From: Crambe crambe
Taxonomy: Eukaryota > Porifera > Demospongiae > Poecilosclerida > Crambeidae
Reading direction: 5' to 3'
Assembly: GCA_963924555.1 (NCBI GenBank)
Contig: OZ004586.1
Location: 1,302,001-1,366,000 of the forward strand
DNA: 64,000 nt
Below the pieces are notes generated by a model that saw only the letters and a program-made list of their open reading frames with translations, was not told where the DNA came from and did no database searches. Of this stretch, positions 1-64,000 are shown piece after piece. Each line of letters opens with the position of its first letter. The stretch's first letter is position 1. The position numbers and the translations under genes are program-made.

Positions 1-418
1 AATTCAGTGAACTGATTAATTTCATACATGGATCACCATCAGAGTCTATAGCTTGCAGAAAGACAGTAGACTTCTCCCCAACCACTGCCACTTTCAAACC
101 CACACCTGTGGTCAGGAATTTTGATGGATCAGGTGCTGTATATTTAGCCTTCTTGTGTTGTTCCAAGATCTCCAAGAGGCGGTTGATTTGAAATGGAGAC
201 TGGAGGCCTGTCACTCCATTGGCTGGAATGGGTGTTGCCTGACGACAGGTTGGACAAGTTAGGGAGAGTTGTCCCTGCTGGTCTCTGACCGCAAGTCTCT
301 CAAGGCAGTCCCTGCAGTAGATGTGGAAGCACTGGAGTAGTTTAGGGTCTTTATATGTCTCAAGACAGATGGCACAATTGAGCTGTTCTTCAAGTTTCTT
401 GATGGTATTTTCAGCCAT
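1..418 (-). CDS. RING-filamin-NHL protein, 5' part (copy A)
   Basis: This is the N-terminal part of a TRIM-like protein, cut by the left edge of the window. The start is the ATG read from 418 downwards, giving [18 protein letters not shown], the same start as the other copies. A full C3HC4 RING is visible: a CAIC pair, then CFHIYCRDC and a final CPTC pair. It is followed by the linker FQINRLLEILEQH and the first strands of a filamin-type Ig domain ([18 protein letters not shown]). No B-box is present. RING domains of this kind act as ubiquitin E3 ligases; the filamin-NHL part normally chooses the target. The frame is open to the window edge. The sequence is closest to copy 4 (11960-13336), including the upstream flank, so the two arose by a recent segmental duplication. 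Confidence 0.85.
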   Translation of the reverse strand, partial: MAENTIKKLEEQLNCAICLETYKDPKLLQCFHIYCRDCLERLAVRDQQGQLSLTCPTCRQATPIPANGVTGLQSPFQINRLLEILEQHKKAKYTAPDPSKFLTTGVGLKVAVVGEKSTVFLQAIDSDGDPCMKLISSLN

Positions 419-1445
419 GACTAACTCAAAAATCACTCACTTGCTACAGAACTAATTACTGACATCCTTTTATGGGAGACTCAACCTAACTGGAAAAAAC
501 ACGCATTGGTGGAGGAAAAATCTTGCACCAACTCAACCACACAATGACACAGCAATAAGACCAGAAGTACTAACCTTTAGAGGTACAATACACAGAGTAT
601 ATGTTTCCTCTACTGGCTAAGAGTGCATGCATGCAATTGAATTGTGTGTATTATGTTTCAGATTTCTGAGCAAGAGATCATTACACTATCATTAATTTTT
701 GAATCATCAATATAGCTATTAGCAGTGTCTCTAATACAGTTGATAAGAGGCATACATAGTCCAGTCTGATGTTAATATGGTGATTCTCTAGATTATGGGC
801 GAGATCAGCTTGCAAAATATGAAGTTTCAGGGAAGAATATCCACAAGCTTGCATGCAGTCTTGACCTTTTTTGCCTAATCACACCCTTTTTGAGTATCAA
901 ACCATGCCCACTTGATGTTTTGTCAATGACTTTTAGCTAGCAGCTGCAATTGTTGATATGAGGAGATTAAGATTACACTCCTGGAATATAAAGTTAATCC
1001 ACTAGGATCATAACCTCACGGGTGTGTGTGATTGCAACAGCATGTCTAAAAGTATTAATGGACATGTACAGCCAATTGCAAATGAACTTTTTTGGGGGGA
1101 GGGGATTTTTTGCCCCCCACCAGTAGATAGAACCCTGAGTTTGCATTTTTTTGTACGTATTTATTAAGACATTCAGAGAGAGATAGTGACAGCACAAATT
1201 GAGCTTAATCATAACATGCATTGATGATGTCTGCCCAAAATCATGTCATGGCCAACCAAAACAGATCATGCTTGGACATTGATTTTATCTAAACATAGTC
1301 AATAAAATGTAATCACTGGAATCTTTTTTAATGATTGGAATGTTATCACTTCACTGGGGAATTTCCACCTGCCAAAATGACTCAGTAACCAAGGCATTCT
1401 AAAAGACTAACTTGTTACTAATCAATGGGGAAAGTCAAAACATCA

Positions 1446-1535
1446 CCATAAACAGAGTGGATATACTGACAATAAACAGAGTGGTATACTGACCATACAC
1501 AGAGTGGTATACTGACCATACACAGAGTGGTATAC
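1446..1535. repeat. 23-bp minisatellite, array 1
   Basis: About four imperfect copies of a 23-bp unit with core ACTGACCATAAACAGAGTGG. The same unit recurs at about 9927-10093, 14071-14172 and 17313-17455, always in the spacers between NHL gene copies, so it travelled with the duplicated unit. Confidence 0.8.
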
Positions 1536-1903
1536 ATCTTAGATTCTCAGTAGCTAGGTCTGCAGCTGAAGTTCAGCTGTACTGTAAAATACCACCTGAT
1601 GATTTGTGTGTGAGACATGAGGAGTGGTGAAATTAACTACAAATATTGCCAGTGACATACCATCACACTCTACCTCTCTTTAGACAACTTTGCATGTTTG
1701 CATCACATTTCAGTATGAGATGACTTATCAGTCGACACACCCTGTACTATTTTAGTGTCGTTATTCCACTTAAGTACCTTAAATCTTATAAGTTGATCCA
1801 TATGTAAAGAGGATGCAGTTGGAGCACTTTGGGATCAACATCTGACCGATAGACAAAAGGATGAACTGTAAATCCTGTTACTGCATTATATAACTGTGCA
1901 CAT

Positions 1904-1975
1904 CTCAGCCATGATGAATCCTTTCTCAAAGTCCACATGTATCTTGCCAGCAGCTTGTGGGGCCTTCGTACCTTT
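1904..1975 (-). pseudogene. OLA1 exon 12 pseudo-exon
   Basis: Read on the minus strand this matches true OLA1 exon 12 (21231-21302): acceptor AG, then codons [20 protein letters not shown] and IMAE. One residue differs (T to V). The 3' splice site looks intact, but the GT donor of the true exon is replaced by AT, so the piece is unlikely to be spliced. It lies far downstream of the complete OLA1 gene and is a passenger in the duplicated NHL unit. Confidence 0.85.
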
Positions 1976-2542
1976 CTGCATAGGGGAGGGGAGAGTGGAA
2001 AAACAATCTATTGAACACTTCATTTTGTCAATGACATTAAAAGTTCCCTCCTCCCTCTTCCTTTAGTTACCATGGTAATGGCTCTATGCCACTCCCAGAA
2101 ATTCTGTCATGAGCGCAAGATATTTTGTCGCTGCATGTAAAGTAGCTAGCTATCAGAGAGATGGAAATAAATCATCTCAGTCTATAATGAGAGAGCACTG
2201 TTCATAGGTGCATCTAAATCTCAAGCTTGCTCCCTCTAATCCGGCCACCTTTTGGGACCAGCAGAAGTGTCCTGATTAGAGGGGCGGCCTGATTTCAGGG
2301 GTGGATTTATATTATGAAGTATACATGGGAATCCTGAACACAGGAGTGGCCTCATTTCAGGGGTTCTGATATCAAGGGTCCCGATATCAAGGTAGGAACA
2401 GTATTAAATGTGGTGTGACATAAATCAAAACACTTGAACACATTAATTTTGTTATCACAATCACACATGTGACACACACGTCCAAACCGATATAATTATC
2501 TTTTGAATATTCAGTTAGCAGAATTATGTGGTATGACATAAA

Positions 2543-3976
2543 TCAGAACAATTGAATACGATCTTCTGAATCACCACACACATACACAACTCCATCACTA
2601 TCTACACAGACACCAGGAGGAGACATAAATCTTCCTGGTCCCTCTCCAAATGATGTAATGAACCGACCCTTGGAGGTGAACACAGAAACACGTGCACACT
2701 CAATGCCGTCCCGCTGACTGACATACACGACATCATTAGTGTCAATGGCAATACAGACAGGAGCATCCAGTTCCCGGTTCCCAAACATCCTACAGAAATG
2801 CCCTTCAGCTGTGAAGACTTGGATGCGATGGTTACCAGTATCAACCACATACACGTTCCCAGAACTATCACAGGCTATATCAATAAATTTTCCCTCGTCA
2901 CTACCTTCCTCTCCAAACACGTGATAAAAGCTGAGGTCAGAGTTCAGTACTTGAACACGCTGATTCCCTTCATCAATAACATACACCTTGTTATTAGCAG
3001 CATTAAAGGCAATGCCACAAGGAAAGGAGAACTGAAGAGGTTCTTCACCTTGTGTACCAACTGCAGAGAGAAACTGGCCATTTGCTGTGAACTTCTGTAT
3101 GCGATGATTGTTACTATCTGCCACAAGGATATTGCCTTCACTATCCACTGCCACTCCAGGCATATAATCAAAATCAAACTGTCCTTGACCAGAGCCAGGA
3201 GTGCCAAATGTAAGAAGCTTCTCGCCACTGGGACTAACAACAGATACACAACCACTCTCTGTGACTACTACCTCCCCCTTCTGGTTGACAGCCATTCCAC
3301 CTGGACAATCCAGTCCAGTGATACTTCTGATTGGAGTGCCAAGCTTCTTAACTGCTTCTACAGCAAACGGACTCCCTCTGATGTGTCTGTCCTCAACTTT
3401 AATGCTTAGCTGGTGCTTCCCCTTGATGGTGGGCTGGTAGCTGATCTCATATTGGTCTCGTCCTTTGTATTCGATATTTCCTTTCTCCACAACACCCGTT
3501 ACTTCAGAGACTATCTCGCATTGCAGTGAACTCATTAATTTCATATATGGATCACCATCAGAGTCTATAGCTTGCAGAAAGACAGTAGACTTCTCCCCGA
3601 CCACTGCCACTTCCAAACCCACACCTGTGGCCAGGCATTTTGATGGATCAGGTGGAGTGGGGTGTGTCACGTCGTCAATCTTACAGGCTGCTGTATCTTT
3701 AGCCTTCTTGTGTTGTTCCATCATCTCCAAGAGGTGGTTGACTTGAAAAGCTGACTGACAGGTTTGGCAAGTTAGGGTAAGTTTTTGGTCTCTGGCCATG
3801 AGTCTCATGAGGCAGTCTCTGTGGAAGCACTGGAGTAGTTCTGGGCCTTTAAGACAAGTGAGCCGTTTTTCAAGTATCTGGATGGTACTTTCAGTTACTA
3901 CCATTCTTGTCTGGATCATTCTCCCTATTCCTGCCTTGTATACATTCTTCACTGCTTGGAGCATTCTCATTGCCAT
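2543..3976 (-). CDS. Filamin-NHL protein with degenerate RING (copy 2)
   Basis: A single open frame of 477 residues starting MAMRMLQAVKNVYKAG. The RING region has lost its first CxxC pair: only CFHRDC and a final CQTC remain, so zinc binding and E3 activity are doubtful. A linker, one filamin Ig domain (ending [13 protein letters not shown]) and six NHL blades follow, for example VAVDSEGNILVADSNNHRIQ, ending DRIQLF. The blades should form a closed six-bladed propeller that binds protein or RNA. The N-terminal 25 residues are unlike those of copies A and 4 but resemble those of copy 3, marking a subfamily. Spacers on both sides hold no gene. It could be a working adaptor without ligase activity or an early pseudogene; the intact frame favours a used protein. 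Confidence 0.75.
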   Translation of the reverse strand: MAMRMLQAVKNVYKAGIGRMIQTRMVVTESTIQILEKRLTCLKGPELLQCFHRDCLMRLMARDQKLTLTCQTCQSAFQVNHLLEMMEQHKKAKDTAACKIDDVTHPTPPDPSKCLATGVGLEVAVVGEKSTVFLQAIDSDGDPYMKLMSSLQCEIVSEVTGVVEKGNIEYKGRDQYEISYQPTIKGKHQLSIKVEDRHIRGSPFAVEAVKKLGTPIRSITGLDCPGGMAVNQKGEVVVTESGCVSVVSPSGEKLLTFGTPGSGQGQFDFDYMPGVAVDSEGNILVADSNNHRIQKFTANGQFLSAVGTQGEEPLQFSFPCGIAFNAANNKVYVIDEGNQRVQVLNSDLSFYHVFGEEGSDEGKFIDIACDSSGNVYVVDTGNHRIQVFTAEGHFCRMFGNRELDAPVCIAIDTNDVVYVSQRDGIECARVSVFTSKGRFITSFGEGPGRFMSPPGVCVDSDGVVYVCGDSEDRIQLF

Positions 3977-5078
3977 TCTGGACTAACTGAAATAATTCAC
4001 TTGCCAAAGAACTCAATTGCCAATTGCCAATCAGCTATTTTCCTTTTTATAGGAAACTCAACCAACTGGAAAAATCTGGCACACCCAACTCAACCACGCT
4101 GATGACACAGCAATCATGTTCAAGGTGTTAAAAAAAGCCCTTTTGATATCTAAAGTGACTAAAATCGTCAGAAGAGAAATATTTCAGTGGAATAGTTATC
4201 ACTTCACTGGGGAATTTCCACTGAACTCTCGGTTCCCACACATCTAAAGTCTCTCTAATCAATGGGGGGAAAGTTTGAAGAATATTTTTTTCCTTTCCAT
4301 GCAAAAAAAACAACATAAATTTCATGAAAGCAGCAGAAAAGAAAGAAAAAAAAAAAGAAAAAGAAAAAGAAAAAAAAAAGCCCTTTCAAGTTTACTGCAA
4401 CTTAACTAGAAGCAGGAAACTTATTATACATTTGGTGTTAGTATTAGTTACAGCTGAGGGTCTAGTTCCACCATCCAATCAATTTTACTTGAAGTGACCA
4501 ATATTAATAGGAGCCCTTGAAAACATTGATCATAACCTGGCCTTCTGCTGATACTCTGAGCTCAAGAGCTTTTATCCCACATTGAGATAGTGGTAATTAT
4601 ATTTTCAAACTCATGAAAAGATTCGGGAATAATTCATTAATATACTGAGCATAGGCGGAGGAACATAAATTTACCTGGGGGGGGGGGCCTACCCCAAACC
4701 CCCATTGCACCATGTGTACCCGACGATAGTTGTGATTTAATCAAAATAGAGTTGAAATATTTCACTTTGCACATGCAGTCATGTATTGCTAGGGAAGATC
4801 CTCACTCTCAGTTGTCTAAACTCTAGAATTCTGTGTAGGGGGCAATAGTAATCACATATCATGTCCTACAAATCATATAATTATCTATGTCCTACAAATG
4901 GTGTCCTAATACTCACATTATGTCTTATAAATTGTATATCTTAAAAATCACCTGTGTCCTACAAATTGTATGTCCTAATAATCACATGTGTCCTTCAACT
5001 GTATACGTCCTAATAATCACATATGTCCTAAAATTATATGCACTCGTGTGTCCTACAAATTATAATGTAACCACTGAC
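3977..5078. other. Intergenic spacer with A-rich tract and minisatellite
   Basis: No gene is seen. It contains an A/AAAG-rich tract at about 4325-4380, a G-run at about 4678-4688, and a short-unit minisatellite (listed separately). Confidence 0.5.
4853..5062. repeat. Minisatellite with ATGTCCTACAAATTGTAT-like unit
   Basis: Roughly ten imperfect copies of units alternating TGTCCTACAAATTGTA and TGTCCTAATAATCACATA. The open frame across it is only a product of the repeat. Confidence 0.7.
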
Positions 5079-5847
5079 CTATACCAATGTGGACTCTGTT
5101 GGAGTTCCCTCTTCCTGGCCACCTCCTCCCCCAGAAGGAGGAAGGGCTGCAGACGTACGGTATATAGAGGTATCAGACCCACTCCCTTCCCCAGATCTTG
5201 TGAAGGGTGATGAAGAACTGTCCAATTTCTTGGTGCTAGGTTGGGTGCTGTGGTGAAGGACGTGAGACTGGAGAAGATGCTAATGGCACTGCCTTTCTTC
5301 TTGAGCTCACTGAAGAAACCTTTAGAGGAGGTGGTGATTGAAGAAGATGGCTTCTCAGGTTCAGATATCAGCCGTTTTCTAAAAATGGTGAAATGAAATA
5401 CACACGGAATTAATGTCCAGCATTATTGAAGCTCCACTGTCCCCTTGAAAACCAGCAATTAGTAACTGTGAACAGAGGATGCTTAATTTGAAGTCCACCT
5501 TATCAATTACTGTGCCTCCACAAATGAAAGTCAGAAATCCTCTAATAGTCTCTATTCCAGATTGTACAGCATACTATAAAGTTATTGTGCGACTTACAGC
5601 ACTTTTGGTGTTGCACTTCGTGATGCCTTAGTCTTGACCACACCTCCAACCCCGCCTCCTCCTCCCCCTACCCCTCCACCAACCAACACCTGTATAGGGT
5701 CTCGGCCATCCTCTCTACAAATATGGATGTCTACAAAGGAGTAAAAAAGAAGGTGAAGGAAGGATTTAACAGAAGAAGTATGCATGACCTCTGAACTTTG
5801 CTAGGAAGCCACCTGGATTGTCAGTATGAGAATCCTCCTCAGCCAAG
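5079..5847 (-). CDS. Candidate multi-exon gene, unknown, C-terminal part
   Basis: Three putative exons join in frame on the minus strand: 5847-5789 (acceptor CACAG, donor GAG/GTCATG), 5730-5598 (acceptor TTTGTAG, donor GCT/GTAAGT) and 5378 downwards (acceptor TTTTTAG). The joined reading gives AEEDSHTDNPGGFLAKFR, then DIHICREDGRDPIQVLVGGG, a glycine/valine run, and KRLISEPEKPSSSITTSSKG. All three frames of the last exon are open for long stretches. One ends in TESTLV followed by a stop at 5079-5081, which would be a class I PDZ ligand, but reaching that frame needs another splice I cannot place. More exons may lie up to about 6170. No family recognised. Codon-like splice phases are the only support, so this is tentative. 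Confidence 0.3.
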
Positions 5848-6163
5848 CTGTGAGAAAATAATGTAGTAATCAACTGAACCTTGACCCTATTACACTTCCA
5901 TGTGCTACTATGTGCATTCTCTGTGTGTGTGTGTGTGTCAGCGTTATTTATTCAGCTGTACCTAGTTGGTAGGCCTACTTCGCCTCATACGTTACAATTG
6001 ATTGCTGGTATAGCTACAACCATTTTTGTAAGTGCGGAGAACAACTCCACTCTCACTTTCTTGGCAATCTGATGCTCCTCTTTTTCCTTGACCGCTCCTC
6101 CTCTTGTCCTGCTACTCTCTCTGACTGTCTGTGTGCCGCCACTGGCTAGGGGGGAGTGTGGAG

Positions 6164-7734
6164 AAACTGGAGCTGTCCTTGCCAGAGACAGAGCTGCTGA
6201 CTGTGTGAGTCCGTCTCAGGCAGGCATATTTAGAAGTGGCACTCCCAGAATTCTGAAAATTACCAGGTATACAAGTGAGGATTATAACAGTCTGCCATAG
6301 GCCATTTACCGGTCAAATGTCTGATCAAGATTTACTTTGGTCTGGCATAATACGTCCCATTGCACTTAGAAATGTATCTATTTAAAGAAACATGACTGAT
6401 CAACTCTTCCCATGGTCTGACATTTTGTCAAATAAGTTATAATCCTCACTGATTTTCATGTCAATTATTTGTTACTGACATTTTTAGCTCTTATTTTTCT
6501 AAGTACCTGAACAGGCAATGATAATTCTGTAGAGTGAGGAGGTGTCCTTTTGACGCTCTAAGAGTCTAACGTTACAAAGAGGTGAGGGGAGAAAGAAAGA
6601 GAAATACGGTTCAAAGGTCAATAGCTACTGCAACTGCATGCAGCAAGCCTAGCCAGGCTGACGAAGATAGAAACAAGCAAGGGGCCGGAGACTGCAGTGC
6701 CAACGAAGAATGCAAGGCTGCAGCAAGTCTAGATAGCACTTAACTAGAAGAAACCAGCCCCAATTTCAAATGCAATATAAGATTGCCACAGATTTTCTGT
6801 GGGTCCAGGCTAGTATATATAATTACAATGAAAGGAAAACAATTTATGCTGAATAAAATGCTATTTATGCTGAATAAAATGCTGCTATTTACCTAAGCAG
6901 TTTCTGTGAACAAACATCAAAATTATGCTACCTTCAATAATAATCGCCTCCCACCAAGCTGCTTTAATTGTTCGTGTCAAGTGTAAAAATTCTGCTTGGT
7001 TTAGGCAATGATGTAGGGATTACTATTGAAGGTAGCATATAATTTTGATGTTTGTTCACAGAAACATGCTATAGGTAAAAGTACAGACTAACCCTACATG
7101 GCCTTTTTATTTAGCATAATTTCACTTTTTTGTTTATTTTTTATATGACCTCATTTCTTATTTAGAGAGGCTAGCTAGGTACTGGTTGGCACGCACGTAC
7201 ATGCATGTGATTGTGACAGACGCTCGCGCGTGACGCCATTAATTTCAAAATGGCTGACATAGTATCGTTTGTAATGAAAAGTTGTTCGAAAAACTCTGTG
7301 GATAACGATGGTAAAAGCACATTGTGTGATTTGATATGAATTTGATTGTCATATGTTAAAGGATCACCGTCATGATGGTGACGAATTCATTAGATTCAGA
7401 CGGCGGCTGGTGCCGATTATCGACGCTGTTCTGGAGGAGTTTGAGCGGACATATCGTCTTCTGCATTGTTAGAAGTATAGTTGAGCCTGTAGCAAGAATA
7501 GAAGAGATACAGAGAGTCCAGTTTGTATTGTTCTAATGAGAGAAGCCACGCCCATTCCATACTAACCCTACATAGAGAGTGCGGTTATAGTTGCATGGCC
7601 ACTCAATCTGATACACTGAATGAATTTCTATCACTCTCCTAAAAGAGCCTCCTTGCTTTTAGAAACACATTATAAGAATCGTATACATTGCAGAGGTAAA
7701 GGTGTTAAATTAAAGATTTTATTAGTGAATGTAA
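6164..7734. other. Intergenic spacer with possible short plus-strand exon
   Basis: Mostly without genes. A CpG-bearing patch at about 7220-7240 precedes an ATG at 7252 giving MADIVSFVMKSCSKNSVDND and a GT donor; the best acceptor after it soon gives a stop, so no gene is called. The inverted-repeat element at 6888-7078 is listed separately. Confidence 0.35.
6888..7078. mobile_element. MITE-like inverted-repeat element
   Basis: Arms of about 60 bp at 6888-6947 and 7017-7078 are reverse complements with only a few differences (core GTTTCTGTGAACAAACATCA). A loop of about 70 bp has no coding sequence. This is the layout of a non-autonomous DNA transposon. The target-site duplication is not clear. 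Confidence 0.7.
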
Positions 7735-8933
7735 TCAGAACAATTGAATACGCTTGTTATAATGATCACACACATACACAACTCCATCACTACCTACACA
7801 TACACCAGTAGGACCTATAAACTGTCCTGGTCTCTCTCCATACTGGCCAAACGATGTAATGAACTGACCTTTGGAGGTGAACACAGAAACACGATTATTG
7901 TAACTTTCGCTGACATACACGATATCATTAGTGTCGATGGCAATACTCTGAGGTTCAACCGGTCCCGAAAACATCCTATGAAACTTCCCTCAGCTGAGAA
8001 AACTTGAATACGATTGTTACGACAGTCAGCAACATACACGTTTCCAGTGCTGTCGAATCCAATACCACGTGGATTATAAGATTGTCCCTTGCCTCCGAAG
8101 AAGTGATGAAAGGTGAGGTCAGAGTTCAAAATTTGAACACGTTTGTTCACATCGTCTGTGACATACACCTTGTTATTAATAGCATTAAAGCCCACGTCTC
8201 TAGGATGGGAGAACTGAAGAGGTTCGTTACCTTCTGTACCGACTGTAGAGAGAAACTTGCCATTTGCTGCGAACTTCTGTATGCGATGATTCCCACGATC
8301 AACAATTAATATGTTGTCATTACCGTCCACTGCCACTCCGTCAGGAATGTGAAACTGTCCCTGATCAGAGCCAGTATCACCAAATCTACGACGCTTACTA
8401 CCAGGACTGGGACTAATCACGCAGAAGCAATTTTCTTGTTTCAAAGTGACAATTAATTGCTGGCTTTTATTCAGAGCCACTCCGTTCGGGCGATGAAGAC
8501 GAATCAATTTTCGGAATGAACTTTCAAGCTCCTTAACTGCTCCTACAGCAAATGGACTCCCTCTGATGTGTGTGCCCTCGACTTTAATGCTTAGCTGGTG
8601 CTTCCCCTTGATGGTGGGCTGGTAGCTGATCTCATATTGGTTTCCTCCTTTGTGTTTGATCTCTCCTTTCTCTACAGCACCCGTTACTTCAGAGGCTAGC
8701 TCACATTGCAGTGAACTGACATCAGAGTCTATAGCTTGCAGAAAGACAGTAGACTTCTTCCCAACTGCTGCCACTTCTAAACCCATACCTGTGGCAATGG
8801 GGTGTGTCTTTTTCATCTCCAAGAGGTGGTCGACTTCAAAAGCTGATCGGCAGGTTGGGCAATTTAGGGCGAGTTTTTCAGTTACCATTCTTGTATGGAT
8901 TGTTCTCCCTATATTCAAGACTCTTGCAGCCAT
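7735..8933 (-). pseudogene. Filamin-NHL copy 3, RING lost and frame shifted
   Basis: Begins with ATG at 8933 (MAARVLNIGRTIHTRMV) and keeps only the last CPTC pair of the RING. The filamin domain and NHL blades 1-4 read in one frame. Near 7970-7975 the reading shifts by one base, and blades 5-6 (IAIDTNDIVYVSESYNNRVS to KRIQLF) continue in another frame to 7735. It is diverged from the other copies (for example the LKQENCFCVISPSPGSKRRR stretch). Either a pseudogene or a truncated product that ends about 7815 with a short aberrant tail. The upstream flank is shared with copies 5 and 6, not with A and 4. Confidence 0.75.
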
Positions 8934-9551
8934 TCTGCTATTGCCAATTGCTAGTGAACTCAAACTCAGCTACTACTTTCCTTTTATATGAATCTCAACC
9001 TAACTGGATAAAACTGGCACACACAACTCTACACAGCAACCAAAAACACAGAAACACGATTGAACATGACGACCTAAAATTAGACCACTAACACTTACAC
9101 GCAGGGAGTGCGTCAACAGTGGACCTGGAGATGGGACTAACCTTTAAAACAACATACAACTAGTCTGGCATAGCTGACCCTTCTTTACCAACAACGAGGG
9201 AAGGACAGGGTCTGGAGACATGTAATGTGGACTTGCACAAGTGTCATGATGATGTTAAATGGTAGCACGTAACCATGCATCTTCGCAGTCACTAAAACTA
9301 TGGATATGATGTCATTAAGTAGTACACATTATTGAATGCAAATCATTCCAGTACTAGTCTCAGTACTAGTGCAGTCAACTGAATGTTTCAAATCTACTGA
9401 CCATTATATAACACTGTCAAAAAACAGAGTGGCATACTGAAGTTCAACTGCACTGAAATATCACCAAATGACATATTCACCCTTGCTATTTCATTAGAAG
9501 GTCAATAGTTAGTCCAGTCCTGGAGATGGGACTAACCTTTAAAAAAATATG

Positions 9552-9691
9552 TGTGACAGTTGAGGGTAGAAATCAAATGTTTTAGTCCAAATATACTTTT
9601 ATCATGACTCATGTTTTACAATAAAATTTTCTGCCTTTTAAATTTTTTTCTCAAAAGTAGAAAGCGTGGATTTCTACCCTTGACTGTCATA
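9552..9691. mobile_element. MITE with TGACAGT...ACTGTCA ends
   Basis: Terminal inverted repeats TGACAGTTGAGGGTAGAAAT and its complement bound about 140 bp of AT-rich non-coding DNA. It interrupts one copy of the duplicated ACTAGTCTGGCATAG spacer, so it inserted after that duplication. A second, more decayed copy with the same right end sits at about 17030-17155. Confidence 0.7.
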
Positions 9692-9926
9692 ATTGTACTA
9701 GTCAACTAGTCTGGCATAGCTGACCTTTCTTTACCAACAGCGAGGGAAGGAAAGGGTCCGGAGACATGTAATGTGGACTTGCACAAGTCTATGTTGAATG
9801 GTAGCACGTAACCATGCATCTTCGCAGTCACTAATACTATGGATATGATGTCAATGCACATCATTAAATGTCAAATCATTTCTTGCTAATCTCAGTATTA
9901 GACCCTTTCTTTCCCTCATGGTTGGT

Positions 9927-10093
9927 GTACTGACCATAAACAGGGTGGATATGCTGACCATAAACAGAGTGGTATACTGATCATAAACAAGGAGCAGTAT
10001 GCTGACCGTAAACAGGGTGGATAGATTACAGTGGTATACTGATCATAAACAGGGTGGCCATAAACAGAGTGGGATACACTGATCATAAACAGC
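9927..10093. repeat. 23-bp minisatellite, array 2
   Basis: About seven degenerate copies of the CTGACCATAAACAGAGTGG unit, some shortened. Confidence 0.75.
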
Positions 10094-10205
10094 TACATTT
10101 TAGATTCTGCTTTGCCGTTTCAGAATGCCAGCACTAAGCTGTGCACTGAATGACACAAGTCAAGTATTCACCCTTGCTATTTCAGTAGAAGGTTAGCGGT
10201 TAGTG

Positions 10206-10830
10206 TTAGGATGCCTCCTCAAGTCCTCCCAACAAAGGCCACAGCTGCAAGAAAGACCTAATCAACACCGTGTCATAGTTATAGAACAAGGACATTACCA
10301 GGCAACTAAGCCACACCCACTTGATTTATTAGTTAAAAACACCTGCATCATTTGTTAGTTGTAATATCCAAGTTTTGGACACTAAACCATCTCTTTGCAA
10401 GTCACGTTTTGACTAGCATAACTGGTGCTCAGGCAACTGTCTAGCCCAACATTGGTGGCAGCAGAACAAACTACCACCCATGGGTTAAACGCTCAGTGCT
10501 CTCCAGACTCACTGGAGATCTTTCAAAGATTTCACTAGCTGTTTTAACACAAGCAATCGGAGACCTACCTGGACTATTCCAGAGACCAAAATCCCCTGTG
10601 GTGGAGCGACCAGACTCCCTAACTGGCAAACAACAACAACCTGAAGAATGCTCAGACACAGAAAATCCCAAGCAGTGAAGCGACCAGACTCCCTAACTGG
10701 CAAATAAGCACAACCTGAGGAAAGCTCAGACACCAAGAAAATCCCAAGCGGTGAAGCTATCTGGAGAGGTTGAGATTCTCCGGATAGCTTCACCGCTTGG
10801 GATTTTCTTGGTGTCTGAGCTTTCCTCGCT
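10206..10830 (+). mobile_element. LTR retrotransposon fossil (LTR plus leader)
   Basis: A probable long terminal repeat of about 243 bp (10206-10448) begins TGTTAGG and ends CCCAACA. It is followed directly by TTGGTGGCAGCAG, which looks like a tRNA primer-binding site, and by a short leader or gag-proximal stretch with a duplicated block. No polymerase region or second LTR is seen. The element is broken and its family (Ty3/gypsy-like) is only a guess. Confidence 0.4.
10716..10830. repeat. Long near-perfect hairpin
   Basis: Arms of about 50 bp with core CAAGAAAATCCCAAGCGGTG, separated by about 15-20 bp. A direct, slightly diverged copy of the left arm lies just upstream (about 10640-10680), so this is a small tandem plus inverted duplication at the inner edge of the retroelement fossil. 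Confidence 0.75.
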
Positions 10831-11336
10831 TTAACTATCTCAGCTCAGTTGGACACTACTGCTCCTTCTGCTGGCCTCATAGTCACTGTAAAATACCACC
10901 TGATGATTTGTGTGTGAGACATGAGGAGTGGTGAAATTAACTACAAATATTGCCAGTGACATACCATCACACTCTATCCCTCTTTAGACAAATTTGCATG
11001 TTTGCATCACATTTCAGGTATTGAGTGGGAGAAGACTTATCAGTTGAGTATCATGACATGTCCCTGTACTATTTTAGTGTCGTTATTCCACTTATGTACC
11101 TTAAATCTTATAAGTTCATCCATATGGGATTATCCTGATACTGCCACTCCCCTTCTTATAAGGATGATCGAGCACTGCAGTCTGTTCACTGACCTTGAAA
11201 ACAATCTATTGAACACTTCATTTTGTCAACGACATTAAAATTTCCCTCCTCCCTCTTCCTTTAGTTACCATGGTAATAGCTCTATGCCACTCCCCTTCTT
11301 ATAAGGATGATCGAGCACTGCAGTCTGTTCACTGAC

Positions 11337-11368
11337 CTTGACAGCTGCTAATCCTCAAACTTTTGCAC
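11337..11368 (-). pseudogene. OLA1 exon 13 pseudo-exon (copy 1)
   Basis: Minus-strand match to OLA1 exon 13 (18553-18603), with the acceptor and the AAG/GT donor kept but about 19 bp missing inside, which destroys the frame. The same internal deletion is present at 14731-14762, so both descend from one damaged copy. Confidence 0.8.
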
Positions 11369-11959
11369 CTACAAAGTCTAAGAAAAGCACATTTCACATT
11401 GCTAGGAAGAACCAAAATGGTAAATGAATAGTAGAAGTAGTAAAGTGTAATGTAGAAGGTAGGGAGCCTCCTCCTTTGGGCAATGTAACTATCTGAGGTT
11501 TGATTGTCCACCTCTTTAGACATGGTTTCCAACATGCAAAGACTAAAGTCAATTATACATGCATGATCCAGAGGCAAAGATATGTTCCAAAGCACTCTCT
11601 CACAGGGTGTCAGAAAAGTGGGGGTCTCATCTAGCGATATATATAGGTTGCATAGCCACTGCAAGTTTCTGTAATGAGTGATGACAGTCAGTCATGATAC
11701 ACGATTAATGTTTGATGAATTTCTATCACTCTCCTACAGAATCTCCTTGCTTTTGTACCCACAAAGAAACACATCATTGCTCACTTGCAAGAATCGTATA
11801 GAATGCAGAGGTAAAGGTGTTAATTAATTAAAGCACCTTCAATTTTATTAGTGCAAACCAATTTTAAATGCGGTGTGACACATCCACACTACACCAGTAC
11901 AAAACTGTCAAACTGAGCAACATAAATATTCAAGAAATATCAAATTTAATTCACATAAA

Positions 11960-13336
11960 TCAAAATACTTGAATACGATTGTTACCATGATCACACACAT
12001 ACACAACTCCATCACTATCCACACATACACCATCAGGAGACTTAAACTGTCCTGGTCCCTCCCCACGTTGGCCAAATGATGTAATGAACTGACCCTTGGA
12101 GGTGAAAACAGACACACGATCATTTACAAACTCACTGACATACACGACATCATTAGTGTCAATGGCAATACCTTTACCACAACCTTGCTGCTTCCCAAAC
12201 ATCCTACAGAACTGCCCCTCAGCTGTGAAGACTTGGATGTGATCGTTATCGCTATCAACCACATACACGTTTCCAGAACTATCACAGGCTATATCCCAAG
12301 GGTAACGGAATTGTCCCTCGCCACTACCTTTCTCTCCAAACACGTGATAAAAGCTGAGGTCAGAGTTCAGAACTTGAACACGGTTATTCATAGTATCAAT
12401 AACATACACCTTGTTATTAGCAGCATTAAAGGCAATGCCACAAGGAAAGGAGAACTGAAGAGGTCCTTCACCTTGTGTACCAACTGCAGAGAGAAACTGG
12501 TCATTTGCTGTGAACTTCTGTATGCGATGATTGCAACAATCTACCACAAGGATATTACCGCCACCATCCACTGCCACTTCACCCTGACCAGAGCCACGAG
12601 TGCCAAATGTAAGAAGCTTCTCACCACTGGGACTAATAACAGATACACAATTATTCTCTGTGACCACCACCTCCCCCTTCTGGTTGATAGCCATTCCACC
12701 TGGACGATCCAGTCCAGTGATACTTCTGATTGGAGTGCCAAGCTTCTTAATTGCTACAACAGCAAACGGACTCCCTCTGATGTGCGTGTCCTCAACTTTA
12801 ATGCTTAGCTGGTGCTTCCCCTTGATGGTGGGCTTGTAGCTGATCTCATATTGGTCTCGTCCTTTGTGTTCGATATTTCCTTTCTCCACAACACCCGTTA
12901 CTTCAGACACTAGCTCGCACTGCAGTGAACTGATCAATTTCATATATGGATCACCATCAGAGTCTATAGCTTGCAGAAAGACAGTAGACTTCTCCCCGAC
13001 CACTGCCACTTCCAAACCCACACCTGTGGTCAGGAATTTTGATGGATCAGGTGCTGTATCTTTAGCCATCTTGTGTTGTTCCAAGATCTCCAAGAGGCGG
13101 TTGATTTGAAATGGAGACTGGAGGCCTGTCACTCCATTGGCTGGAATGGGTGTTGCCTGACGACAGGTCGGGCAAGTTAGGGAGAGTTGTCCCTGCTGGT
13201 CTCTGACCACGAGTCTCACAAGGCAGTCCCTGCAGTAGATGTGGAAGCACTGGAGTAGTTTAGGGTCTTTATAGGTCTCAAGACAGATGGCACAATTGAG
13301 CTGTTCTTCAAGTTTCTTGATGGTATTTTCAGCCAT
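11960..13336 (-). CDS. RING-filamin-NHL E3 ligase-like protein (copy 4)
   Basis: The best-preserved member: 458 residues from the ATG at 13336 ([20 protein letters not shown]). Order: complete C3HC4 RING (CAIC, CFHIYCRDC, CPTC) at about 15-60; linker without a B-box; filamin Ig domain at about 100-195 ([20 protein letters not shown] to IRGSPFAV); six NHL blades from about 205 to the end, such as IAIDTNDVVYVSEFVNDRVS, ending NNRIQVF. Blade 2 is about eight residues shorter than in copy 2 at GSGQGEVAVDG. By family, the RING recruits an E2 and the propeller holds the substrate; TRIM2/3/71 are the nearest animal parallels, though those carry a B-box and coiled coil. No introns. An in-frame GTG lies upstream, but the ATG is shared with the other copies. 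Confidence 0.88.
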   Translation of the reverse strand: MAENTIKKLEEQLNCAICLETYKDPKLLQCFHIYCRDCLVRLVVRDQQGQLSLTCPTCRQATPIPANGVTGLQSPFQINRLLEILEQHKMAKDTAPDPSKFLTTGVGLEVAVVGEKSTVFLQAIDSDGDPYMKLISSLQCELVSEVTGVVEKGNIEHKGRDQYEISYKPTIKGKHQLSIKVEDTHIRGSPFAVVAIKKLGTPIRSITGLDRPGGMAINQKGEVVVTENNCVSVISPSGEKLLTFGTRGSGQGEVAVDGGGNILVVDCCNHRIQKFTANDQFLSAVGTQGEGPLQFSFPCGIAFNAANNKVYVIDTMNNRVQVLNSDLSFYHVFGEKGSGEGQFRYPWDIACDSSGNVYVVDSDNDHIQVFTAEGQFCRMFGKQQGCGKGIAIDTNDVVYVSEFVNDRVSVFTSKGQFITSFGQRGEGPGQFKSPDGVCVDSDGVVYVCDHGNNRIQVF

Positions 13337-14070
13337 GACTAACTCAAAAATCACTAACGAAACTCACTCACTTGCTACAGAACTAATTACTGACATCCTT
13401 TTATGGGAGACTCAACCTAACTGGAAAAAACACGCATTGGTGCAGGAAAAATCTTGCACCAACTCAACCACACAATGACACAGCAATAACAGACCAGAAG
13501 TACTAACCTTTACAGGTACAATACACAGAGTATATGTTTCCTCTACTGGCTAAGAGTGCATGCATGCAATTGAATTGTGTGTATTATGTTTCAGATTTCT
13601 GAGCAAGAGATCATTACACTATCATTAATTTTTGAATCATCAATATAGCTATTAGCAGTGTCTGTAATACAGTTGATAAGAGGCATACATAGTCCAGTCT
13701 GATGTTAATATGGTGATTCTCTAGATTATGGGTGAGATCAGCTTGCAAAATATGAACTTTCAGGGGGAAGAATATCCACAAGCTTGCATGCAGCCTTGAC
13801 CTTTTTTGCTTAATCACACCCTTTTTGAGTATCAAACCATGCACACTTGATGTTTTGTATTGACGCAGCTGCATTTGTTGATATGAGGAGATTAAGATTA
13901 CAAAGATTCCAGTGATTTCTTTATTGACTAAAATCATCAGAAGAGAAATATTTTGGAATGTTATCACTTCACTGGGGAATTTCCACCTGCCAAAATGACT
14001 CAGTTCCCACATAACCAAGGCATTCTAAAAGACTAACTTGTTACTAATCAATGGGGAAAGTCAAAATATC

Positions 14071-14172
14071 AGTATATTGACCATAAACAGAGTGGATATA
14101 CTGATCATAAACAGTGTGGATATACTGACGATAAACAGAGTGGTATACTGACCATACACAGAGTGGTATACA
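14071..14172. repeat. 23-bp minisatellite, array 3
   Basis: Four to five copies of the CTGACCATAAACAGAGTGG unit, close in sequence to array 1. Confidence 0.8.
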
Positions 14173-14494
14173 TCTTAGATTCTCAGTAGCTAGGTCTGCA
14201 GCTGAAGTTCAGCTGCACTGTAAAATCACCTGATGATTTGTGTGTGAGACATGAGGAGTGGTGAAATTAACTACAAATATTGCCAGTGACATACCATCAC
14301 ACTCTATCCCTCTTTAGACAAATTTGCATGTTTGCATCACATTTCAGGTATTGAGTGGGAGGAAGACTTATCAGTTGAGTATCATGACATGTCCCTCTAC
14401 TATTTTAGTGCCGTTATTCCACTTATGTACCTTAAATCTTATAAGTTCATCCATATGGGATTATCCTGATACTGCATTATATAACTGTGCACAT

Positions 14495-14566
14495 CTCAGC
14501 CATGATGAATCCTTTCTCAAGGTCCGCGTGTATCTTGCCAGCAGCTTGTGGGGCCTTCGTACCTTT
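14495..14566 (-). pseudogene. OLA1 exon 12 pseudo-exon (second copy)
   Basis: Minus-strand reading [20 protein letters not shown] then IMAE, with the acceptor kept and the donor changed from GT to AT as in 1904-1975. It lies on the lower-coordinate side of the exon 13 copy (14731-14762), the reverse of true gene order, as expected at the junction between two tandem units. Confidence 0.85.
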
Positions 14567-14730
14567 CTGCATGGGGGAGGGATGGAGTGAGAAAACAATC
14601 TATTGAACACTTCATTTTGTCAACGACATTAAAAGTTCCCTCCTCCCTCTTCCTTTAGTTACCATGGTAATGGCTCTATGCCACTCCCCTTCTTATAAGG
14701 ATGATCGAGCACTGCAGTCTGTTCACTGAC

Positions 14731-14762
14731 CTTGACAGCTGCTAATCCTCAAACTCTTGTGC
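14731..14762 (-). pseudogene. OLA1 exon 13 pseudo-exon (copy 2)
   Basis: Same sequence and the same internal deletion as 11337-11368, with a few further changes. Non-functional. Confidence 0.8.
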
Positions 14763-15337
14763 CTACAAAGAAAAGCACATTTCACATTGTTAGGAAGAAC
14801 CAAAATGGTAAATGAATAGTAGAAGTAGTAAAGTGTAATGTAGAAGGTAGGGAGCCTCCTCCTTTGGGCAATGTAACTATCTGAGGTTTGATTGTCCTCC
14901 TCTTTAGACATGGTTTCCAACATGCAAAGACTAAAGTTAATTATACATGCATGATCCAGAGGCAAAGAGCTTTTACATCTGTTGCAAAGCACTATCTCTC
15001 ACAGGGTGTCAGAAAAGTGGGGGGTCTCATCTAGCGATATATTATAGGTTGCATGGCCACTGCAAGTTTCTGTAATGTGTGATGAGAAATATCAGTCAGT
15101 CATGATACACTGTGTAACTATTAATGTTCTATCACTCTCCTACAGAGCCTCCTTGCTTTTGCACCCACAAAGAAACACATCATTGCTCACTTGCAAGAAT
15201 CGTATAGAATGCAGAGGTAAAGGTGTTAATTAATCACCTTAAATTTTATTAGTGCAAACCAATTTTAAATGCGGTGTGACACATCCACACTACACCAGTA
15301 CAAAATCACATAAATATTCAAATTTAATTCACATAAA

Positions 15338-16726
15338 TCATAACACTTGAATACGATTGTTATCACGATCACACACATACACAACTCCATCACTATCTAC
15401 ACATACACCAGTAGGAGGCATAAACTGTCCTGGTCCCTTCCCACGTTGGCCAAAAAATGTAATGAACTGACCCTTGGAGGTGAACACAGACACACAATCA
15501 TTTCTATACTCACTGACATATACGACATCATTAGTGTCAATGGCAATATATGAAGGGCTGTTCAGTTCCTGATTCACAAACATCCTACAGAACTGACTTG
15601 GATGTGATGGTTACCAGCACTACCAGCATCAGCCACATACACGTTTCCAACACTATCACAGGCTATACCACAAAGGGAACGGAATTGTCCCTCGCCACTA
15701 CCTCTCTCTCCAAACATGTGATAAAAGCTGAGGTCAGAGTTCAGAACTTGACACGTGTGCATATACCCATTTACAGTAACATACACCTGTTATTAGCAGC
15801 ATTAAAGGAAATGTCTGTAGGATAGGAGTACTGAAGAGGTTCTATACCAACTGCAGAGAGAAACTGGCCATTTGCTGTGAACTTCTGTATGCGATGATTT
15901 TGACAATCTGCCACAAGGATATTACCTTCACCATCCACTGCCACTCCATTAGGATGGTCAAACTGTCCCTGACCAGAGCCAGGAGTGCCAAATGTAAGAA
16001 GATTCTCACCACTGGGACTAATACAGAGACACGATGTTTCCATACCTCTGTGACCACCACCTCCCCCTTCTGGTTGACAGCCACTCCCCACGGATATTCC
16101 AGTGCAGTGATACTTCTGATTGGAGTGCCAAGATTCTTAACTGCTACTACAGCAAACGGACTCCCTCTGATGTGTGTGTCCTCAACTTTAATGCTTAGCT
16201 GGTGCTTCCCCTTGATGGTGGGCTGGTAGCTCATCTCATATTGGTCTCGTCCTTCGTGTTCAGTATTTCCTTTCTCCATAACACCTGTTACTTCAGAGAC
16301 TAGCTCGCAATTCAGTGAACTGATTAATTTCATACATGGATCACCATCAGAGTCTATAGCTTGCAGAAAGACAGTAGACTTCTCCCCGACCACTGCTACT
16401 TCCAAACTCACACCTGTGGTCAGGAATTTTGATGGACCAGGTGCTGTATCTTTAGCCATCTTGTGTTGTTCCAAGATCTCCAAGAGGTGGTTGATCTGAA
16501 ACGCTGACTGGAGGCCTGTCACTCCATTGGCTGGAATGGGTGTTGCTTGGCGACAGGTTGGACAAGTTAGGGAGAGTCGTTCCTGTTAGTCTCTGACCAC
16601 GAGTCTCACGAGGCAGTCCCTGCAGTAGATGTGGAAGCACTGAAGTAGTTTAGGGTCTTTATAGGTCTCAAAACAGATGCCACAATTGAGCTGTTCTTCA
16701 AGTTTCTTGATGGTATTTTCAGCCAT
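15338..16726 (-). pseudogene. RING-filamin-NHL pseudogene (copy 5)
   Basis: Starts [18 protein letters not shown] at 16726 and has a TAA within the RING (16586-16588), so only about 46 residues would be made. The filamin part remains in that frame down to about 16040. Frame changes then occur near 16040, 15786 and 15590, and part of blade 4 is missing. Every domain of copies 4 and 6 can still be recognised, including the last blades (IAIDTNDVVYVSEYRNDCVS). It is a recent pseudogene of the host family. The upstream flank (16780-16930) resembles those of copies 3 and 6. Confidence 0.9.
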
Positions 16727-17312
16727 GACTAACTCAAAACTCACTAAGCAGCACAAAACTATAATCATTTATAACTAGCACTGCATTGGTACAGGAAAAA
16801 TCTTGCACAACCACACTGATGACACAGCAATAAACAAGATTGAACATGCATCAACCAAAACCTAAAATTAAACCTAACACTTACACATAGGGAGTGTGTG
16901 AACAGTGGACAAACCTTTGACCTTATAGTCAACTAGTCTGGCATAGCTGACCCTTTACCATCTGCGAGGGGTCTGGAGACATGTAATACTTGGACTTGTG
17001 CACTAGTGGAAGTCTAACATATGATAGTGGGTACAAGTCTAACATGTGACAGTGGGTACTTTGCAAAAAAAAGTTTGTTAAGGCACAAATTTTTATTTAA
17101 AGCATCAGTCATGATAAAAGCAACATTTGATTTCTACCCTCGACTGTCACACATGTATGGCATGTATCTTTGTAGTCACTAAAATGACAGAGATAATGTC
17201 ATTAAGTAACTATGTCAGTACACATCATTGAATGTCAGAATATGCAACTTGCTAAAAAGTGCAAGTCTCAGTTTTAGGTCTTCTTGTGGTTGGTATTACA
17301 AGTAAACTTGAT

Positions 17313-17455
17313 TAAAAACAGAGTAGAGTGATCATAAACATAGTGGATATACTGACCATAAACATAGTGGTATACTGACCATAAACATAGTGGTATACTG
17401 ACCATAAACAGAGTGGTATACTGACCATAAACAGAGCGATCATAAATACTGATCA
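17313..17455. repeat. 23-bp minisatellite, array 4
   Basis: Five to six copies of ACTGACCATAAACATAGTGG-type units, the most regular of the four arrays. The short ORF across it is only a repeat product. Confidence 0.8.
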
Positions 17456-17731
17456 TTCATAAACCAGGGTTTTGCCCAGGTATCTTGAGACCATGTTTAC
17501 TTTAAGGGGGTGTCCCTATTGATTTTGTCAACGACATCAAAAAAGTTCCCTCCCCTGAGTCCCTTTCTTAGAACTCCCACCCTTAGTTACTATGGCTCTA
17601 GTTACCCTGGCAATGTCGTTACCCACAGAGAGAGTGAAGCAGTGAGTGAATGAGGGAGGAAGAAGGGGAGGAGGGGGAAAAGAAGAGGGGATGGAGAGAT
17701 AGGGAGGGAAGGAGCTCCACACTATTCTTAC

Positions 17732-17784
17732 CTCGAGTCTTAACAAGATCTCTTGGCCTCATCTTCAGGCATGTCGAAACACCT
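17732..17784 (-). pseudogene. OLA1 exon 10 pseudo-exon
   Basis: Minus-strand [12 protein letters not shown] followed by a TAA, compared with [19 protein letters not shown] in true exon 10 (21627-21685). The donor GTAAGA is kept, and flanking intron-like sequence is shared with 21350-21690. It is a damaged passenger copy. Confidence 0.8.
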
Positions 17785-18250
17785 AACAATGAAGGGGGCT
17801 CCGACATGACTATGCGCGTGCGCAAGTAGGCATAAGCACTAATAATTCTGGAAAACGAGCTGAAAAACCACAAGGTTAGGAATGTAACTTTGTGCAGGTG
17901 GCACACGAGCCATAAAAGCAGGAAAAGTAATATTAATAAATAATTCATTCAATTGCATGTAGCTATAATAGCTAGTATAGGTAGCATTCCTAAAGAAAAA
18001 TAATGTAGGCAATCTATAATTATTTCCAGTGCCAGATTCAGAGCTAGTCTGGGCTAGCCGGTCGACCCTTTACCATAAGAACCAGGCTACGCGCGCGCAA
18101 AATCAGCCAATTGGATAAGAACCACAACAAAAACAACCAAAAAAAGAAAAAAACAACAACAATAACAACAAAGAAAAATTGGTAAAGTTTGGGTATAAAA
18201 GGTCATTGTATGAAGGTGATAATAGATGTGCATGATTTAGAGTAACATGA

Positions 18251-21200
18251 TTACTTCTTCTTTGCTGCCGTCAATCCCGCCCCAGCATTGAATCTGAAGA
18301 AAATGATGTCACCATCTTCTACTACATAGTTCCTTCCCTGTTGCCTGTACTTCCCAGCACTCTGAATGATAAGGGAAGACAAGAAATAAAACCAAGAACA
18401 GTGTGACTATGGTAAACACAAGAAGGTGGTTTCCCATCCCCATCGTTCTATCCTTGGCCTAGTCCCTAGCAGGGGGGTCACTGCACTCACCCCCTAATTA
18501 ATATTGGTATGACATGCCACTCCCCTTCTTATAAGTACGTTTGTTTACCGACCTTGACAGCTGCTTCTGAACCTAGCTCCTTGTAATCCTCAAACTTTTG
18601 AACCTAAATTTCATATTACATTTGGTACAGAATATTCACAAGAATCGCAGCCTTGTTACTATGGTAAAGTGGAATGTAAGGATTTTACACAACTTGGATA
18701 TAATAATCACAACTGCCATAAAAGGAAGCAGCAGGGTAAGTGGCCTCTTATCTTAAACTGAGCAACCTATCAGCCTTTTATTGAATCATTAAAAGAAAAG
18801 ATGCATTACAACACTATGAAAGCTATCTGACTGTTCCAAAACCAAATTCTGCAGTGAGCAAATTCAATAGAATCAAGCAATTCCACTATGTTAGTAAACT
18901 AATAAGAATTATGGAAGGTAGGAATATGTGCTGTGACATAAATCAAAACACTTGAATACGATTGTTAGTATAATCACACACATACACAACTCCTCCACTA
19001 TCTACACATACACCAGTAGGACTACCTAACTGTCCTGGTCCGTCCCCATGTTGGCCAAATGATGTAATGAACTGACCCTTGGAGGTGAACACAGACACAC
19101 GATCATTGCTATACTCACTGACATACACGACACCATTAATGTCAATGGCAATACACTGAGGATCTTCTAGTTCACCTCTACCATAACCCTGCTTCCCAAA
19201 CATCCTACAGAACTGCCCCTCAGCTGTGAAGACTTGGATGCGATCGTTACCAGTATCAACCACATACACGTTCCCAACACTATCACAGGCTATACCCCAA
19301 GGGTAACTGAATTGTCCCTCGCCACTACCTTCCTCTCCAAACACGTGATAAAAGCTGAGGTCAGAGTTTAGCACTTGAACACGCTTATTCCCATTATCAA
19401 TAACATACACCTTGTTATTAGCAGCATTAAAGGCAATATCTCTAGGATAGGAGAACTGAAGAGGTCCTTCACCTTGTGTACCAACTGCAGAGAGAAACTG
19501 GCCATTTGCTGTGAACTTCTGTATGCGATGATTGCAACAATCTACCACAAGGATATTATCTTCACCATCCACTGCCACTCCATTAGGACGTTTAAACTGT
19601 CCCTGACCAGAGCCACGAGTGCCAAATATAAGAAACTTCTCACCATTGGGACTAAAAACAGAGACATGATTATTCCCTTGCTCTGTGACTACCACCTCCT
19701 CCTTCCAGTTGACAGCCACTCCCCATGGTTCATCCAGTCCAGTGATACTTCTGATTGGAGTGCCAAGGTTCTTAATTGCTACTACAGCAAACGGACTCCC
19801 TCTGATGTGCATGTCCTCAACTTTAATGCTTAGCTGGTGCTTCCCCTTGATGGTGGGCTGGTAGCTGATCTCATATCGGTCTCGTCCTCTGTGTTTGATA
19901 TTTCCTCTTTGTACAACACCCGTTACTTCAGAGACTAGCTCGTACTGCAGTGAACTCATACATGGATCACCATCAGAGTCTATAGCTTGAAGAAAGACAG
20001 TAGAACTCTCCCCAACCACTGCTACTTCCAAACCCACACCTGTGGCCAGATATTTTGATGGATCAGGTGGAGTGGGGTGTGTCACGTCACTCTTCATGAG
20101 TCTCACGAGGCAGTCCCTACAGACGTGGAAGCACTGAAGTAGTTTAGGATCTGTATAGGCCTCAGAACAGATGCCACAATTGAGCTGTTCTTCAAGTTTT
20201 TTGATGGTGTTTTCAGCCATGACTAACTCAAAACTCACTCACTTGCTATAGAACTAATTACTGACATCCTTTTATGGGAGACTCAACCTAACTGGAAAAA
20301 ACATGCATTGGTGCAGGAAAAATCTCGCACACAACTCAACCACACAATGACACAGCAATAACAGACCAGCAAAATACAGAAACAAGATTGCAAACCAAAA
20401 CCCAAAATTAGACCACTAACACTTACACACAGGGAGTGTGTGAACAGTGGACCTGCATGTTGTACTAGTCAACTAGTCTGGCATAGCTGAACCTTCTTCA
20501 CCAAAGGAAAAGGTCTGGAGACATGTAATGTGCACTTGCATATGTTAAATGGTAGCATGTAACCATGCATCTTCACAATCACTAAAACTACAGAGATGAT
20601 GTCAGTACACATCATTAAATGTCAAATCATTTCTTGCTAAAAGTACTAGTCTCAGTATTAGACCCCTCGTGGTTGGTATGCCAGACTACAAGTGCAGGGT
20701 GACATACCATCACACTCTACTCATCTTTAGACAAATTTATATGATTGGATCACATCAGACATTGAGTGGGAGATCTCTGATCGCAATCTTTGAATTATCC
20801 ATTTAAATGGCATCTGCAGAGTCAATGTAACAGATAAGCAAGCTAGCTACATGGCATCTGCAGAGTCAATGTAACAGATAAGTAAGCTAGCTACAAATAT
20901 TGCCTTCTTTCTGGAATAAAGCATTTATCCAAAAATAGAGTATCGTCTAGACATCGTTGAGGCTCAAGTTGAAGGATTCTAATCGCTACTGGCAGCGTAT
21001 TCGATGTAACAGACACACAGAGGATTAGATGTGATGGGGACACAATAGAGTGATGCCCATGACATACTTACTAAGACAGGATTCTCCCTTGGGAGGGGGG
21101 AGAAGGGATACAAGGAAGGGGTACATATAACGATACTACTTGCTAGTGTCGTTTCTCCACTTATGAACACAAAATCTTATAATACATTTCTCGGGATTAT

Positions 21201-23437
21201 CCTAATACTGCACTGCATACACACACGTACCTCAGCCATGATGAATCCTTTCTCAAAGTCCGTGTGTATCTTGCCAGCAGCTTGTGGGGCCTTCGTACCT
21301 TTCTATAAGGGGATGGGGGAGTGAGAAAAATAATTGAACACTTTATTTCACCAAAATTCCCTCCCCTGAGCCTTTGTTACCATGGTAATGGCTCTGGCAA
21401 TGTCCTTGGTTACCCATAATAATGTTACCATAATGGTCCACGCTCTGACTTCATCATGACCACAAGTGAAGAAGTACTGGAGATTGAGAGCCTTGTAACC
21501 ATTGGTGATGATCTTAGGGAGAGCACTAAGAAAGAGTGAAGCAGTGAGTGAGTGAGGGAGGGGAGAAGGAGAGGGAGGAGGGGGAGGAGAGGGATAGGGA
21601 GGGAGGGAGCTTCACACTATTCTTACCTTTGTGCTTTAGAGTCTTCACAAAATCTCTTGGCCTCATCTTCAGGCATGTCAAACAGCTGGACAAGAAAATG
21701 GCCCAAGAATGAATGCTACATTTATACTTAATTAAAGAACAGAAGTAGTACCGTTAGCTCAAATGTTCCACTAAAGGGTATGATGGTAGCATTAGCATCT
21801 CTCCGATCCACCCACTCCTTTATCTTGGCCAACCTGCAGGTTTCCAAACATATAATCATACCCACCCAGGAAGATTCATCCCTGCTGAAAGAGTGTCTTT
21901 CTCTCTCACCACTTGTTCTTTTTGCGAATGTAATCTCTTTGCGAAAGGTTGACCAAGTAGATGACTGGCTTGGCCGACAAGAAGAGATGTTTATTTAGAT
22001 ACTCGATCTGTATGAGCAGAATAACAATAATAATACAATAAAGTAAACAACAACAATAATAATACAACAAAGTAAACAACAACAAAAACAATACAACAAA
22101 GTAAACAATAACAAAAACAATAAACAAGAGAACCCTGATACCACAAACCATAAGTTGTTAAGTCTTACATCTGTGTTGCTCCATGATGCAAATCGAATGT
22201 CTTTCTCCCCCTCAATCACAGCAAGTGCTTTCTGAAGGAGTTCCTAAGTGGCAGACTTGACATTATAATACTGAGCAAGGGAATACTCTGACATGTATGT
22301 TCAGTGAGCTAGAGCTCTCAGAGGCAAGGGAATACTCAGGACAAGTATGTCAAGTGGGCTAGGGCTCTCAGCGGCAAAGAGCTTTTATATTTGTTGCTAA
22401 GCACTCTCTCAAAACGAGACAAGAAAGGGAGTTTAATACATACCAGTTCTGGTCTCAGCTTCTTTCCTTCACCTCTCAGAACGGTCTTCTCTAATGAAGC
22501 CTAATATAAACAGATAGAAGTATTTTTTAAATGCTAAAATATCCTACTTAGAAATATTTTTTGTTTTTTGTCCTAAAATATCTTGGAGGGTGGGGAGAAG
22601 TTGAGCTATTTGGGAGGGAAGCTTCCCCTGCACCCCCCTCGCTTAGATAAAACCCTGATCAAAAAAAAAAAAGAGCCTTCTTTACTCCCTTACAATTTGT
22701 TTACTGATGTACTGCTTGTCCTTTAGACGCAATTCCTCACTGATGATGTCAAGGTCCCGGACTGGGTTCACATCTCCCTCCACATGAGTCACATCATCAT
22801 CCTCAAATGCCCCTGAGGAAAAAAGTATGGGGAAAATCAAATTTCCAAATTTGGTCATTGCAATTACTTACGTACTACATGGAATATTGCATCACAAGCA
22901 TCTATATTGGCAAGAAACGCATTTCCAAGACCCTACAGAAATGGTCATCATTGTAGTATGCATGGCAGTTGGTAAAGGAATAAACCACTTGCCTGTCCTT
23001 CATGAGCCCCCTTGACAAGACCAGCGATGTCCACCACATGGAGGTAAGCAGGGATGGTACTTGGTGGTTTCCAGTGTTCACAAAGCCAGTCATACCTGGA
23101 ATCGGGAACTGGGACACGACGTAAAGGGAATGGAAAGAATATAAAAATGAACATATGCATAGAAGTTGACTTTTAAAATACTTATTTTCATTAGGATCAA
23201 TTGTGCAGAATGGAAAATTCTCCGCTGGTGCTGATGCCTTTGTAAGAACGTTGAAAAAAGTGGATTTTCTAGAAAATTTTTCAAAATATCTCTCTAATAA
23301 TCCGAATAACTACAAAGATAAAGTACACACCCGACATTTGGTAAGCCAACGATGCCACACTTCAGCGATGTACCAAACCTTCCCAAAAGAGGTCCAGGGT
23401 CCTCAGACTCCGATGCCCCTCTCTTTTTAGGAGGCAT
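18251..23437 (-). CDS. OLA1: Obg-like ATPase 1, complete, 14 exons
   Basis: A YchF-family P-loop ATPase of the cytoplasm that binds ribosomes and prefers ATP. Exons (5' to 3'): 23437-23331, 23268-23186, 23120-22993, 22932-22872, 22812-22694, 22500-22444, 22243-22169, 22007-21910, 21833-21752, 21685-21627, 21525-21429, 21302-21231, 18603-18553, 18361-18251. They sum to 1,200 bases: 399 residues plus stop, against 396 in human OLA1. Seen motifs: MPPKKRG start, P-loop GLPNVGKST, G3 [33 protein letters not shown] in place of the usual NKxD, and the C-terminal TGS domain ([20 protein letters not shown]). Intron 2 (23185-23121) runs AT to AC and intron 3 (22992-22933) GC to AG; the others are GT-AG. 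Intron 12 (21230-18604) is 2.6 kb and contains NHL copy 6 on the same strand. Confidence 0.96.
18943..20220 (-). CDS. Filamin-NHL protein with partial RING (copy 6), nested in OLA1
   Basis: An open frame of 425 residues from the ATG at 20220 ([20 protein letters not shown]), lying wholly inside OLA1 intron 12 on the same strand. The RING is cut short: CGIC and CFHVCRDC are present, with one residue fewer between H and C than in copy 4, and the last CxxC pair is missing; the frame jumps from LVRLMKSDV straight to [15 protein letters not shown]. Filamin and six NHL blades are intact, ending NNRIQVF. It is probably a propeller adaptor without ligase activity. To be expressed it needs its own promoter inside the intron, or must be removed from OLA1 pre-mRNA as part of the intron. 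The upstream flank (20221-20530) matches those of copies 3 and 5. Confidence 0.8.
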   Translation of the reverse strand: MAENTIKKLEEQLNCGICSEAYTDPKLLQCFHVCRDCLVRLMKSDVTHPTPPDPSKYLATGVGLEVAVVGESSTVFLQAIDSDGDPCMSSLQYELVSEVTGVVQRGNIKHRGRDRYEISYQPTIKGKHQLSIKVEDMHIRGSPFAVVAIKNLGTPIRSITGLDEPWGVAVNWKEEVVVTEQGNNHVSVFSPNGEKFLIFGTRGSGQGQFKRPNGVAVDGEDNILVVDCCNHRIQKFTANGQFLSAVGTQGEGPLQFSYPRDIAFNAANNKVYVIDNGNKRVQVLNSDLSFYHVFGEEGSGEGQFSYPWGIACDSVGNVYVVDTGNDRIQVFTAEGQFCRMFGKQGYGRGELEDPQCIAIDINGVVYVSEYSNDRVSVFTSKGQFITSFGQHGDGPGQLGSPTGVCVDSGGVVYVCDYTNNRIQVF

Positions 23438-23877
23438 ACTTCTCTTCTGTCTCACGTGCAACAAAAGAGACCCTCGAACTCGAGTATGGTCTTTCGAACC
23501 AACTTCTAGTCTGCTATTATAAAACTTACTGCAGGATACTAATATTCTATAGCGGTAGGTCATTCATGGAGAACTTTCTCCGATTCAATCCAACACGTGG
23601 GGCACCACGTGACAGTCATGGATTCTATTGGTCACGCCCACTTCATGTTGCTATGACTACAACATGAATGACATTAACCGCGCACTTCGCAGCTAAACAA
23701 AGTCGAAGCATCGAAGATAGGAGTCATTGGATGGTAGAATTCTTCTAAGCAAGGTATTTCAAATGTAGATGTGTGCAGCAACATGATGCAAGCTAGCTAG
23801 CAATGAATCCACAAACATGAGATAATTTTGTATACAGATTTTCATCCTTTATATTGAGCCTTGCAGACTGTCACTCA
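23438..23877. promoter_or_regulatory. Bidirectional promoter region, OLA1/dynein
   Basis: 440 bp between the OLA1 start (minus) and the first dynein coding exon (plus). It is the most GC- and CpG-bearing part of the neighbourhood, with CACGTGG and CACGTGA E-boxes at about 23595-23611. No TATA is obvious. A divergent housekeeping/ciliary pair is inferred from the arrangement. Confidence 0.5.
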
Positions 23878-26800
23878 ATGGAGATTCAGGTATAAAGCTT
23901 ACAAACGAGCCAGCTAGTCAATCATGTGACTTGTGATTCATCCCTTTAGCCTCTAAGCTCAAGGAAAGGAGTGAGAAAGAATAACCCTGTGGCCTTCTTG
24001 CCCACCTTACCATTTGTAAGCTGCTGTCATTCAATGTAGCTAGTAGTAAATTAAATACATGTGCTGGTTAAAGGCTAAAGTTCTTGTTTAGTCTTTCTTT
24101 CTTTCTTTCTGTGCTACTTTTCTTGTAGCATCGTACGAAGCCATCATGGGAGCAGACAAGGCCCAACTTCAGGCTCCATCCTCAATCTGCAAGCTTTAAT
24201 ACCCGGGAACCTCCTCTCTCCAGTGGGGTTCTCCCAGGAGCTATTGATGGTGGAAATTCTAGTATCAGTCATGATGGTACTATCGAGATGAATGTGTCCT
24301 CATTGCCTCGGGGACCTATGCGTGCTACCACTGTCAGCACTATTGGTAAGCCTGGTCTCTACTTTAACTCAGAGCTTCTGATAACAGCACAAAAATTGTC
24401 AAATGTCCTATCATAATTTACTTGTCAGGACAAAGTGAGTAGTCTAAATATTGCTAGAATGCATACTTCTACTCAATACTGCAAAATGTCATGCCAAATG
24501 TTGGACATCGCGTCTGATTTCCATATGTAATTCCAATAATATCAGGTTATTTATGGGCAGATTGACTAGCAGATTCTATACTCTATAGTGTTGGATGGAA
24601 GTTTTAGTAGCAAATTCTATCGTTGGGATGGAAGTTATACTAGCAGATTCTGTAGCACAGATTCTATAGTGCCACATTCTATAGTCCAGATAAAAAATCT
24701 GAACTTTTTTTCTCATTAGGACGTGGGAAGAGATATAGGAGTCGAACCTGGGGACCCACCCCTCTGCCACAGAGTAAGAGAATCCAACGTCCAGCTTCCC
24801 GAGTGCTCTCTGACTCCCGAAGGGATCCATCTAGTCATGGTGGTCACTCAAAAGCCTTCACTACCATTGCAAGCACCCAAACTGGCCACACACAGCCACG
24901 CAAGGACAGAGAAGACTTCAGGAAAGCCCTAGTCAACCTTGTTATGTGAGTTCTTTTAATGTACATGGTATACATGTATCATTATAGATAGCATGAAAAA
25001 TGGGTAAAACAAGAACCTAATTCTCTCCCTCCACCCCATTCTTCTAAAATCATAAATGTTAATTAGAACAGCAATAATATGCAGTTTTTTTTCTTTAATA
25101 ATGTCAAGAATCTCTTATAATAGGCTATTATAAAAATTGAGGGAGGGGCTCCCCTGAGTCCCACTATACACCAACTTAGAATCATGTGCTCTTGATACAC
25201 ACAGCTTACTTTTTACTTCTCCATGGATTTGATGCTGTGCACTTTAATTAATACTGATTGCAGGCAGCCTGAGCAGCAAGATGAGGATGCAGATAGGACT
25301 GAAGAGGATGGATCTCCTTCCCCCAATGAAAAGAATATTCTTGTAAGAAATAATTACTGACCTAAGAAGTACAGCAATGATATAATGTTAAAGGAAATAT
25401 CTTAATTATATATATATATTTAATTATTTATTCATACTGCAGCGGTATCTATACTACATTAATAATGGCATAGACACAGACCATGTTGCTCCTTTGGAAG
25501 ATTCTTGGTTGAAGCATGTTCTCTGCCTCATTCCAAATCACCTCAAACACACATTGCTTGCTAGTGTGGAAGCACTTTCTGATGAAATGAGGGAAGATTA
25601 TGTGCTCAGTGTGAAGAAAGCTATAGGTGAGGAAGTATTAATTAGCAGGGTCTCCCTCAAATTAATTAACAGGGTTTCCCCTCAAGCAAACAAGCAGGGT
25701 TCCCCTCAATCAAATAAGTATTAATTAGCAGGGTTTCCCCTCAATCAAATAAGTATTAATTGGCAGGGTTCCCCTCAATCAAAGAAGTATTGATTAGCAG
25801 GGTTTCCCCTCAATCAAATATCAGCAGGGTTTCCCCTCAAGTATTAAATTTCAGCAGGGTTTTCCCACAAACAAATAAGTATTAATTAGCAGGGTTTCCC
25901 CCAATCAAGTTATAAGTATTAATCAGCAAGGTTTTCTTGTATTTGATATTTTGGTTATCTCATTAATTTCTAGTTGATTTTGTGCTGAAGGACCCTAGTC
26001 AAAGAGATCAGGCAAAAAAAGTCGCATTAACATCAGACAGAAAGGAGCTGGAGGTCGTTCCCAAACCATGGGCAAAAAGTTTCAAAGTCCATCGTTTTAC
26101 TATATTCAACTCTCTCCACGTGACCAACCCGACATTAAGACAAGTCTTGAGTTCGTGGCATAAGAATTATAGTAAAATTCGCCTCATCAATGCTGAGGCA
26201 TTGCTCACATGTGGTGAGGTCATTGAACTGACTTCTTTCCAGAATGCTATCATGAAGGACATTGACTCTGTCAAGAGTCTCTTTCTGAAAAAGTAGGTAA
26301 AATAGAAGGTACATAAACCCATCTGGACTATGAGAGGGACCCTAGTAATTATGCTAATCATGGTTGTTGTTTTTTGGTTTATTTTGTTGTTTTTCCTGCC
26401 ACTTCTAGGTGGTTTCCTGAGGTACAAAACACTTTTTACCAAGGCAATAAGCGTGGCTTCATTCCTCTTGGAAAGTTGGAGAGGTTCTTCAATTCTGTGG
26501 CGGTCTTGATGACCAACTTGCTCAGAGAAGTGGCCATAGATTCCATAGAAGACTATCTGAAAATCTTTTGCCCTCCAAATGTGCGTGTGTAGATAAAAAC
26601 CTACATAAGTCAAACCATATCATGATTGTGGTCCAGTATTTCATAACGCTCTCAGAGTTGTTAGTACTAATTTTAGTGCATACTTAATCACTGTTTGTTT
26701 GTTTGTTTATTTGTTTGTTTGTTTGTTGTTTTATTCATTTAATTATTTATTAATAGAATGCCAGAGTTTCTGGGATATTCCCTGGGTTAGTACTGAATGT

Positions 26801-27008
26801 GGTGCTTGACGGAAAATCAGTGGAATTTGAACCCAACATCACAGCCTTCGAGATTGTGATTCTTAATGCTTTCGATAAAATGGTGGATGCTGTGAGTTGC
26901 ATTCCACGTGTGGAGACCAAATTGTACCCTGACGAGAGTGAGCAAGTGAGCAAGCCCAACCTCAGTCCTGTCATTGCTGACAGTATCATCCAGGAGGCTA
27001 AAGATGAG
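23878..27008 (+). CDS. DNAH7-like: Inner-arm dynein heavy chain, exons 1-8 (N-terminal tail)
   Basis: Exons 23878-23889, 24129-24345, 24720-24945, 25264-25342, 25443-25626, 25974-26292, 26409-26580, 26757-27008. All junctions are GT-AG and phases agree; together 487 codons. The start MEIQ then [14 protein letters not shown] is chosen because this ATG is followed by a donor in the right phase; an earlier non-coding exon is possible. The first 180 residues are basic and low in conservation. From [20 protein letters not shown] onward the sequence follows DNAH7 (the DTDHVAP.EDSW and PRVETKLY blocks). This part forms the tail that docks the single-headed inner-arm motor on the doublet microtubule. 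Intron 5 contains a minisatellite, and intron 8 is the giant one described separately. Confidence 0.9.
25633..25935. repeat. Minisatellite in dynein intron 5
   Basis: About eight copies of a roughly 34-bp unit with core AGCAGGGTTTCCCCTCAATC, partly degenerate. It fills most of an otherwise short intron. Confidence 0.8.
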
Positions 27009-27419
27009 GTACATACTATGGGGTAGGACCCTGTCATTAGATTAATTGCTTTGAACTTTGACCCCTATAATTATTATGGTCAGAAAGTGTATTAAAAAAT
27101 TATGTAGAAAAAAAGCACTGATCTGAGATCTGAGTCTTGATACTACTATGTGAGAAGTTTAATAAGTCAAGGCACCTGCTCACGTTTGTAGAAGCAGTTG
27201 TGAATGCAACACACTCAGGTGTGGTGTGGTAAATGTTATATGAATGCAACACACTCGTGTGGTGTGGGAAAGTTCAACTGTATGGTTTATGTGGTAGCCA
27301 CATTGTACTATTCTGATCCATATAAGGTACCATGTTTGAATATCATGCGGTCTTATCAGATGCTGCTCTTGTGTAGTTGTGAAGTCTTGTATGTTGTTAT
27401 AGCTAGCTACCAGCTACCA

Positions 27420-30400
27420 ATGGCAGTGCAGAAGTTTCTTTGGTTAGCTTTATTGTTGCTTGCTCTTACTAGCATTTTCCAGTCTTTTTGTTCATCACAA
27501 TCTCTAATATTTGTTGATTCTGAGTGTGATGTGGCTAATGAATCTTGTTATGATCTGGATGATGCATTGGACGATCTTACTTCCAACACCACTCTTGAAC
27601 TGGAATCAGGAACACATGTCATACGTAGATCACATGTGCAAGGTCTACGTAACATGAGTGATGTTTCCATAGTGGGAGACGGCAGAGAAGAGACAGTTGT
27701 ATCATGTGCAGATGAATTTGCTCTCTCTTTCATCAATGTGACTAATCTCATGATTTCTAATTTGACCATCACTGGGTGTGGTCTAACCGGCAACTCCCTT
27801 CAAGATGCAGCCAGTCTTCTTTTAAACATTATCGATCTGAATTTCTATATTCCTCCCAGAATGGAAGTTGGAATATTCCTTGGATATTGTCAGAACTTTA
27901 GAATGACAAATGCTTTGATAAGAAACACTAGTGGAATAGGCTTACTGGGAGTTAATGTTTTCGGGAACTCTGAGCTAGAACATGTGAATTTCACTCACAA
28001 TATCCATCCAGGTTGTCAATTTTCAGTTTTCGAGCAAGGCAATAGCAGTGGTGGGGCTTACTTCTTATATGAAGATCTCCATAATGGTTTTAATGATCTG
28101 AATGATAATATTACCTTATCAATTTCGAATTGTAACTTTTCATACAATGCCGACTGTAGCGATGCTGGCCTTCGTAATCTTGTCTACCAATACCCAAGCA
28201 TTAATGTATCATACTACACTGGAGGAGGTGGAGGCTTATCACTGGTCACAACACAGCAAAACTATACAGTGAATGTCGAAGTAAAGTCCTCCGATTTCTA
28301 CAAAAACGATGCTTATTATGGAGGTGGCGCTTACATTGCTTTATTTGCTGGACTTGGTGTTAATAGTGTTCAATTCGTGAACTGTACTTTTTATAGCAAT
28401 GGTCTGTCCAGTGGGACAAGTGGAGTTGACAGGTCACAAAATAAAGGAGGAGCAGGGATTGTTCTATTTATGGATATGCTCCTTTTTACAAGAGGATCTA
28501 AAATTGGACGTCCACCTTCAGTTGGTTGTGTCGAATGCAAAAGCATTAAAATTGTTGCATCAAATTTCACCAGTAATGCGGCCATCACCGAAGGTGGAGC
28601 TGTGATGGTATACTCTTTGTCAAAGAGCATTCCAGTAAATTACGATGTCCTGGATCCTATATTCGAGTTATATGTATATTTTTCTAAATGTCATTTTGAA
28701 AACAACTTTGCTATGTATGGTTCAGCTTTATATATATTTCAAAGTGTTACGGTAGGCTTTGATGGTGTCTTGCTTATCTTATTCAATGATATCTTCATAA
28801 CTGGAAGTCGGACAAAGCACACTTCTGATAATACGCTCTCAAATCCAGATAAAGTTTCTGCAATAGATTTGAGGAATGTGATAACAAGAATTGGCCGAGG
28901 TAACTTGACAATCAAAGAAAATGAAGTATCTGGAATCCATTTGTCTTCTAGTTCGATTTTAATGGAGCCTCATGCAGTATTGACTATCAAAAAAAATAGA
29001 GCCAATCATGGGGCTGGCATTTACATGGATGGTTCAGTACCAATGATTCATTTACACAAGTCTAGTAAACTGCTGTTTAGTGAGAATCAGGCCAATTTAG
29101 AAGGTGGAGGCGTTTATTATCAGCAGTCTATCGAAGAAAATATTTTACGACCACTTGGTAAAAATATTAGTGACTGTTTTCTGTTCAGTAGTCATGAGTC
29201 GTCTCATTTTTTCGAATTGAATTTAACGATAGAGTTTTACAGAAATGTAGCTCCTAAGGGTAGCATGGTATTTGGTACATCCCTGGGGACATGCCCATGG
29301 GCACGCCAACTAAACGTGACTCATGATTACATGATTTATATGGAATTATACAACAACTCTGAGTATTACAACTCCACGTTTATCTTCAGTAAAAAACCAA
29401 ATGGAACGAAACAAATCAGCAGTGACCCATTCAAGATCAAAGTCGATGAACAGAATAAAAGTATTGAAGCCTATCCGGGGCAGTTACAACATATCAAAGT
29501 GCGTACCTTTGACCTTTTCATGAACAAAATTGGTACAGTTATAACAACGAATAGAATTGGTAGTGATGATTTCGATATAAAAATAGGCATCAGCGGATTT
29601 TGGTACTGTAATAATAGCGATATGCAGCTAGTATCATTGTACATTAATGGAAATACTAATGGAGGGAATCGAACTGTATCATTGTTGACTCTTGATAACA
29701 AAAGAAGCACAGATATAACTGTGAGAATACTTGATTGCCCGCTGGGATTTGTGTATAATAACCACACTCAATCGTGCAAGTGTAATAATATTATTATTGG
29801 TATAAATGATGTGGACTGTAGTGAGACTTCTATGGCTGTCATTATTAATGGACGGAAGTGGCTAGGCTGTGCATATGACAATTGTTCAGTCTTAGTCTTT
29901 GAAGAATTGGTCCTTCCAATTTGCTACTTCAGCTATTGTAATCCGGGAAGCAACAGTATCGTTATAATCAATCAAAGTAGCTTTGACGAACAGTGTGCTA
30001 ATGGCCTCAACAGGGCTGGTGTGATGTGCGGCCGCTGTGCTGAGGGTTACAGCAGTGTATTCGGCAGTGACATATGTAAGGTGTGTAATGATACAAAGTT
30101 AACCATTGCATTCATCTTCATCATCTTGATTATCGGTTCAGTTCACTTTCTCTGTATAGCTCTCCTTGGCCTTACTGTTGACAAAGGATGGACAAATATT
30201 GTTGTTTTACTGGCTAGCATTGTCTTCCCATATGCCTTTGTAGAAGCCACACCATTTAAAGTAATACTGTCTGCAGTAATACCTCTAAAGGCCTTCACTC
30301 TTGATTTCAATCATGTTGGTTTTGATGGTATGTGTTTTTACGATGGGATGACTCCCATAGTTAAATATGTGCTTTATTTCGTTAATCCTCTCTATCTCTT

Positions 30401-31301
30401 AATCCTAATGATAATCTTTACAATTTTCTGTCACTTTTCTACTCGTTTGAGCACGTTCTTTTCTCCATCAAAGACTCTCGTCTCTCTTGCCATCATACTC
30501 TACGTTATCATCTTCAAATCGAGTCTAGAAATTCTTGTGGGTTTACCAATGAAGACTATTGGAGGTAAAGATCTAAGTCCCAGATGGTTAATCGATCCCA
30601 ATGTGCAGTATTTTAATGGTTTGCACGGTGTATTCGTAATTGTAAGCATTCTGCTTTTCATTGGTTATATCATTCCCTTGCCTTTGGCCCTTTTATCTCC
30701 CACACTGGCATACAAATATGTACCACGTTCAAAGCCACTCTTAGATGTCATCTGGGCCCCGTTTAAACCAAAGTATCGTTTCTGGATATCAGTGAGACTT
30801 CTAGTTTCCATTTTCATTGCAGCATCAACGAAATTCATCATATCCAGCACATCCGTACTTTTGAATGCATCTGTGCTTTTCATCTTGGCTTATTTGCAAA
30901 TCTATTTACAACCCTTTGACAAGGAACTGATTAACATAGCAGATAGTTTTTTGATCTTTGCTACTGGATTTTTGCATGCCTCTCTCTATAATAGAGCTAT
31001 AGGTTTTCAAAATGCAGACCATCTCAAGCCAACAGAAACAGCCTGTATAGTGATTATTCTGTCTTCGATTTATTTTGTGCTATTCTTGACTCTCATTCTG
31101 TGCAGCAAGAACAAAACTAGAGAACTGTTTAAAAAGTTTCATGCCTTTCTCAAAGCAAAAAGAACACCCACAGAACTATCAGAAGCCATTCAAAATAGTA
31201 TAACACATACTTCAGTGAAGATCATTCACCCGAACAGAAATTATACGAAACTCCGAGAGAGTCTCTTGGAAGAGGAAGGAGATCGTAATGGTATACAGTG
31301 A
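27420..31301 (+). CDS. Nested polytopic surface protein 1 (beta-helix + multi-TM)
   Basis: 1,293 residues in one exon. The ATG at 27420 (MAVQKFLWLALLLLALTSIF) is chosen because the start is shared with copies 2-4; the frame is open 216 bases further up, with no counterpart in them. Order: signal peptide (1-27); ectodomain of short repeats ending GGGAYIA, GGAVMVY, GAGIYMDG, GGGVYYQQ, typical of right-handed beta-helix proteins, with many NxS/T glycosylation sites; cysteine-rich neck (about 770-880) including GVMCGRCAEGYSSVFGSD; about 8-10 hydrophobic helices (about 885-1215) with the blocks LLGLTVDKGWTN, WLIDPNVQYF and APFKPKYRFWISVRLL; basic tail ending LRESLLEEEGDRNGIQ. I do not recognise a named family. 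The order suggests a surface receptor, channel or transporter. A poly-C run follows the stop. Confidence 0.9.
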   Translation: MAVQKFLWLALLLLALTSIFQSFCSSQSLIFVDSECDVANESCYDLDDALDDLTSNTTLELESGTHVIRRSHVQGLRNMSDVSIVGDGREETVVSCADEFALSFINVTNLMISNLTITGCGLTGNSLQDAASLLLNIIDLNFYIPPRMEVGIFLGYCQNFRMTNALIRNTSGIGLLGVNVFGNSELEHVNFTHNIHPGCQFSVFEQGNSSGGAYFLYEDLHNGFNDLNDNITLSISNCNFSYNADCSDAGLRNLVYQYPSINVSYYTGGGGGLSLVTTQQNYTVNVEVKSSDFYKNDAYYGGGAYIALFAGLGVNSVQFVNCTFYSNGLSSGTSGVDRSQNKGGAGIVLFMDMLLFTRGSKIGRPPSVGCVECKSIKIVASNFTSNAAITEGGAVMVYSLSKSIPVNYDVLDPIFELYVYFSKCHFENNFAMYGSALYIFQSVTVGFDGVLLILFNDIFITGSRTKHTSDNTLSNPDKVSAIDLRNVITRIGRGNLTIKENEVSGIHLSSSSILMEPHAVLTIKKNRANHGAGIYMDGSVPMIHLHKSSKLLFSENQANLEGGGVYYQQSIEENILRPLGKNISDCFLFSSHESSHFFELNLTIEFYRNVAPKGSMVFGTSLGTCPWARQLNVTHDYMIYMELYNNSEYYNSTFIFSKKPNGTKQISSDPFKIKVDEQNKSIEAYPGQLQHIKVRTFDLFMNKIGTVITTNRIGSDDFDIKIGISGFWYCNNSDMQLVSLYINGNTNGGNRTVSLLTLDNKRSTDITVRILDCPLGFVYNNHTQSCKCNNIIIGINDVDCSETSMAVIINGRKWLGCAYDNCSVLVFEELVLPICYFSYCNPGSNSIVIINQSSFDEQCANGLNRAGVMCGRCAEGYSSVFGSDICKVCNDTKLTIAFIFIILIIGSVHFLCIALLGLTVDKGWTNIVVLLASIVFPYAFVEATPFKVILSAVIPLKAFTLDFNHVGFDGMCFYDGMTPIVKYVLYFVNPLYLLILMIIFTIFCHFSTRLSTFFSPSKTLVSLAIILYVIIFKSSLEILVGLPMKTIGGKDLSPRWLIDPNVQYFNGLHGVFVIVSILLFIGYIIPLPLALLSPTLAYKYVPRSKPLLDVIWAPFKPKYRFWISVRLLVSIFIAASTKFIISSTSVLLNASVLFILAYLQIYLQPFDKELINIADSFLIFATGFLHASLYNRAIGFQNADHLKPTETACIVIILSSIYFVLFLTLILCSKNKTRELFKKFHAFLKAKRTPTELSEAIQNSITHTSVKIIHPNRNYTKLRESLLEEEGDRNGIQ

Positions 31302-31982
31302 TTGTTGAATTGTTCTCTTTGTGTACATCACCCCCCCCCCCCCCCCCCCCCCCCCCGTGCTCTGTGTTGCTTTACAACATGATCCTTCTGACTCTGAATA
31401 GCTAGACTTTCTTTGCTGACATTAATAGTTTATACTTATCCATACTCATCACTACAATATCCTTTTATGATTAATCATCCATGGCTTCGATCACACATTA
31501 TAGCATGCCCAATAGCTACTTTCCAGTTCTGAGCACATAAAAGCTCTGCCAATGGCTGGCTATGACCACCAGATGTTACAACTGTAACCAAAGTGCACTA
31601 CTAACTTGTATCAGAGGTTTGAAAAATGCAGCCTGTAACTCTACATATAGCTAATATTTCGCAGTGCTTATGATAAGAAATTGTCCCCACAAAGTATTGT
31701 TTGTCCCTGGACATTGGATCAGGACCAGTACGGATCAGGACCAGTACTTTTGTCCTGATGACAAGAAAAATATCAGGTGTCAGGCTGTTATCATAAGCTC
31801 TGCTTTAGTGACTCATGTGACCACATTGGCTGTTTATAATTATACACACACACTGGGATGTAGAATACCCTTATGTGTAGCAAATTATGACTATATAGAG
31901 TATTAGTCTATGAGTAAGTTTCCAAATTAGTTCAGTATTATTTAAGTATAATTTTTCTAGCAGCTATTATGAAATTTAGAAA
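31302..31982. other. Spacer between nested copies 1 and 2
   Basis: No gene is seen. A run of about 26 C at 31330-31356 may be miscounted in assembly. The promoter module of copy 2 occupies the last 175 bp. Confidence 0.6.
31809..31960 (+). promoter_or_regulatory. Promoter module of nested copy 2
   Basis: TGACTCATGTGACCACAT at 31809-31826 joins an AP-1-type site (TGACTCA) to an M-box (TCATGTGA). GACTATATAG, a TATA-like element, lies about 65 bp further on. Then comes a block TTTCCAAATTAGTTCAGTAT. The same elements in the same order precede copies 3 and 4. A possible 47-bp leader intron (GTAAGT at 31914, TTTCTAG ending 31960) is also visible. Confidence 0.55.
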
Positions 31983-34900
31983 ATGGCAGTGCAGAAGTTT
32001 CTTTGGCTAGCTTTATTGTTGCTTGTTCTTACTAGCATTTTCCAGTCTTTTTGTTCATCGCAATCTCTAATATTTGTTGACTCTGAATGTGATGTAGCTA
32101 ATGAATCTTGTTATGATCTGGATGATGCATTGGATCATCTTACTTCCAACACCACTCTTGAACTGGAGTCAGGAACACACATTATATGTAGATCACATGT
32201 GCAAGGTCTACGTAACATGAGTGATGTTTCCATAGTGGGAGACGGCAGCGAAGAGACAGTTGTATCATGTGAAGGTGAATTTGCTCTCTCTTTCATCAAT
32301 GTAACTAATCTCATGATTTCTAATTTGACCATCACTGGGTGTGGTCTAACTGGCAACTCCCTTCAAGATGCAGCTAGAAGCATTATCGATCTGAATTTCT
32401 ATATTCCTCCCAGAATGGAAGTTGGAATATTCCTTGGATATTGTCAGAACTTTAGTATGATGAATGCTTTGATAACTAATACTAGTGGAATAGGCTTACT
32501 GGGAGTTAATGTTTTGGGTAACTCTGAGCTAGAACATGTGGATTTTATTCGCAATATCCATCCAGGCTGTCAAACCGATAGTTCAATTTTTGAGCAAGTT
32601 AGCAGTGGTGGGGCATATTTTTTATATGGAAATCTCCATGATGGTTTTAATGACCTGAACAATGTTACCTTATCAATTTCGAACTGTAACTTTTCATACA
32701 ATGCTGACTGTAGTTATGCTGGCCGTCGCAATCTCGTGTACCAATACATACTTATGCCTACTCGGTTTGCATACCTCGCTGGAGGAGGTGGAGGCTTATC
32801 ACTGGTCACAACACAGCAGAACTATAATGTGATTATGGAAGTAAAATCCTCCAATTTCTACAAAAATGATGCCTATTATGGAGGTGGGGCTTACATTGCT
32901 TTATTTGCTGGACTTGGTAATAGTAGTGTTGAATTCATGGACTGTGCTTTTGATAGTAATGGTCTCTCCAGTGCGATGGATACAGTCAACAAGCCACAAA
33001 GTAAAGGTGGGGCGGGGATAGCTGTATTTATGGACATGCTCTTTTTCCCAAGGGGCTCAAGAATTGGACTTCCATCCTTGGTTAGGTGTATCAATTGCAA
33101 GGTCATTGTATTCGATAAAATAAATTTCACCAATAATGCTGCTCTTAATGATGGTGGAGCTCTGATGGTATACTCATTGTCAAAGAGCATTCGTATAAAC
33201 TACAGAGAAGGTATTTCATCAGATCTTTCGGTAACTGTTTCCAAGTGTTATTTCAAAAATAACTTTGCTTTGTATGGTTCAGCTTTGTATGCATTTCAAA
33301 GGGCTACTGTAGGTTTGGATGGTGCCTTGGTTATCCTGTTAAACGATATCTTCATAACTGGAAGCCAGGCAGAGTACAATTCTGACGAGATAATTTCGAA
33401 TCAGGATAGAGTTTCAGCAGTGGATTTGCGGAATGTGATAGCAACAATCGATCGAGGTTATGTGATAATTAAAAATAACGCTGTATCTGGAATCCATTTG
33501 TTTTCGAGTATTATTCTAATAAACCCTCACACAGTCTTGACTATTGAAGAAAATAGAGCCAATCGTGGAGCTGGTGTTTATATGGATGGCTTGCTACCAG
33601 CCATCTTGTTAGGTGAGAATAGTACATTGTCGTTTCTCAAGAATCATGCCCATTTGGAAGGTGGAGCTGTTTATTACAAGCAATCAACTGAAGGAAGAGA
33701 TTTTTACCAATCATCTGTATTTGGTCTGCGATACTGTTTCGTGTCTAATAACGAGTTAGTTCAGACTAATTTCTTCAAATGGAATTTAACTATTGAATTT
33801 ATTGATAACGTAGCTCCTAACGGCAGTATGATATATGGTACATCCCTCTGGACTTGTCCATGGGCAAGTCAAGTAAATGTGACTCATGAACATATGATGT
33901 ATATGGAGTTATATGACAATAGTGAGTATTACAACTCCACATTCGTCTTCGGTGAAAGACCAAATGGAACGAAACAAGTCAGCAGTGACCCATTCATAAT
34001 CAAAGTCAATGAACAGAATAAAAGCATAACTTCCTATCCAGGGCAGGTGCAACGTATTGGAGTGAGCACTTTGGACCTTTTCATGAACAAGATAGATGCA
34101 CTTATAACTACAAACAGCATTGGTGGTGATGATGTCGATATCAGAACAGGATCCAGTGGATTTTGGTACAATCGTAACAAGCCACTTCCATTGTATGTTA
34201 ATGGAAATGCTAGTAGAGAGAATAGAACAGTATCATTGCTGACTGTTGATGGCCGAAAGAACACAAATATAACCGTGAGAATACTTGACTGCCCACTGGG
34301 ATTCATATACGATGATGAAACTCATTCATGCAAGTGTAATATAATGGATATATATGGTCTGGACTGTAATGAGCGGCCTTTAAAACTCATTGTTCATGGA
34401 CGAAGGTGGCTAGGCTGTACATCCAGCAACTGCCTGGTCTTTGAAGACTTGGTCTTGATAAATTGCTATTTCAGCTATTGTGATCCAGATAATGATATCG
34501 TCCAGTTCAATCAAACTACCTCTGACGAACAGTGTGCTATCGGCTCACACAGAACTGGTGTGATGTGCGGCAGCTGTGCTGAGGGTTACAGCAGTGTATT
34601 TGGCAGTGGTAAGTGTGAGATCTGCAGTGGTACAAATGTTGCACTCATCTTTATCATCTTGATCAAAGGTTTAGTTCTCTTTCTCTGTATAGCTCTCCTT
34701 GGCCTTACTGTTGACAAAGGATGGACAAATATGGTTGTCTTATTAGCTGGTATTGTCTTCCCATATTCCTTTGTTGAAAACTCACCATTTATAGTATTGC
34801 AGTCTGCAGTTATACCTCTAAAAGCCTTCACTCTTGACTTCAACCATATTGGTTTCCACATGTGTTTCTACGATGGGATGACTCCCATCGTTAAATCGGT

Positions 34901-35867
34901 ACTTTATTTCATTAATCCTCTCTACCTTTCAATTCTAATGTTAGCCTTTGCTATCATCTGTCACTTCTCTACTCGTTTGAGCACATTCCTTTCTCCATCA
35001 AAGACACTTGTCTCCATTGCGGTTATACTCTATGCTACTACTTCTAGAACAAGTCTAGAAATTCTTGTGGGTTTACCAATGAAGACTATTGGAGGTAAAG
35101 ATCTAAGTCCCAGATGGTTAATCGATCCCAATGTGCAGTATTTTGATGGTTTGCACGGTGTATTCGTAATTGTAAGCATTTTGCTTTTCATTGGTTATAT
35201 CATTCCCTTGCCTTTGGCCCTTTTATCTCCCACACTGGCATACAAATATGTACCACGTTCAAAGCCACTCTTAGATGTCATCTGGGCCCCGTTTAAACCA
35301 AAGTATCGTTTCTGGATATCAGTGAGACTTCTAATCAATGTATATATTGCAATGCAGACGAAATTCAATACACCCGATGTATCCATACCTTTGAATGTGT
35401 CAGTACTTTTAATCTTTGCTCATATCCAAAGTACTTTACAACCCTTTAATTCTAAACTGATCAACATAGCAGATAGTTTTTTGATCCTTGCTACTGGATT
35501 TTTTCATGCCCCACTCTTAAGCAGAGCTCTATCTTTAGAAACAGGAAAACAATTGACACCAGTGGAAATTACCTTTATTGCTATAGTTTTGCCTTCGATT
35601 TATTTCGTGCTACTCTTGACTCTTATTCTCTGCAGTAAGGACAAGGCTAAAAAACTATTTAACAAGTTTCATACTTTTCTTAAAGAAAGAAAAGGAAAGA
35701 AAATGGAAACATCAATCCACAGCAAAAATCAACCACAAAGTACTTTTATCGAGTCACACAATTCAGTGAGCATTGTTTACCAGAGGGTCAACTTCGGAAA
35801 ATACCGAGAAATAAACAATATGAGATGCCGAGAGAGCCTTCTCGAAGATGATGAAAATATGATATAA
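31983..35867 (+). CDS. Nested polytopic surface protein 2
   Basis: 1,294 residues, one exon, same plan as copy 1: signal peptide MAVQKFLWLALLLLVLTSIF; beta-helix-like ectodomain; neck with CPLGFIYDDETHSCKC and GVMCGSCAEGYSSVFGSG; membrane region about 885-1214; tail of about 80 residues ending CRESLLEDDENMI. Positions 33830-34480 are nearly identical to copy 3, and 35050-35332 are nearly identical to copy 1, so the gene is a mosaic. Variable stretches with in-frame length changes lie at about 135-145, 195-205 and 255-265. No breaks are seen. It is preceded by the shared promoter module. Confidence 0.9.
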   Translation: MAVQKFLWLALLLLVLTSIFQSFCSSQSLIFVDSECDVANESCYDLDDALDHLTSNTTLELESGTHIICRSHVQGLRNMSDVSIVGDGSEETVVSCEGEFALSFINVTNLMISNLTITGCGLTGNSLQDAARSIIDLNFYIPPRMEVGIFLGYCQNFSMMNALITNTSGIGLLGVNVLGNSELEHVDFIRNIHPGCQTDSSIFEQVSSGGAYFLYGNLHDGFNDLNNVTLSISNCNFSYNADCSYAGRRNLVYQYILMPTRFAYLAGGGGGLSLVTTQQNYNVIMEVKSSNFYKNDAYYGGGAYIALFAGLGNSSVEFMDCAFDSNGLSSAMDTVNKPQSKGGAGIAVFMDMLFFPRGSRIGLPSLVRCINCKVIVFDKINFTNNAALNDGGALMVYSLSKSIRINYREGISSDLSVTVSKCYFKNNFALYGSALYAFQRATVGLDGALVILLNDIFITGSQAEYNSDEIISNQDRVSAVDLRNVIATIDRGYVIIKNNAVSGIHLFSSIILINPHTVLTIEENRANRGAGVYMDGLLPAILLGENSTLSFLKNHAHLEGGAVYYKQSTEGRDFYQSSVFGLRYCFVSNNELVQTNFFKWNLTIEFIDNVAPNGSMIYGTSLWTCPWASQVNVTHEHMMYMELYDNSEYYNSTFVFGERPNGTKQVSSDPFIIKVNEQNKSITSYPGQVQRIGVSTLDLFMNKIDALITTNSIGGDDVDIRTGSSGFWYNRNKPLPLYVNGNASRENRTVSLLTVDGRKNTNITVRILDCPLGFIYDDETHSCKCNIMDIYGLDCNERPLKLIVHGRRWLGCTSSNCLVFEDLVLINCYFSYCDPDNDIVQFNQTTSDEQCAIGSHRTGVMCGSCAEGYSSVFGSGKCEICSGTNVALIFIILIKGLVLFLCIALLGLTVDKGWTNMVVLLAGIVFPYSFVENSPFIVLQSAVIPLKAFTLDFNHIGFHMCFYDGMTPIVKSVLYFINPLYLSILMLAFAIICHFSTRLSTFLSPSKTLVSIAVILYATTSRTSLEILVGLPMKTIGGKDLSPRWLIDPNVQYFDGLHGVFVIVSILLFIGYIIPLPLALLSPTLAYKYVPRSKPLLDVIWAPFKPKYRFWISVRLLINVYIAMQTKFNTPDVSIPLNVSVLLIFAHIQSTLQPFNSKLINIADSFLILATGFFHAPLLSRALSLETGKQLTPVEITFIAIVLPSIYFVLLLTLILCSKDKAKKLFNKFHTFLKERKGKKMETSIHSKNQPQSTFIESHNSVSIVYQRVNFGKYREINNMRCRESLLEDDENMI

Positions 35868-35939
35868 TTAGTGTATATACATGTGTCTGTATGTAGCTTA
35901 TTCTTTATGTTATGTGTGTAAACACTTTAAAAGACACTA

Positions 35940-36059
35940 CACTGTAAAAATGAAAGTGTTTACTGCACACTAAATTGTCCCAATACACACACCAAAAACA
36001 AAAACAGTGTGTGTATTGGGACAAAATGGTGTGCAGTAAACACTTTCATTTTTACAGTG
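35940..36059. mobile_element. Tc1/mariner-like MITE with TA duplication
   Basis: A 120-bp element formed by two almost perfect inverted arms of about 52 bp (outer end CACTGTAAAAATGAAAGTG) with a loop of about 16 bp, flanked by TA on both sides. The near-identity of the arms suggests a young insertion. It lies between copies 2 and 3 and is absent from the matching spacers. Confidence 0.85.
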
Positions 36060-36101
36060 TATAGTCCACTCATGGGCTGTATATACGTAGCTAGGGTTTA
36101 G

Positions 36102-36238
36102 TGACTCATGTGACCACATCATAGCTGTTTATAGTTAGCTGGGATATCCAACTCCCCATAGAATACTCATCGTATACTTAATTATGACTATATACAATAT
36201 TCTGTGAGTATGCTTTCCAAATTAGTTCAGTATTCTAG
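36102..36238 (+). promoter_or_regulatory. Promoter module of nested copy 3
   Basis: TGACTCATGTGACCACAT at 36102-36119, GACTATATA at 36186-36194, then TTTCCAAATTAGTTCAGTAT, 22 bp before the ATG. It is preceded by ATACGTAGCTAGG, shared with copy 4. Confidence 0.55.
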
Positions 36239-36259
36239 TATTATTATGAAGTTTGGAAA

Positions 36260-39200
36260 ATGGCAGTGTTGAAGTTCCTTTGGTTAGCTTTATTGTTGCT
36301 TGTTCTTACTAGCATTTTCCAGTCTTTTTGTTCATCACAGTCTCTAGTATTTGTTGATTCTGAGTGTGATGTGGCTAATGAATCTTGTTATGATCTGGAT
36401 GATGCATTGGATCATCTTACTTCCAACACCACTCTTGGACTGGAGTCAGGAACACACATTATATGTAGATCACATGTGCAAGGTCTACGTAACATGAGTG
36501 ATGTTTCCATAGTGGGAGACGGCAGAGAAGAGACAGTTGTATCATGTGAAGGTGAATTTGCTCTCTCTTTCATCAATGTAACTGATCTCATGATTTCTAA
36601 TTTGACCATCACTGGGTGTGGTCTGACCGGCAACTCTCTTCAAGATGCAACCGTTCTCCTTAGTAGAATTGTCAATCTGAATTTCTATATTCCGGAAGTT
36701 GGAATATTCCTTGGACATTGTCAGAACTTTAGAATGACGAATGCTTTGATAACCAATACTAGTGGAATAGGCTTTCTGGGAGTTAATATCTTTGGAAAAT
36801 CTGAGCTAAGAGATGTGAAATTCACTCGCAATATCCATCCAGGTTGTCTAAATGATACTCCTATTCTTGGTCAAACCAGCAGTGGTGGGGCATTTTTTTT
36901 ATATGAAGATCTCCGTAGTGGTCTCAATGAAATGAACGACGTCACCTTATCAATTTCGAACAGTGATTTTTCGTACAATGCTGACTGTAACACTGCTGGT
37001 CAACTAAATGTTGTATACCAATACAGGATTACCCCTATCGAGTTTTCATACTACGCTGGAGGAGGTGGAGGCTTATCACTGGTCACAACACAGCAAAACT
37101 ATACAGTCAATGTCGAAGTTAAGTCCTCCAATTTCTACAAAAATGATGCCTTTTATGGGGGTGGGGTTTACATAGCTCTCTTTGCTGGACTTGGTGTTAA
37201 TAACATTCAATTCATGGATTGTACTTTCGATAGCAATGGTCTCTCCAGTGGGATGGATACAGTTAACAAACCGCGAAGTAAAGGAGGGGCGGGAATAGCT
37301 GTATTTATGGACATACTTCTTTTCTCTGGTCATTCCAGAATCGGACATCCACCTTCAATTAGCTGTATCAATTGCAAGGTCATTGTATTCGATAAAATGA
37401 ATTTCACCAGTAATGCTGCTCTTAATGAAGGTGGAGCTGTGATGGTGTACTCATTATCGAAGAGCATTCGTATAGACTACAGAGGTGATAATATTTCATC
37501 AGACCTTTCTGTAAATTTTTCCACATGTCATTTCGAAAACAACTTTGCTATGTATGGTTCGGCTTTGTATGTGTTTCAAAGAGCTGATATAAGTTTGGAT
37601 GGTGACTTGGTTGTCGTGTTAAATGATATCTTCATAACTGGAAGCCAGGCAGAGTACAATTCTGAAGAGATGATTTCGAATCAGGATCAAGTTTCAGCAG
37701 TGGATTTGCGGAATGTGATAGCAATTGGTGCCGGGTACGTGATAATCAAAGATAACTTTGTATCTGGAATCCATTTATCTTCGAGTTTTATTCTAACGCA
37801 TCCTCACACAGTCTTGACTATTGAAGGAAATAGAGCCAATCGTGGAGCTGGTATTTACTTGGACGGCTTGCTACCAGTCATTTGGTTAGGTAAGAGTAGT
37901 AGACTGCAGTTTCTCAGGAATCAGGCCAATCTGGAAGGTGGAGCTGTTTATTACAAGCGATCAATTCAAGGAAGAAGTTTTGACCCATTATCCGTTTTAG
38001 GTCTGCCTTACTGTTTCGTGTCTAATGACGAGTTAGTTCAGACTAATTTCTTCAAATGGAATTTAACAATTGAATTTATTGATAACGTAGCTGCTAGCGG
38101 CAGCATGATATATGGTACATCCCTCTGGACTTGTCCATGGGCAAGTCAAGTAAACGTGACTCATGAACATATGATGTATATGGAATTATATGACAATAGT
38201 GAGTATTACAACTCCACATTCGTCTTCATTGAAACACCAAATGGAACGAAACAAGTCAGCAGTGACCCATTCATGATCAAAGTCAATGAACAGAATAGAA
38301 GCATAACTTCCTATCCGGGGCAGGTGCAATATATCAGAGTGAGCACTTTGGACCTATTCATGAACAAGATAGATGCACTTATAACTACAAACAGCATTGG
38401 TGGTGATGATGTCGATATCAGAACAGGATCCAGTGGATTTTGGTACAATCGTAACAAGCCACTTCCATTGTATGTTAATGGAAATGCTAGTAGAGAGAAT
38501 AGAACAGTATCATTGCTGACTGTTGATGGCCGAAAGAACACGAATATAACCGTGAGAATACTTGACTGCCCACTGGGATTCATATACGATGATGAAACTC
38601 ATTCATGCAAGTGTAATATAACGGATATATATGGTCTGGACTGTAATGAGCGGCCTTTAAAACTCATTGTTCATGGACGAAGGTGGCTAGGCTGTGCATC
38701 CAGCAACTGCCTGGTCTTTGAAGACTTAGTCTTGATAAATTGCTATTTCAGCTATTGTGATCCAGATAATGATGTTGTCCAGTTCGATCAGCCTAGCTCT
38801 GACAAACAGTGTGTTATCGGCTCACACAGAACTGGTGTGATGTGCGGCAGCTGTGCTGAGGGTTACAGCAGTGTATTCGGCAGTGGCAAGTGTGAGATCT
38901 GCAGTGGTACAAACGTTGCAATCGTCTTCATCATCTTGATCATCAGTTCAGTTTACTTTCTCTGTATAGCTCTCCTTGGCCTTACTGTTGACAAAGGATG
39001 GACAAATATGGTTGTTTTATTAGCTGGTATTGTCTTCCCATATGCCTTTGTTGAAGCCTCACCATTTAAAGTAATACTGTCTGCAGTACTACCTCTAAAA
39101 GCCTTCACTCTTGACTTCAGCCATGTTGGTTTCCACATGTGTTTCTACGATGGGATGACTCCCATCGTTAAATCGGTACTTCATTTCATCAATCCTCTCT

Positions 39201-40120
39201 ACCTTTCAATTCTAATGTTAGCCTTTGCTATCATCTGTCACTTCTCTACTCGTTTGAGCACATTCCTTTCTCCATCGAAGACTCTAGTCTCTCTTGCCAT
39301 CATACTTTATGCTACTACTTTCGGATCAAGTCTAGAAATTCTTGTGGGTTTATCAATGAAGACTATCGGAGGTAAAGATCTACATCCCAGATGGTTAATC
39401 GATCCCAATGTGCAGTATTTTGATGGTTTGCATGGTGTATTCGTAATTGTAAGCATTTTGCTTTTCATTGGTTATATCATTCCCTTGCCTTTGGCCCTTT
39501 TATCTCCCACACTGGCATACAAATATGTACCACGTTCAAAGCCACTCTTAGATGTCATCTGGGCCCCGTTTAAACCAAAGTATCGTTTCTGGATATCAGT
39601 GAGACTTCTAATCAATGTATACATTGCAATGCAGACGAAATTCAATACACCCGATTTATCCATACCTTTGAATGTGTCAGTACTTTTAATCTTTGCTCAT
39701 ATCCAATGTACTTTACAACCCTTTAATTCTAAACTGATCAACATAGCAGATAGTTTTTTGATCCTTGCTACTGGATTTTTGCATGCCTCACTCTTAAGCA
39801 GAGCTCTATCTTTAGAAACAGGAAAACAATTGACACCAGTGGAAATTGCCTTTATTGCTATAGTTCTGCCTTCGATTTATTTTGTGCTACTCTTGACTCT
39901 TATTCTCTGCAGTAAGGACAAGGCTAAAAAACTATTTAACAAGTTTCATACCTTTCTTAAAGCGAAGAAAGTTTCTAGGGAACTATTACCGCCTAGTAGT
40001 TTTATTGAGAGTCGACCGACACACAATTCAGTCAGCATTGTCAACTTGAAATACAAAGAGATAAACAATATGAAATGCCGAGAGAGCCTTCTTGAAGATG
40101 ATGAAAGTGGGATATTATAA
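36260..40120 (+). CDS. Nested polytopic surface protein 3
   Basis: 1,286 residues in one exon. Same architecture: signal peptide MAVLKFLWLALLLLVLTSIF, beta-helix-like ectodomain (GGVYIALFAGLG, GGAVMVYSLSKS, GAGIYLDGLLP), cysteine-rich neck, membrane region, tail ending CRESLLEDDESGIL. It is closest to copy 2 over the neck and membrane part but differs in the first 300 residues, with short in-frame gaps (FYIPEVGI where copy 2 has FYIPPRMEVGI). No stops or frame changes. The tail is about eight residues shorter than in copy 2. Confidence 0.9.
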   Translation: MAVLKFLWLALLLLVLTSIFQSFCSSQSLVFVDSECDVANESCYDLDDALDHLTSNTTLGLESGTHIICRSHVQGLRNMSDVSIVGDGREETVVSCEGEFALSFINVTDLMISNLTITGCGLTGNSLQDATVLLSRIVNLNFYIPEVGIFLGHCQNFRMTNALITNTSGIGFLGVNIFGKSELRDVKFTRNIHPGCLNDTPILGQTSSGGAFFLYEDLRSGLNEMNDVTLSISNSDFSYNADCNTAGQLNVVYQYRITPIEFSYYAGGGGGLSLVTTQQNYTVNVEVKSSNFYKNDAFYGGGVYIALFAGLGVNNIQFMDCTFDSNGLSSGMDTVNKPRSKGGAGIAVFMDILLFSGHSRIGHPPSISCINCKVIVFDKMNFTSNAALNEGGAVMVYSLSKSIRIDYRGDNISSDLSVNFSTCHFENNFAMYGSALYVFQRADISLDGDLVVVLNDIFITGSQAEYNSEEMISNQDQVSAVDLRNVIAIGAGYVIIKDNFVSGIHLSSSFILTHPHTVLTIEGNRANRGAGIYLDGLLPVIWLGKSSRLQFLRNQANLEGGAVYYKRSIQGRSFDPLSVLGLPYCFVSNDELVQTNFFKWNLTIEFIDNVAASGSMIYGTSLWTCPWASQVNVTHEHMMYMELYDNSEYYNSTFVFIETPNGTKQVSSDPFMIKVNEQNRSITSYPGQVQYIRVSTLDLFMNKIDALITTNSIGGDDVDIRTGSSGFWYNRNKPLPLYVNGNASRENRTVSLLTVDGRKNTNITVRILDCPLGFIYDDETHSCKCNITDIYGLDCNERPLKLIVHGRRWLGCASSNCLVFEDLVLINCYFSYCDPDNDVVQFDQPSSDKQCVIGSHRTGVMCGSCAEGYSSVFGSGKCEICSGTNVAIVFIILIISSVYFLCIALLGLTVDKGWTNMVVLLAGIVFPYAFVEASPFKVILSAVLPLKAFTLDFSHVGFHMCFYDGMTPIVKSVLHFINPLYLSILMLAFAIICHFSTRLSTFLSPSKTLVSLAIILYATTFGSSLEILVGLSMKTIGGKDLHPRWLIDPNVQYFDGLHGVFVIVSILLFIGYIIPLPLALLSPTLAYKYVPRSKPLLDVIWAPFKPKYRFWISVRLLINVYIAMQTKFNTPDLSIPLNVSVLLIFAHIQCTLQPFNSKLINIADSFLILATGFLHASLLSRALSLETGKQLTPVEIAFIAIVLPSIYFVLLLTLILCSKDKAKKLFNKFHTFLKAKKVSRELLPPSSFIESRPTHNSVSIVNLKYKEINNMKCRESLLEDDESGIL

Positions 40121-40489
40121 TTTTCATGTCTTCGTGTGTCTATCTGTGTATGTACATATGATAAACTGTGATAGAGCTAGTAATGCTGTTCTTTTTGTTT
40201 ATGTGTGTAAACATTTTAAACTACACTTGGGCATGCATGTAGCTTGAACTCTGTATTTCATTATACGTAGCTAGGCTTTAGTGACTCATGTGACCACATT
40301 ACAACTTTTCATAGTTAATTATGCATGCTTGTGCCAACTCCCCATAGAATATACTCTATAGGGTATACATACTATCGCATACTTACTTATGTGTAACCAA
40401 TTATGACTATATAGAGTATTAGTCTATGAGTAAGTTTCCAAATTAGTTCAGTATTATATTTTTCTAGCAGTTATTATGAAGTTTAGAAA
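40121..40489. other. Spacer between nested copies 3 and 4
   Basis: Holds the copy 4 promoter module in its last 210 bp; otherwise nothing is seen. Confidence 0.6.
40282..40467 (+). promoter_or_regulatory. Promoter module of nested copy 4
   Basis: TGACTCATGTGACCACAT at 40282-40299, GACTATATAG at 40405-40414, TTTCCAAATTAGTTCAGTAT after it, and a possible 38-bp leader intron (GTAAGT at 40430, TTTCTAG ending 40467). Confidence 0.55.
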
Positions 40490-43400
40490 ATGGCAGTGCA
40501 GAAGTTTCTTTGGCTAGCTTTATTGTTGCTTGCTCTTACTAGCGTTTTTCAGTCTTTTTGTTCATCGCAATCTCTAATATTTGTTGACTCTGAGTGTGAT
40601 GTGGCTAATCAATCTTGTTATGATCTGGATGATGCATTGGATCATCTTACTTCCAACACCACTCTTGAACTGGAGTCAGGAACACACGTCATATGTAGAT
40701 CACATGTGCTAGGTCTACGTGACATGAGTGATATTTCCATTGTGGGAGACGGCAGAGAAGAGACAGTCGTATCATGTGAAGACGAATTTGCTCTCTCTTT
40801 CATTAATGTAACTAGTCTCATGATTTCTAATTTGACCATCACTGAGTGTGGTCTTACTGGCAACTCCCTTCAAGATGCAACCGTTCTTCTCTATGATGTC
40901 ATAGATTCAATTTTCTACTTTCCTCCCACTTTGGAAATTGGAATATTCCTTGGATATTGTTACAACTTCAGAATGACAAACATTTTAGTAACCAATACTA
41001 GTGGAATAGGCTTACTGGGAGTTAATATTTTTGGTAATTCTGAGCTAAAACACACGACTTTCACTCACAATATCCATCCTAATTGTCATACCGATAATCC
41101 AGATCTAGATCAAGTCAGCAGTGGGGGTGCATACTTTCTGTATGAAGACGGTTACAACAGACTTAAGGATTTGAATACCCTTCAGATTTTGAACTCTAAT
41201 TTTTCTTACAATGCTGACTGTGGCTCTGCTGGGCTCCTGAACTTAAACTATCAATACTATTCTGCTTTTCCCAATATAACCTACCACATTGGAGGAGGTG
41301 GAGGCTTTTCGCTAGTCATGGCACAACGAAACTATGCTGTAACTGTGAATATAGACTCGTCCAATTTCTACAAAAATGATGCCCGATATGGAGGTGGCGC
41401 ATACATTGCTGTTTTTTCCAGTTCTGTTGTAGATACAATTCGATTCATGAACTGCACTTTCGATCAAAACGGTTTGCCAAGTGAGATAAACACTCAGGCT
41501 CGTATGGAAGGAGGGGCAGGGATTGCTTTATTGATGGACATGCTTTTATTTTGGGGGAAAATTGGGCATGCTCCTTTAACTAGCTGCAATGCATGCAGGG
41601 ATATCAGCATCATTGAAACTAATTTCACCAATAATGCAGCTCTTACTGAAGGAGGGGGAGTAATGGTCTTTTCTCTATCAAAGAGCATTCGCAGAAATTA
41701 TGATTTGTGGAATATCAATGTGGCTGTGAGATTTACTGCAAGTCGCTTTGAAAATAACTTTGCTAAATATGGTTCAGCATTGTACATCTTCCAAAAAGTT
41801 ACTCTTGGCTTGGATGGTATATTAACTGTCTTATTTAACAATATCTTTGTAACAAAGAGTCAGGCTATGTATAATTCTGACAATGGCATCACAGGTTTAA
41901 GTGAGAATAGACTTTCTGCCATTGATTTGAGGAATGTTGTAGCTGCAGTATCACGTAATATGACGATCAAAAATAATGCTGTATCTGGGTTCTATCTATC
42001 ATCAAGCTTAATTGTAGTCACTTATGGTGCGACCTTAATCATTGAAGGAAATATAAGCAATCGTGGAGGTGGTGTATACATGGACGGTTTGATAAATGGG
42101 ATCTTATTATCAAATGATTCCGAAGTGCTCTTCCGTGAGAACCAAGCTACCGCAGAAGGAGGTGCTGTATATTATGAAAATCCTTCCAACGAGAGCATCT
42201 TGCAACCGGTCAGTGCTCCTGGTTGTATCGTATCCACTTTTGAGAATGAGCCAGGTTTGCATATGTTCCAGTGGAATATTGTGATTGAATTCACCAATAA
42301 TAGAGCGCCCATTGGTAGTATTGCGTTCGGAACTTCTCTGGGAAGCTGTTCGTGGGCAAGCCAACTCAATGTGTCTGAGAATGATATATTTTCAGAGTTA
42401 TACAGCAATAGTCGCTTCAATTCCACGTTTATATTCAGCGAAAATCCAAATGAAGCAAAATGGATTAGCACGGAGCCTTATATGATCAAAGTCGATGAAC
42501 GGGATAGAAGTATTACTTCGTTTCCGGGCCAGTTCCACTATATCAACGTGTTCACCTTGGATCGTTTCATGAACAAGATTGATGCAATTATAACCACAAA
42601 CAGAATTGGTGGTAACGGCATTGATATCAGAATAGGATCCAGTGGATTTTGGTACAATCGTAACGACCCAGTTCCTCTGTTCATCAATGGCAGTACAAAT
42701 GGAAGCAACATCACAGTTTTGTTATCGACTAATAATTTGGTTAGTACGAATATAACCATCAAAATACTGAACTGTCCAATTGGTTTTGTATACGACAATG
42801 AAACAAAGTCTTGCAAGTGTGATATTATGAATATCAGCACCCTAAGCTGCGACGAGAATATATCCATAAGGATTCGTAAGAGAGAGTGGCTAGGTTGTGC
42901 ATCTCAGCCTGGTACTTGCATGGAATTTAAAGATTTGGTCTTGCTGAATTGTCATTTCAGCTACTGTGATCCGGCAGATATCGAGTTCAATTATTCAAAT
43001 ACGGACAATCAGTGCACCAGGGGCTCTAACAGGACTGGATTGATGTGTGGTGGCTGTGCTGCAGGCTACAGCATTTCACTGGGCAGCGATCAGTGTATAA
43101 TCTGTAGAGATGTGAACATTGGGTTCATTTTCGGCATTTTTATCATCAGCATTATCCTCTTTCTGTGCATCTCTCTCCTTGGCCTCACTATAGATAAGGG
43201 ATGGACAAATATGGTCGTCATGTTTTCCGGAATCGTTTTCCCATATGCATTCATTGGAGCTTCCCCAGCTGTTGTATTGCAGAGGGCATTTATACCTTTG
43301 AAATTCTTCACCATCGATTTTAACAACGTGGGTTATAGCATTTGTCTTTTTGATGGATTGACTCCTATTGTCAAAGCAGCAATTAATTTTGTGATCCCTC

Positions 43401-44353
43401 TCTACCTCTGCTTTTTTATGCTAATCTTCGGCATCATCTGCCATTTCTCTACTTATATGAGTGAGCATTTTTCTCCGTCAAAAACTCTAGTCTCTCTTGC
43501 CCACATGCTGTATTCTGTCGTTTTCCGGTCTTCTCTTTTTATAATAGTGCCGATATCAATAGTGACTATCGGAGGTACTTCATACCCACCTAGATGGCTG
43601 ATAGATCCAAATATGAAGTATTTTGATGGTTTTCATGCTGCATTGGGAGTTCTAAGTTTCTTATTGCTTTTTGCATACATTATCCCTCTACCTCTAGTGG
43701 TTTTCTTTCCCTCGCTGGCATACAAATATGCAAAACGCTTGAAACCGTTTTTAGATGTCATTTATGCTCCCTTTAAGCCTAAATGTCGCTTCTGGGTGTC
43801 CGTGCGACTTCTCTTTTCTGTTTTTATACCATTGATTACGGCATTCAACATACCCGAATTGGCCATTCCTGTGAATTTAGTTGCACTGATCTTTTTTCTT
43901 TATCTCCAAATGAGTTTACAACCATTTAATGATAAAGTGATCAATGTTGCTGATAATTTCTTGATCCTTATCACCATTGTGTTACATGCCAATGCCTACT
44001 TAAGAGCTGTTGACAACATAGACAGAGAAAAATTAACACCGAGAGAAATTGCCACCATTGTGATCACTTTAAGTTCAGCCTATTTCGTGATTATTCTCAC
44101 ACTTATCATCTGTGGTAGGAATAAAATAGTAATGATGTTACGGAAGCTTTCTTCTTTCATGAAGAAACAGTTGAAGAGAGCATCAGAACTTCAGAATCAA
44201 TCACGAAACAGTACTCTGAATAGAGGAACATTGCCTACACACACTTCAATAAGCGTTACAGCAGAAGACCAAACTGTTTGCTACAGAAATTTCACTTCTG
44301 CACGAGAAAGCATTCTAGAAGATAGCGTGTTCACTTCTAATGATAACCTTTAA
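40490..44353 (+). CDS. Nested polytopic surface protein 4
   Basis: 1,287 residues, one exon. The first 150 residues stay close to copies 1-3 (MAVQKFLWLALLLLALTSVF) but the rest is clearly more diverged: the neck reads GLMCGGCAAGYSISLGSD and the membrane part has FIFGIFIISIILFLCISLLG. All cysteines of the neck appear kept. The tail ends with ARESILEDSVFTSNDNL, so the RES[LI]LE motif survives but its surroundings do not. The mix of a conserved 5' end with a diverged 3' part suggests that the 5' end and promoter were homogenised by conversion. A polyadenylation signal AATAAA lies at 44544-44549. Confidence 0.9.
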   Translation: MAVQKFLWLALLLLALTSVFQSFCSSQSLIFVDSECDVANQSCYDLDDALDHLTSNTTLELESGTHVICRSHVLGLRDMSDISIVGDGREETVVSCEDEFALSFINVTSLMISNLTITECGLTGNSLQDATVLLYDVIDSIFYFPPTLEIGIFLGYCYNFRMTNILVTNTSGIGLLGVNIFGNSELKHTTFTHNIHPNCHTDNPDLDQVSSGGAYFLYEDGYNRLKDLNTLQILNSNFSYNADCGSAGLLNLNYQYYSAFPNITYHIGGGGGFSLVMAQRNYAVTVNIDSSNFYKNDARYGGGAYIAVFSSSVVDTIRFMNCTFDQNGLPSEINTQARMEGGAGIALLMDMLLFWGKIGHAPLTSCNACRDISIIETNFTNNAALTEGGGVMVFSLSKSIRRNYDLWNINVAVRFTASRFENNFAKYGSALYIFQKVTLGLDGILTVLFNNIFVTKSQAMYNSDNGITGLSENRLSAIDLRNVVAAVSRNMTIKNNAVSGFYLSSSLIVVTYGATLIIEGNISNRGGGVYMDGLINGILLSNDSEVLFRENQATAEGGAVYYENPSNESILQPVSAPGCIVSTFENEPGLHMFQWNIVIEFTNNRAPIGSIAFGTSLGSCSWASQLNVSENDIFSELYSNSRFNSTFIFSENPNEAKWISTEPYMIKVDERDRSITSFPGQFHYINVFTLDRFMNKIDAIITTNRIGGNGIDIRIGSSGFWYNRNDPVPLFINGSTNGSNITVLLSTNNLVSTNITIKILNCPIGFVYDNETKSCKCDIMNISTLSCDENISIRIRKREWLGCASQPGTCMEFKDLVLLNCHFSYCDPADIEFNYSNTDNQCTRGSNRTGLMCGGCAAGYSISLGSDQCIICRDVNIGFIFGIFIISIILFLCISLLGLTIDKGWTNMVVMFSGIVFPYAFIGASPAVVLQRAFIPLKFFTIDFNNVGYSICLFDGLTPIVKAAINFVIPLYLCFFMLIFGIICHFSTYMSEHFSPSKTLVSLAHMLYSVVFRSSLFIIVPISIVTIGGTSYPPRWLIDPNMKYFDGFHAALGVLSFLLLFAYIIPLPLVVFFPSLAYKYAKRLKPFLDVIYAPFKPKCRFWVSVRLLFSVFIPLITAFNIPELAIPVNLVALIFFLYLQMSLQPFNDKVINVADNFLILITIVLHANAYLRAVDNIDREKLTPREIATIVITLSSAYFVIILTLIICGRNKIVMMLRKLSSFMKKQLKRASELQNQSRNSTLNRGTLPTHTSISVTAEDQTVCYRNFTSARESILEDSVFTSNDNL

Positions 44354-44812
44354 CCTCTGGATCTCTTTTAGACTAGCTATATTTTTTGTATGATGATCAT
44401 GTCATGATTTTTTTTAAAAATTACATCACAGCTTTAATCTTATTATGCTTTCCCCAACTCCTGACCATCACCTCATATGACTTGTATTATTTCATTATTC
44501 TTATCCCTTAAACTTCATATCTGTGATGTACATTTTTTTACTGAATAAAGCTAATTTGATGCATCCACATTCTCTTTACTCATCATGACACAGTGTCATG
44601 TATTGAAACTCGTATGTATAAATTATTAGCCACAAACTTCTAAATAAGTAGATCATGTGATGTTATGTGGCCATTTGAAGAGATACTACTCATAGTACTT
44701 ATATGTATTCTGCTCTATCAGCTGTTTAAACAGTCACTCTATATATGATTTCACGATGAGAATGTGCAAGCTAGCTAAGTTCCTTAACTAACTTGCTGTA
44801 GGTAAGCTAAAG
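44354..44812. other. Spacer between nested copies 4 and 5
   Basis: AATAAA at 44544-44549 probably ends copy 4. An M-box TCATGTGA at 44653-44660 is the only element clearly shared with the other promoters. No gene is seen. Confidence 0.55.
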
Positions 44813-47800
44813 ATGTTGTTGCCACTTCTTGTAGCTCTTAGTCCCCTGTTCTGTCTTCCTATTGGAGCTCAAAGTGATAGTCTTCAGACCTATGTTAGTA
44901 TTACATGTGATGATGGCATGCTGGGTGAAGATTTTTCAGGTGATTCTTCAGGTGATTCATGCTTTGATCTTGATGGAGCTTTGAGAGAATTGACCAGCGG
45001 GATGACCCTCATTCTGGAACCAGGTACACACCTGGTAGAACAATCTCATCACAACGTCACTCGTGATCTAACTGATATTACAATAACTGGTTCTGGAGTC
45101 CATGAAACAAGGATCAATTGTACTGATGGAGTTGGCTTTTCATTCATTGGCATGGCAAATTTAAGTATTATCAACCTTACCATCACAAATTGTGGTGTGA
45201 CAGGTGAGCCCCTCCGGAATACAGTTGATCTGTTGAAGAAGGAAATCAATCTCTGGTTCCAGGTGCCTCCAAGCATAAAAGTGGCCGTCCTGATTGGCAA
45301 TTGTGAAGATGTCACAGTTCAAGATGTACATATCACTGACACGCAAGGTCTCGGTCTACTGGGGATCAACAATCTAGGAAAATTAGAACTCTTTCGCGTG
45401 AATTTCACACGAAATATACGACCAAGGTGTATTGATAATGAACCTTTTCTTCCGTCACTCATCACCCCTAATATTCACGACCAAGTAGGAGGTGGGGCTT
45501 ACTTCCTCTACATGGATTACTATAACACATCTCGAGTTAAGGATGATGTTAAGTTGCTGATATCGGAGTCTTACTTTGCATACAATGCTGATTGTACTTA
45601 TGCAGCCAGCACTAATGGGAATTATCCATACTTCACTGAAAAGAGTCGAGGATTGTATCAATATGCAGTTGGAGCTGGTGGTGGCTTATCGGTAGTCTTA
45701 TCAAACAGTAACTTCTCCATCGCAGTGCAAATCAATAAAACTGTCTTCCAACGAAATGATGCAAGATATGGGGGAGGAGCATATGTTTCCGTTTATGCAG
45801 GCCAGCAGCATCATATTAAAGTGCTATTCTCAAACTGTAACTTTATTGAAAATGGAATAGCCAGCTTAAAAGATAATGATGCTTTTAACGAGACACATTG
45901 CAAAGGAGGAGCAGGGATGGTTATATTCACAGATCTGATAAAACCGGAGCATTTTCTCAATCCAATTCCAACTCCTGGCTCCAATGTCGTAATAGAGGTC
46001 ATTGAGTCTAATTTTATCCGTAACAGTGCCTCAATACAGGGAGGAGGTGTCATGGCTCATTCACTTTTCACTACTCCTCACAAAGTATCTGATATTGTCA
46101 ATAAAACGAACTATTTCACCATAAACTGGTCCTTCAAGAATTGTAACTTCATAAATAACTCAGCCCAGTATAGCTCGGCAGGTTTTTTCAAGCAAAGAAG
46201 TCTTCTGGGCTCAAGCGGTTCAGTGCATCTGACTTTACAAAAGCTCATTGTATCTGGGAAGTTCGATCAATCCTCCACCAGTTCACTAAGAATAAAGAAA
46301 GGCACTTCTGCTATGCTCATCAAGAGCATCGTGTCTACTGTTGATGAAGGCATGACAACATTTGTGAACAATTCAGGTTCGGCTTTACACATCGATTCTT
46401 CTGTTTTGAGAGTTAAATCAAAAGCTTCGATCATTTTCCGTAAAAATTTAGCCCATCAAGGAGGAGGCATTTATTTGAGAGCCCCACAATTAATCCTTCA
46501 TCCAAATTGCAGTCTCAATTTTTCCAGCAATCGTGCTTTTATGCAAGGCGGGGCTATATTTTTCGAATCTCCAAATCCCAATACAATTCTGCGCTCTTTA
46601 CTCCGCCAAGACTGTTTCCTTGCTACCCCATATTTATTCAGACGCGAAGATCCTTCTGGGAAGTACAATTTATTCAATAACGGCATCACACTCGAATTTA
46701 AAGATAATTATGCCCCTGTGGGTAGCATTATATATGGTTCTACTCTGGAATCCTGCCCATGGGCGAGAAATATATCAAAAAACAGAAAGCTTTCTCTCTA
46801 TCAAATACTTCACGAAAGATATAATGATACCTTTAAATTTGACAAGTCTCTTAGTGATAATAATTCAATCAACACACCTCCTGCTTATATCAATGTGACT
46901 GTAATCTCTCCAAATTCTGAAGAAGTATTGAATCTTTACCCAGGCCAAGAGGCTAACATTCGCGTTATGGTATTTGATAAGTATAAGAATGTTATTCCCG
47001 AAATTATCACATCGTCAGTTGAAGATGCATCCTTGTTAGCAATGTCAATGGTAGGAGGTTCTGGATTTTGGTACTCTGGTGTCAAACAGACTCAGCTTCA
47101 TGTGACAGGAACGTACAATGGTCGTTTGAATGTATCGATATTCACAGAAACAAATGCAATTAGTACTACTCTTTTGGTCAATCTATCCCATTGTCCTTTG
47201 GGTTTTGATTTCACAGGTAGAAGTTGCACTTGTAACCGATTGCTGCGCAAAGTACAGGGCATAGAGTGTAGCAATACCTCCATCTCTTTCACTACTTACA
47301 ACAGATTCTGGATTGGTGTCAACCCAAGTAGGACTAATAACACCATGAACGATTTAATCACCCAGCAATGTATACTCAACTATTGCCAGCTCGGTAATAT
47401 CACTGTAAGATCTCCAAATTTTGACTCTCAGTGTACAGAGAATCGAACGGGGATTTTGTGTGGAGCATGTACCGAAGGTTACAGTGTTGTCTTTGGGACT
47501 TTGGAGTGTCACAAATGTAGCAATTATTGGTTATTCTTGATTCCTGTGTTTGCTCTTGCCGGTGCAGTCTTATTCATTTCCATTGCTCTCCTTGAAATCA
47601 CCATTGATAAAGGCTTCACCATTACCTTATTATTCTTCGTCAAAGCTGTCTTTTTATATGATTTTCGCATTCCTGATCCGATGTATAATGCACTCTTCCT
47701 ACCCGCTCGGCTCTTGAACCTTCAAATAGGACTAAGCACTTGTTTTTTCGATGGAATGACAGCTCTTCACCGTAGTGTGCTTCAACTAGCTTTCCCTGCA

Positions 47801-48712
47801 TATCTCTACCTACTGATGGGCATATTCACTATCCTGTGCCGAAGATTTACATGGCTAAGTGTCCGTTTTTCCCCTCCAAAAACCCTAATGACCCTCGCAG
47901 TTATGTGCTATTTAAATGTGTTTATCGCATGCCTGGAAATCTTATCACCCGTGCCCTTGAAAAACTTGGAACAGCATGTAGTGTACATCCAATGGTTTAG
48001 CGATCCAAATCAAGGCTATTTCAAGGGCTTGCACATCCTTACAGGAGGAATAGGAATCATTGTGATTCTTATCTATATCATTCCCTTTCCAATTCTCCTG
48101 CTTCTTCCTACCCTTGCCTACAAACACATGAAAAAATTTGCCCCTCTTTTTGACGCTCTCTGGGGAGCATACCAGCAAAAATTTCGAATCTGGCTAGGAA
48201 TTCGTCTGATTATGATCGCCTTACTCTATCTCACCACACGTGCTCCAGCTGACTATGGATTTATTGCCAGCGGTATTGTCATCGTCAGCTTCTCTAACAT
48301 CCAAACACTAATTCAACCCTTGAAGGATAAGTGGGCAAATTATGCTGATACTTTCTTCAGTGTTATGGTGATTCTTTTTTACTGGGGAGCCGAAGCCACT
48401 AAGAATTATGAGCAAACACCAACAGTGAGAATCGTTACAATCACTTATATAGCTTTTTTCTCCATGCTGTCATATTTGGTCATGCTCGCTCTGTTTATTC
48501 AGCATATTTACCGCCACTATCGCTCCCAGTGGACTAAACTTTATAAGCGGTTAAGAATGAAGAAGAGTGAAATAGGAAGTGTGTTGTTGGATGATGACAG
48601 CTCTAGCAGCTCCATTACTCACTCTACAGTCTATGTACGTCGTAAACTATCACTAACACTTCCAGAAGAGCCACGATATCGGGAATCCCTGCTTGAAACC
48701 CCCACACTATAA
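44813..48712 (+). CDS. Nested polytopic surface protein 5 (divergent)
   Basis: 1,299 residues, one exon, and the oldest branch of the set. Signal peptide MLLPLLVALSPLFCLPIGAQ, then an acidic insert (EDFSGDSSGDSCFDLDGALR) where the others have ANESCYDLDDALD. The beta-helix-like repeats (GGGAYFLYMD, GGGAYVSVYAG, GGGVMAHSL, GGGIYLRA, GGAIFFES) are kept in the same order. Neck: GILCGACTEGYSVVFGTLEC. Membrane region starts WLFLIPVFALAGAVLFISIA. The blocks DP..GYFKGLHIL, LPTLAYKHM and FRIWLGIRLI match the other copies in place. The tail ends YRESLLETPTL, keeping RESLLE. AATAAA at 48908-48913 lies 196 bp beyond the stop. Confidence 0.9.
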   Translation: MLLPLLVALSPLFCLPIGAQSDSLQTYVSITCDDGMLGEDFSGDSSGDSCFDLDGALRELTSGMTLILEPGTHLVEQSHHNVTRDLTDITITGSGVHETRINCTDGVGFSFIGMANLSIINLTITNCGVTGEPLRNTVDLLKKEINLWFQVPPSIKVAVLIGNCEDVTVQDVHITDTQGLGLLGINNLGKLELFRVNFTRNIRPRCIDNEPFLPSLITPNIHDQVGGGAYFLYMDYYNTSRVKDDVKLLISESYFAYNADCTYAASTNGNYPYFTEKSRGLYQYAVGAGGGLSVVLSNSNFSIAVQINKTVFQRNDARYGGGAYVSVYAGQQHHIKVLFSNCNFIENGIASLKDNDAFNETHCKGGAGMVIFTDLIKPEHFLNPIPTPGSNVVIEVIESNFIRNSASIQGGGVMAHSLFTTPHKVSDIVNKTNYFTINWSFKNCNFINNSAQYSSAGFFKQRSLLGSSGSVHLTLQKLIVSGKFDQSSTSSLRIKKGTSAMLIKSIVSTVDEGMTTFVNNSGSALHIDSSVLRVKSKASIIFRKNLAHQGGGIYLRAPQLILHPNCSLNFSSNRAFMQGGAIFFESPNPNTILRSLLRQDCFLATPYLFRREDPSGKYNLFNNGITLEFKDNYAPVGSIIYGSTLESCPWARNISKNRKLSLYQILHERYNDTFKFDKSLSDNNSINTPPAYINVTVISPNSEEVLNLYPGQEANIRVMVFDKYKNVIPEIITSSVEDASLLAMSMVGGSGFWYSGVKQTQLHVTGTYNGRLNVSIFTETNAISTTLLVNLSHCPLGFDFTGRSCTCNRLLRKVQGIECSNTSISFTTYNRFWIGVNPSRTNNTMNDLITQQCILNYCQLGNITVRSPNFDSQCTENRTGILCGACTEGYSVVFGTLECHKCSNYWLFLIPVFALAGAVLFISIALLEITIDKGFTITLLFFVKAVFLYDFRIPDPMYNALFLPARLLNLQIGLSTCFFDGMTALHRSVLQLAFPAYLYLLMGIFTILCRRFTWLSVRFSPPKTLMTLAVMCYLNVFIACLEILSPVPLKNLEQHVVYIQWFSDPNQGYFKGLHILTGGIGIIVILIYIIPFPILLLLPTLAYKHMKKFAPLFDALWGAYQQKFRIWLGIRLIMIALLYLTTRAPADYGFIASGIVIVSFSNIQTLIQPLKDKWANYADTFFSVMVILFYWGAEATKNYEQTPTVRIVTITYIAFFSMLSYLVMLALFIQHIYRHYRSQWTKLYKRLRMKKSEIGSVLLDDDSSSSSITHSTVYVRRKLSLTLPEEPRYRESLLETPTL

Positions 48713-49001
48713 GTCATTAGCTTATTTTTTAAATCATTGTTTGATGATTGTGAGTGAGTGATTTTTATAGTTGATATTACACCTTTTAAATACATGCATG
48801 TAATGTGTCATGTGATGTATATTCTACACTTCTACATAAGATTTACTTCTTTACTCTCTATTGTAGTATCATTATTGTACACAATGTGAATACATATTAC
48901 TTGTTTCAATAAATTTTTAGTGTAGAGATGAAAAGGTAGAGCATATAGCTAATCTGTATGACATAGAATACAATAGCAGCTTATTCTTGTTGCATCCACA
49001 G

Positions 49002-50730
49002 ATTCGAAGCGTTTTACACAAAGGCATGAAAGCTCCAACAGCCCACATCAAGCTCTTCGAGAAATTCCAACCTATCATTACCAGAGAGGTGAATAAAAAT
49101 GATCATCAGTAACTGCTTCCCCTCACTATTTAAGAACTAGAACTCATATATCTCTGATTTGATTTAGGTGGAGTTAGAAGTGGACACTTTCTTGAAGGAG
49201 GAACACTCATTCCATGATTACGAGAAGCTAGTGTTCAAGTACCATGAGATCATCAATGAACTACAGTACAATATACAAAGGGTGAGTTAAAGCACAAAGT
49301 ACAAAGGGTGAAGGGTTAAAGTACAAAGTATAAAGGGTGGGTTAATACAAAGGGTGAGTTAAAGTACTAAGTACAAAGGGTGAAGGGTGTTAAAGTATAA
49401 AGTATAAAGGGTGGGTTAGAATGCAAAATACAAAGGGTGGGTTAAAGTACAAGGGAAGGATGGGTCAAAGTACAAAATACAAAGGGTGGATTATAGTACT
49501 AAGTATAAAGGGAAGTGTGGGTTGAAGTACAAAGTACAAAGGGTGAGTTAAAGTACAAAGTAAAAAGGGAAGGGTGGGTCAAAGTACAAAGTACAAAGGG
49601 TGAGTTAAAGTACAAAGTAAAAAGGGAAGATACAAAGGGTGATAAAAAGGGAAGAGTGGGTTAAAGTACAAAGTACAAAGTGGCTGGTTAAAAGAATAAT
49701 TATTCCAATAGGTGACTTCCTTGGGACTGTTTGAGTTGCACTGTGATGAAGTGGTGAGATCTCTAGTGAAGAGGACGGAGGCCATCACTTCTCTCCTTCT
49801 CTCAAGGATGGTCCAAGACAACCAGAAATTCAACCAACAGTAATGAATGAAAGTGTAGCTAATGCGTTCACCTGGCACCTTGATCATTTGCCATAACTGC
49901 TATAGCTTTCTCAATTCTTAACCAAATTTCTAGTTTAATGCATTAACAGAGAGCTGATTATCCACTCTCTCTACTGGTGTTTGAAATTTGAAATTTAGTC
50001 AAGAATTGAGAAAGTTATAGTGAATGATCAAGGTGCCAGGTGTTAGGACAGTTTTTCCACTGTGCATACAGTAGTGTCTGTACTGAAAATTTTCAATCTG
50101 TACTGTTAATTATGTGCTACTACTGTTTAATAGGCTCCGAGAGGATTATGATAGGATAGCCTATAAGGCCTTGACCACCCCCACCAATACCGAGAACTTG
50201 GTGGAGCTGAGGGACTATGTGCAGAATGCCAGGGAGAAAGAGCTGCCCGAACTGGAAATCAGGATGCTTGAAGCCAGGCACAGGTCCGTGGAACTGATAG
50301 AAAATGAATGATACTTGTGAGATCATGTAGTGATCTTATAAATGGGCAGAGTGAATGGCTAATATGCTGCAATATGTTTTGGAGTTATTCATAATATATA
50401 TTTTATAGAATATATATACACGCACATACTGCAGTAGCTAAAATAACTTCCAAAAGAGGATAACCTCTTTGCAAAGGACAAAAGGATGGGGTCCCAATAC
50501 TTGGAAGTTCCACTGATTGGTTTGTTGCTACTCTATTCTGCCCCTCCCTACCTTCAGGGTGGAGTTCCTTGTGGAGTTCACTACCATGACTATGTCAGAG
50601 TTCAATCTGAATGCTGACACCTTCAAGTGGATTGAGCGCATGCCTCCCATCTTGTTGGAACATGAAGACATCATGTCTCGAAGCCGACAGGAAGCTGAAG
50701 AAGGCCTCAAGGCAAGTTTCATTTATATAT

Positions 50731-50762
<32 letters not shown>

Positions 50763-52304
50763 TCGTTTGTTTGTTTATTTGTCTGTTTGTTTGTTAATAA
50801 TAACTTTGATGAATTATGTATGCACATAGATACGAAGAGATAGGTTCATGCAAGAGTTGAAGACCTATGAGACTCAAATGGCAGAATTGCAGTCCTTTGG
50901 TGACCTGATGGAAGTGAACCGCTACCTAAAGAGAGCCGAGGCCCTCTCCACCCGCTTGGATGAAGCAGCTGATAAGATTGAAGGGTTTAACAAGGAAGAG
51001 GATGCTTTCGACTGGGACAGGTCCCAGTATCCCCTCAGGGCCAAGTTGTCCAAGACTCTCGATCCTTTCCTCAACCTTTACAAGAGCATCACTGAATTCC
51101 AAAAAAAGCATACGTACGTTTGTGCTATAGTAAGATAACACTAACAGTACACATGAAGGATGCCATCAAATAAGTAATTTGATCAGTCCCTAGATTACAT
51201 AAACATTTTATTTTCATTCATAAATAACTGTAGGGAGTGGATGACTGGACCTATGAAGGATGTGGACCCTGACCAGGTGGAGAATGACACTGGAGTGTAC
51301 TGGAGAACTTTTTACAAGCTGGAAAGGAACTTTCAGGAATCTCAATTCCCATTGGCCATGGCTCAAAAGGTATATGAGAAACAGCTGTTGTGTGTATGCA
51401 TGGAACCTCCAAATAGTGGACACACTTGGGGACCTAGCCTTTTATCCTTTGTAGGGAGGTTGTCCTCTTTTGAAGGTTTATTTAGAGTGTGTATATACAA
51501 AGGTACTTTTAGAGTCCTTTGGAGGTTCACATTCCCCCCCCCCCCCCCCCCCCCCCAGAATCAGTAGAGAACAGTTATTAATGAGATCATCTCTAATAAT
51601 ATTTCTGTCTTTCTTCTTTAGATGAAGTCTCATGTTGAAGAGTTCAAAGAACACATGCCTCTGATAGCTGCCCTGTTCAATCCAGGACTCAGGGACAGAC
51701 ACTGGGAGAAAATGAGTACTATTGCTGATCAAGAGCTCAAACCTGATCCGGTACATACAGTTGGCCAGTGTTTGCAGTAGAATTATCTAATCCATTGATT
51801 CCCATTCAAATCTCCTACTGACTTATTGTTGTCTTCTTCCAGGACTCCAATCTTCGGAAGTACATTGAGATGAATCTTGAACCTTACCTGGAGCAATTTG
51901 AGGCAATTAGTGAAGGAGCAAGCAAGGAACACTCATTGGAGAAAGCTATGGAGAAAATGATATCAGAATGGGATGAGGTATAAGAATATGAGAGCGTCGT
52001 AGTCTTAGTAAAGATTTTCCCTTTGAATTTTCCATATTTTTGTAGATGGAATTCGTGCTCATAAATTATCGTGAAAGTGGAACCAAAATCTTGTCTTCGA
52101 TTGATGATATTCAGAACCTCCTTGACGACCACATTGTGAAGACACAGACAATGATGGGCTCTCCCTTCATCAAGCCCTTCAATAAGGAGATAAAGTAGGT
52201 TGGATTCCATCATTGCCTTGCAGATGAGTTTTTGGTATTTATAATTAATAATATTATTTTAACCTCTATAACGGAAGCATTTCCCATCAACTATTGCCAA
52301 GTAT

Positions 52305-52359
<55 letters not shown>

Positions 52360-54015
52360 TAATAGGCATCATCCAATTTTGATAAATGATTTCATTTGCC
52401 TATCATCACATCTAAATCATGTTCCCCCTTGTTCCAATCTCTCTGACTGCCAAATCATTACTTTATTCCAGAGAGTGGGAAGGAAAACTTCTGCTTGTGC
52501 AAGAGATTATCGATGAGTGGCTGAAAGTGCAAGCTACTTGGCTATACCTCGAGCCAATCTTCTCCTCCCCTGACATCATGGCACAAATGCCCGAGGAAGG
52601 GAGAAAGTTCACTCAGGTGGACAAAAACTGGAGGGACATCATAAAGTCAGCAGATTTGGTGAGCAGTTAATAGATAATTCTCTATATATCGTTTAAATGG
52701 CACTACAGTCTGACAATGCTTGCTAAACTCACAATGACTTTGACAATGCTTGCTAAACTCATAATGACTTTGACAATGCTTGCTAAACTCATAATGACTT
52801 TGACAATGCTAGCTAAACTCACAACAGAAATGACACGCATAGTTTGACAATGCTTGCTAAACTCGACACAGCTATAGTTTGAGCTAAACTTTCAGTTACA
52901 TTACATTACTAGCCAAGCTTACAACAATAACGATACTGCTGCAGTTCGCTAAACTCACAGAAAATGACACTGTAGTTCAATGCTAGTTGAATTCGGAAAT
53001 GACACTAAACTATAATACTGATGTACTTAAATAGGATCATCACTGCTTGGTGGTCATCACTATTGAGAAGATGCTGGAGAGACTGAAGAAGTCCAATGAG
53101 TTGCTGGAACAGATTCTCAAAGGCCTCAACGATTACTTGGAGAAGAAGCGACTGTTCTTCCCGAGATTCTTCTTCCTCTCCAATGACGAGATGTTGGAGA
53201 TCCTTTCAGAGACCAAGGATCCAACTCGGTAAGGAAAAGTATAAATATTTGGAGTATTACAGCATATTCTTTCTTTGTTTCTTAGTGTCCAGCCTCATTT
53301 GAAGAAGTGTTTTGAAGGCATAGCCAATTTAATATTTACCGAAGAGCTTGATATTACTCACATGAAGAGCAGTGAGGGAGAACTAGTCCCTCTCACTGAC
53401 AGCATCTCCACATCGAAAGCAAGAGGCCAGGTTGAGAAATGGCTGTTGGAACTGGAGGGAATCATGACCAAGTCCATACACAATGTAAGTTGAACAGCCT
53501 TCAAACAGTGTTCTCTCCAGCATACCTTAAGCATAGGGGGCCCAGTACATCTTCCCTTTGATGTGGTCAATAGAATTAATCACAAATATCCTTTGATGTC
53601 ACTAATATTTAGGGAGAACATATTCTGTTATTTGAAGGTTCAATTGACTTTTTTTTTTTTTTTTCAGGTGATAAAAGAGTCTTTGGCTGCTTATCTTGTG
53701 ACAGAGCGGGCGAAATGGGTGACAGACTGGCCTGGGCAAGCCGTGCTCTGTGCCTCACAAAAGTACTGGACCACCTACGTGCATGAATCCATCAGAAAAG
53801 GAAAAGAGGTGAATATCAAGTGAAGTCTCCTTGAATTAACATTAATCTTATTTGATAGGCCATGGAGGCATACCTCGAGGTCAATAACAAGCAGATATCT
53901 GATATCGTTACCAAAGTGAGAGGGAAATTGAACAAGCAGAATCGGACGACTTTGGGAGCTCTGATCGTGTTGGATGTTCACTCCAGGGATGTCCTTACCA
54001 AGCTAGTCAAGGATG
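49002..54015 (+). CDS. DNAH7-like: Dynein heavy chain, exons 9-23 (tail and linker)
   Basis: Exons 49002-49088, 49168-49281, 49712-49839, 50134-50283, 50558-50711, 50830-51113, 51234-51369, 51622-51750, 51843-51977, 52046-52194, 52472-52658, 53035-53228, 53286-53484, 53668-53808, 53859-54015. Phases agree at every junction. Intron 13 (50712-50829) begins GC (AAG/GCAAGT) and ends AG; intron 12 has a weak donor GTCCGT. The protein follows DNAH7: helical stretches ([20 protein letters not shown]), then the linker signature [55 protein letters not shown] and [11 protein letters not shown]. The linker is the lever that swings across the motor ring in the power stroke. Several introns contain minisatellites. 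Confidence 0.95.
49292..49680. repeat. Minisatellite in dynein intron 10
   Basis: About fifteen variants of a 19-30 bp unit (AGTACAAAGGGTGGGTTAA, some with an extra AAAGGGAA block). The repeat begins right at the exon 10 donor (AGG/GTGAGTTAAAG), so the donor sequence itself looks like the seed of the repeat. Confidence 0.8.
49870..50043. mobile_element. MITE in dynein intron 11
   Basis: Inverted arms of about 50 bp, outer end CACCTGGCACCTTGATCATT and inner part TTTCTCAATTCTT, with about 75 bp between them. Non-coding; short non-autonomous DNA element. Confidence 0.7.
52301..52353. repeat. (GA)n microsatellite in dynein intron 18
   Basis: About 25 GA dinucleotides in an uninterrupted run between exons 18 and 19. 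Confidence 0.85.
52712..52865. repeat. Minisatellite in dynein intron 19
   Basis: Four to five copies of a unit of about 31 bp with core TGACAATGCTTGCTAAACTC. Confidence 0.8.
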
Positions 54016-54360
54016 GTAAGTCTTCACAATAATCTCCTTAGTTAATGCAGACAAGAATGTTAGTGAACTCAATCAGCTTCTGTTGTATAAAATATAACAG
54101 ATTAATGGCATAGCACTGACTTTGCACTGATTTTTCAGTACATTTAATGGCATAAGCACCAGATTTCTCAAGCAGTAAAAAAGAGCAAGGTTAGACCAAA
54201 GGAATGCAAAGGATAGAGCCAGAAGAAGCTCTGAATCAGCGGAACAAAGATGGTCAAGGCTTGATAAAAGAAATGAAAGGGATAGGGCTTATAGACTCTA
54301 TGAGAATATGAGAAAAGGGCATGCAACTCATAATGCAATTGGTTTATTTAAATACTACAG

Positions 54361-57300
54361 ATGTGAATACTGAGGATGATTTCCAGTGGTTGTGCCAGCT
54401 CCGGTATTATTGGGAAGAGGAGAACGTTATTACTCGTATGATCAACTCCCAACTTGCCTATGGCTATGAGTACCTTGGGAACTCGTCTCGTCTGGTCATC
54501 ACGCCTCTCACTGATCGCTGCTACCGTACTCTATTTGGAGCACTCCATCTCCATTTGGGTGGGGCTCCCGAGGGTCCTGCAGGAACTGGGAAAACAGAGA
54601 CGGTTAAAGATTTGGCTAAAGCTGTTGCCAAACAGGTACTGCAATAAATTTGGTGGGGAAAATTATTCGTAATTTTCTATATATAATATATATTTAATCA
54701 TGGCACAAAAAATATGCCTCACAAAATATAATATTATTACACAGTGTGTAGTGTTTAATTGCTCTGATGGACTGGACTACATAGCCCTGGGGAAATTCTT
54801 CAAGGGACTCGCCTCTTGTGGGGCCTGGTCCTGTTTTGACGAGTTTAACAGGATCGATTTAGAGGTACTCTCAGTGGTGGCCCAACAGATTCTCACCATC
54901 CAGCGAGGTATCAACTCAGGAGCATCCGTCCTGCTCTTTGAAGGCACTGAGATCAAACTGGACCCTACCTGCTCTGTTTTCATCACTATGAACCCAGGCT
55001 ATGCAGGTAAGGCTTTGACAAGGGATAGCATCCTAAAATCCTATAGTACAGGACTGTAGGCTAGCACTATGACTTCAGGTTCTGCTATAACTAATATTTT
55101 TATCTCTTCAGGACGTTCTGAACTTCCTGACAATCTGAAGGCTCTCTTCCGTCCAGTAGCCATGATGGTGCCAGACTATGCCATGATCGCCGAAATCGTC
55201 CTCTACTCCTGTGGATTCGTCAATGCCAGGCCCCTGTCCGTTAAGATCGTTGCCACTTACCGCCTCTGCTCCGAACAGCTCTCTTCCCAACATCACTACG
55301 ATTATGGAATGAGGGCTGTCAAATCCGTTCTGACTGCAGCCGGAAACCTGAAACTGAAATACCCAGAAGAAAACGAAGATATCCTCATGTTACGATCTAT
55401 AACTGATGTCAATCTTCCAAAATTCTTATCTCACGATCTTCCTCTCTTTGCTGGTATTACATCAGATCTTTTTCCTGGTATTAAACTGCCCGAACCAGAT
55501 TATAGCATCCTAGAACCAGCTATCAAGGAAGTTTGTGAAAGAATGAACTTACAGTCCCCAAAGGTGTTTGTGGAGAAGGTGTTACAGATCTACGAGATGA
55601 TGATTGTGCGTCACGGTTTTATGATAGTAGGAGAACCGTTTGGTGGAAAGACCAGTGCCTATCGAGTCCTAGCTAAAGCTCTCACTGACATCTGTGAAAA
55701 GGTAAGAAACTATATATTACTGTATTATTAATGGATAGTATTGAAAATACCGTATATTATATTGAGTTTTTCATTGGATGAAATTTTGTAAATTTCATGA
55801 TTTTGAAAAGAAAAAAAAGACTCGTTCTTCAATTTTGCAAAAGCATGAAAATTTCACACTATACCATAATACTTTAGATAGGTGGAGATGCACATTGTCT
55901 CATTCATAAGTGCAGGAGCTGGGTGAGGGGAGGCTTTTTAATTACAGTATGACTCATTATTGCAGGGGCTGGACGAGGAAGAGAAGGTGATAATCACAGT
56001 GCTGAACCCCAAGGCCATAACGATGGGTCAGCTCTATGGTTCCTTTGATCCAGTCTCCCATGAGTGGTCCGACGGTATCCTGGCCGTGTCCTACAGGGCC
56101 TTTGCCTCTTCGCAGACTCCGGACCGCAAGTGGCTCATATTCGATGGTCCTGTGGATGCCATCTGGATCGAAAACATGAACACTGTACTCGACGATAACA
56201 AAAAGGTTAGAAAGAAGTTTGTTTTACGTTGCATAAACCAAAATTTTCACACTAATAAAATTGTCTCATTTTTCTTAATAATATGTAGCTTTGTCTAATG
56301 AGTGGAGAGATTATCCAACTCTCTCCCACAACCAACCTGATCTTTGAGCCAATGGATCTCGAGGTGGCCTCTCCTGCCACTGTCTCTCGCTGTGGGATGA
56401 TCTACATGGAGCCCTCCATGCTTGGCTGGATACCTCTGCTTCAGTCCTGGACCAACACACTGCCCTCAACCTTTTCTCCTCAGATCAAGGAACTCATCAG
56501 TGATTTGTATACAAGGATGCTACCATGTTGTCTCAATTTTGTCCGCAAGGCTGGTTTCAAGGTAAATTATTGTAGGGTCACAGGGTTCTCCCTGGGCATC
56601 TTAAGGCATAGCTGGCCACTATGTCTCAGTTCTTCCCCCTATGCCATTACTGGTAACTGGCTTCCACACCAGGAGCCATCTCAGAACACTCATAATCATT
56701 GAGCCTCTCTCCTTCATGGTGATCATGGTGTATGCCTGAGGAGAACCCTGGGTGATAAGGGTTTAATTGGGTCTACAACAACTTACACACAGTGTCACTA
56801 ATTATTACAGGAGCTGTCTCCCACTAATGATGCTAATTTGGCCCGCTCCCTCATGAACCTCCATGAGTGTCAACTCGACGAATTCAAAGATGAAACCAAG
56901 TTTAACCTGCTTGAGCTCACACCCGAACAGGAAGAAGCATGGATAATGGTACATCTAGATTAGTACAGTCCTGTTATTGTGTTATGGTGATGATAGGATT
57001 CTTTTTTCTTCTTGTCATTATGCATGATTATTTTCAGGGGACGTTCCTGTTTGCTATGGTGTGGTCCATTGGAGCAAGCACAGGAAATGATGGCAGGAAG
57101 CATTTCAACATCCTGCTCAGAGAAATTATCAAGGGACCTCTCTCCACCAGAACGAAGTGAGTCAGTAGAAACTAAACCTTATGTATGTATCATCCAATGA
57201 AAATTTACACATGGCAAAAATTTTCCACTCATCATAATAACAACAACAACAACAACAACAACAATAGAACTTTAACTCAAGCACATACATTTGCTACAGA

Positions 57301-59228
57301 AATGAGTATCACATCTTTGAGAAGTGTGACCCCCCAAGAAAACCTTTTCCTGTCCCATTCCCCGAGGAAGGAGAAATCTACGACTACCACTTCATCAAGG
57401 AGGACCTGGGACAATGGATTCCTTGGAAGAATGCTCTCTTGAACTGCCCTGAGATCCCAAAGGACGCAGAGTTTAACTCCATCATTATCCCAACAGAGGA
57501 CACAGTGAGGTACACCTACCTCATGGACATGTTGGTCAGACATGAGAAACCCTGTCTCTTTGTCGGCCCAACAGGAACAGGAAAATCTGTCTACATTCAG
57601 GTATATCTGTTAATTAGATTGTTTGTTTGTTTGTTTGTTTGTTTGTTTTGAGCCCTTACAATGGATTTCAAGGTTGTTTGTTTTTTGTTTATCCATTTGT
57701 TTATTTTTTTGTTTGTTTGAGACATTACTATGTAATAATGAATAATTTCCAGGCTGGTGCATCACATGATCTTTCCTAATCTCTCTAGGATTTTATTCTT
57801 CGCAAACTTCCCAAGGATGTGTACAAACCAGTTCTGATCAACTTTTCAGCACAGACCAGTGCCAACCAAACTCAGAACATCATCCTCTCCAAACTGGACA
57901 AGAGAAGAAAAGGAGTCTTTGGACCCCCCATGGGATGGAAAACAGTCAGTTGAAATTCTTTCTATTGGAGGGTGGAGGGGGTGGAGGGAGAGAAAACTCA
58001 CAATATTCATGCAATCATGCAATACTTTTGTTCAGTACTCTAATAGTATACAAGGGGTATAATATGAAACCTATATTGATTAAAGTTGTAATTGGATAAT
58101 AGGTCGTGTTTGTTGATGACCTGAACATGCCTGCCAGAGAGGAATATGGAGCCCAGCCCCCCATAGAGCTGCTCAGGCAGTGGCTGGACCACTGGAACTG
58201 GTATGACCTAAAAGAAAATACAAAGGTGAAGACCAAAGTTTGTAGAGATTGGTTGTGATAATGCTTTGAGGTAAATATTAATCTTTGTCCCTTAGATCAA
58301 CTTGGTGGATATCATACTGATAGCAGCTATGGGTCCCCCTGGAGGTGGGCGTAACCCCGTCACCCCTCGTTTCCTCCGTCACTTCAATACCATCACCATA
58401 AACGAGTTCAACGACTCTGCCATGAATCTCATATTCGGACGCATCACAGACTGGCACCTCTCAAAGGGCTTCACCCCTGAAGTCAAGGCAATTGGAGATC
58501 CAATCGTGTCTGCTACTATGAATGTGTATAAGAGTGCCATGCAGAATCTCCTCCCGACACCAGCAAAGTCACACTATCTCTTCAACCTCCGAGACTTTGC
58601 TCGTGTCATTCAAGGTACAGCAATTATTTATAGTGGATGATAAGGAGACCCAAATTACATGTAAAGTGATAGGAAAAGCTTGATTTGTACTCTGCTAGTA
58701 CACGTAATAGTATCAATATTCATTTCTGATAAGGGAGAATTCCTCTAACAAGGTATATATTTCCAATACCAAGATTCTTTTCGTGTGTGTTTAGTTAATA
58801 TCATCTGAAACAGAGTAACTATGGCAGATTATTACCTTATTAGGCATTCTGCTGAGTAATCCCTCTTCAATTACTGAGCCGGACTCACTCAAGCGCCTGT
58901 GGGTTCACGAGGTCATGCGAGTATATTACGACCGTTTGGTGGATGACTCAGACAGAGAATGGCTCATCAAGTACCTGAAGGAAATCACCAAGGAAGAATT
59001 CAAGACTAATTTCGACACCCTTTTCCAAACACTGGATGCAAACAAGGATGGGATTGTCGAGGAAGATGATCTACGGAGTCTCATGTTTTGTGATTTTGTG
59101 GATCCTAAGAATGATCAGAAACCGTATGTGGAGGTAGAGAATGTGGATAAGTTGAGGCTGGTGGTGGAGAACTACTTGGATGAGTACAATAACATGACAA
59201 AGAAGCCCATGAATCTTGTCATGTTTAG
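54361..59228 (+). CDS. DNAH7-like: Dynein heavy chain, exons 24-35 (AAA1-AAA3, EF-hand)
   Basis: Exons 54361-54635, 54745-55006, 55112-55701, 55966-56205, 56289-56561, 56811-56948, 57038-57156, 57300-57600, 57789-57944, 58103-58225, 58296-58614, 58844-59228; all phases fit. AAA1 has the P-loop [10 protein letters not shown] and Walker B CFDEFNRI and is the main ATPase site. AAA2 has GEPFGGKTS, and AAA3 has GPTGTGKSV with [10 protein letters not shown] as Walker B. Exon 35 carries an EF-hand loop, [12 protein letters not shown], in the stretch [20 protein letters not shown]. As I recall, human DNAH7 carries an EF-hand in the same place, which supports DNAH7 over other inner-arm types. Calcium may thus act directly on this motor. 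Confidence 0.95.
57237..57265. repeat. (AAC)n microsatellite in dynein intron 30
   Basis: About nine AAC triplets just before the acceptor of exon 31. Confidence 0.8.
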
Positions 59229-59638
59229 GTGAGCTTATGTAGGGATTGTTGGCTGGTCACAGTAGCTTTTGTTAGGTCTAAGTGGGGGAACTAGAATTTC
59301 ACTTTTGTATTAGTCTATAGGCGGCGTGCGCGGCCGTCCGAGTCATCCCTACATAGAGAGTACTCTCTGATAATACACTCCCTGAATAGGAATGAATAAC
59401 CAGCATATGTGTAGTGCCCATTCCAGTGTGAATTATAGCACTTTTTACTAAGAATTGTCCACTTGTGTAGCTGCTGAATTGAATACAGCTTAATCCATTC
59501 ATGCAGTTGTTTATGGTTCTAATAAGAGTTACAACTTCTTTATTCTTGGTCTAATTTCATTACATATACAATAGTTAGCTGATATCTTGTAATCAATGTT
59601 TATAGCTTAGTATTAGCACAAAAAAAAAGCTTTTCTCC

Positions 59639-61095
59639 TCATTCCTCGGAGTCTTCATCAGGTTGAAGAATCTCTTTATCCATTAATGGATCTTCCTTTT
59701 CTGCAATATGTGGATTTTCATATTCTTCAAGCAAATGTTCTTGCTCAAAATACTCGTGTGTGATAATATCGGCCATGATATTATCATTTTCGCATATATA
59801 TCTGCCATCTTCATCTTTCTCTCGCACAATTCGCTGAACCCTACCAATGAATTGTTCTAACTTAAGTGATGTTCTTATGGAGGTTACTATTCCAGCGATA
59901 CTGAATGGAGGGTAGTCAAAGCCTTCCAGAAGCATTTTCACAATCACCACAATCTCAACATTGCCATCATGTATCTCTTTGATAGCTTTTTCTTTCATTT
60001 CACGATTTTTGAATGCTTTTCCATGCACTACAGCAACTTGATTTTCAGCAAATCCTAATTTCTCAGTACATAGCTTCCTGATCTTCTTGGTTTCATCTAT
60101 ATTCTTTGCTATAATTATGGAAGCATGTTTTTTGTTGCAAGGTAGAGGATTCATTTCGTTTTTCTTTATCATGCAATTTTTCACTTCCACCAGGACTTTC
60201 TCAGCATATTGATAACCATTTTGTTGCATTTCTTGGATGTCATCATCTATTTTCATTCGCTTTTCTGCTGGTAGCTTATGACAAAAAGGAAGAATTAAGC
60301 ATTTAATATCACGAATTAACCTTTTTTTGATTGCATCTTTTCGTGAAAGCTTATATGCAAATCCTTCTGTGTGGATAGCATGGTCTGTCGTGATTTCTCT
60401 TCCATCTGTCCTGTAAGGTGTGGCAGTGAAGAATACTATTTTGGCATGTGATTTAAATTGGTTAATAATCTCTTGCCATTGGGATGCTGGCAGATGGTGT
60501 GCTTCATCCACTATCACCATGGAAAACAAATCTTCTTGAAGATCTGCATAAATTGGAGTACCATCTTCTTCCTTTCGCCATTTCTGAGAATTGATAAGAC
60601 TATTTCTGGTAAAATCTTTTTACCTAACTGTTTAACTTCTTCTGACTTGGTCAACATGTGAGTGCCATAGAGAGCATTTTGTTCTATATCTGTCTTCTTT
60701 AAAAGACTCCTTTTCTTTAGAAATCCATCTGGTGAAAGGTCCTCCTCTAACTGCTCCATTATAACAAGGCTTGGTGCAATGATAAGTATTGGCTTACTCA
60801 TTTGGATTTGATCTGAAGCAATTCTCTTCTCTTCAATAGCTGCACCAATGGAGTATGGTAAACAGCAAATCACACCAGATTTGCCAGTGCCTGTAGGCAT
60901 GACTACAACTGCAGTTAGATCCTGTTTTTCTTCATTGCTGAACCAATTAACTACGGCCTTGAGAGCTTCTCTCTGTTCCGGGTGGAGTGAAGACCGCGTA
61001 TCCATGAAGCGTTGTTGGAAATACTTGCCAAAGTATTGCAGTTTGGGAGATCTTGGAGGGATGTCGGCGGCCCATTCACACTCATTGTCACTCAT
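59639..61095 (-). pseudogene. Superfamily 2 helicase, nested antisense in dynein intron 35
   Basis: An intronless helicase gene of about 480 codons, read from the ATG at 61095 (MSDNECEWAADIPPRS), inside the 2.1-kb dynein intron 59229-61339 on the opposite strand. Motifs in order: Q-like HPEQREALKAVVNWF, Walker A MPTGTGKSG, Ia-like PILIIAPSLVIMEQL, Walker B DEAHH, motif III FFTATPYRTDG, then the second RecA lobe with EIVVIVKMLLEGFDYPPFS and motif VI QFIGRVQRIVR. This resembles ResIII/SSL2-type DNA helicases. The N-terminal 193 codons and the remaining 296 lie in different, overlapping frames meeting near 60.5 kb, so it is a pseudogene with one break or holds a sequence error. No intron among intron-rich neighbours suggests retroposition or transfer. 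The C terminus is acidic (QPDEDSEE). Confidence 0.7.
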
Positions 61096-61339
61096 AGTGC
61101 ATCAGATGACTAATAAAATTCTTCTTTACACTGTAGTTTTTCAAACACTTCTTGTGGCTATACAGCTTGTAGGCTGCACTGATGAGCTGCATGCAATACA
61201 TCCAGCTTTAATAGACACTTATATTACCACATCCTATTATAATTTCACTTCCTTTGTAGCCTTTATACAGCTTTACTTCCTGTTATGCTGATTGCATATC
61301 GATTGTGAAGTAACTGTAAATTCCCTTGCCCCCTCATAG
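61096..61339. other. Dynein intron 35 remainder upstream of helicase
   Basis: Under 250 bp between the helicase start and dynein exon 36. It must hold the helicase promoter, if any, and the dynein branch point; nothing specific is recognised. The other end of the intron (59229-59638) likewise shows no gene. Confidence 0.5.
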
Positions 61340-63822
61340 GTTTGCTATCGAACATGTCTGCCGTATCAGTCGCATCATCAAGCAGCCTCGCAGCCATGCC
61401 CTCCTGGTGGGCGTTGGAGGGAGCGGGAGGCAGTCTCTCACTCGACTGGCAGCCTTCATGTCAGAGTATGAAGTATTCCAAGTATGTTGTTTTAATGCAT
61501 GTCTTTTTTGAGTTCTAATTTTTGTGAGGGCAAAAATATTTCATAGAAGAATTTGTAATACAGCTTATACATTTGATCAAAATACACTGCATTTCATAAT
61601 ATTAACTGCTCACTAATTGTTTTCAGGTGGAGATTGGAAAGGGTTACACTTCTGTTGAATGGAGGGAAGACCTGAAGAAGATCCTCCGGAAGGGAGCAGA
61701 GGGTAACCCTGCCGTGTTCCTGTTTACAGACACACAGATCAAAGAGGAGAACTTCTTGGAGGACATTGGCAATCTCCTGAACACTGGGGAGGTGCCAAAC
61801 ATGTTCCCCATTGACGAGAAGAATGAGATATGCGACAAAATGAGGCAGATTGATAAGTGAGTCTTTCAGAATGTGGTAAATTGGACAAAGAATACTATGA
61901 TGATAATTACAGTGGAGCCTCTCTTTATGAACTCAGGACACAAAATACAAGGACATTGACATTTTTAGGGAACCAAACCATACTGCTAATACAAATCAAA
62001 CCTTTGAAGAGTAGGAACCTCTGCTGGTCTCCACTAGCACTCTGTAGCTTATCAATTACAATTAATTGGTGCCATCCCATGGCTAACAGATACAAGCAGG
62101 TGCCATATAGCTAACAGAATACAAGCAGGTGCCATGTAGCTAACAGAATACAAGCAGGTGCCATGTAGCTAACAGAATACAAGCAGGTGCCATGTAGCAA
62201 AATACAAGCAGGTGCCATGTAGCTAACAGAATACAAGCAGGTGCCATGTAGCTAACAGAATACAAGCAGGTGCCATGTAGCAATACAAGCAGGCCTGAGC
62301 ACCCTTATAATTAGAGGGACACAATCAACTATCCCCACTCCCTTATATAATTACAGGGACCAGTCATCTTATCCCCCATTCTCTTGCCCTTTTGTATAAA
62401 CTTTTCTTGTCTATACTGTGTAACTTATATTCATTTCTCAAGTGAATCCTATTCTAGATCTCGTGAGAAGTCCAAGCAGACGGATGGGACCCCACTGGCC
62501 CTCTTCAACATGTTCATAGACCGTGTGCGCGAGCAGCTCCACATCGTCCTGGCAATGAGTCCCATCGGAGACGCATTCCGTACCAGGCTCAGAATGTTCC
62601 CATCTCTCGTCAACTGCTGTACCATTGACTGGTTCCAGGTCTGAAGAATTTACATTTGTTTGTTTGTTTATTTGTTATCTTTTTTTGCATATAGTTTATT
62701 TGTTGTTTGTTTGTTTGTTTGTTTGTTTGTTTGTTTGTTTGTTTGTTTGGTTGGTTGGTTGGTTGTTTGTTTTAGAACAATGCATATACAATCATTCTTT
62801 GGTATGTAGAGCTGGCCAGATGATGCCCTGACGATCGTTGCTCGAAGATTCCTTGACGACGTTGAGATGGAGGAGAGCACCAAAGAACACTGTGTGGACA
62901 TGTGCAAAGAGTTCCACCAGAGCACTCGAGCTCTCTCCACTCACTTCCTCAGCATACTTCAACGACACAACTACGTCACGCCTACTTCCTACCTGGAACT
63001 CATTTCAACTTACAAGACGCTACTTGGCAAGAAGAGGAGCGAGGTGTTGAAGTTGAAGAGACGTTACGAGATGGGTTTGGAGAAGTTGGAGTCTGCTAGT
63101 GCACAGGTGGCTGGGATGCAGCAACAACTGGAGGAATTGCAGCCACAACTTGAAGAATCAAGCAAACAGGTTTGAACAAGATTCTGTTCGGTTTGCAGAA
63201 CCAAAAACAGGAGATCAAATTGATCATTATCTCACCCTGGGGGGAGAGGAGACCCGCATGTACAATGATATACTTTAAACTATGGGTAGTGGGCTGGCTT
63301 ATTTCCTTGGTCTAGGGAGGGAAACCCTTGCTAATTAGCTAGTAATTGCTTGTTTGGGTGGATAATATTAATGGGGGACCCCAACTAATTAACTAGATAT
63401 AGACTATGTTTGGGTGGGTGATGGGCTTCACTCTAGGGGAGACCCTGGCTAATTAGCTAGTAATTGAGATGCATATAGTGGGTAGTGGGCTGGTCTATGG
63501 AGGGAGACCCTGGCTAATTAGCTAGTAATTGAGATGCATATAGTGGATAGTGGGCTGGCTTATTTCTTGGTCTATGGAGGGAGACCCTGGCTAATTAGCT
63601 CGTAATTGCTGCTTGTTTTAGGTGTCAGCTATGATGATTGTGATTGAGAAAGAATCAAAGGAGGTAGCAGAGAAGGAGACAGTGGTGAAGGCTGACGAGG
63701 AGGTGGCCAACAAACAGGCCATGGCAGCCAAAGCCATCAAGGACGAGTGTGACGCTGACCTGGCAGTGGCTATTCCTATCTTGGAGGCTGCTCTCAGTGC
63801 TTTGAACACCCTCACTTCACAG
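61340..63822 (+). CDS. DNAH7-like: Dynein heavy chain, exons 36-40 (AAA4 and stalk start), continues
   Basis: Exons 61340-61481, 61627-61856, 62458-62638, 62810-63169, 63622-63822; the gene runs past the right edge after TSQ/GTACAG. AAA4 has the P-loop [36 protein letters not shown] as Walker B region, and the [20 protein letters not shown] block. Exons 39-40 begin the first helix of the antiparallel coiled-coil stalk ([58 protein letters not shown]), which leads to the microtubule-binding knob. Up to here 2,700 codons have been placed; human DNAH7 is about 4,000 residues. AAA5-6 and the C-terminal domain must lie beyond 64 kb. Confidence 0.95.
62082..62292. repeat. Minisatellite in dynein intron 37
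   Basis: About eight copies of a 29-bp unit with core AGAATACAAGCAGGTGCCAT; some copies lack the TAGCTAACAG part. Confidence 0.85.
62700..62772. repeat. (GTTT)n microsatellite in dynein intron 38
   Basis: About 14 GTTT units passing into GGTT units. Similar shorter GTTT runs occur in introns 7 (26692-26727) and 31 (57617-57649). Confidence 0.85.
63295..63620. repeat. Minisatellite in dynein intron 39
   Basis: Four to five imperfect copies of a unit of about 65-75 bp with core CTGGCTAATTAGCTAGTAAT, reaching to the polypyrimidine tract of exon 40. Confidence 0.75.
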
Positions 63823-64000
63823 GTACAGTAACAGAATACTAGATCATCATTGGGTATAATAAGGGCATTGTAATATGGAATATTCTATTGAAATCCACTA
63901 GTTAAATAATTTTCTACTCATTTCCTCTAATAGTAACTATAATAATTGATTCTGACACTTATAGCCTCTAACCCATCACTCCTTTTGGATCTTCATCAAA

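Follow-up and report, generated by a model that had tools for sequence, protein, structure and literature searches.

How do five large genes come to lie within a gene for a ciliary motor, and are they genes in their own right inside one intron? The locus that raises this question lies in a 64,000-nucleotide stretch of DNA from the sponge Crambe crambe (hereafter the window, meaning the whole stretch analysed), where the coding pieces of a DNAH7-like axonemal dynein gene are separated by 21,993 bp holding five long open reading frames, N1 to N5. The sequence favours a single DNAH7 gene with a 22-kb intron and five intact genes on the same strand inside it. We consider it highly probable that these are five separate single-exon genes, in sense orientation within one spliced DNAH7 intron, that arose by tandem duplication accompanied by gene conversion.

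Five long frames within one dynein intron

The coding sequences of all five fall inside 27009-49001, on the plus strand. Counted from the conserved ATG, they comprise 1293 codons in N1 (27420..31301), 1294 in N2 (31983..35867), 1286 in N3 (36260..40120), 1287 in N4 (40490..44353) and 1299 in N5 (44813..48712), the most divergent copy. An earlier note on this DNA had described five same-strand, intronless frames of 1,286-1,299 codons without stops, a description that we could reproduce with the word 'intronless' limited to the coding sequence. A run of 26 C is located directly 3' of N1 (31331-31356), and a palindrome of about 124 bp, a MITE-like repeat without assigned strand, lies between N2 and N3 (35938..36061). 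A 25-base stretch of its arm was found at 515 genome sites with at most two mismatches, and the reversed control at 0.

The proteins begin with hydrophobic leaders at the ATG. Their predicted layout is a secreted ectodomain, a cysteine-rich neck, a multi-pass membrane part and a short tail that carries a conserved motif of the RES(L/I)L type. We found a parallel beta-helix with POMP repeats, the fold being recognised in N4 by re-alignment of 674 Foldseek-ranked chains and the repeats in N2 and N4 (PF02415 at 23.6 and 22.6, cut-off 20.6). PF02415 did not match N1, N3 or N5 at 0.01; among four relatives scanned, L033 and L038 scored 48.5 and 69.6 and L014 and L025 gave no match. DUF7630 (PF24633) reached 17.2-21.7 bits in four of the five proteins, N4 having none, against a Pfam cut-off of 27, and in a genome search for this domain N5 scored 27.8 with its neighbours included in the frame. 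The C-terminal region contains hydrophobic segments and appeared as helices in a low-confidence model (pLDDT 42 for the membrane half). A PDB sequence search at E 1 revealed no solved relative for the membrane half, GPCR and TRP-like receptors included, nor any for the ectodomain, and an NCBIfam scan of N4 and N5 gave no match. They most probably act as receptors at the cell surface, in recognition or adhesion.

Signals upstream and downstream of the genes

Each of N1 to N5 is most probably a gene in its own right, driven by its own promoter. A 19-base box, GTGACTCATGTGACCACAT, is common to N2, N3 and N4 (31808..31826, 36101..36119 and 40281..40299, all plus strand), where it begins at -158 to -208 and contains TGACTCA and CATGTG, which we take to be AP-1-like and E-box-like, respectively. 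Its three exact matches in the 143-Mb genome all precede these three genes; allowing two mismatches added two places elsewhere in the genome, and the reversed control pattern had one match. TATATA is found at -71 to -91 in N2-N4 and at -73 in N5, which also has CATGTG at -159. A lone TATATA proves little, because TATAWW occurs by chance in 9-14% of the 46-bp non-coding stretches nearby, and the upstream signals of N2-N4 are not mutually independent cases. In N1 the box is absent and there is no TATAWW in the last 150 bp before the ATG; its upstream DNA is unlike that of N2-N4, and its likeness to the other copies stops at the ATG. Downstream, AATAAA is present 191 bp after N4 (at 44544) and 196 bp after N5 (at 48908). 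It is absent from the spacers behind N1, N2 and N3, and N2 has one AATAAA 57 bp before the gene end.

Could the frames instead be alternative last exons of the dynein, or parts of a polycistronic unit processed by leader trans-splicing? They lie on the host's strand, a count by eye places acceptor-like TAG ends 11-22 bp ahead of the ATG in N2-N5, and N1, besides lacking the box, has a frame that stays open for 72 codons before its ATG. However, N2-N5 have in-frame stops 2-8 codons before the ATG, so in-frame read-on from an upstream coding exon is not possible there; alternative last exons or dynein read-through are thus unlikely for these four, and N1 is the copy with the open frame. With the leaders at the ATG and the conserved upstream box also against it, this explanation as a whole appears unlikely. 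A tiny 5' UTR intron (GT donor, CTAG acceptor) before N2-N4 was considered but not adopted; at about 31-47 bp by our count, it would fall below even the host's smallest gap (56 bp).

The host's coding sequence continues across the intron

The host exon left of the array (26766..27008, plus strand; the coding piece used, with an approximate left edge) ends at the donor GAG/GTACAT, and the exon to its right (49002..49088, plus strand) starts after the acceptor CCACAG/ATTCGA. The intron between them (27009..49001, plus strand) is GT..AG and in phase 0. Further DNAH7-like coding pieces were placed at 49168..63822 on the plus strand, and a Dynein_heavy domain match lies 4.5 kb past the window end on the host's strand. 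When the protein joined across the two exons was aligned with DNAH7 (PDB 8j07 chain g2, residues 399-539), the junction was free of gaps (E 2.5e-29), indicating that the host coding sequence continues in phase over the intron; a previous query with a provisional junction had also matched DNAH7 (E 1.1e-81). A 1,106-residue join from 50.1-56.2 kb scored 1,755 bits with DNAH7 and 1,344 with DNAH12, the next chain type. DNAH7 was its top match among the matches listed (60 of 84 distinct sequences), and by these bit scores it is DNAH7, among the axonemal heavy chains, that the host resembles most. Between the 36 coding pieces placed at 25.5-63.8 kb there are 35 gaps, slightly over-estimated where pieces were trimmed: 33 measure 56-643 bp, and the remaining two 2,114 and 21,993 bp. 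These results bear out the earlier note, which had claimed a 22-kb intron between in-phase exons collinear with DNAH7, and other introns of about 50-600 bp plus one of 2.1 kb.

The size of the intron, about ten times that of the host's next largest gap, would also suit two genes with no 22-kb intron, namely an amino-terminal dynein fragment that stops before the array is reached, and a truncated dynein beginning near 49 kb. We regard this as very unlikely in view of the canonical sites, the phase and the gap-free alignment at the junction, and of the open coding pieces on either side of the array. Least credible of all is that the assembly has fused two loci or has the copy number wrong, as the window has zero N, the array sits on an 8.84-Mb contig, the copies diverge far more than sequencing error would allow (dS 0.18 between N2 and N3, higher for the other pairs) and the outer margins of the array run into host exons on both sides. 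For five genes nested in one intron, the reading that we prefer, the host pre-mRNA would be spliced across 22 kb and all five genes removed with the intron.

Other elements were noted in the window and the genome. In the host's 2.1-kb gap, a 326-codon antisense frame (59639-60619, minus strand) matched ResIII and Helicase_C over the cut-off and is a second nested element in the same host, perhaps a fragment. Beside the dynein, four long frames with NHL repeats and Filamin lie in a row (2543-20238, minus strand), with RING over the cut-off in one and weak in another. Rfam and tRNA scans of the window gave no match. Three short stretches of the genome matched the cathepsin family: one on contig C15 reads QSQCGASYAFSAMAALEG, in which the serine is the mark of silicatein, making a demosponge likely; one on C9 has the ordinary CGSCWAF; and the third falls elsewhere in the domain.

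Probable tandem duplication and gene conversion in the array

The origin of the array was examined with a single tree, built from the C-terminal 620 residues in 30 proteins and given a root for display alone; conversion may have affected this region too. N1-N5 formed one clade (97/93) with the relative L014 beside it (100/99), and within the array N5 branched first, followed by N4, N1 and N2+N3. A single ancestor followed by tandem duplication in place would fit this tree.

We then compared third codon positions of N4 with those of N1, N2 and N3. The differences were 16/136, 13/133 and 16/136, respectively, in columns 1-150, and 565/1130, 556/1131 and 551/1127 in the remaining columns, that is, 10-12% versus 49-50% (Fisher p 3e-18 or less). 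The likeness of N4 to N1-N3 is thus concentrated in the first ~140 codons, and N2, N3 and N4 also have upstream DNA in common. Conversion of the 5' ends among N1-N4 would account best for their alike starts. Constraint on the first ~140 codons is the alternative, but N5 is unlike the others there. Whole-gene dN/dS was 0.25-0.44 in all six pairs among N1-N4. Between N2 and N3, dN was 0.11-0.19 in the mid-ectodomain and 0.03-0.04 in the neck and membrane part; because dS falls as well, this contrast is not evidence of positive selection.

Together, these data suggest that a single-exon gene encoding a surface protein with a beta-helix came to be located in one DNAH7 intron of a demosponge-like genome, on the sense strand, and multiplied there by tandem duplication in the order of the tree, gene conversion keeping the 5' ends of N1-N4 alike. 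The array would turn over inside a conserved gene.

A large family and a probable second host

Three protein searches and one domain search located the family at no fewer than 87 distinct places in the genome (143.1 Mb, 119 contigs), a lower bound because, of the 547-716 first-look candidates in each protein search, no more than 34-36 were scored. The count used all rows of two protein searches and of the domain search, and 34 of the 75 rows of the third protein search, whose other 41 rows appear to be additional parts of frames already counted. Places less than 3.6 kb apart were merged, so that close neighbours count once, and rows with internal stops were kept (1 of 37, 1 of 47 and 2 of 75 in the three protein searches). 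These four rows aside, the listed matches fall within open frames 823-1,835 residues long, indicating that the absence of coding introns is a trait of the family and not a local event. Retroposition into the intron is therefore not needed to explain the missing introns. On contig C19, a further beta-helix gene in a single frame (L043:870-3383, minus strand), whose PAN-domain matches stay under the cut-off, adjoins a cluster of the family.

The nearest relative of the array, L014 (C14:2890260-2894222, minus strand), is most likely also nested, antisense, in another gene, because the plus-strand pieces that flank it, when joined, match SLC37A2 in order (E 1.5e-13). One piece lies at C14:2886209-2886430 (L040:2209-2430), and two lie on the other side, at C14:2895080-2895525 (L014:6081-6526) and C14:2896323-2896472 (L041:709-858), the last weak alone. 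A rule of nesting for the family is not supported, however. The flanks of 25 loci outside the window were surveyed over up to about 1.5 kb by eye and with a rough coding score, with larger flanks at two sites, and L014 was the only one of the loci examined with a recognisable single gene on both sides. Judged by eye, several of the rest appear to have different genes on their two sides, and nesting was seen twice.

The array points to a large single-exon receptor-like family that is hardly recognised by the curated libraries searched. This family may be new, as literature searches found no description of it in the portions of the sources that they yielded. A bolder proposal, for which we see only a slim chance, is that sponges have a very large and undescribed family of beta-helix membrane receptors, encoded in single exons, that uses host introns as safe sites, and that the DNAH7 array is tied to its host by competing transcription. 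If such competition did occur at DNAH7, receptor choice would be linked to the ciliated state of the cell.

Comparison with known nested genes

Nested genes are frequent in sponges, with 3,358 in Amphimedon and 2,432 in Aphrocallistes (PMC10282587, Table 1), and several per host occur elsewhere: the sections at hand report same-strand nesting and four genes in one host for the ctenophore Hormiphora (PMC8527503), and Sgs4 with four ng (nested) genes in the dunce intron of Drosophila (PMC10835880). Nesting and interference have been surveyed in mammals (PMC8467205). The array is thus a large example of a known arrangement, a real and unusually large case of genes nested in introns. In those sections, the sponge and ctenophore reports mention no intron that holds five paralogues in tandem. 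The array also offers a compact natural setting in which to ask how a long host transcript survives passage through five genes on its own strand that have presumed start and end signals of their own.

From the sections at hand, the dunce cluster resembles the array in that several genes of one kind, of which three lack the usual intron, are grouped inside an intron of an unrelated host. It differs in that the array consists of five genes, each about 3.9 kb long and oriented like the host, which encode predicted multi-pass membrane proteins within a ciliary motor host. The LRRTM genes in alpha-catenin introns are likewise surface-protein genes within unrelated hosts, with relatives in different hosts, although the part of PMC3933685 at hand describes one gene per host, on the opposite strand, in large introns of paralogous hosts. 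Finally, the beta-helix repeats of the array proteins are like those of the chlamydial Pmp proteins (POMP; PF02415 / TIGR01376), but the array proteins are eukaryotic, with a cysteine-rich neck and predicted membrane helices that would take the place of the autotransporter barrel.
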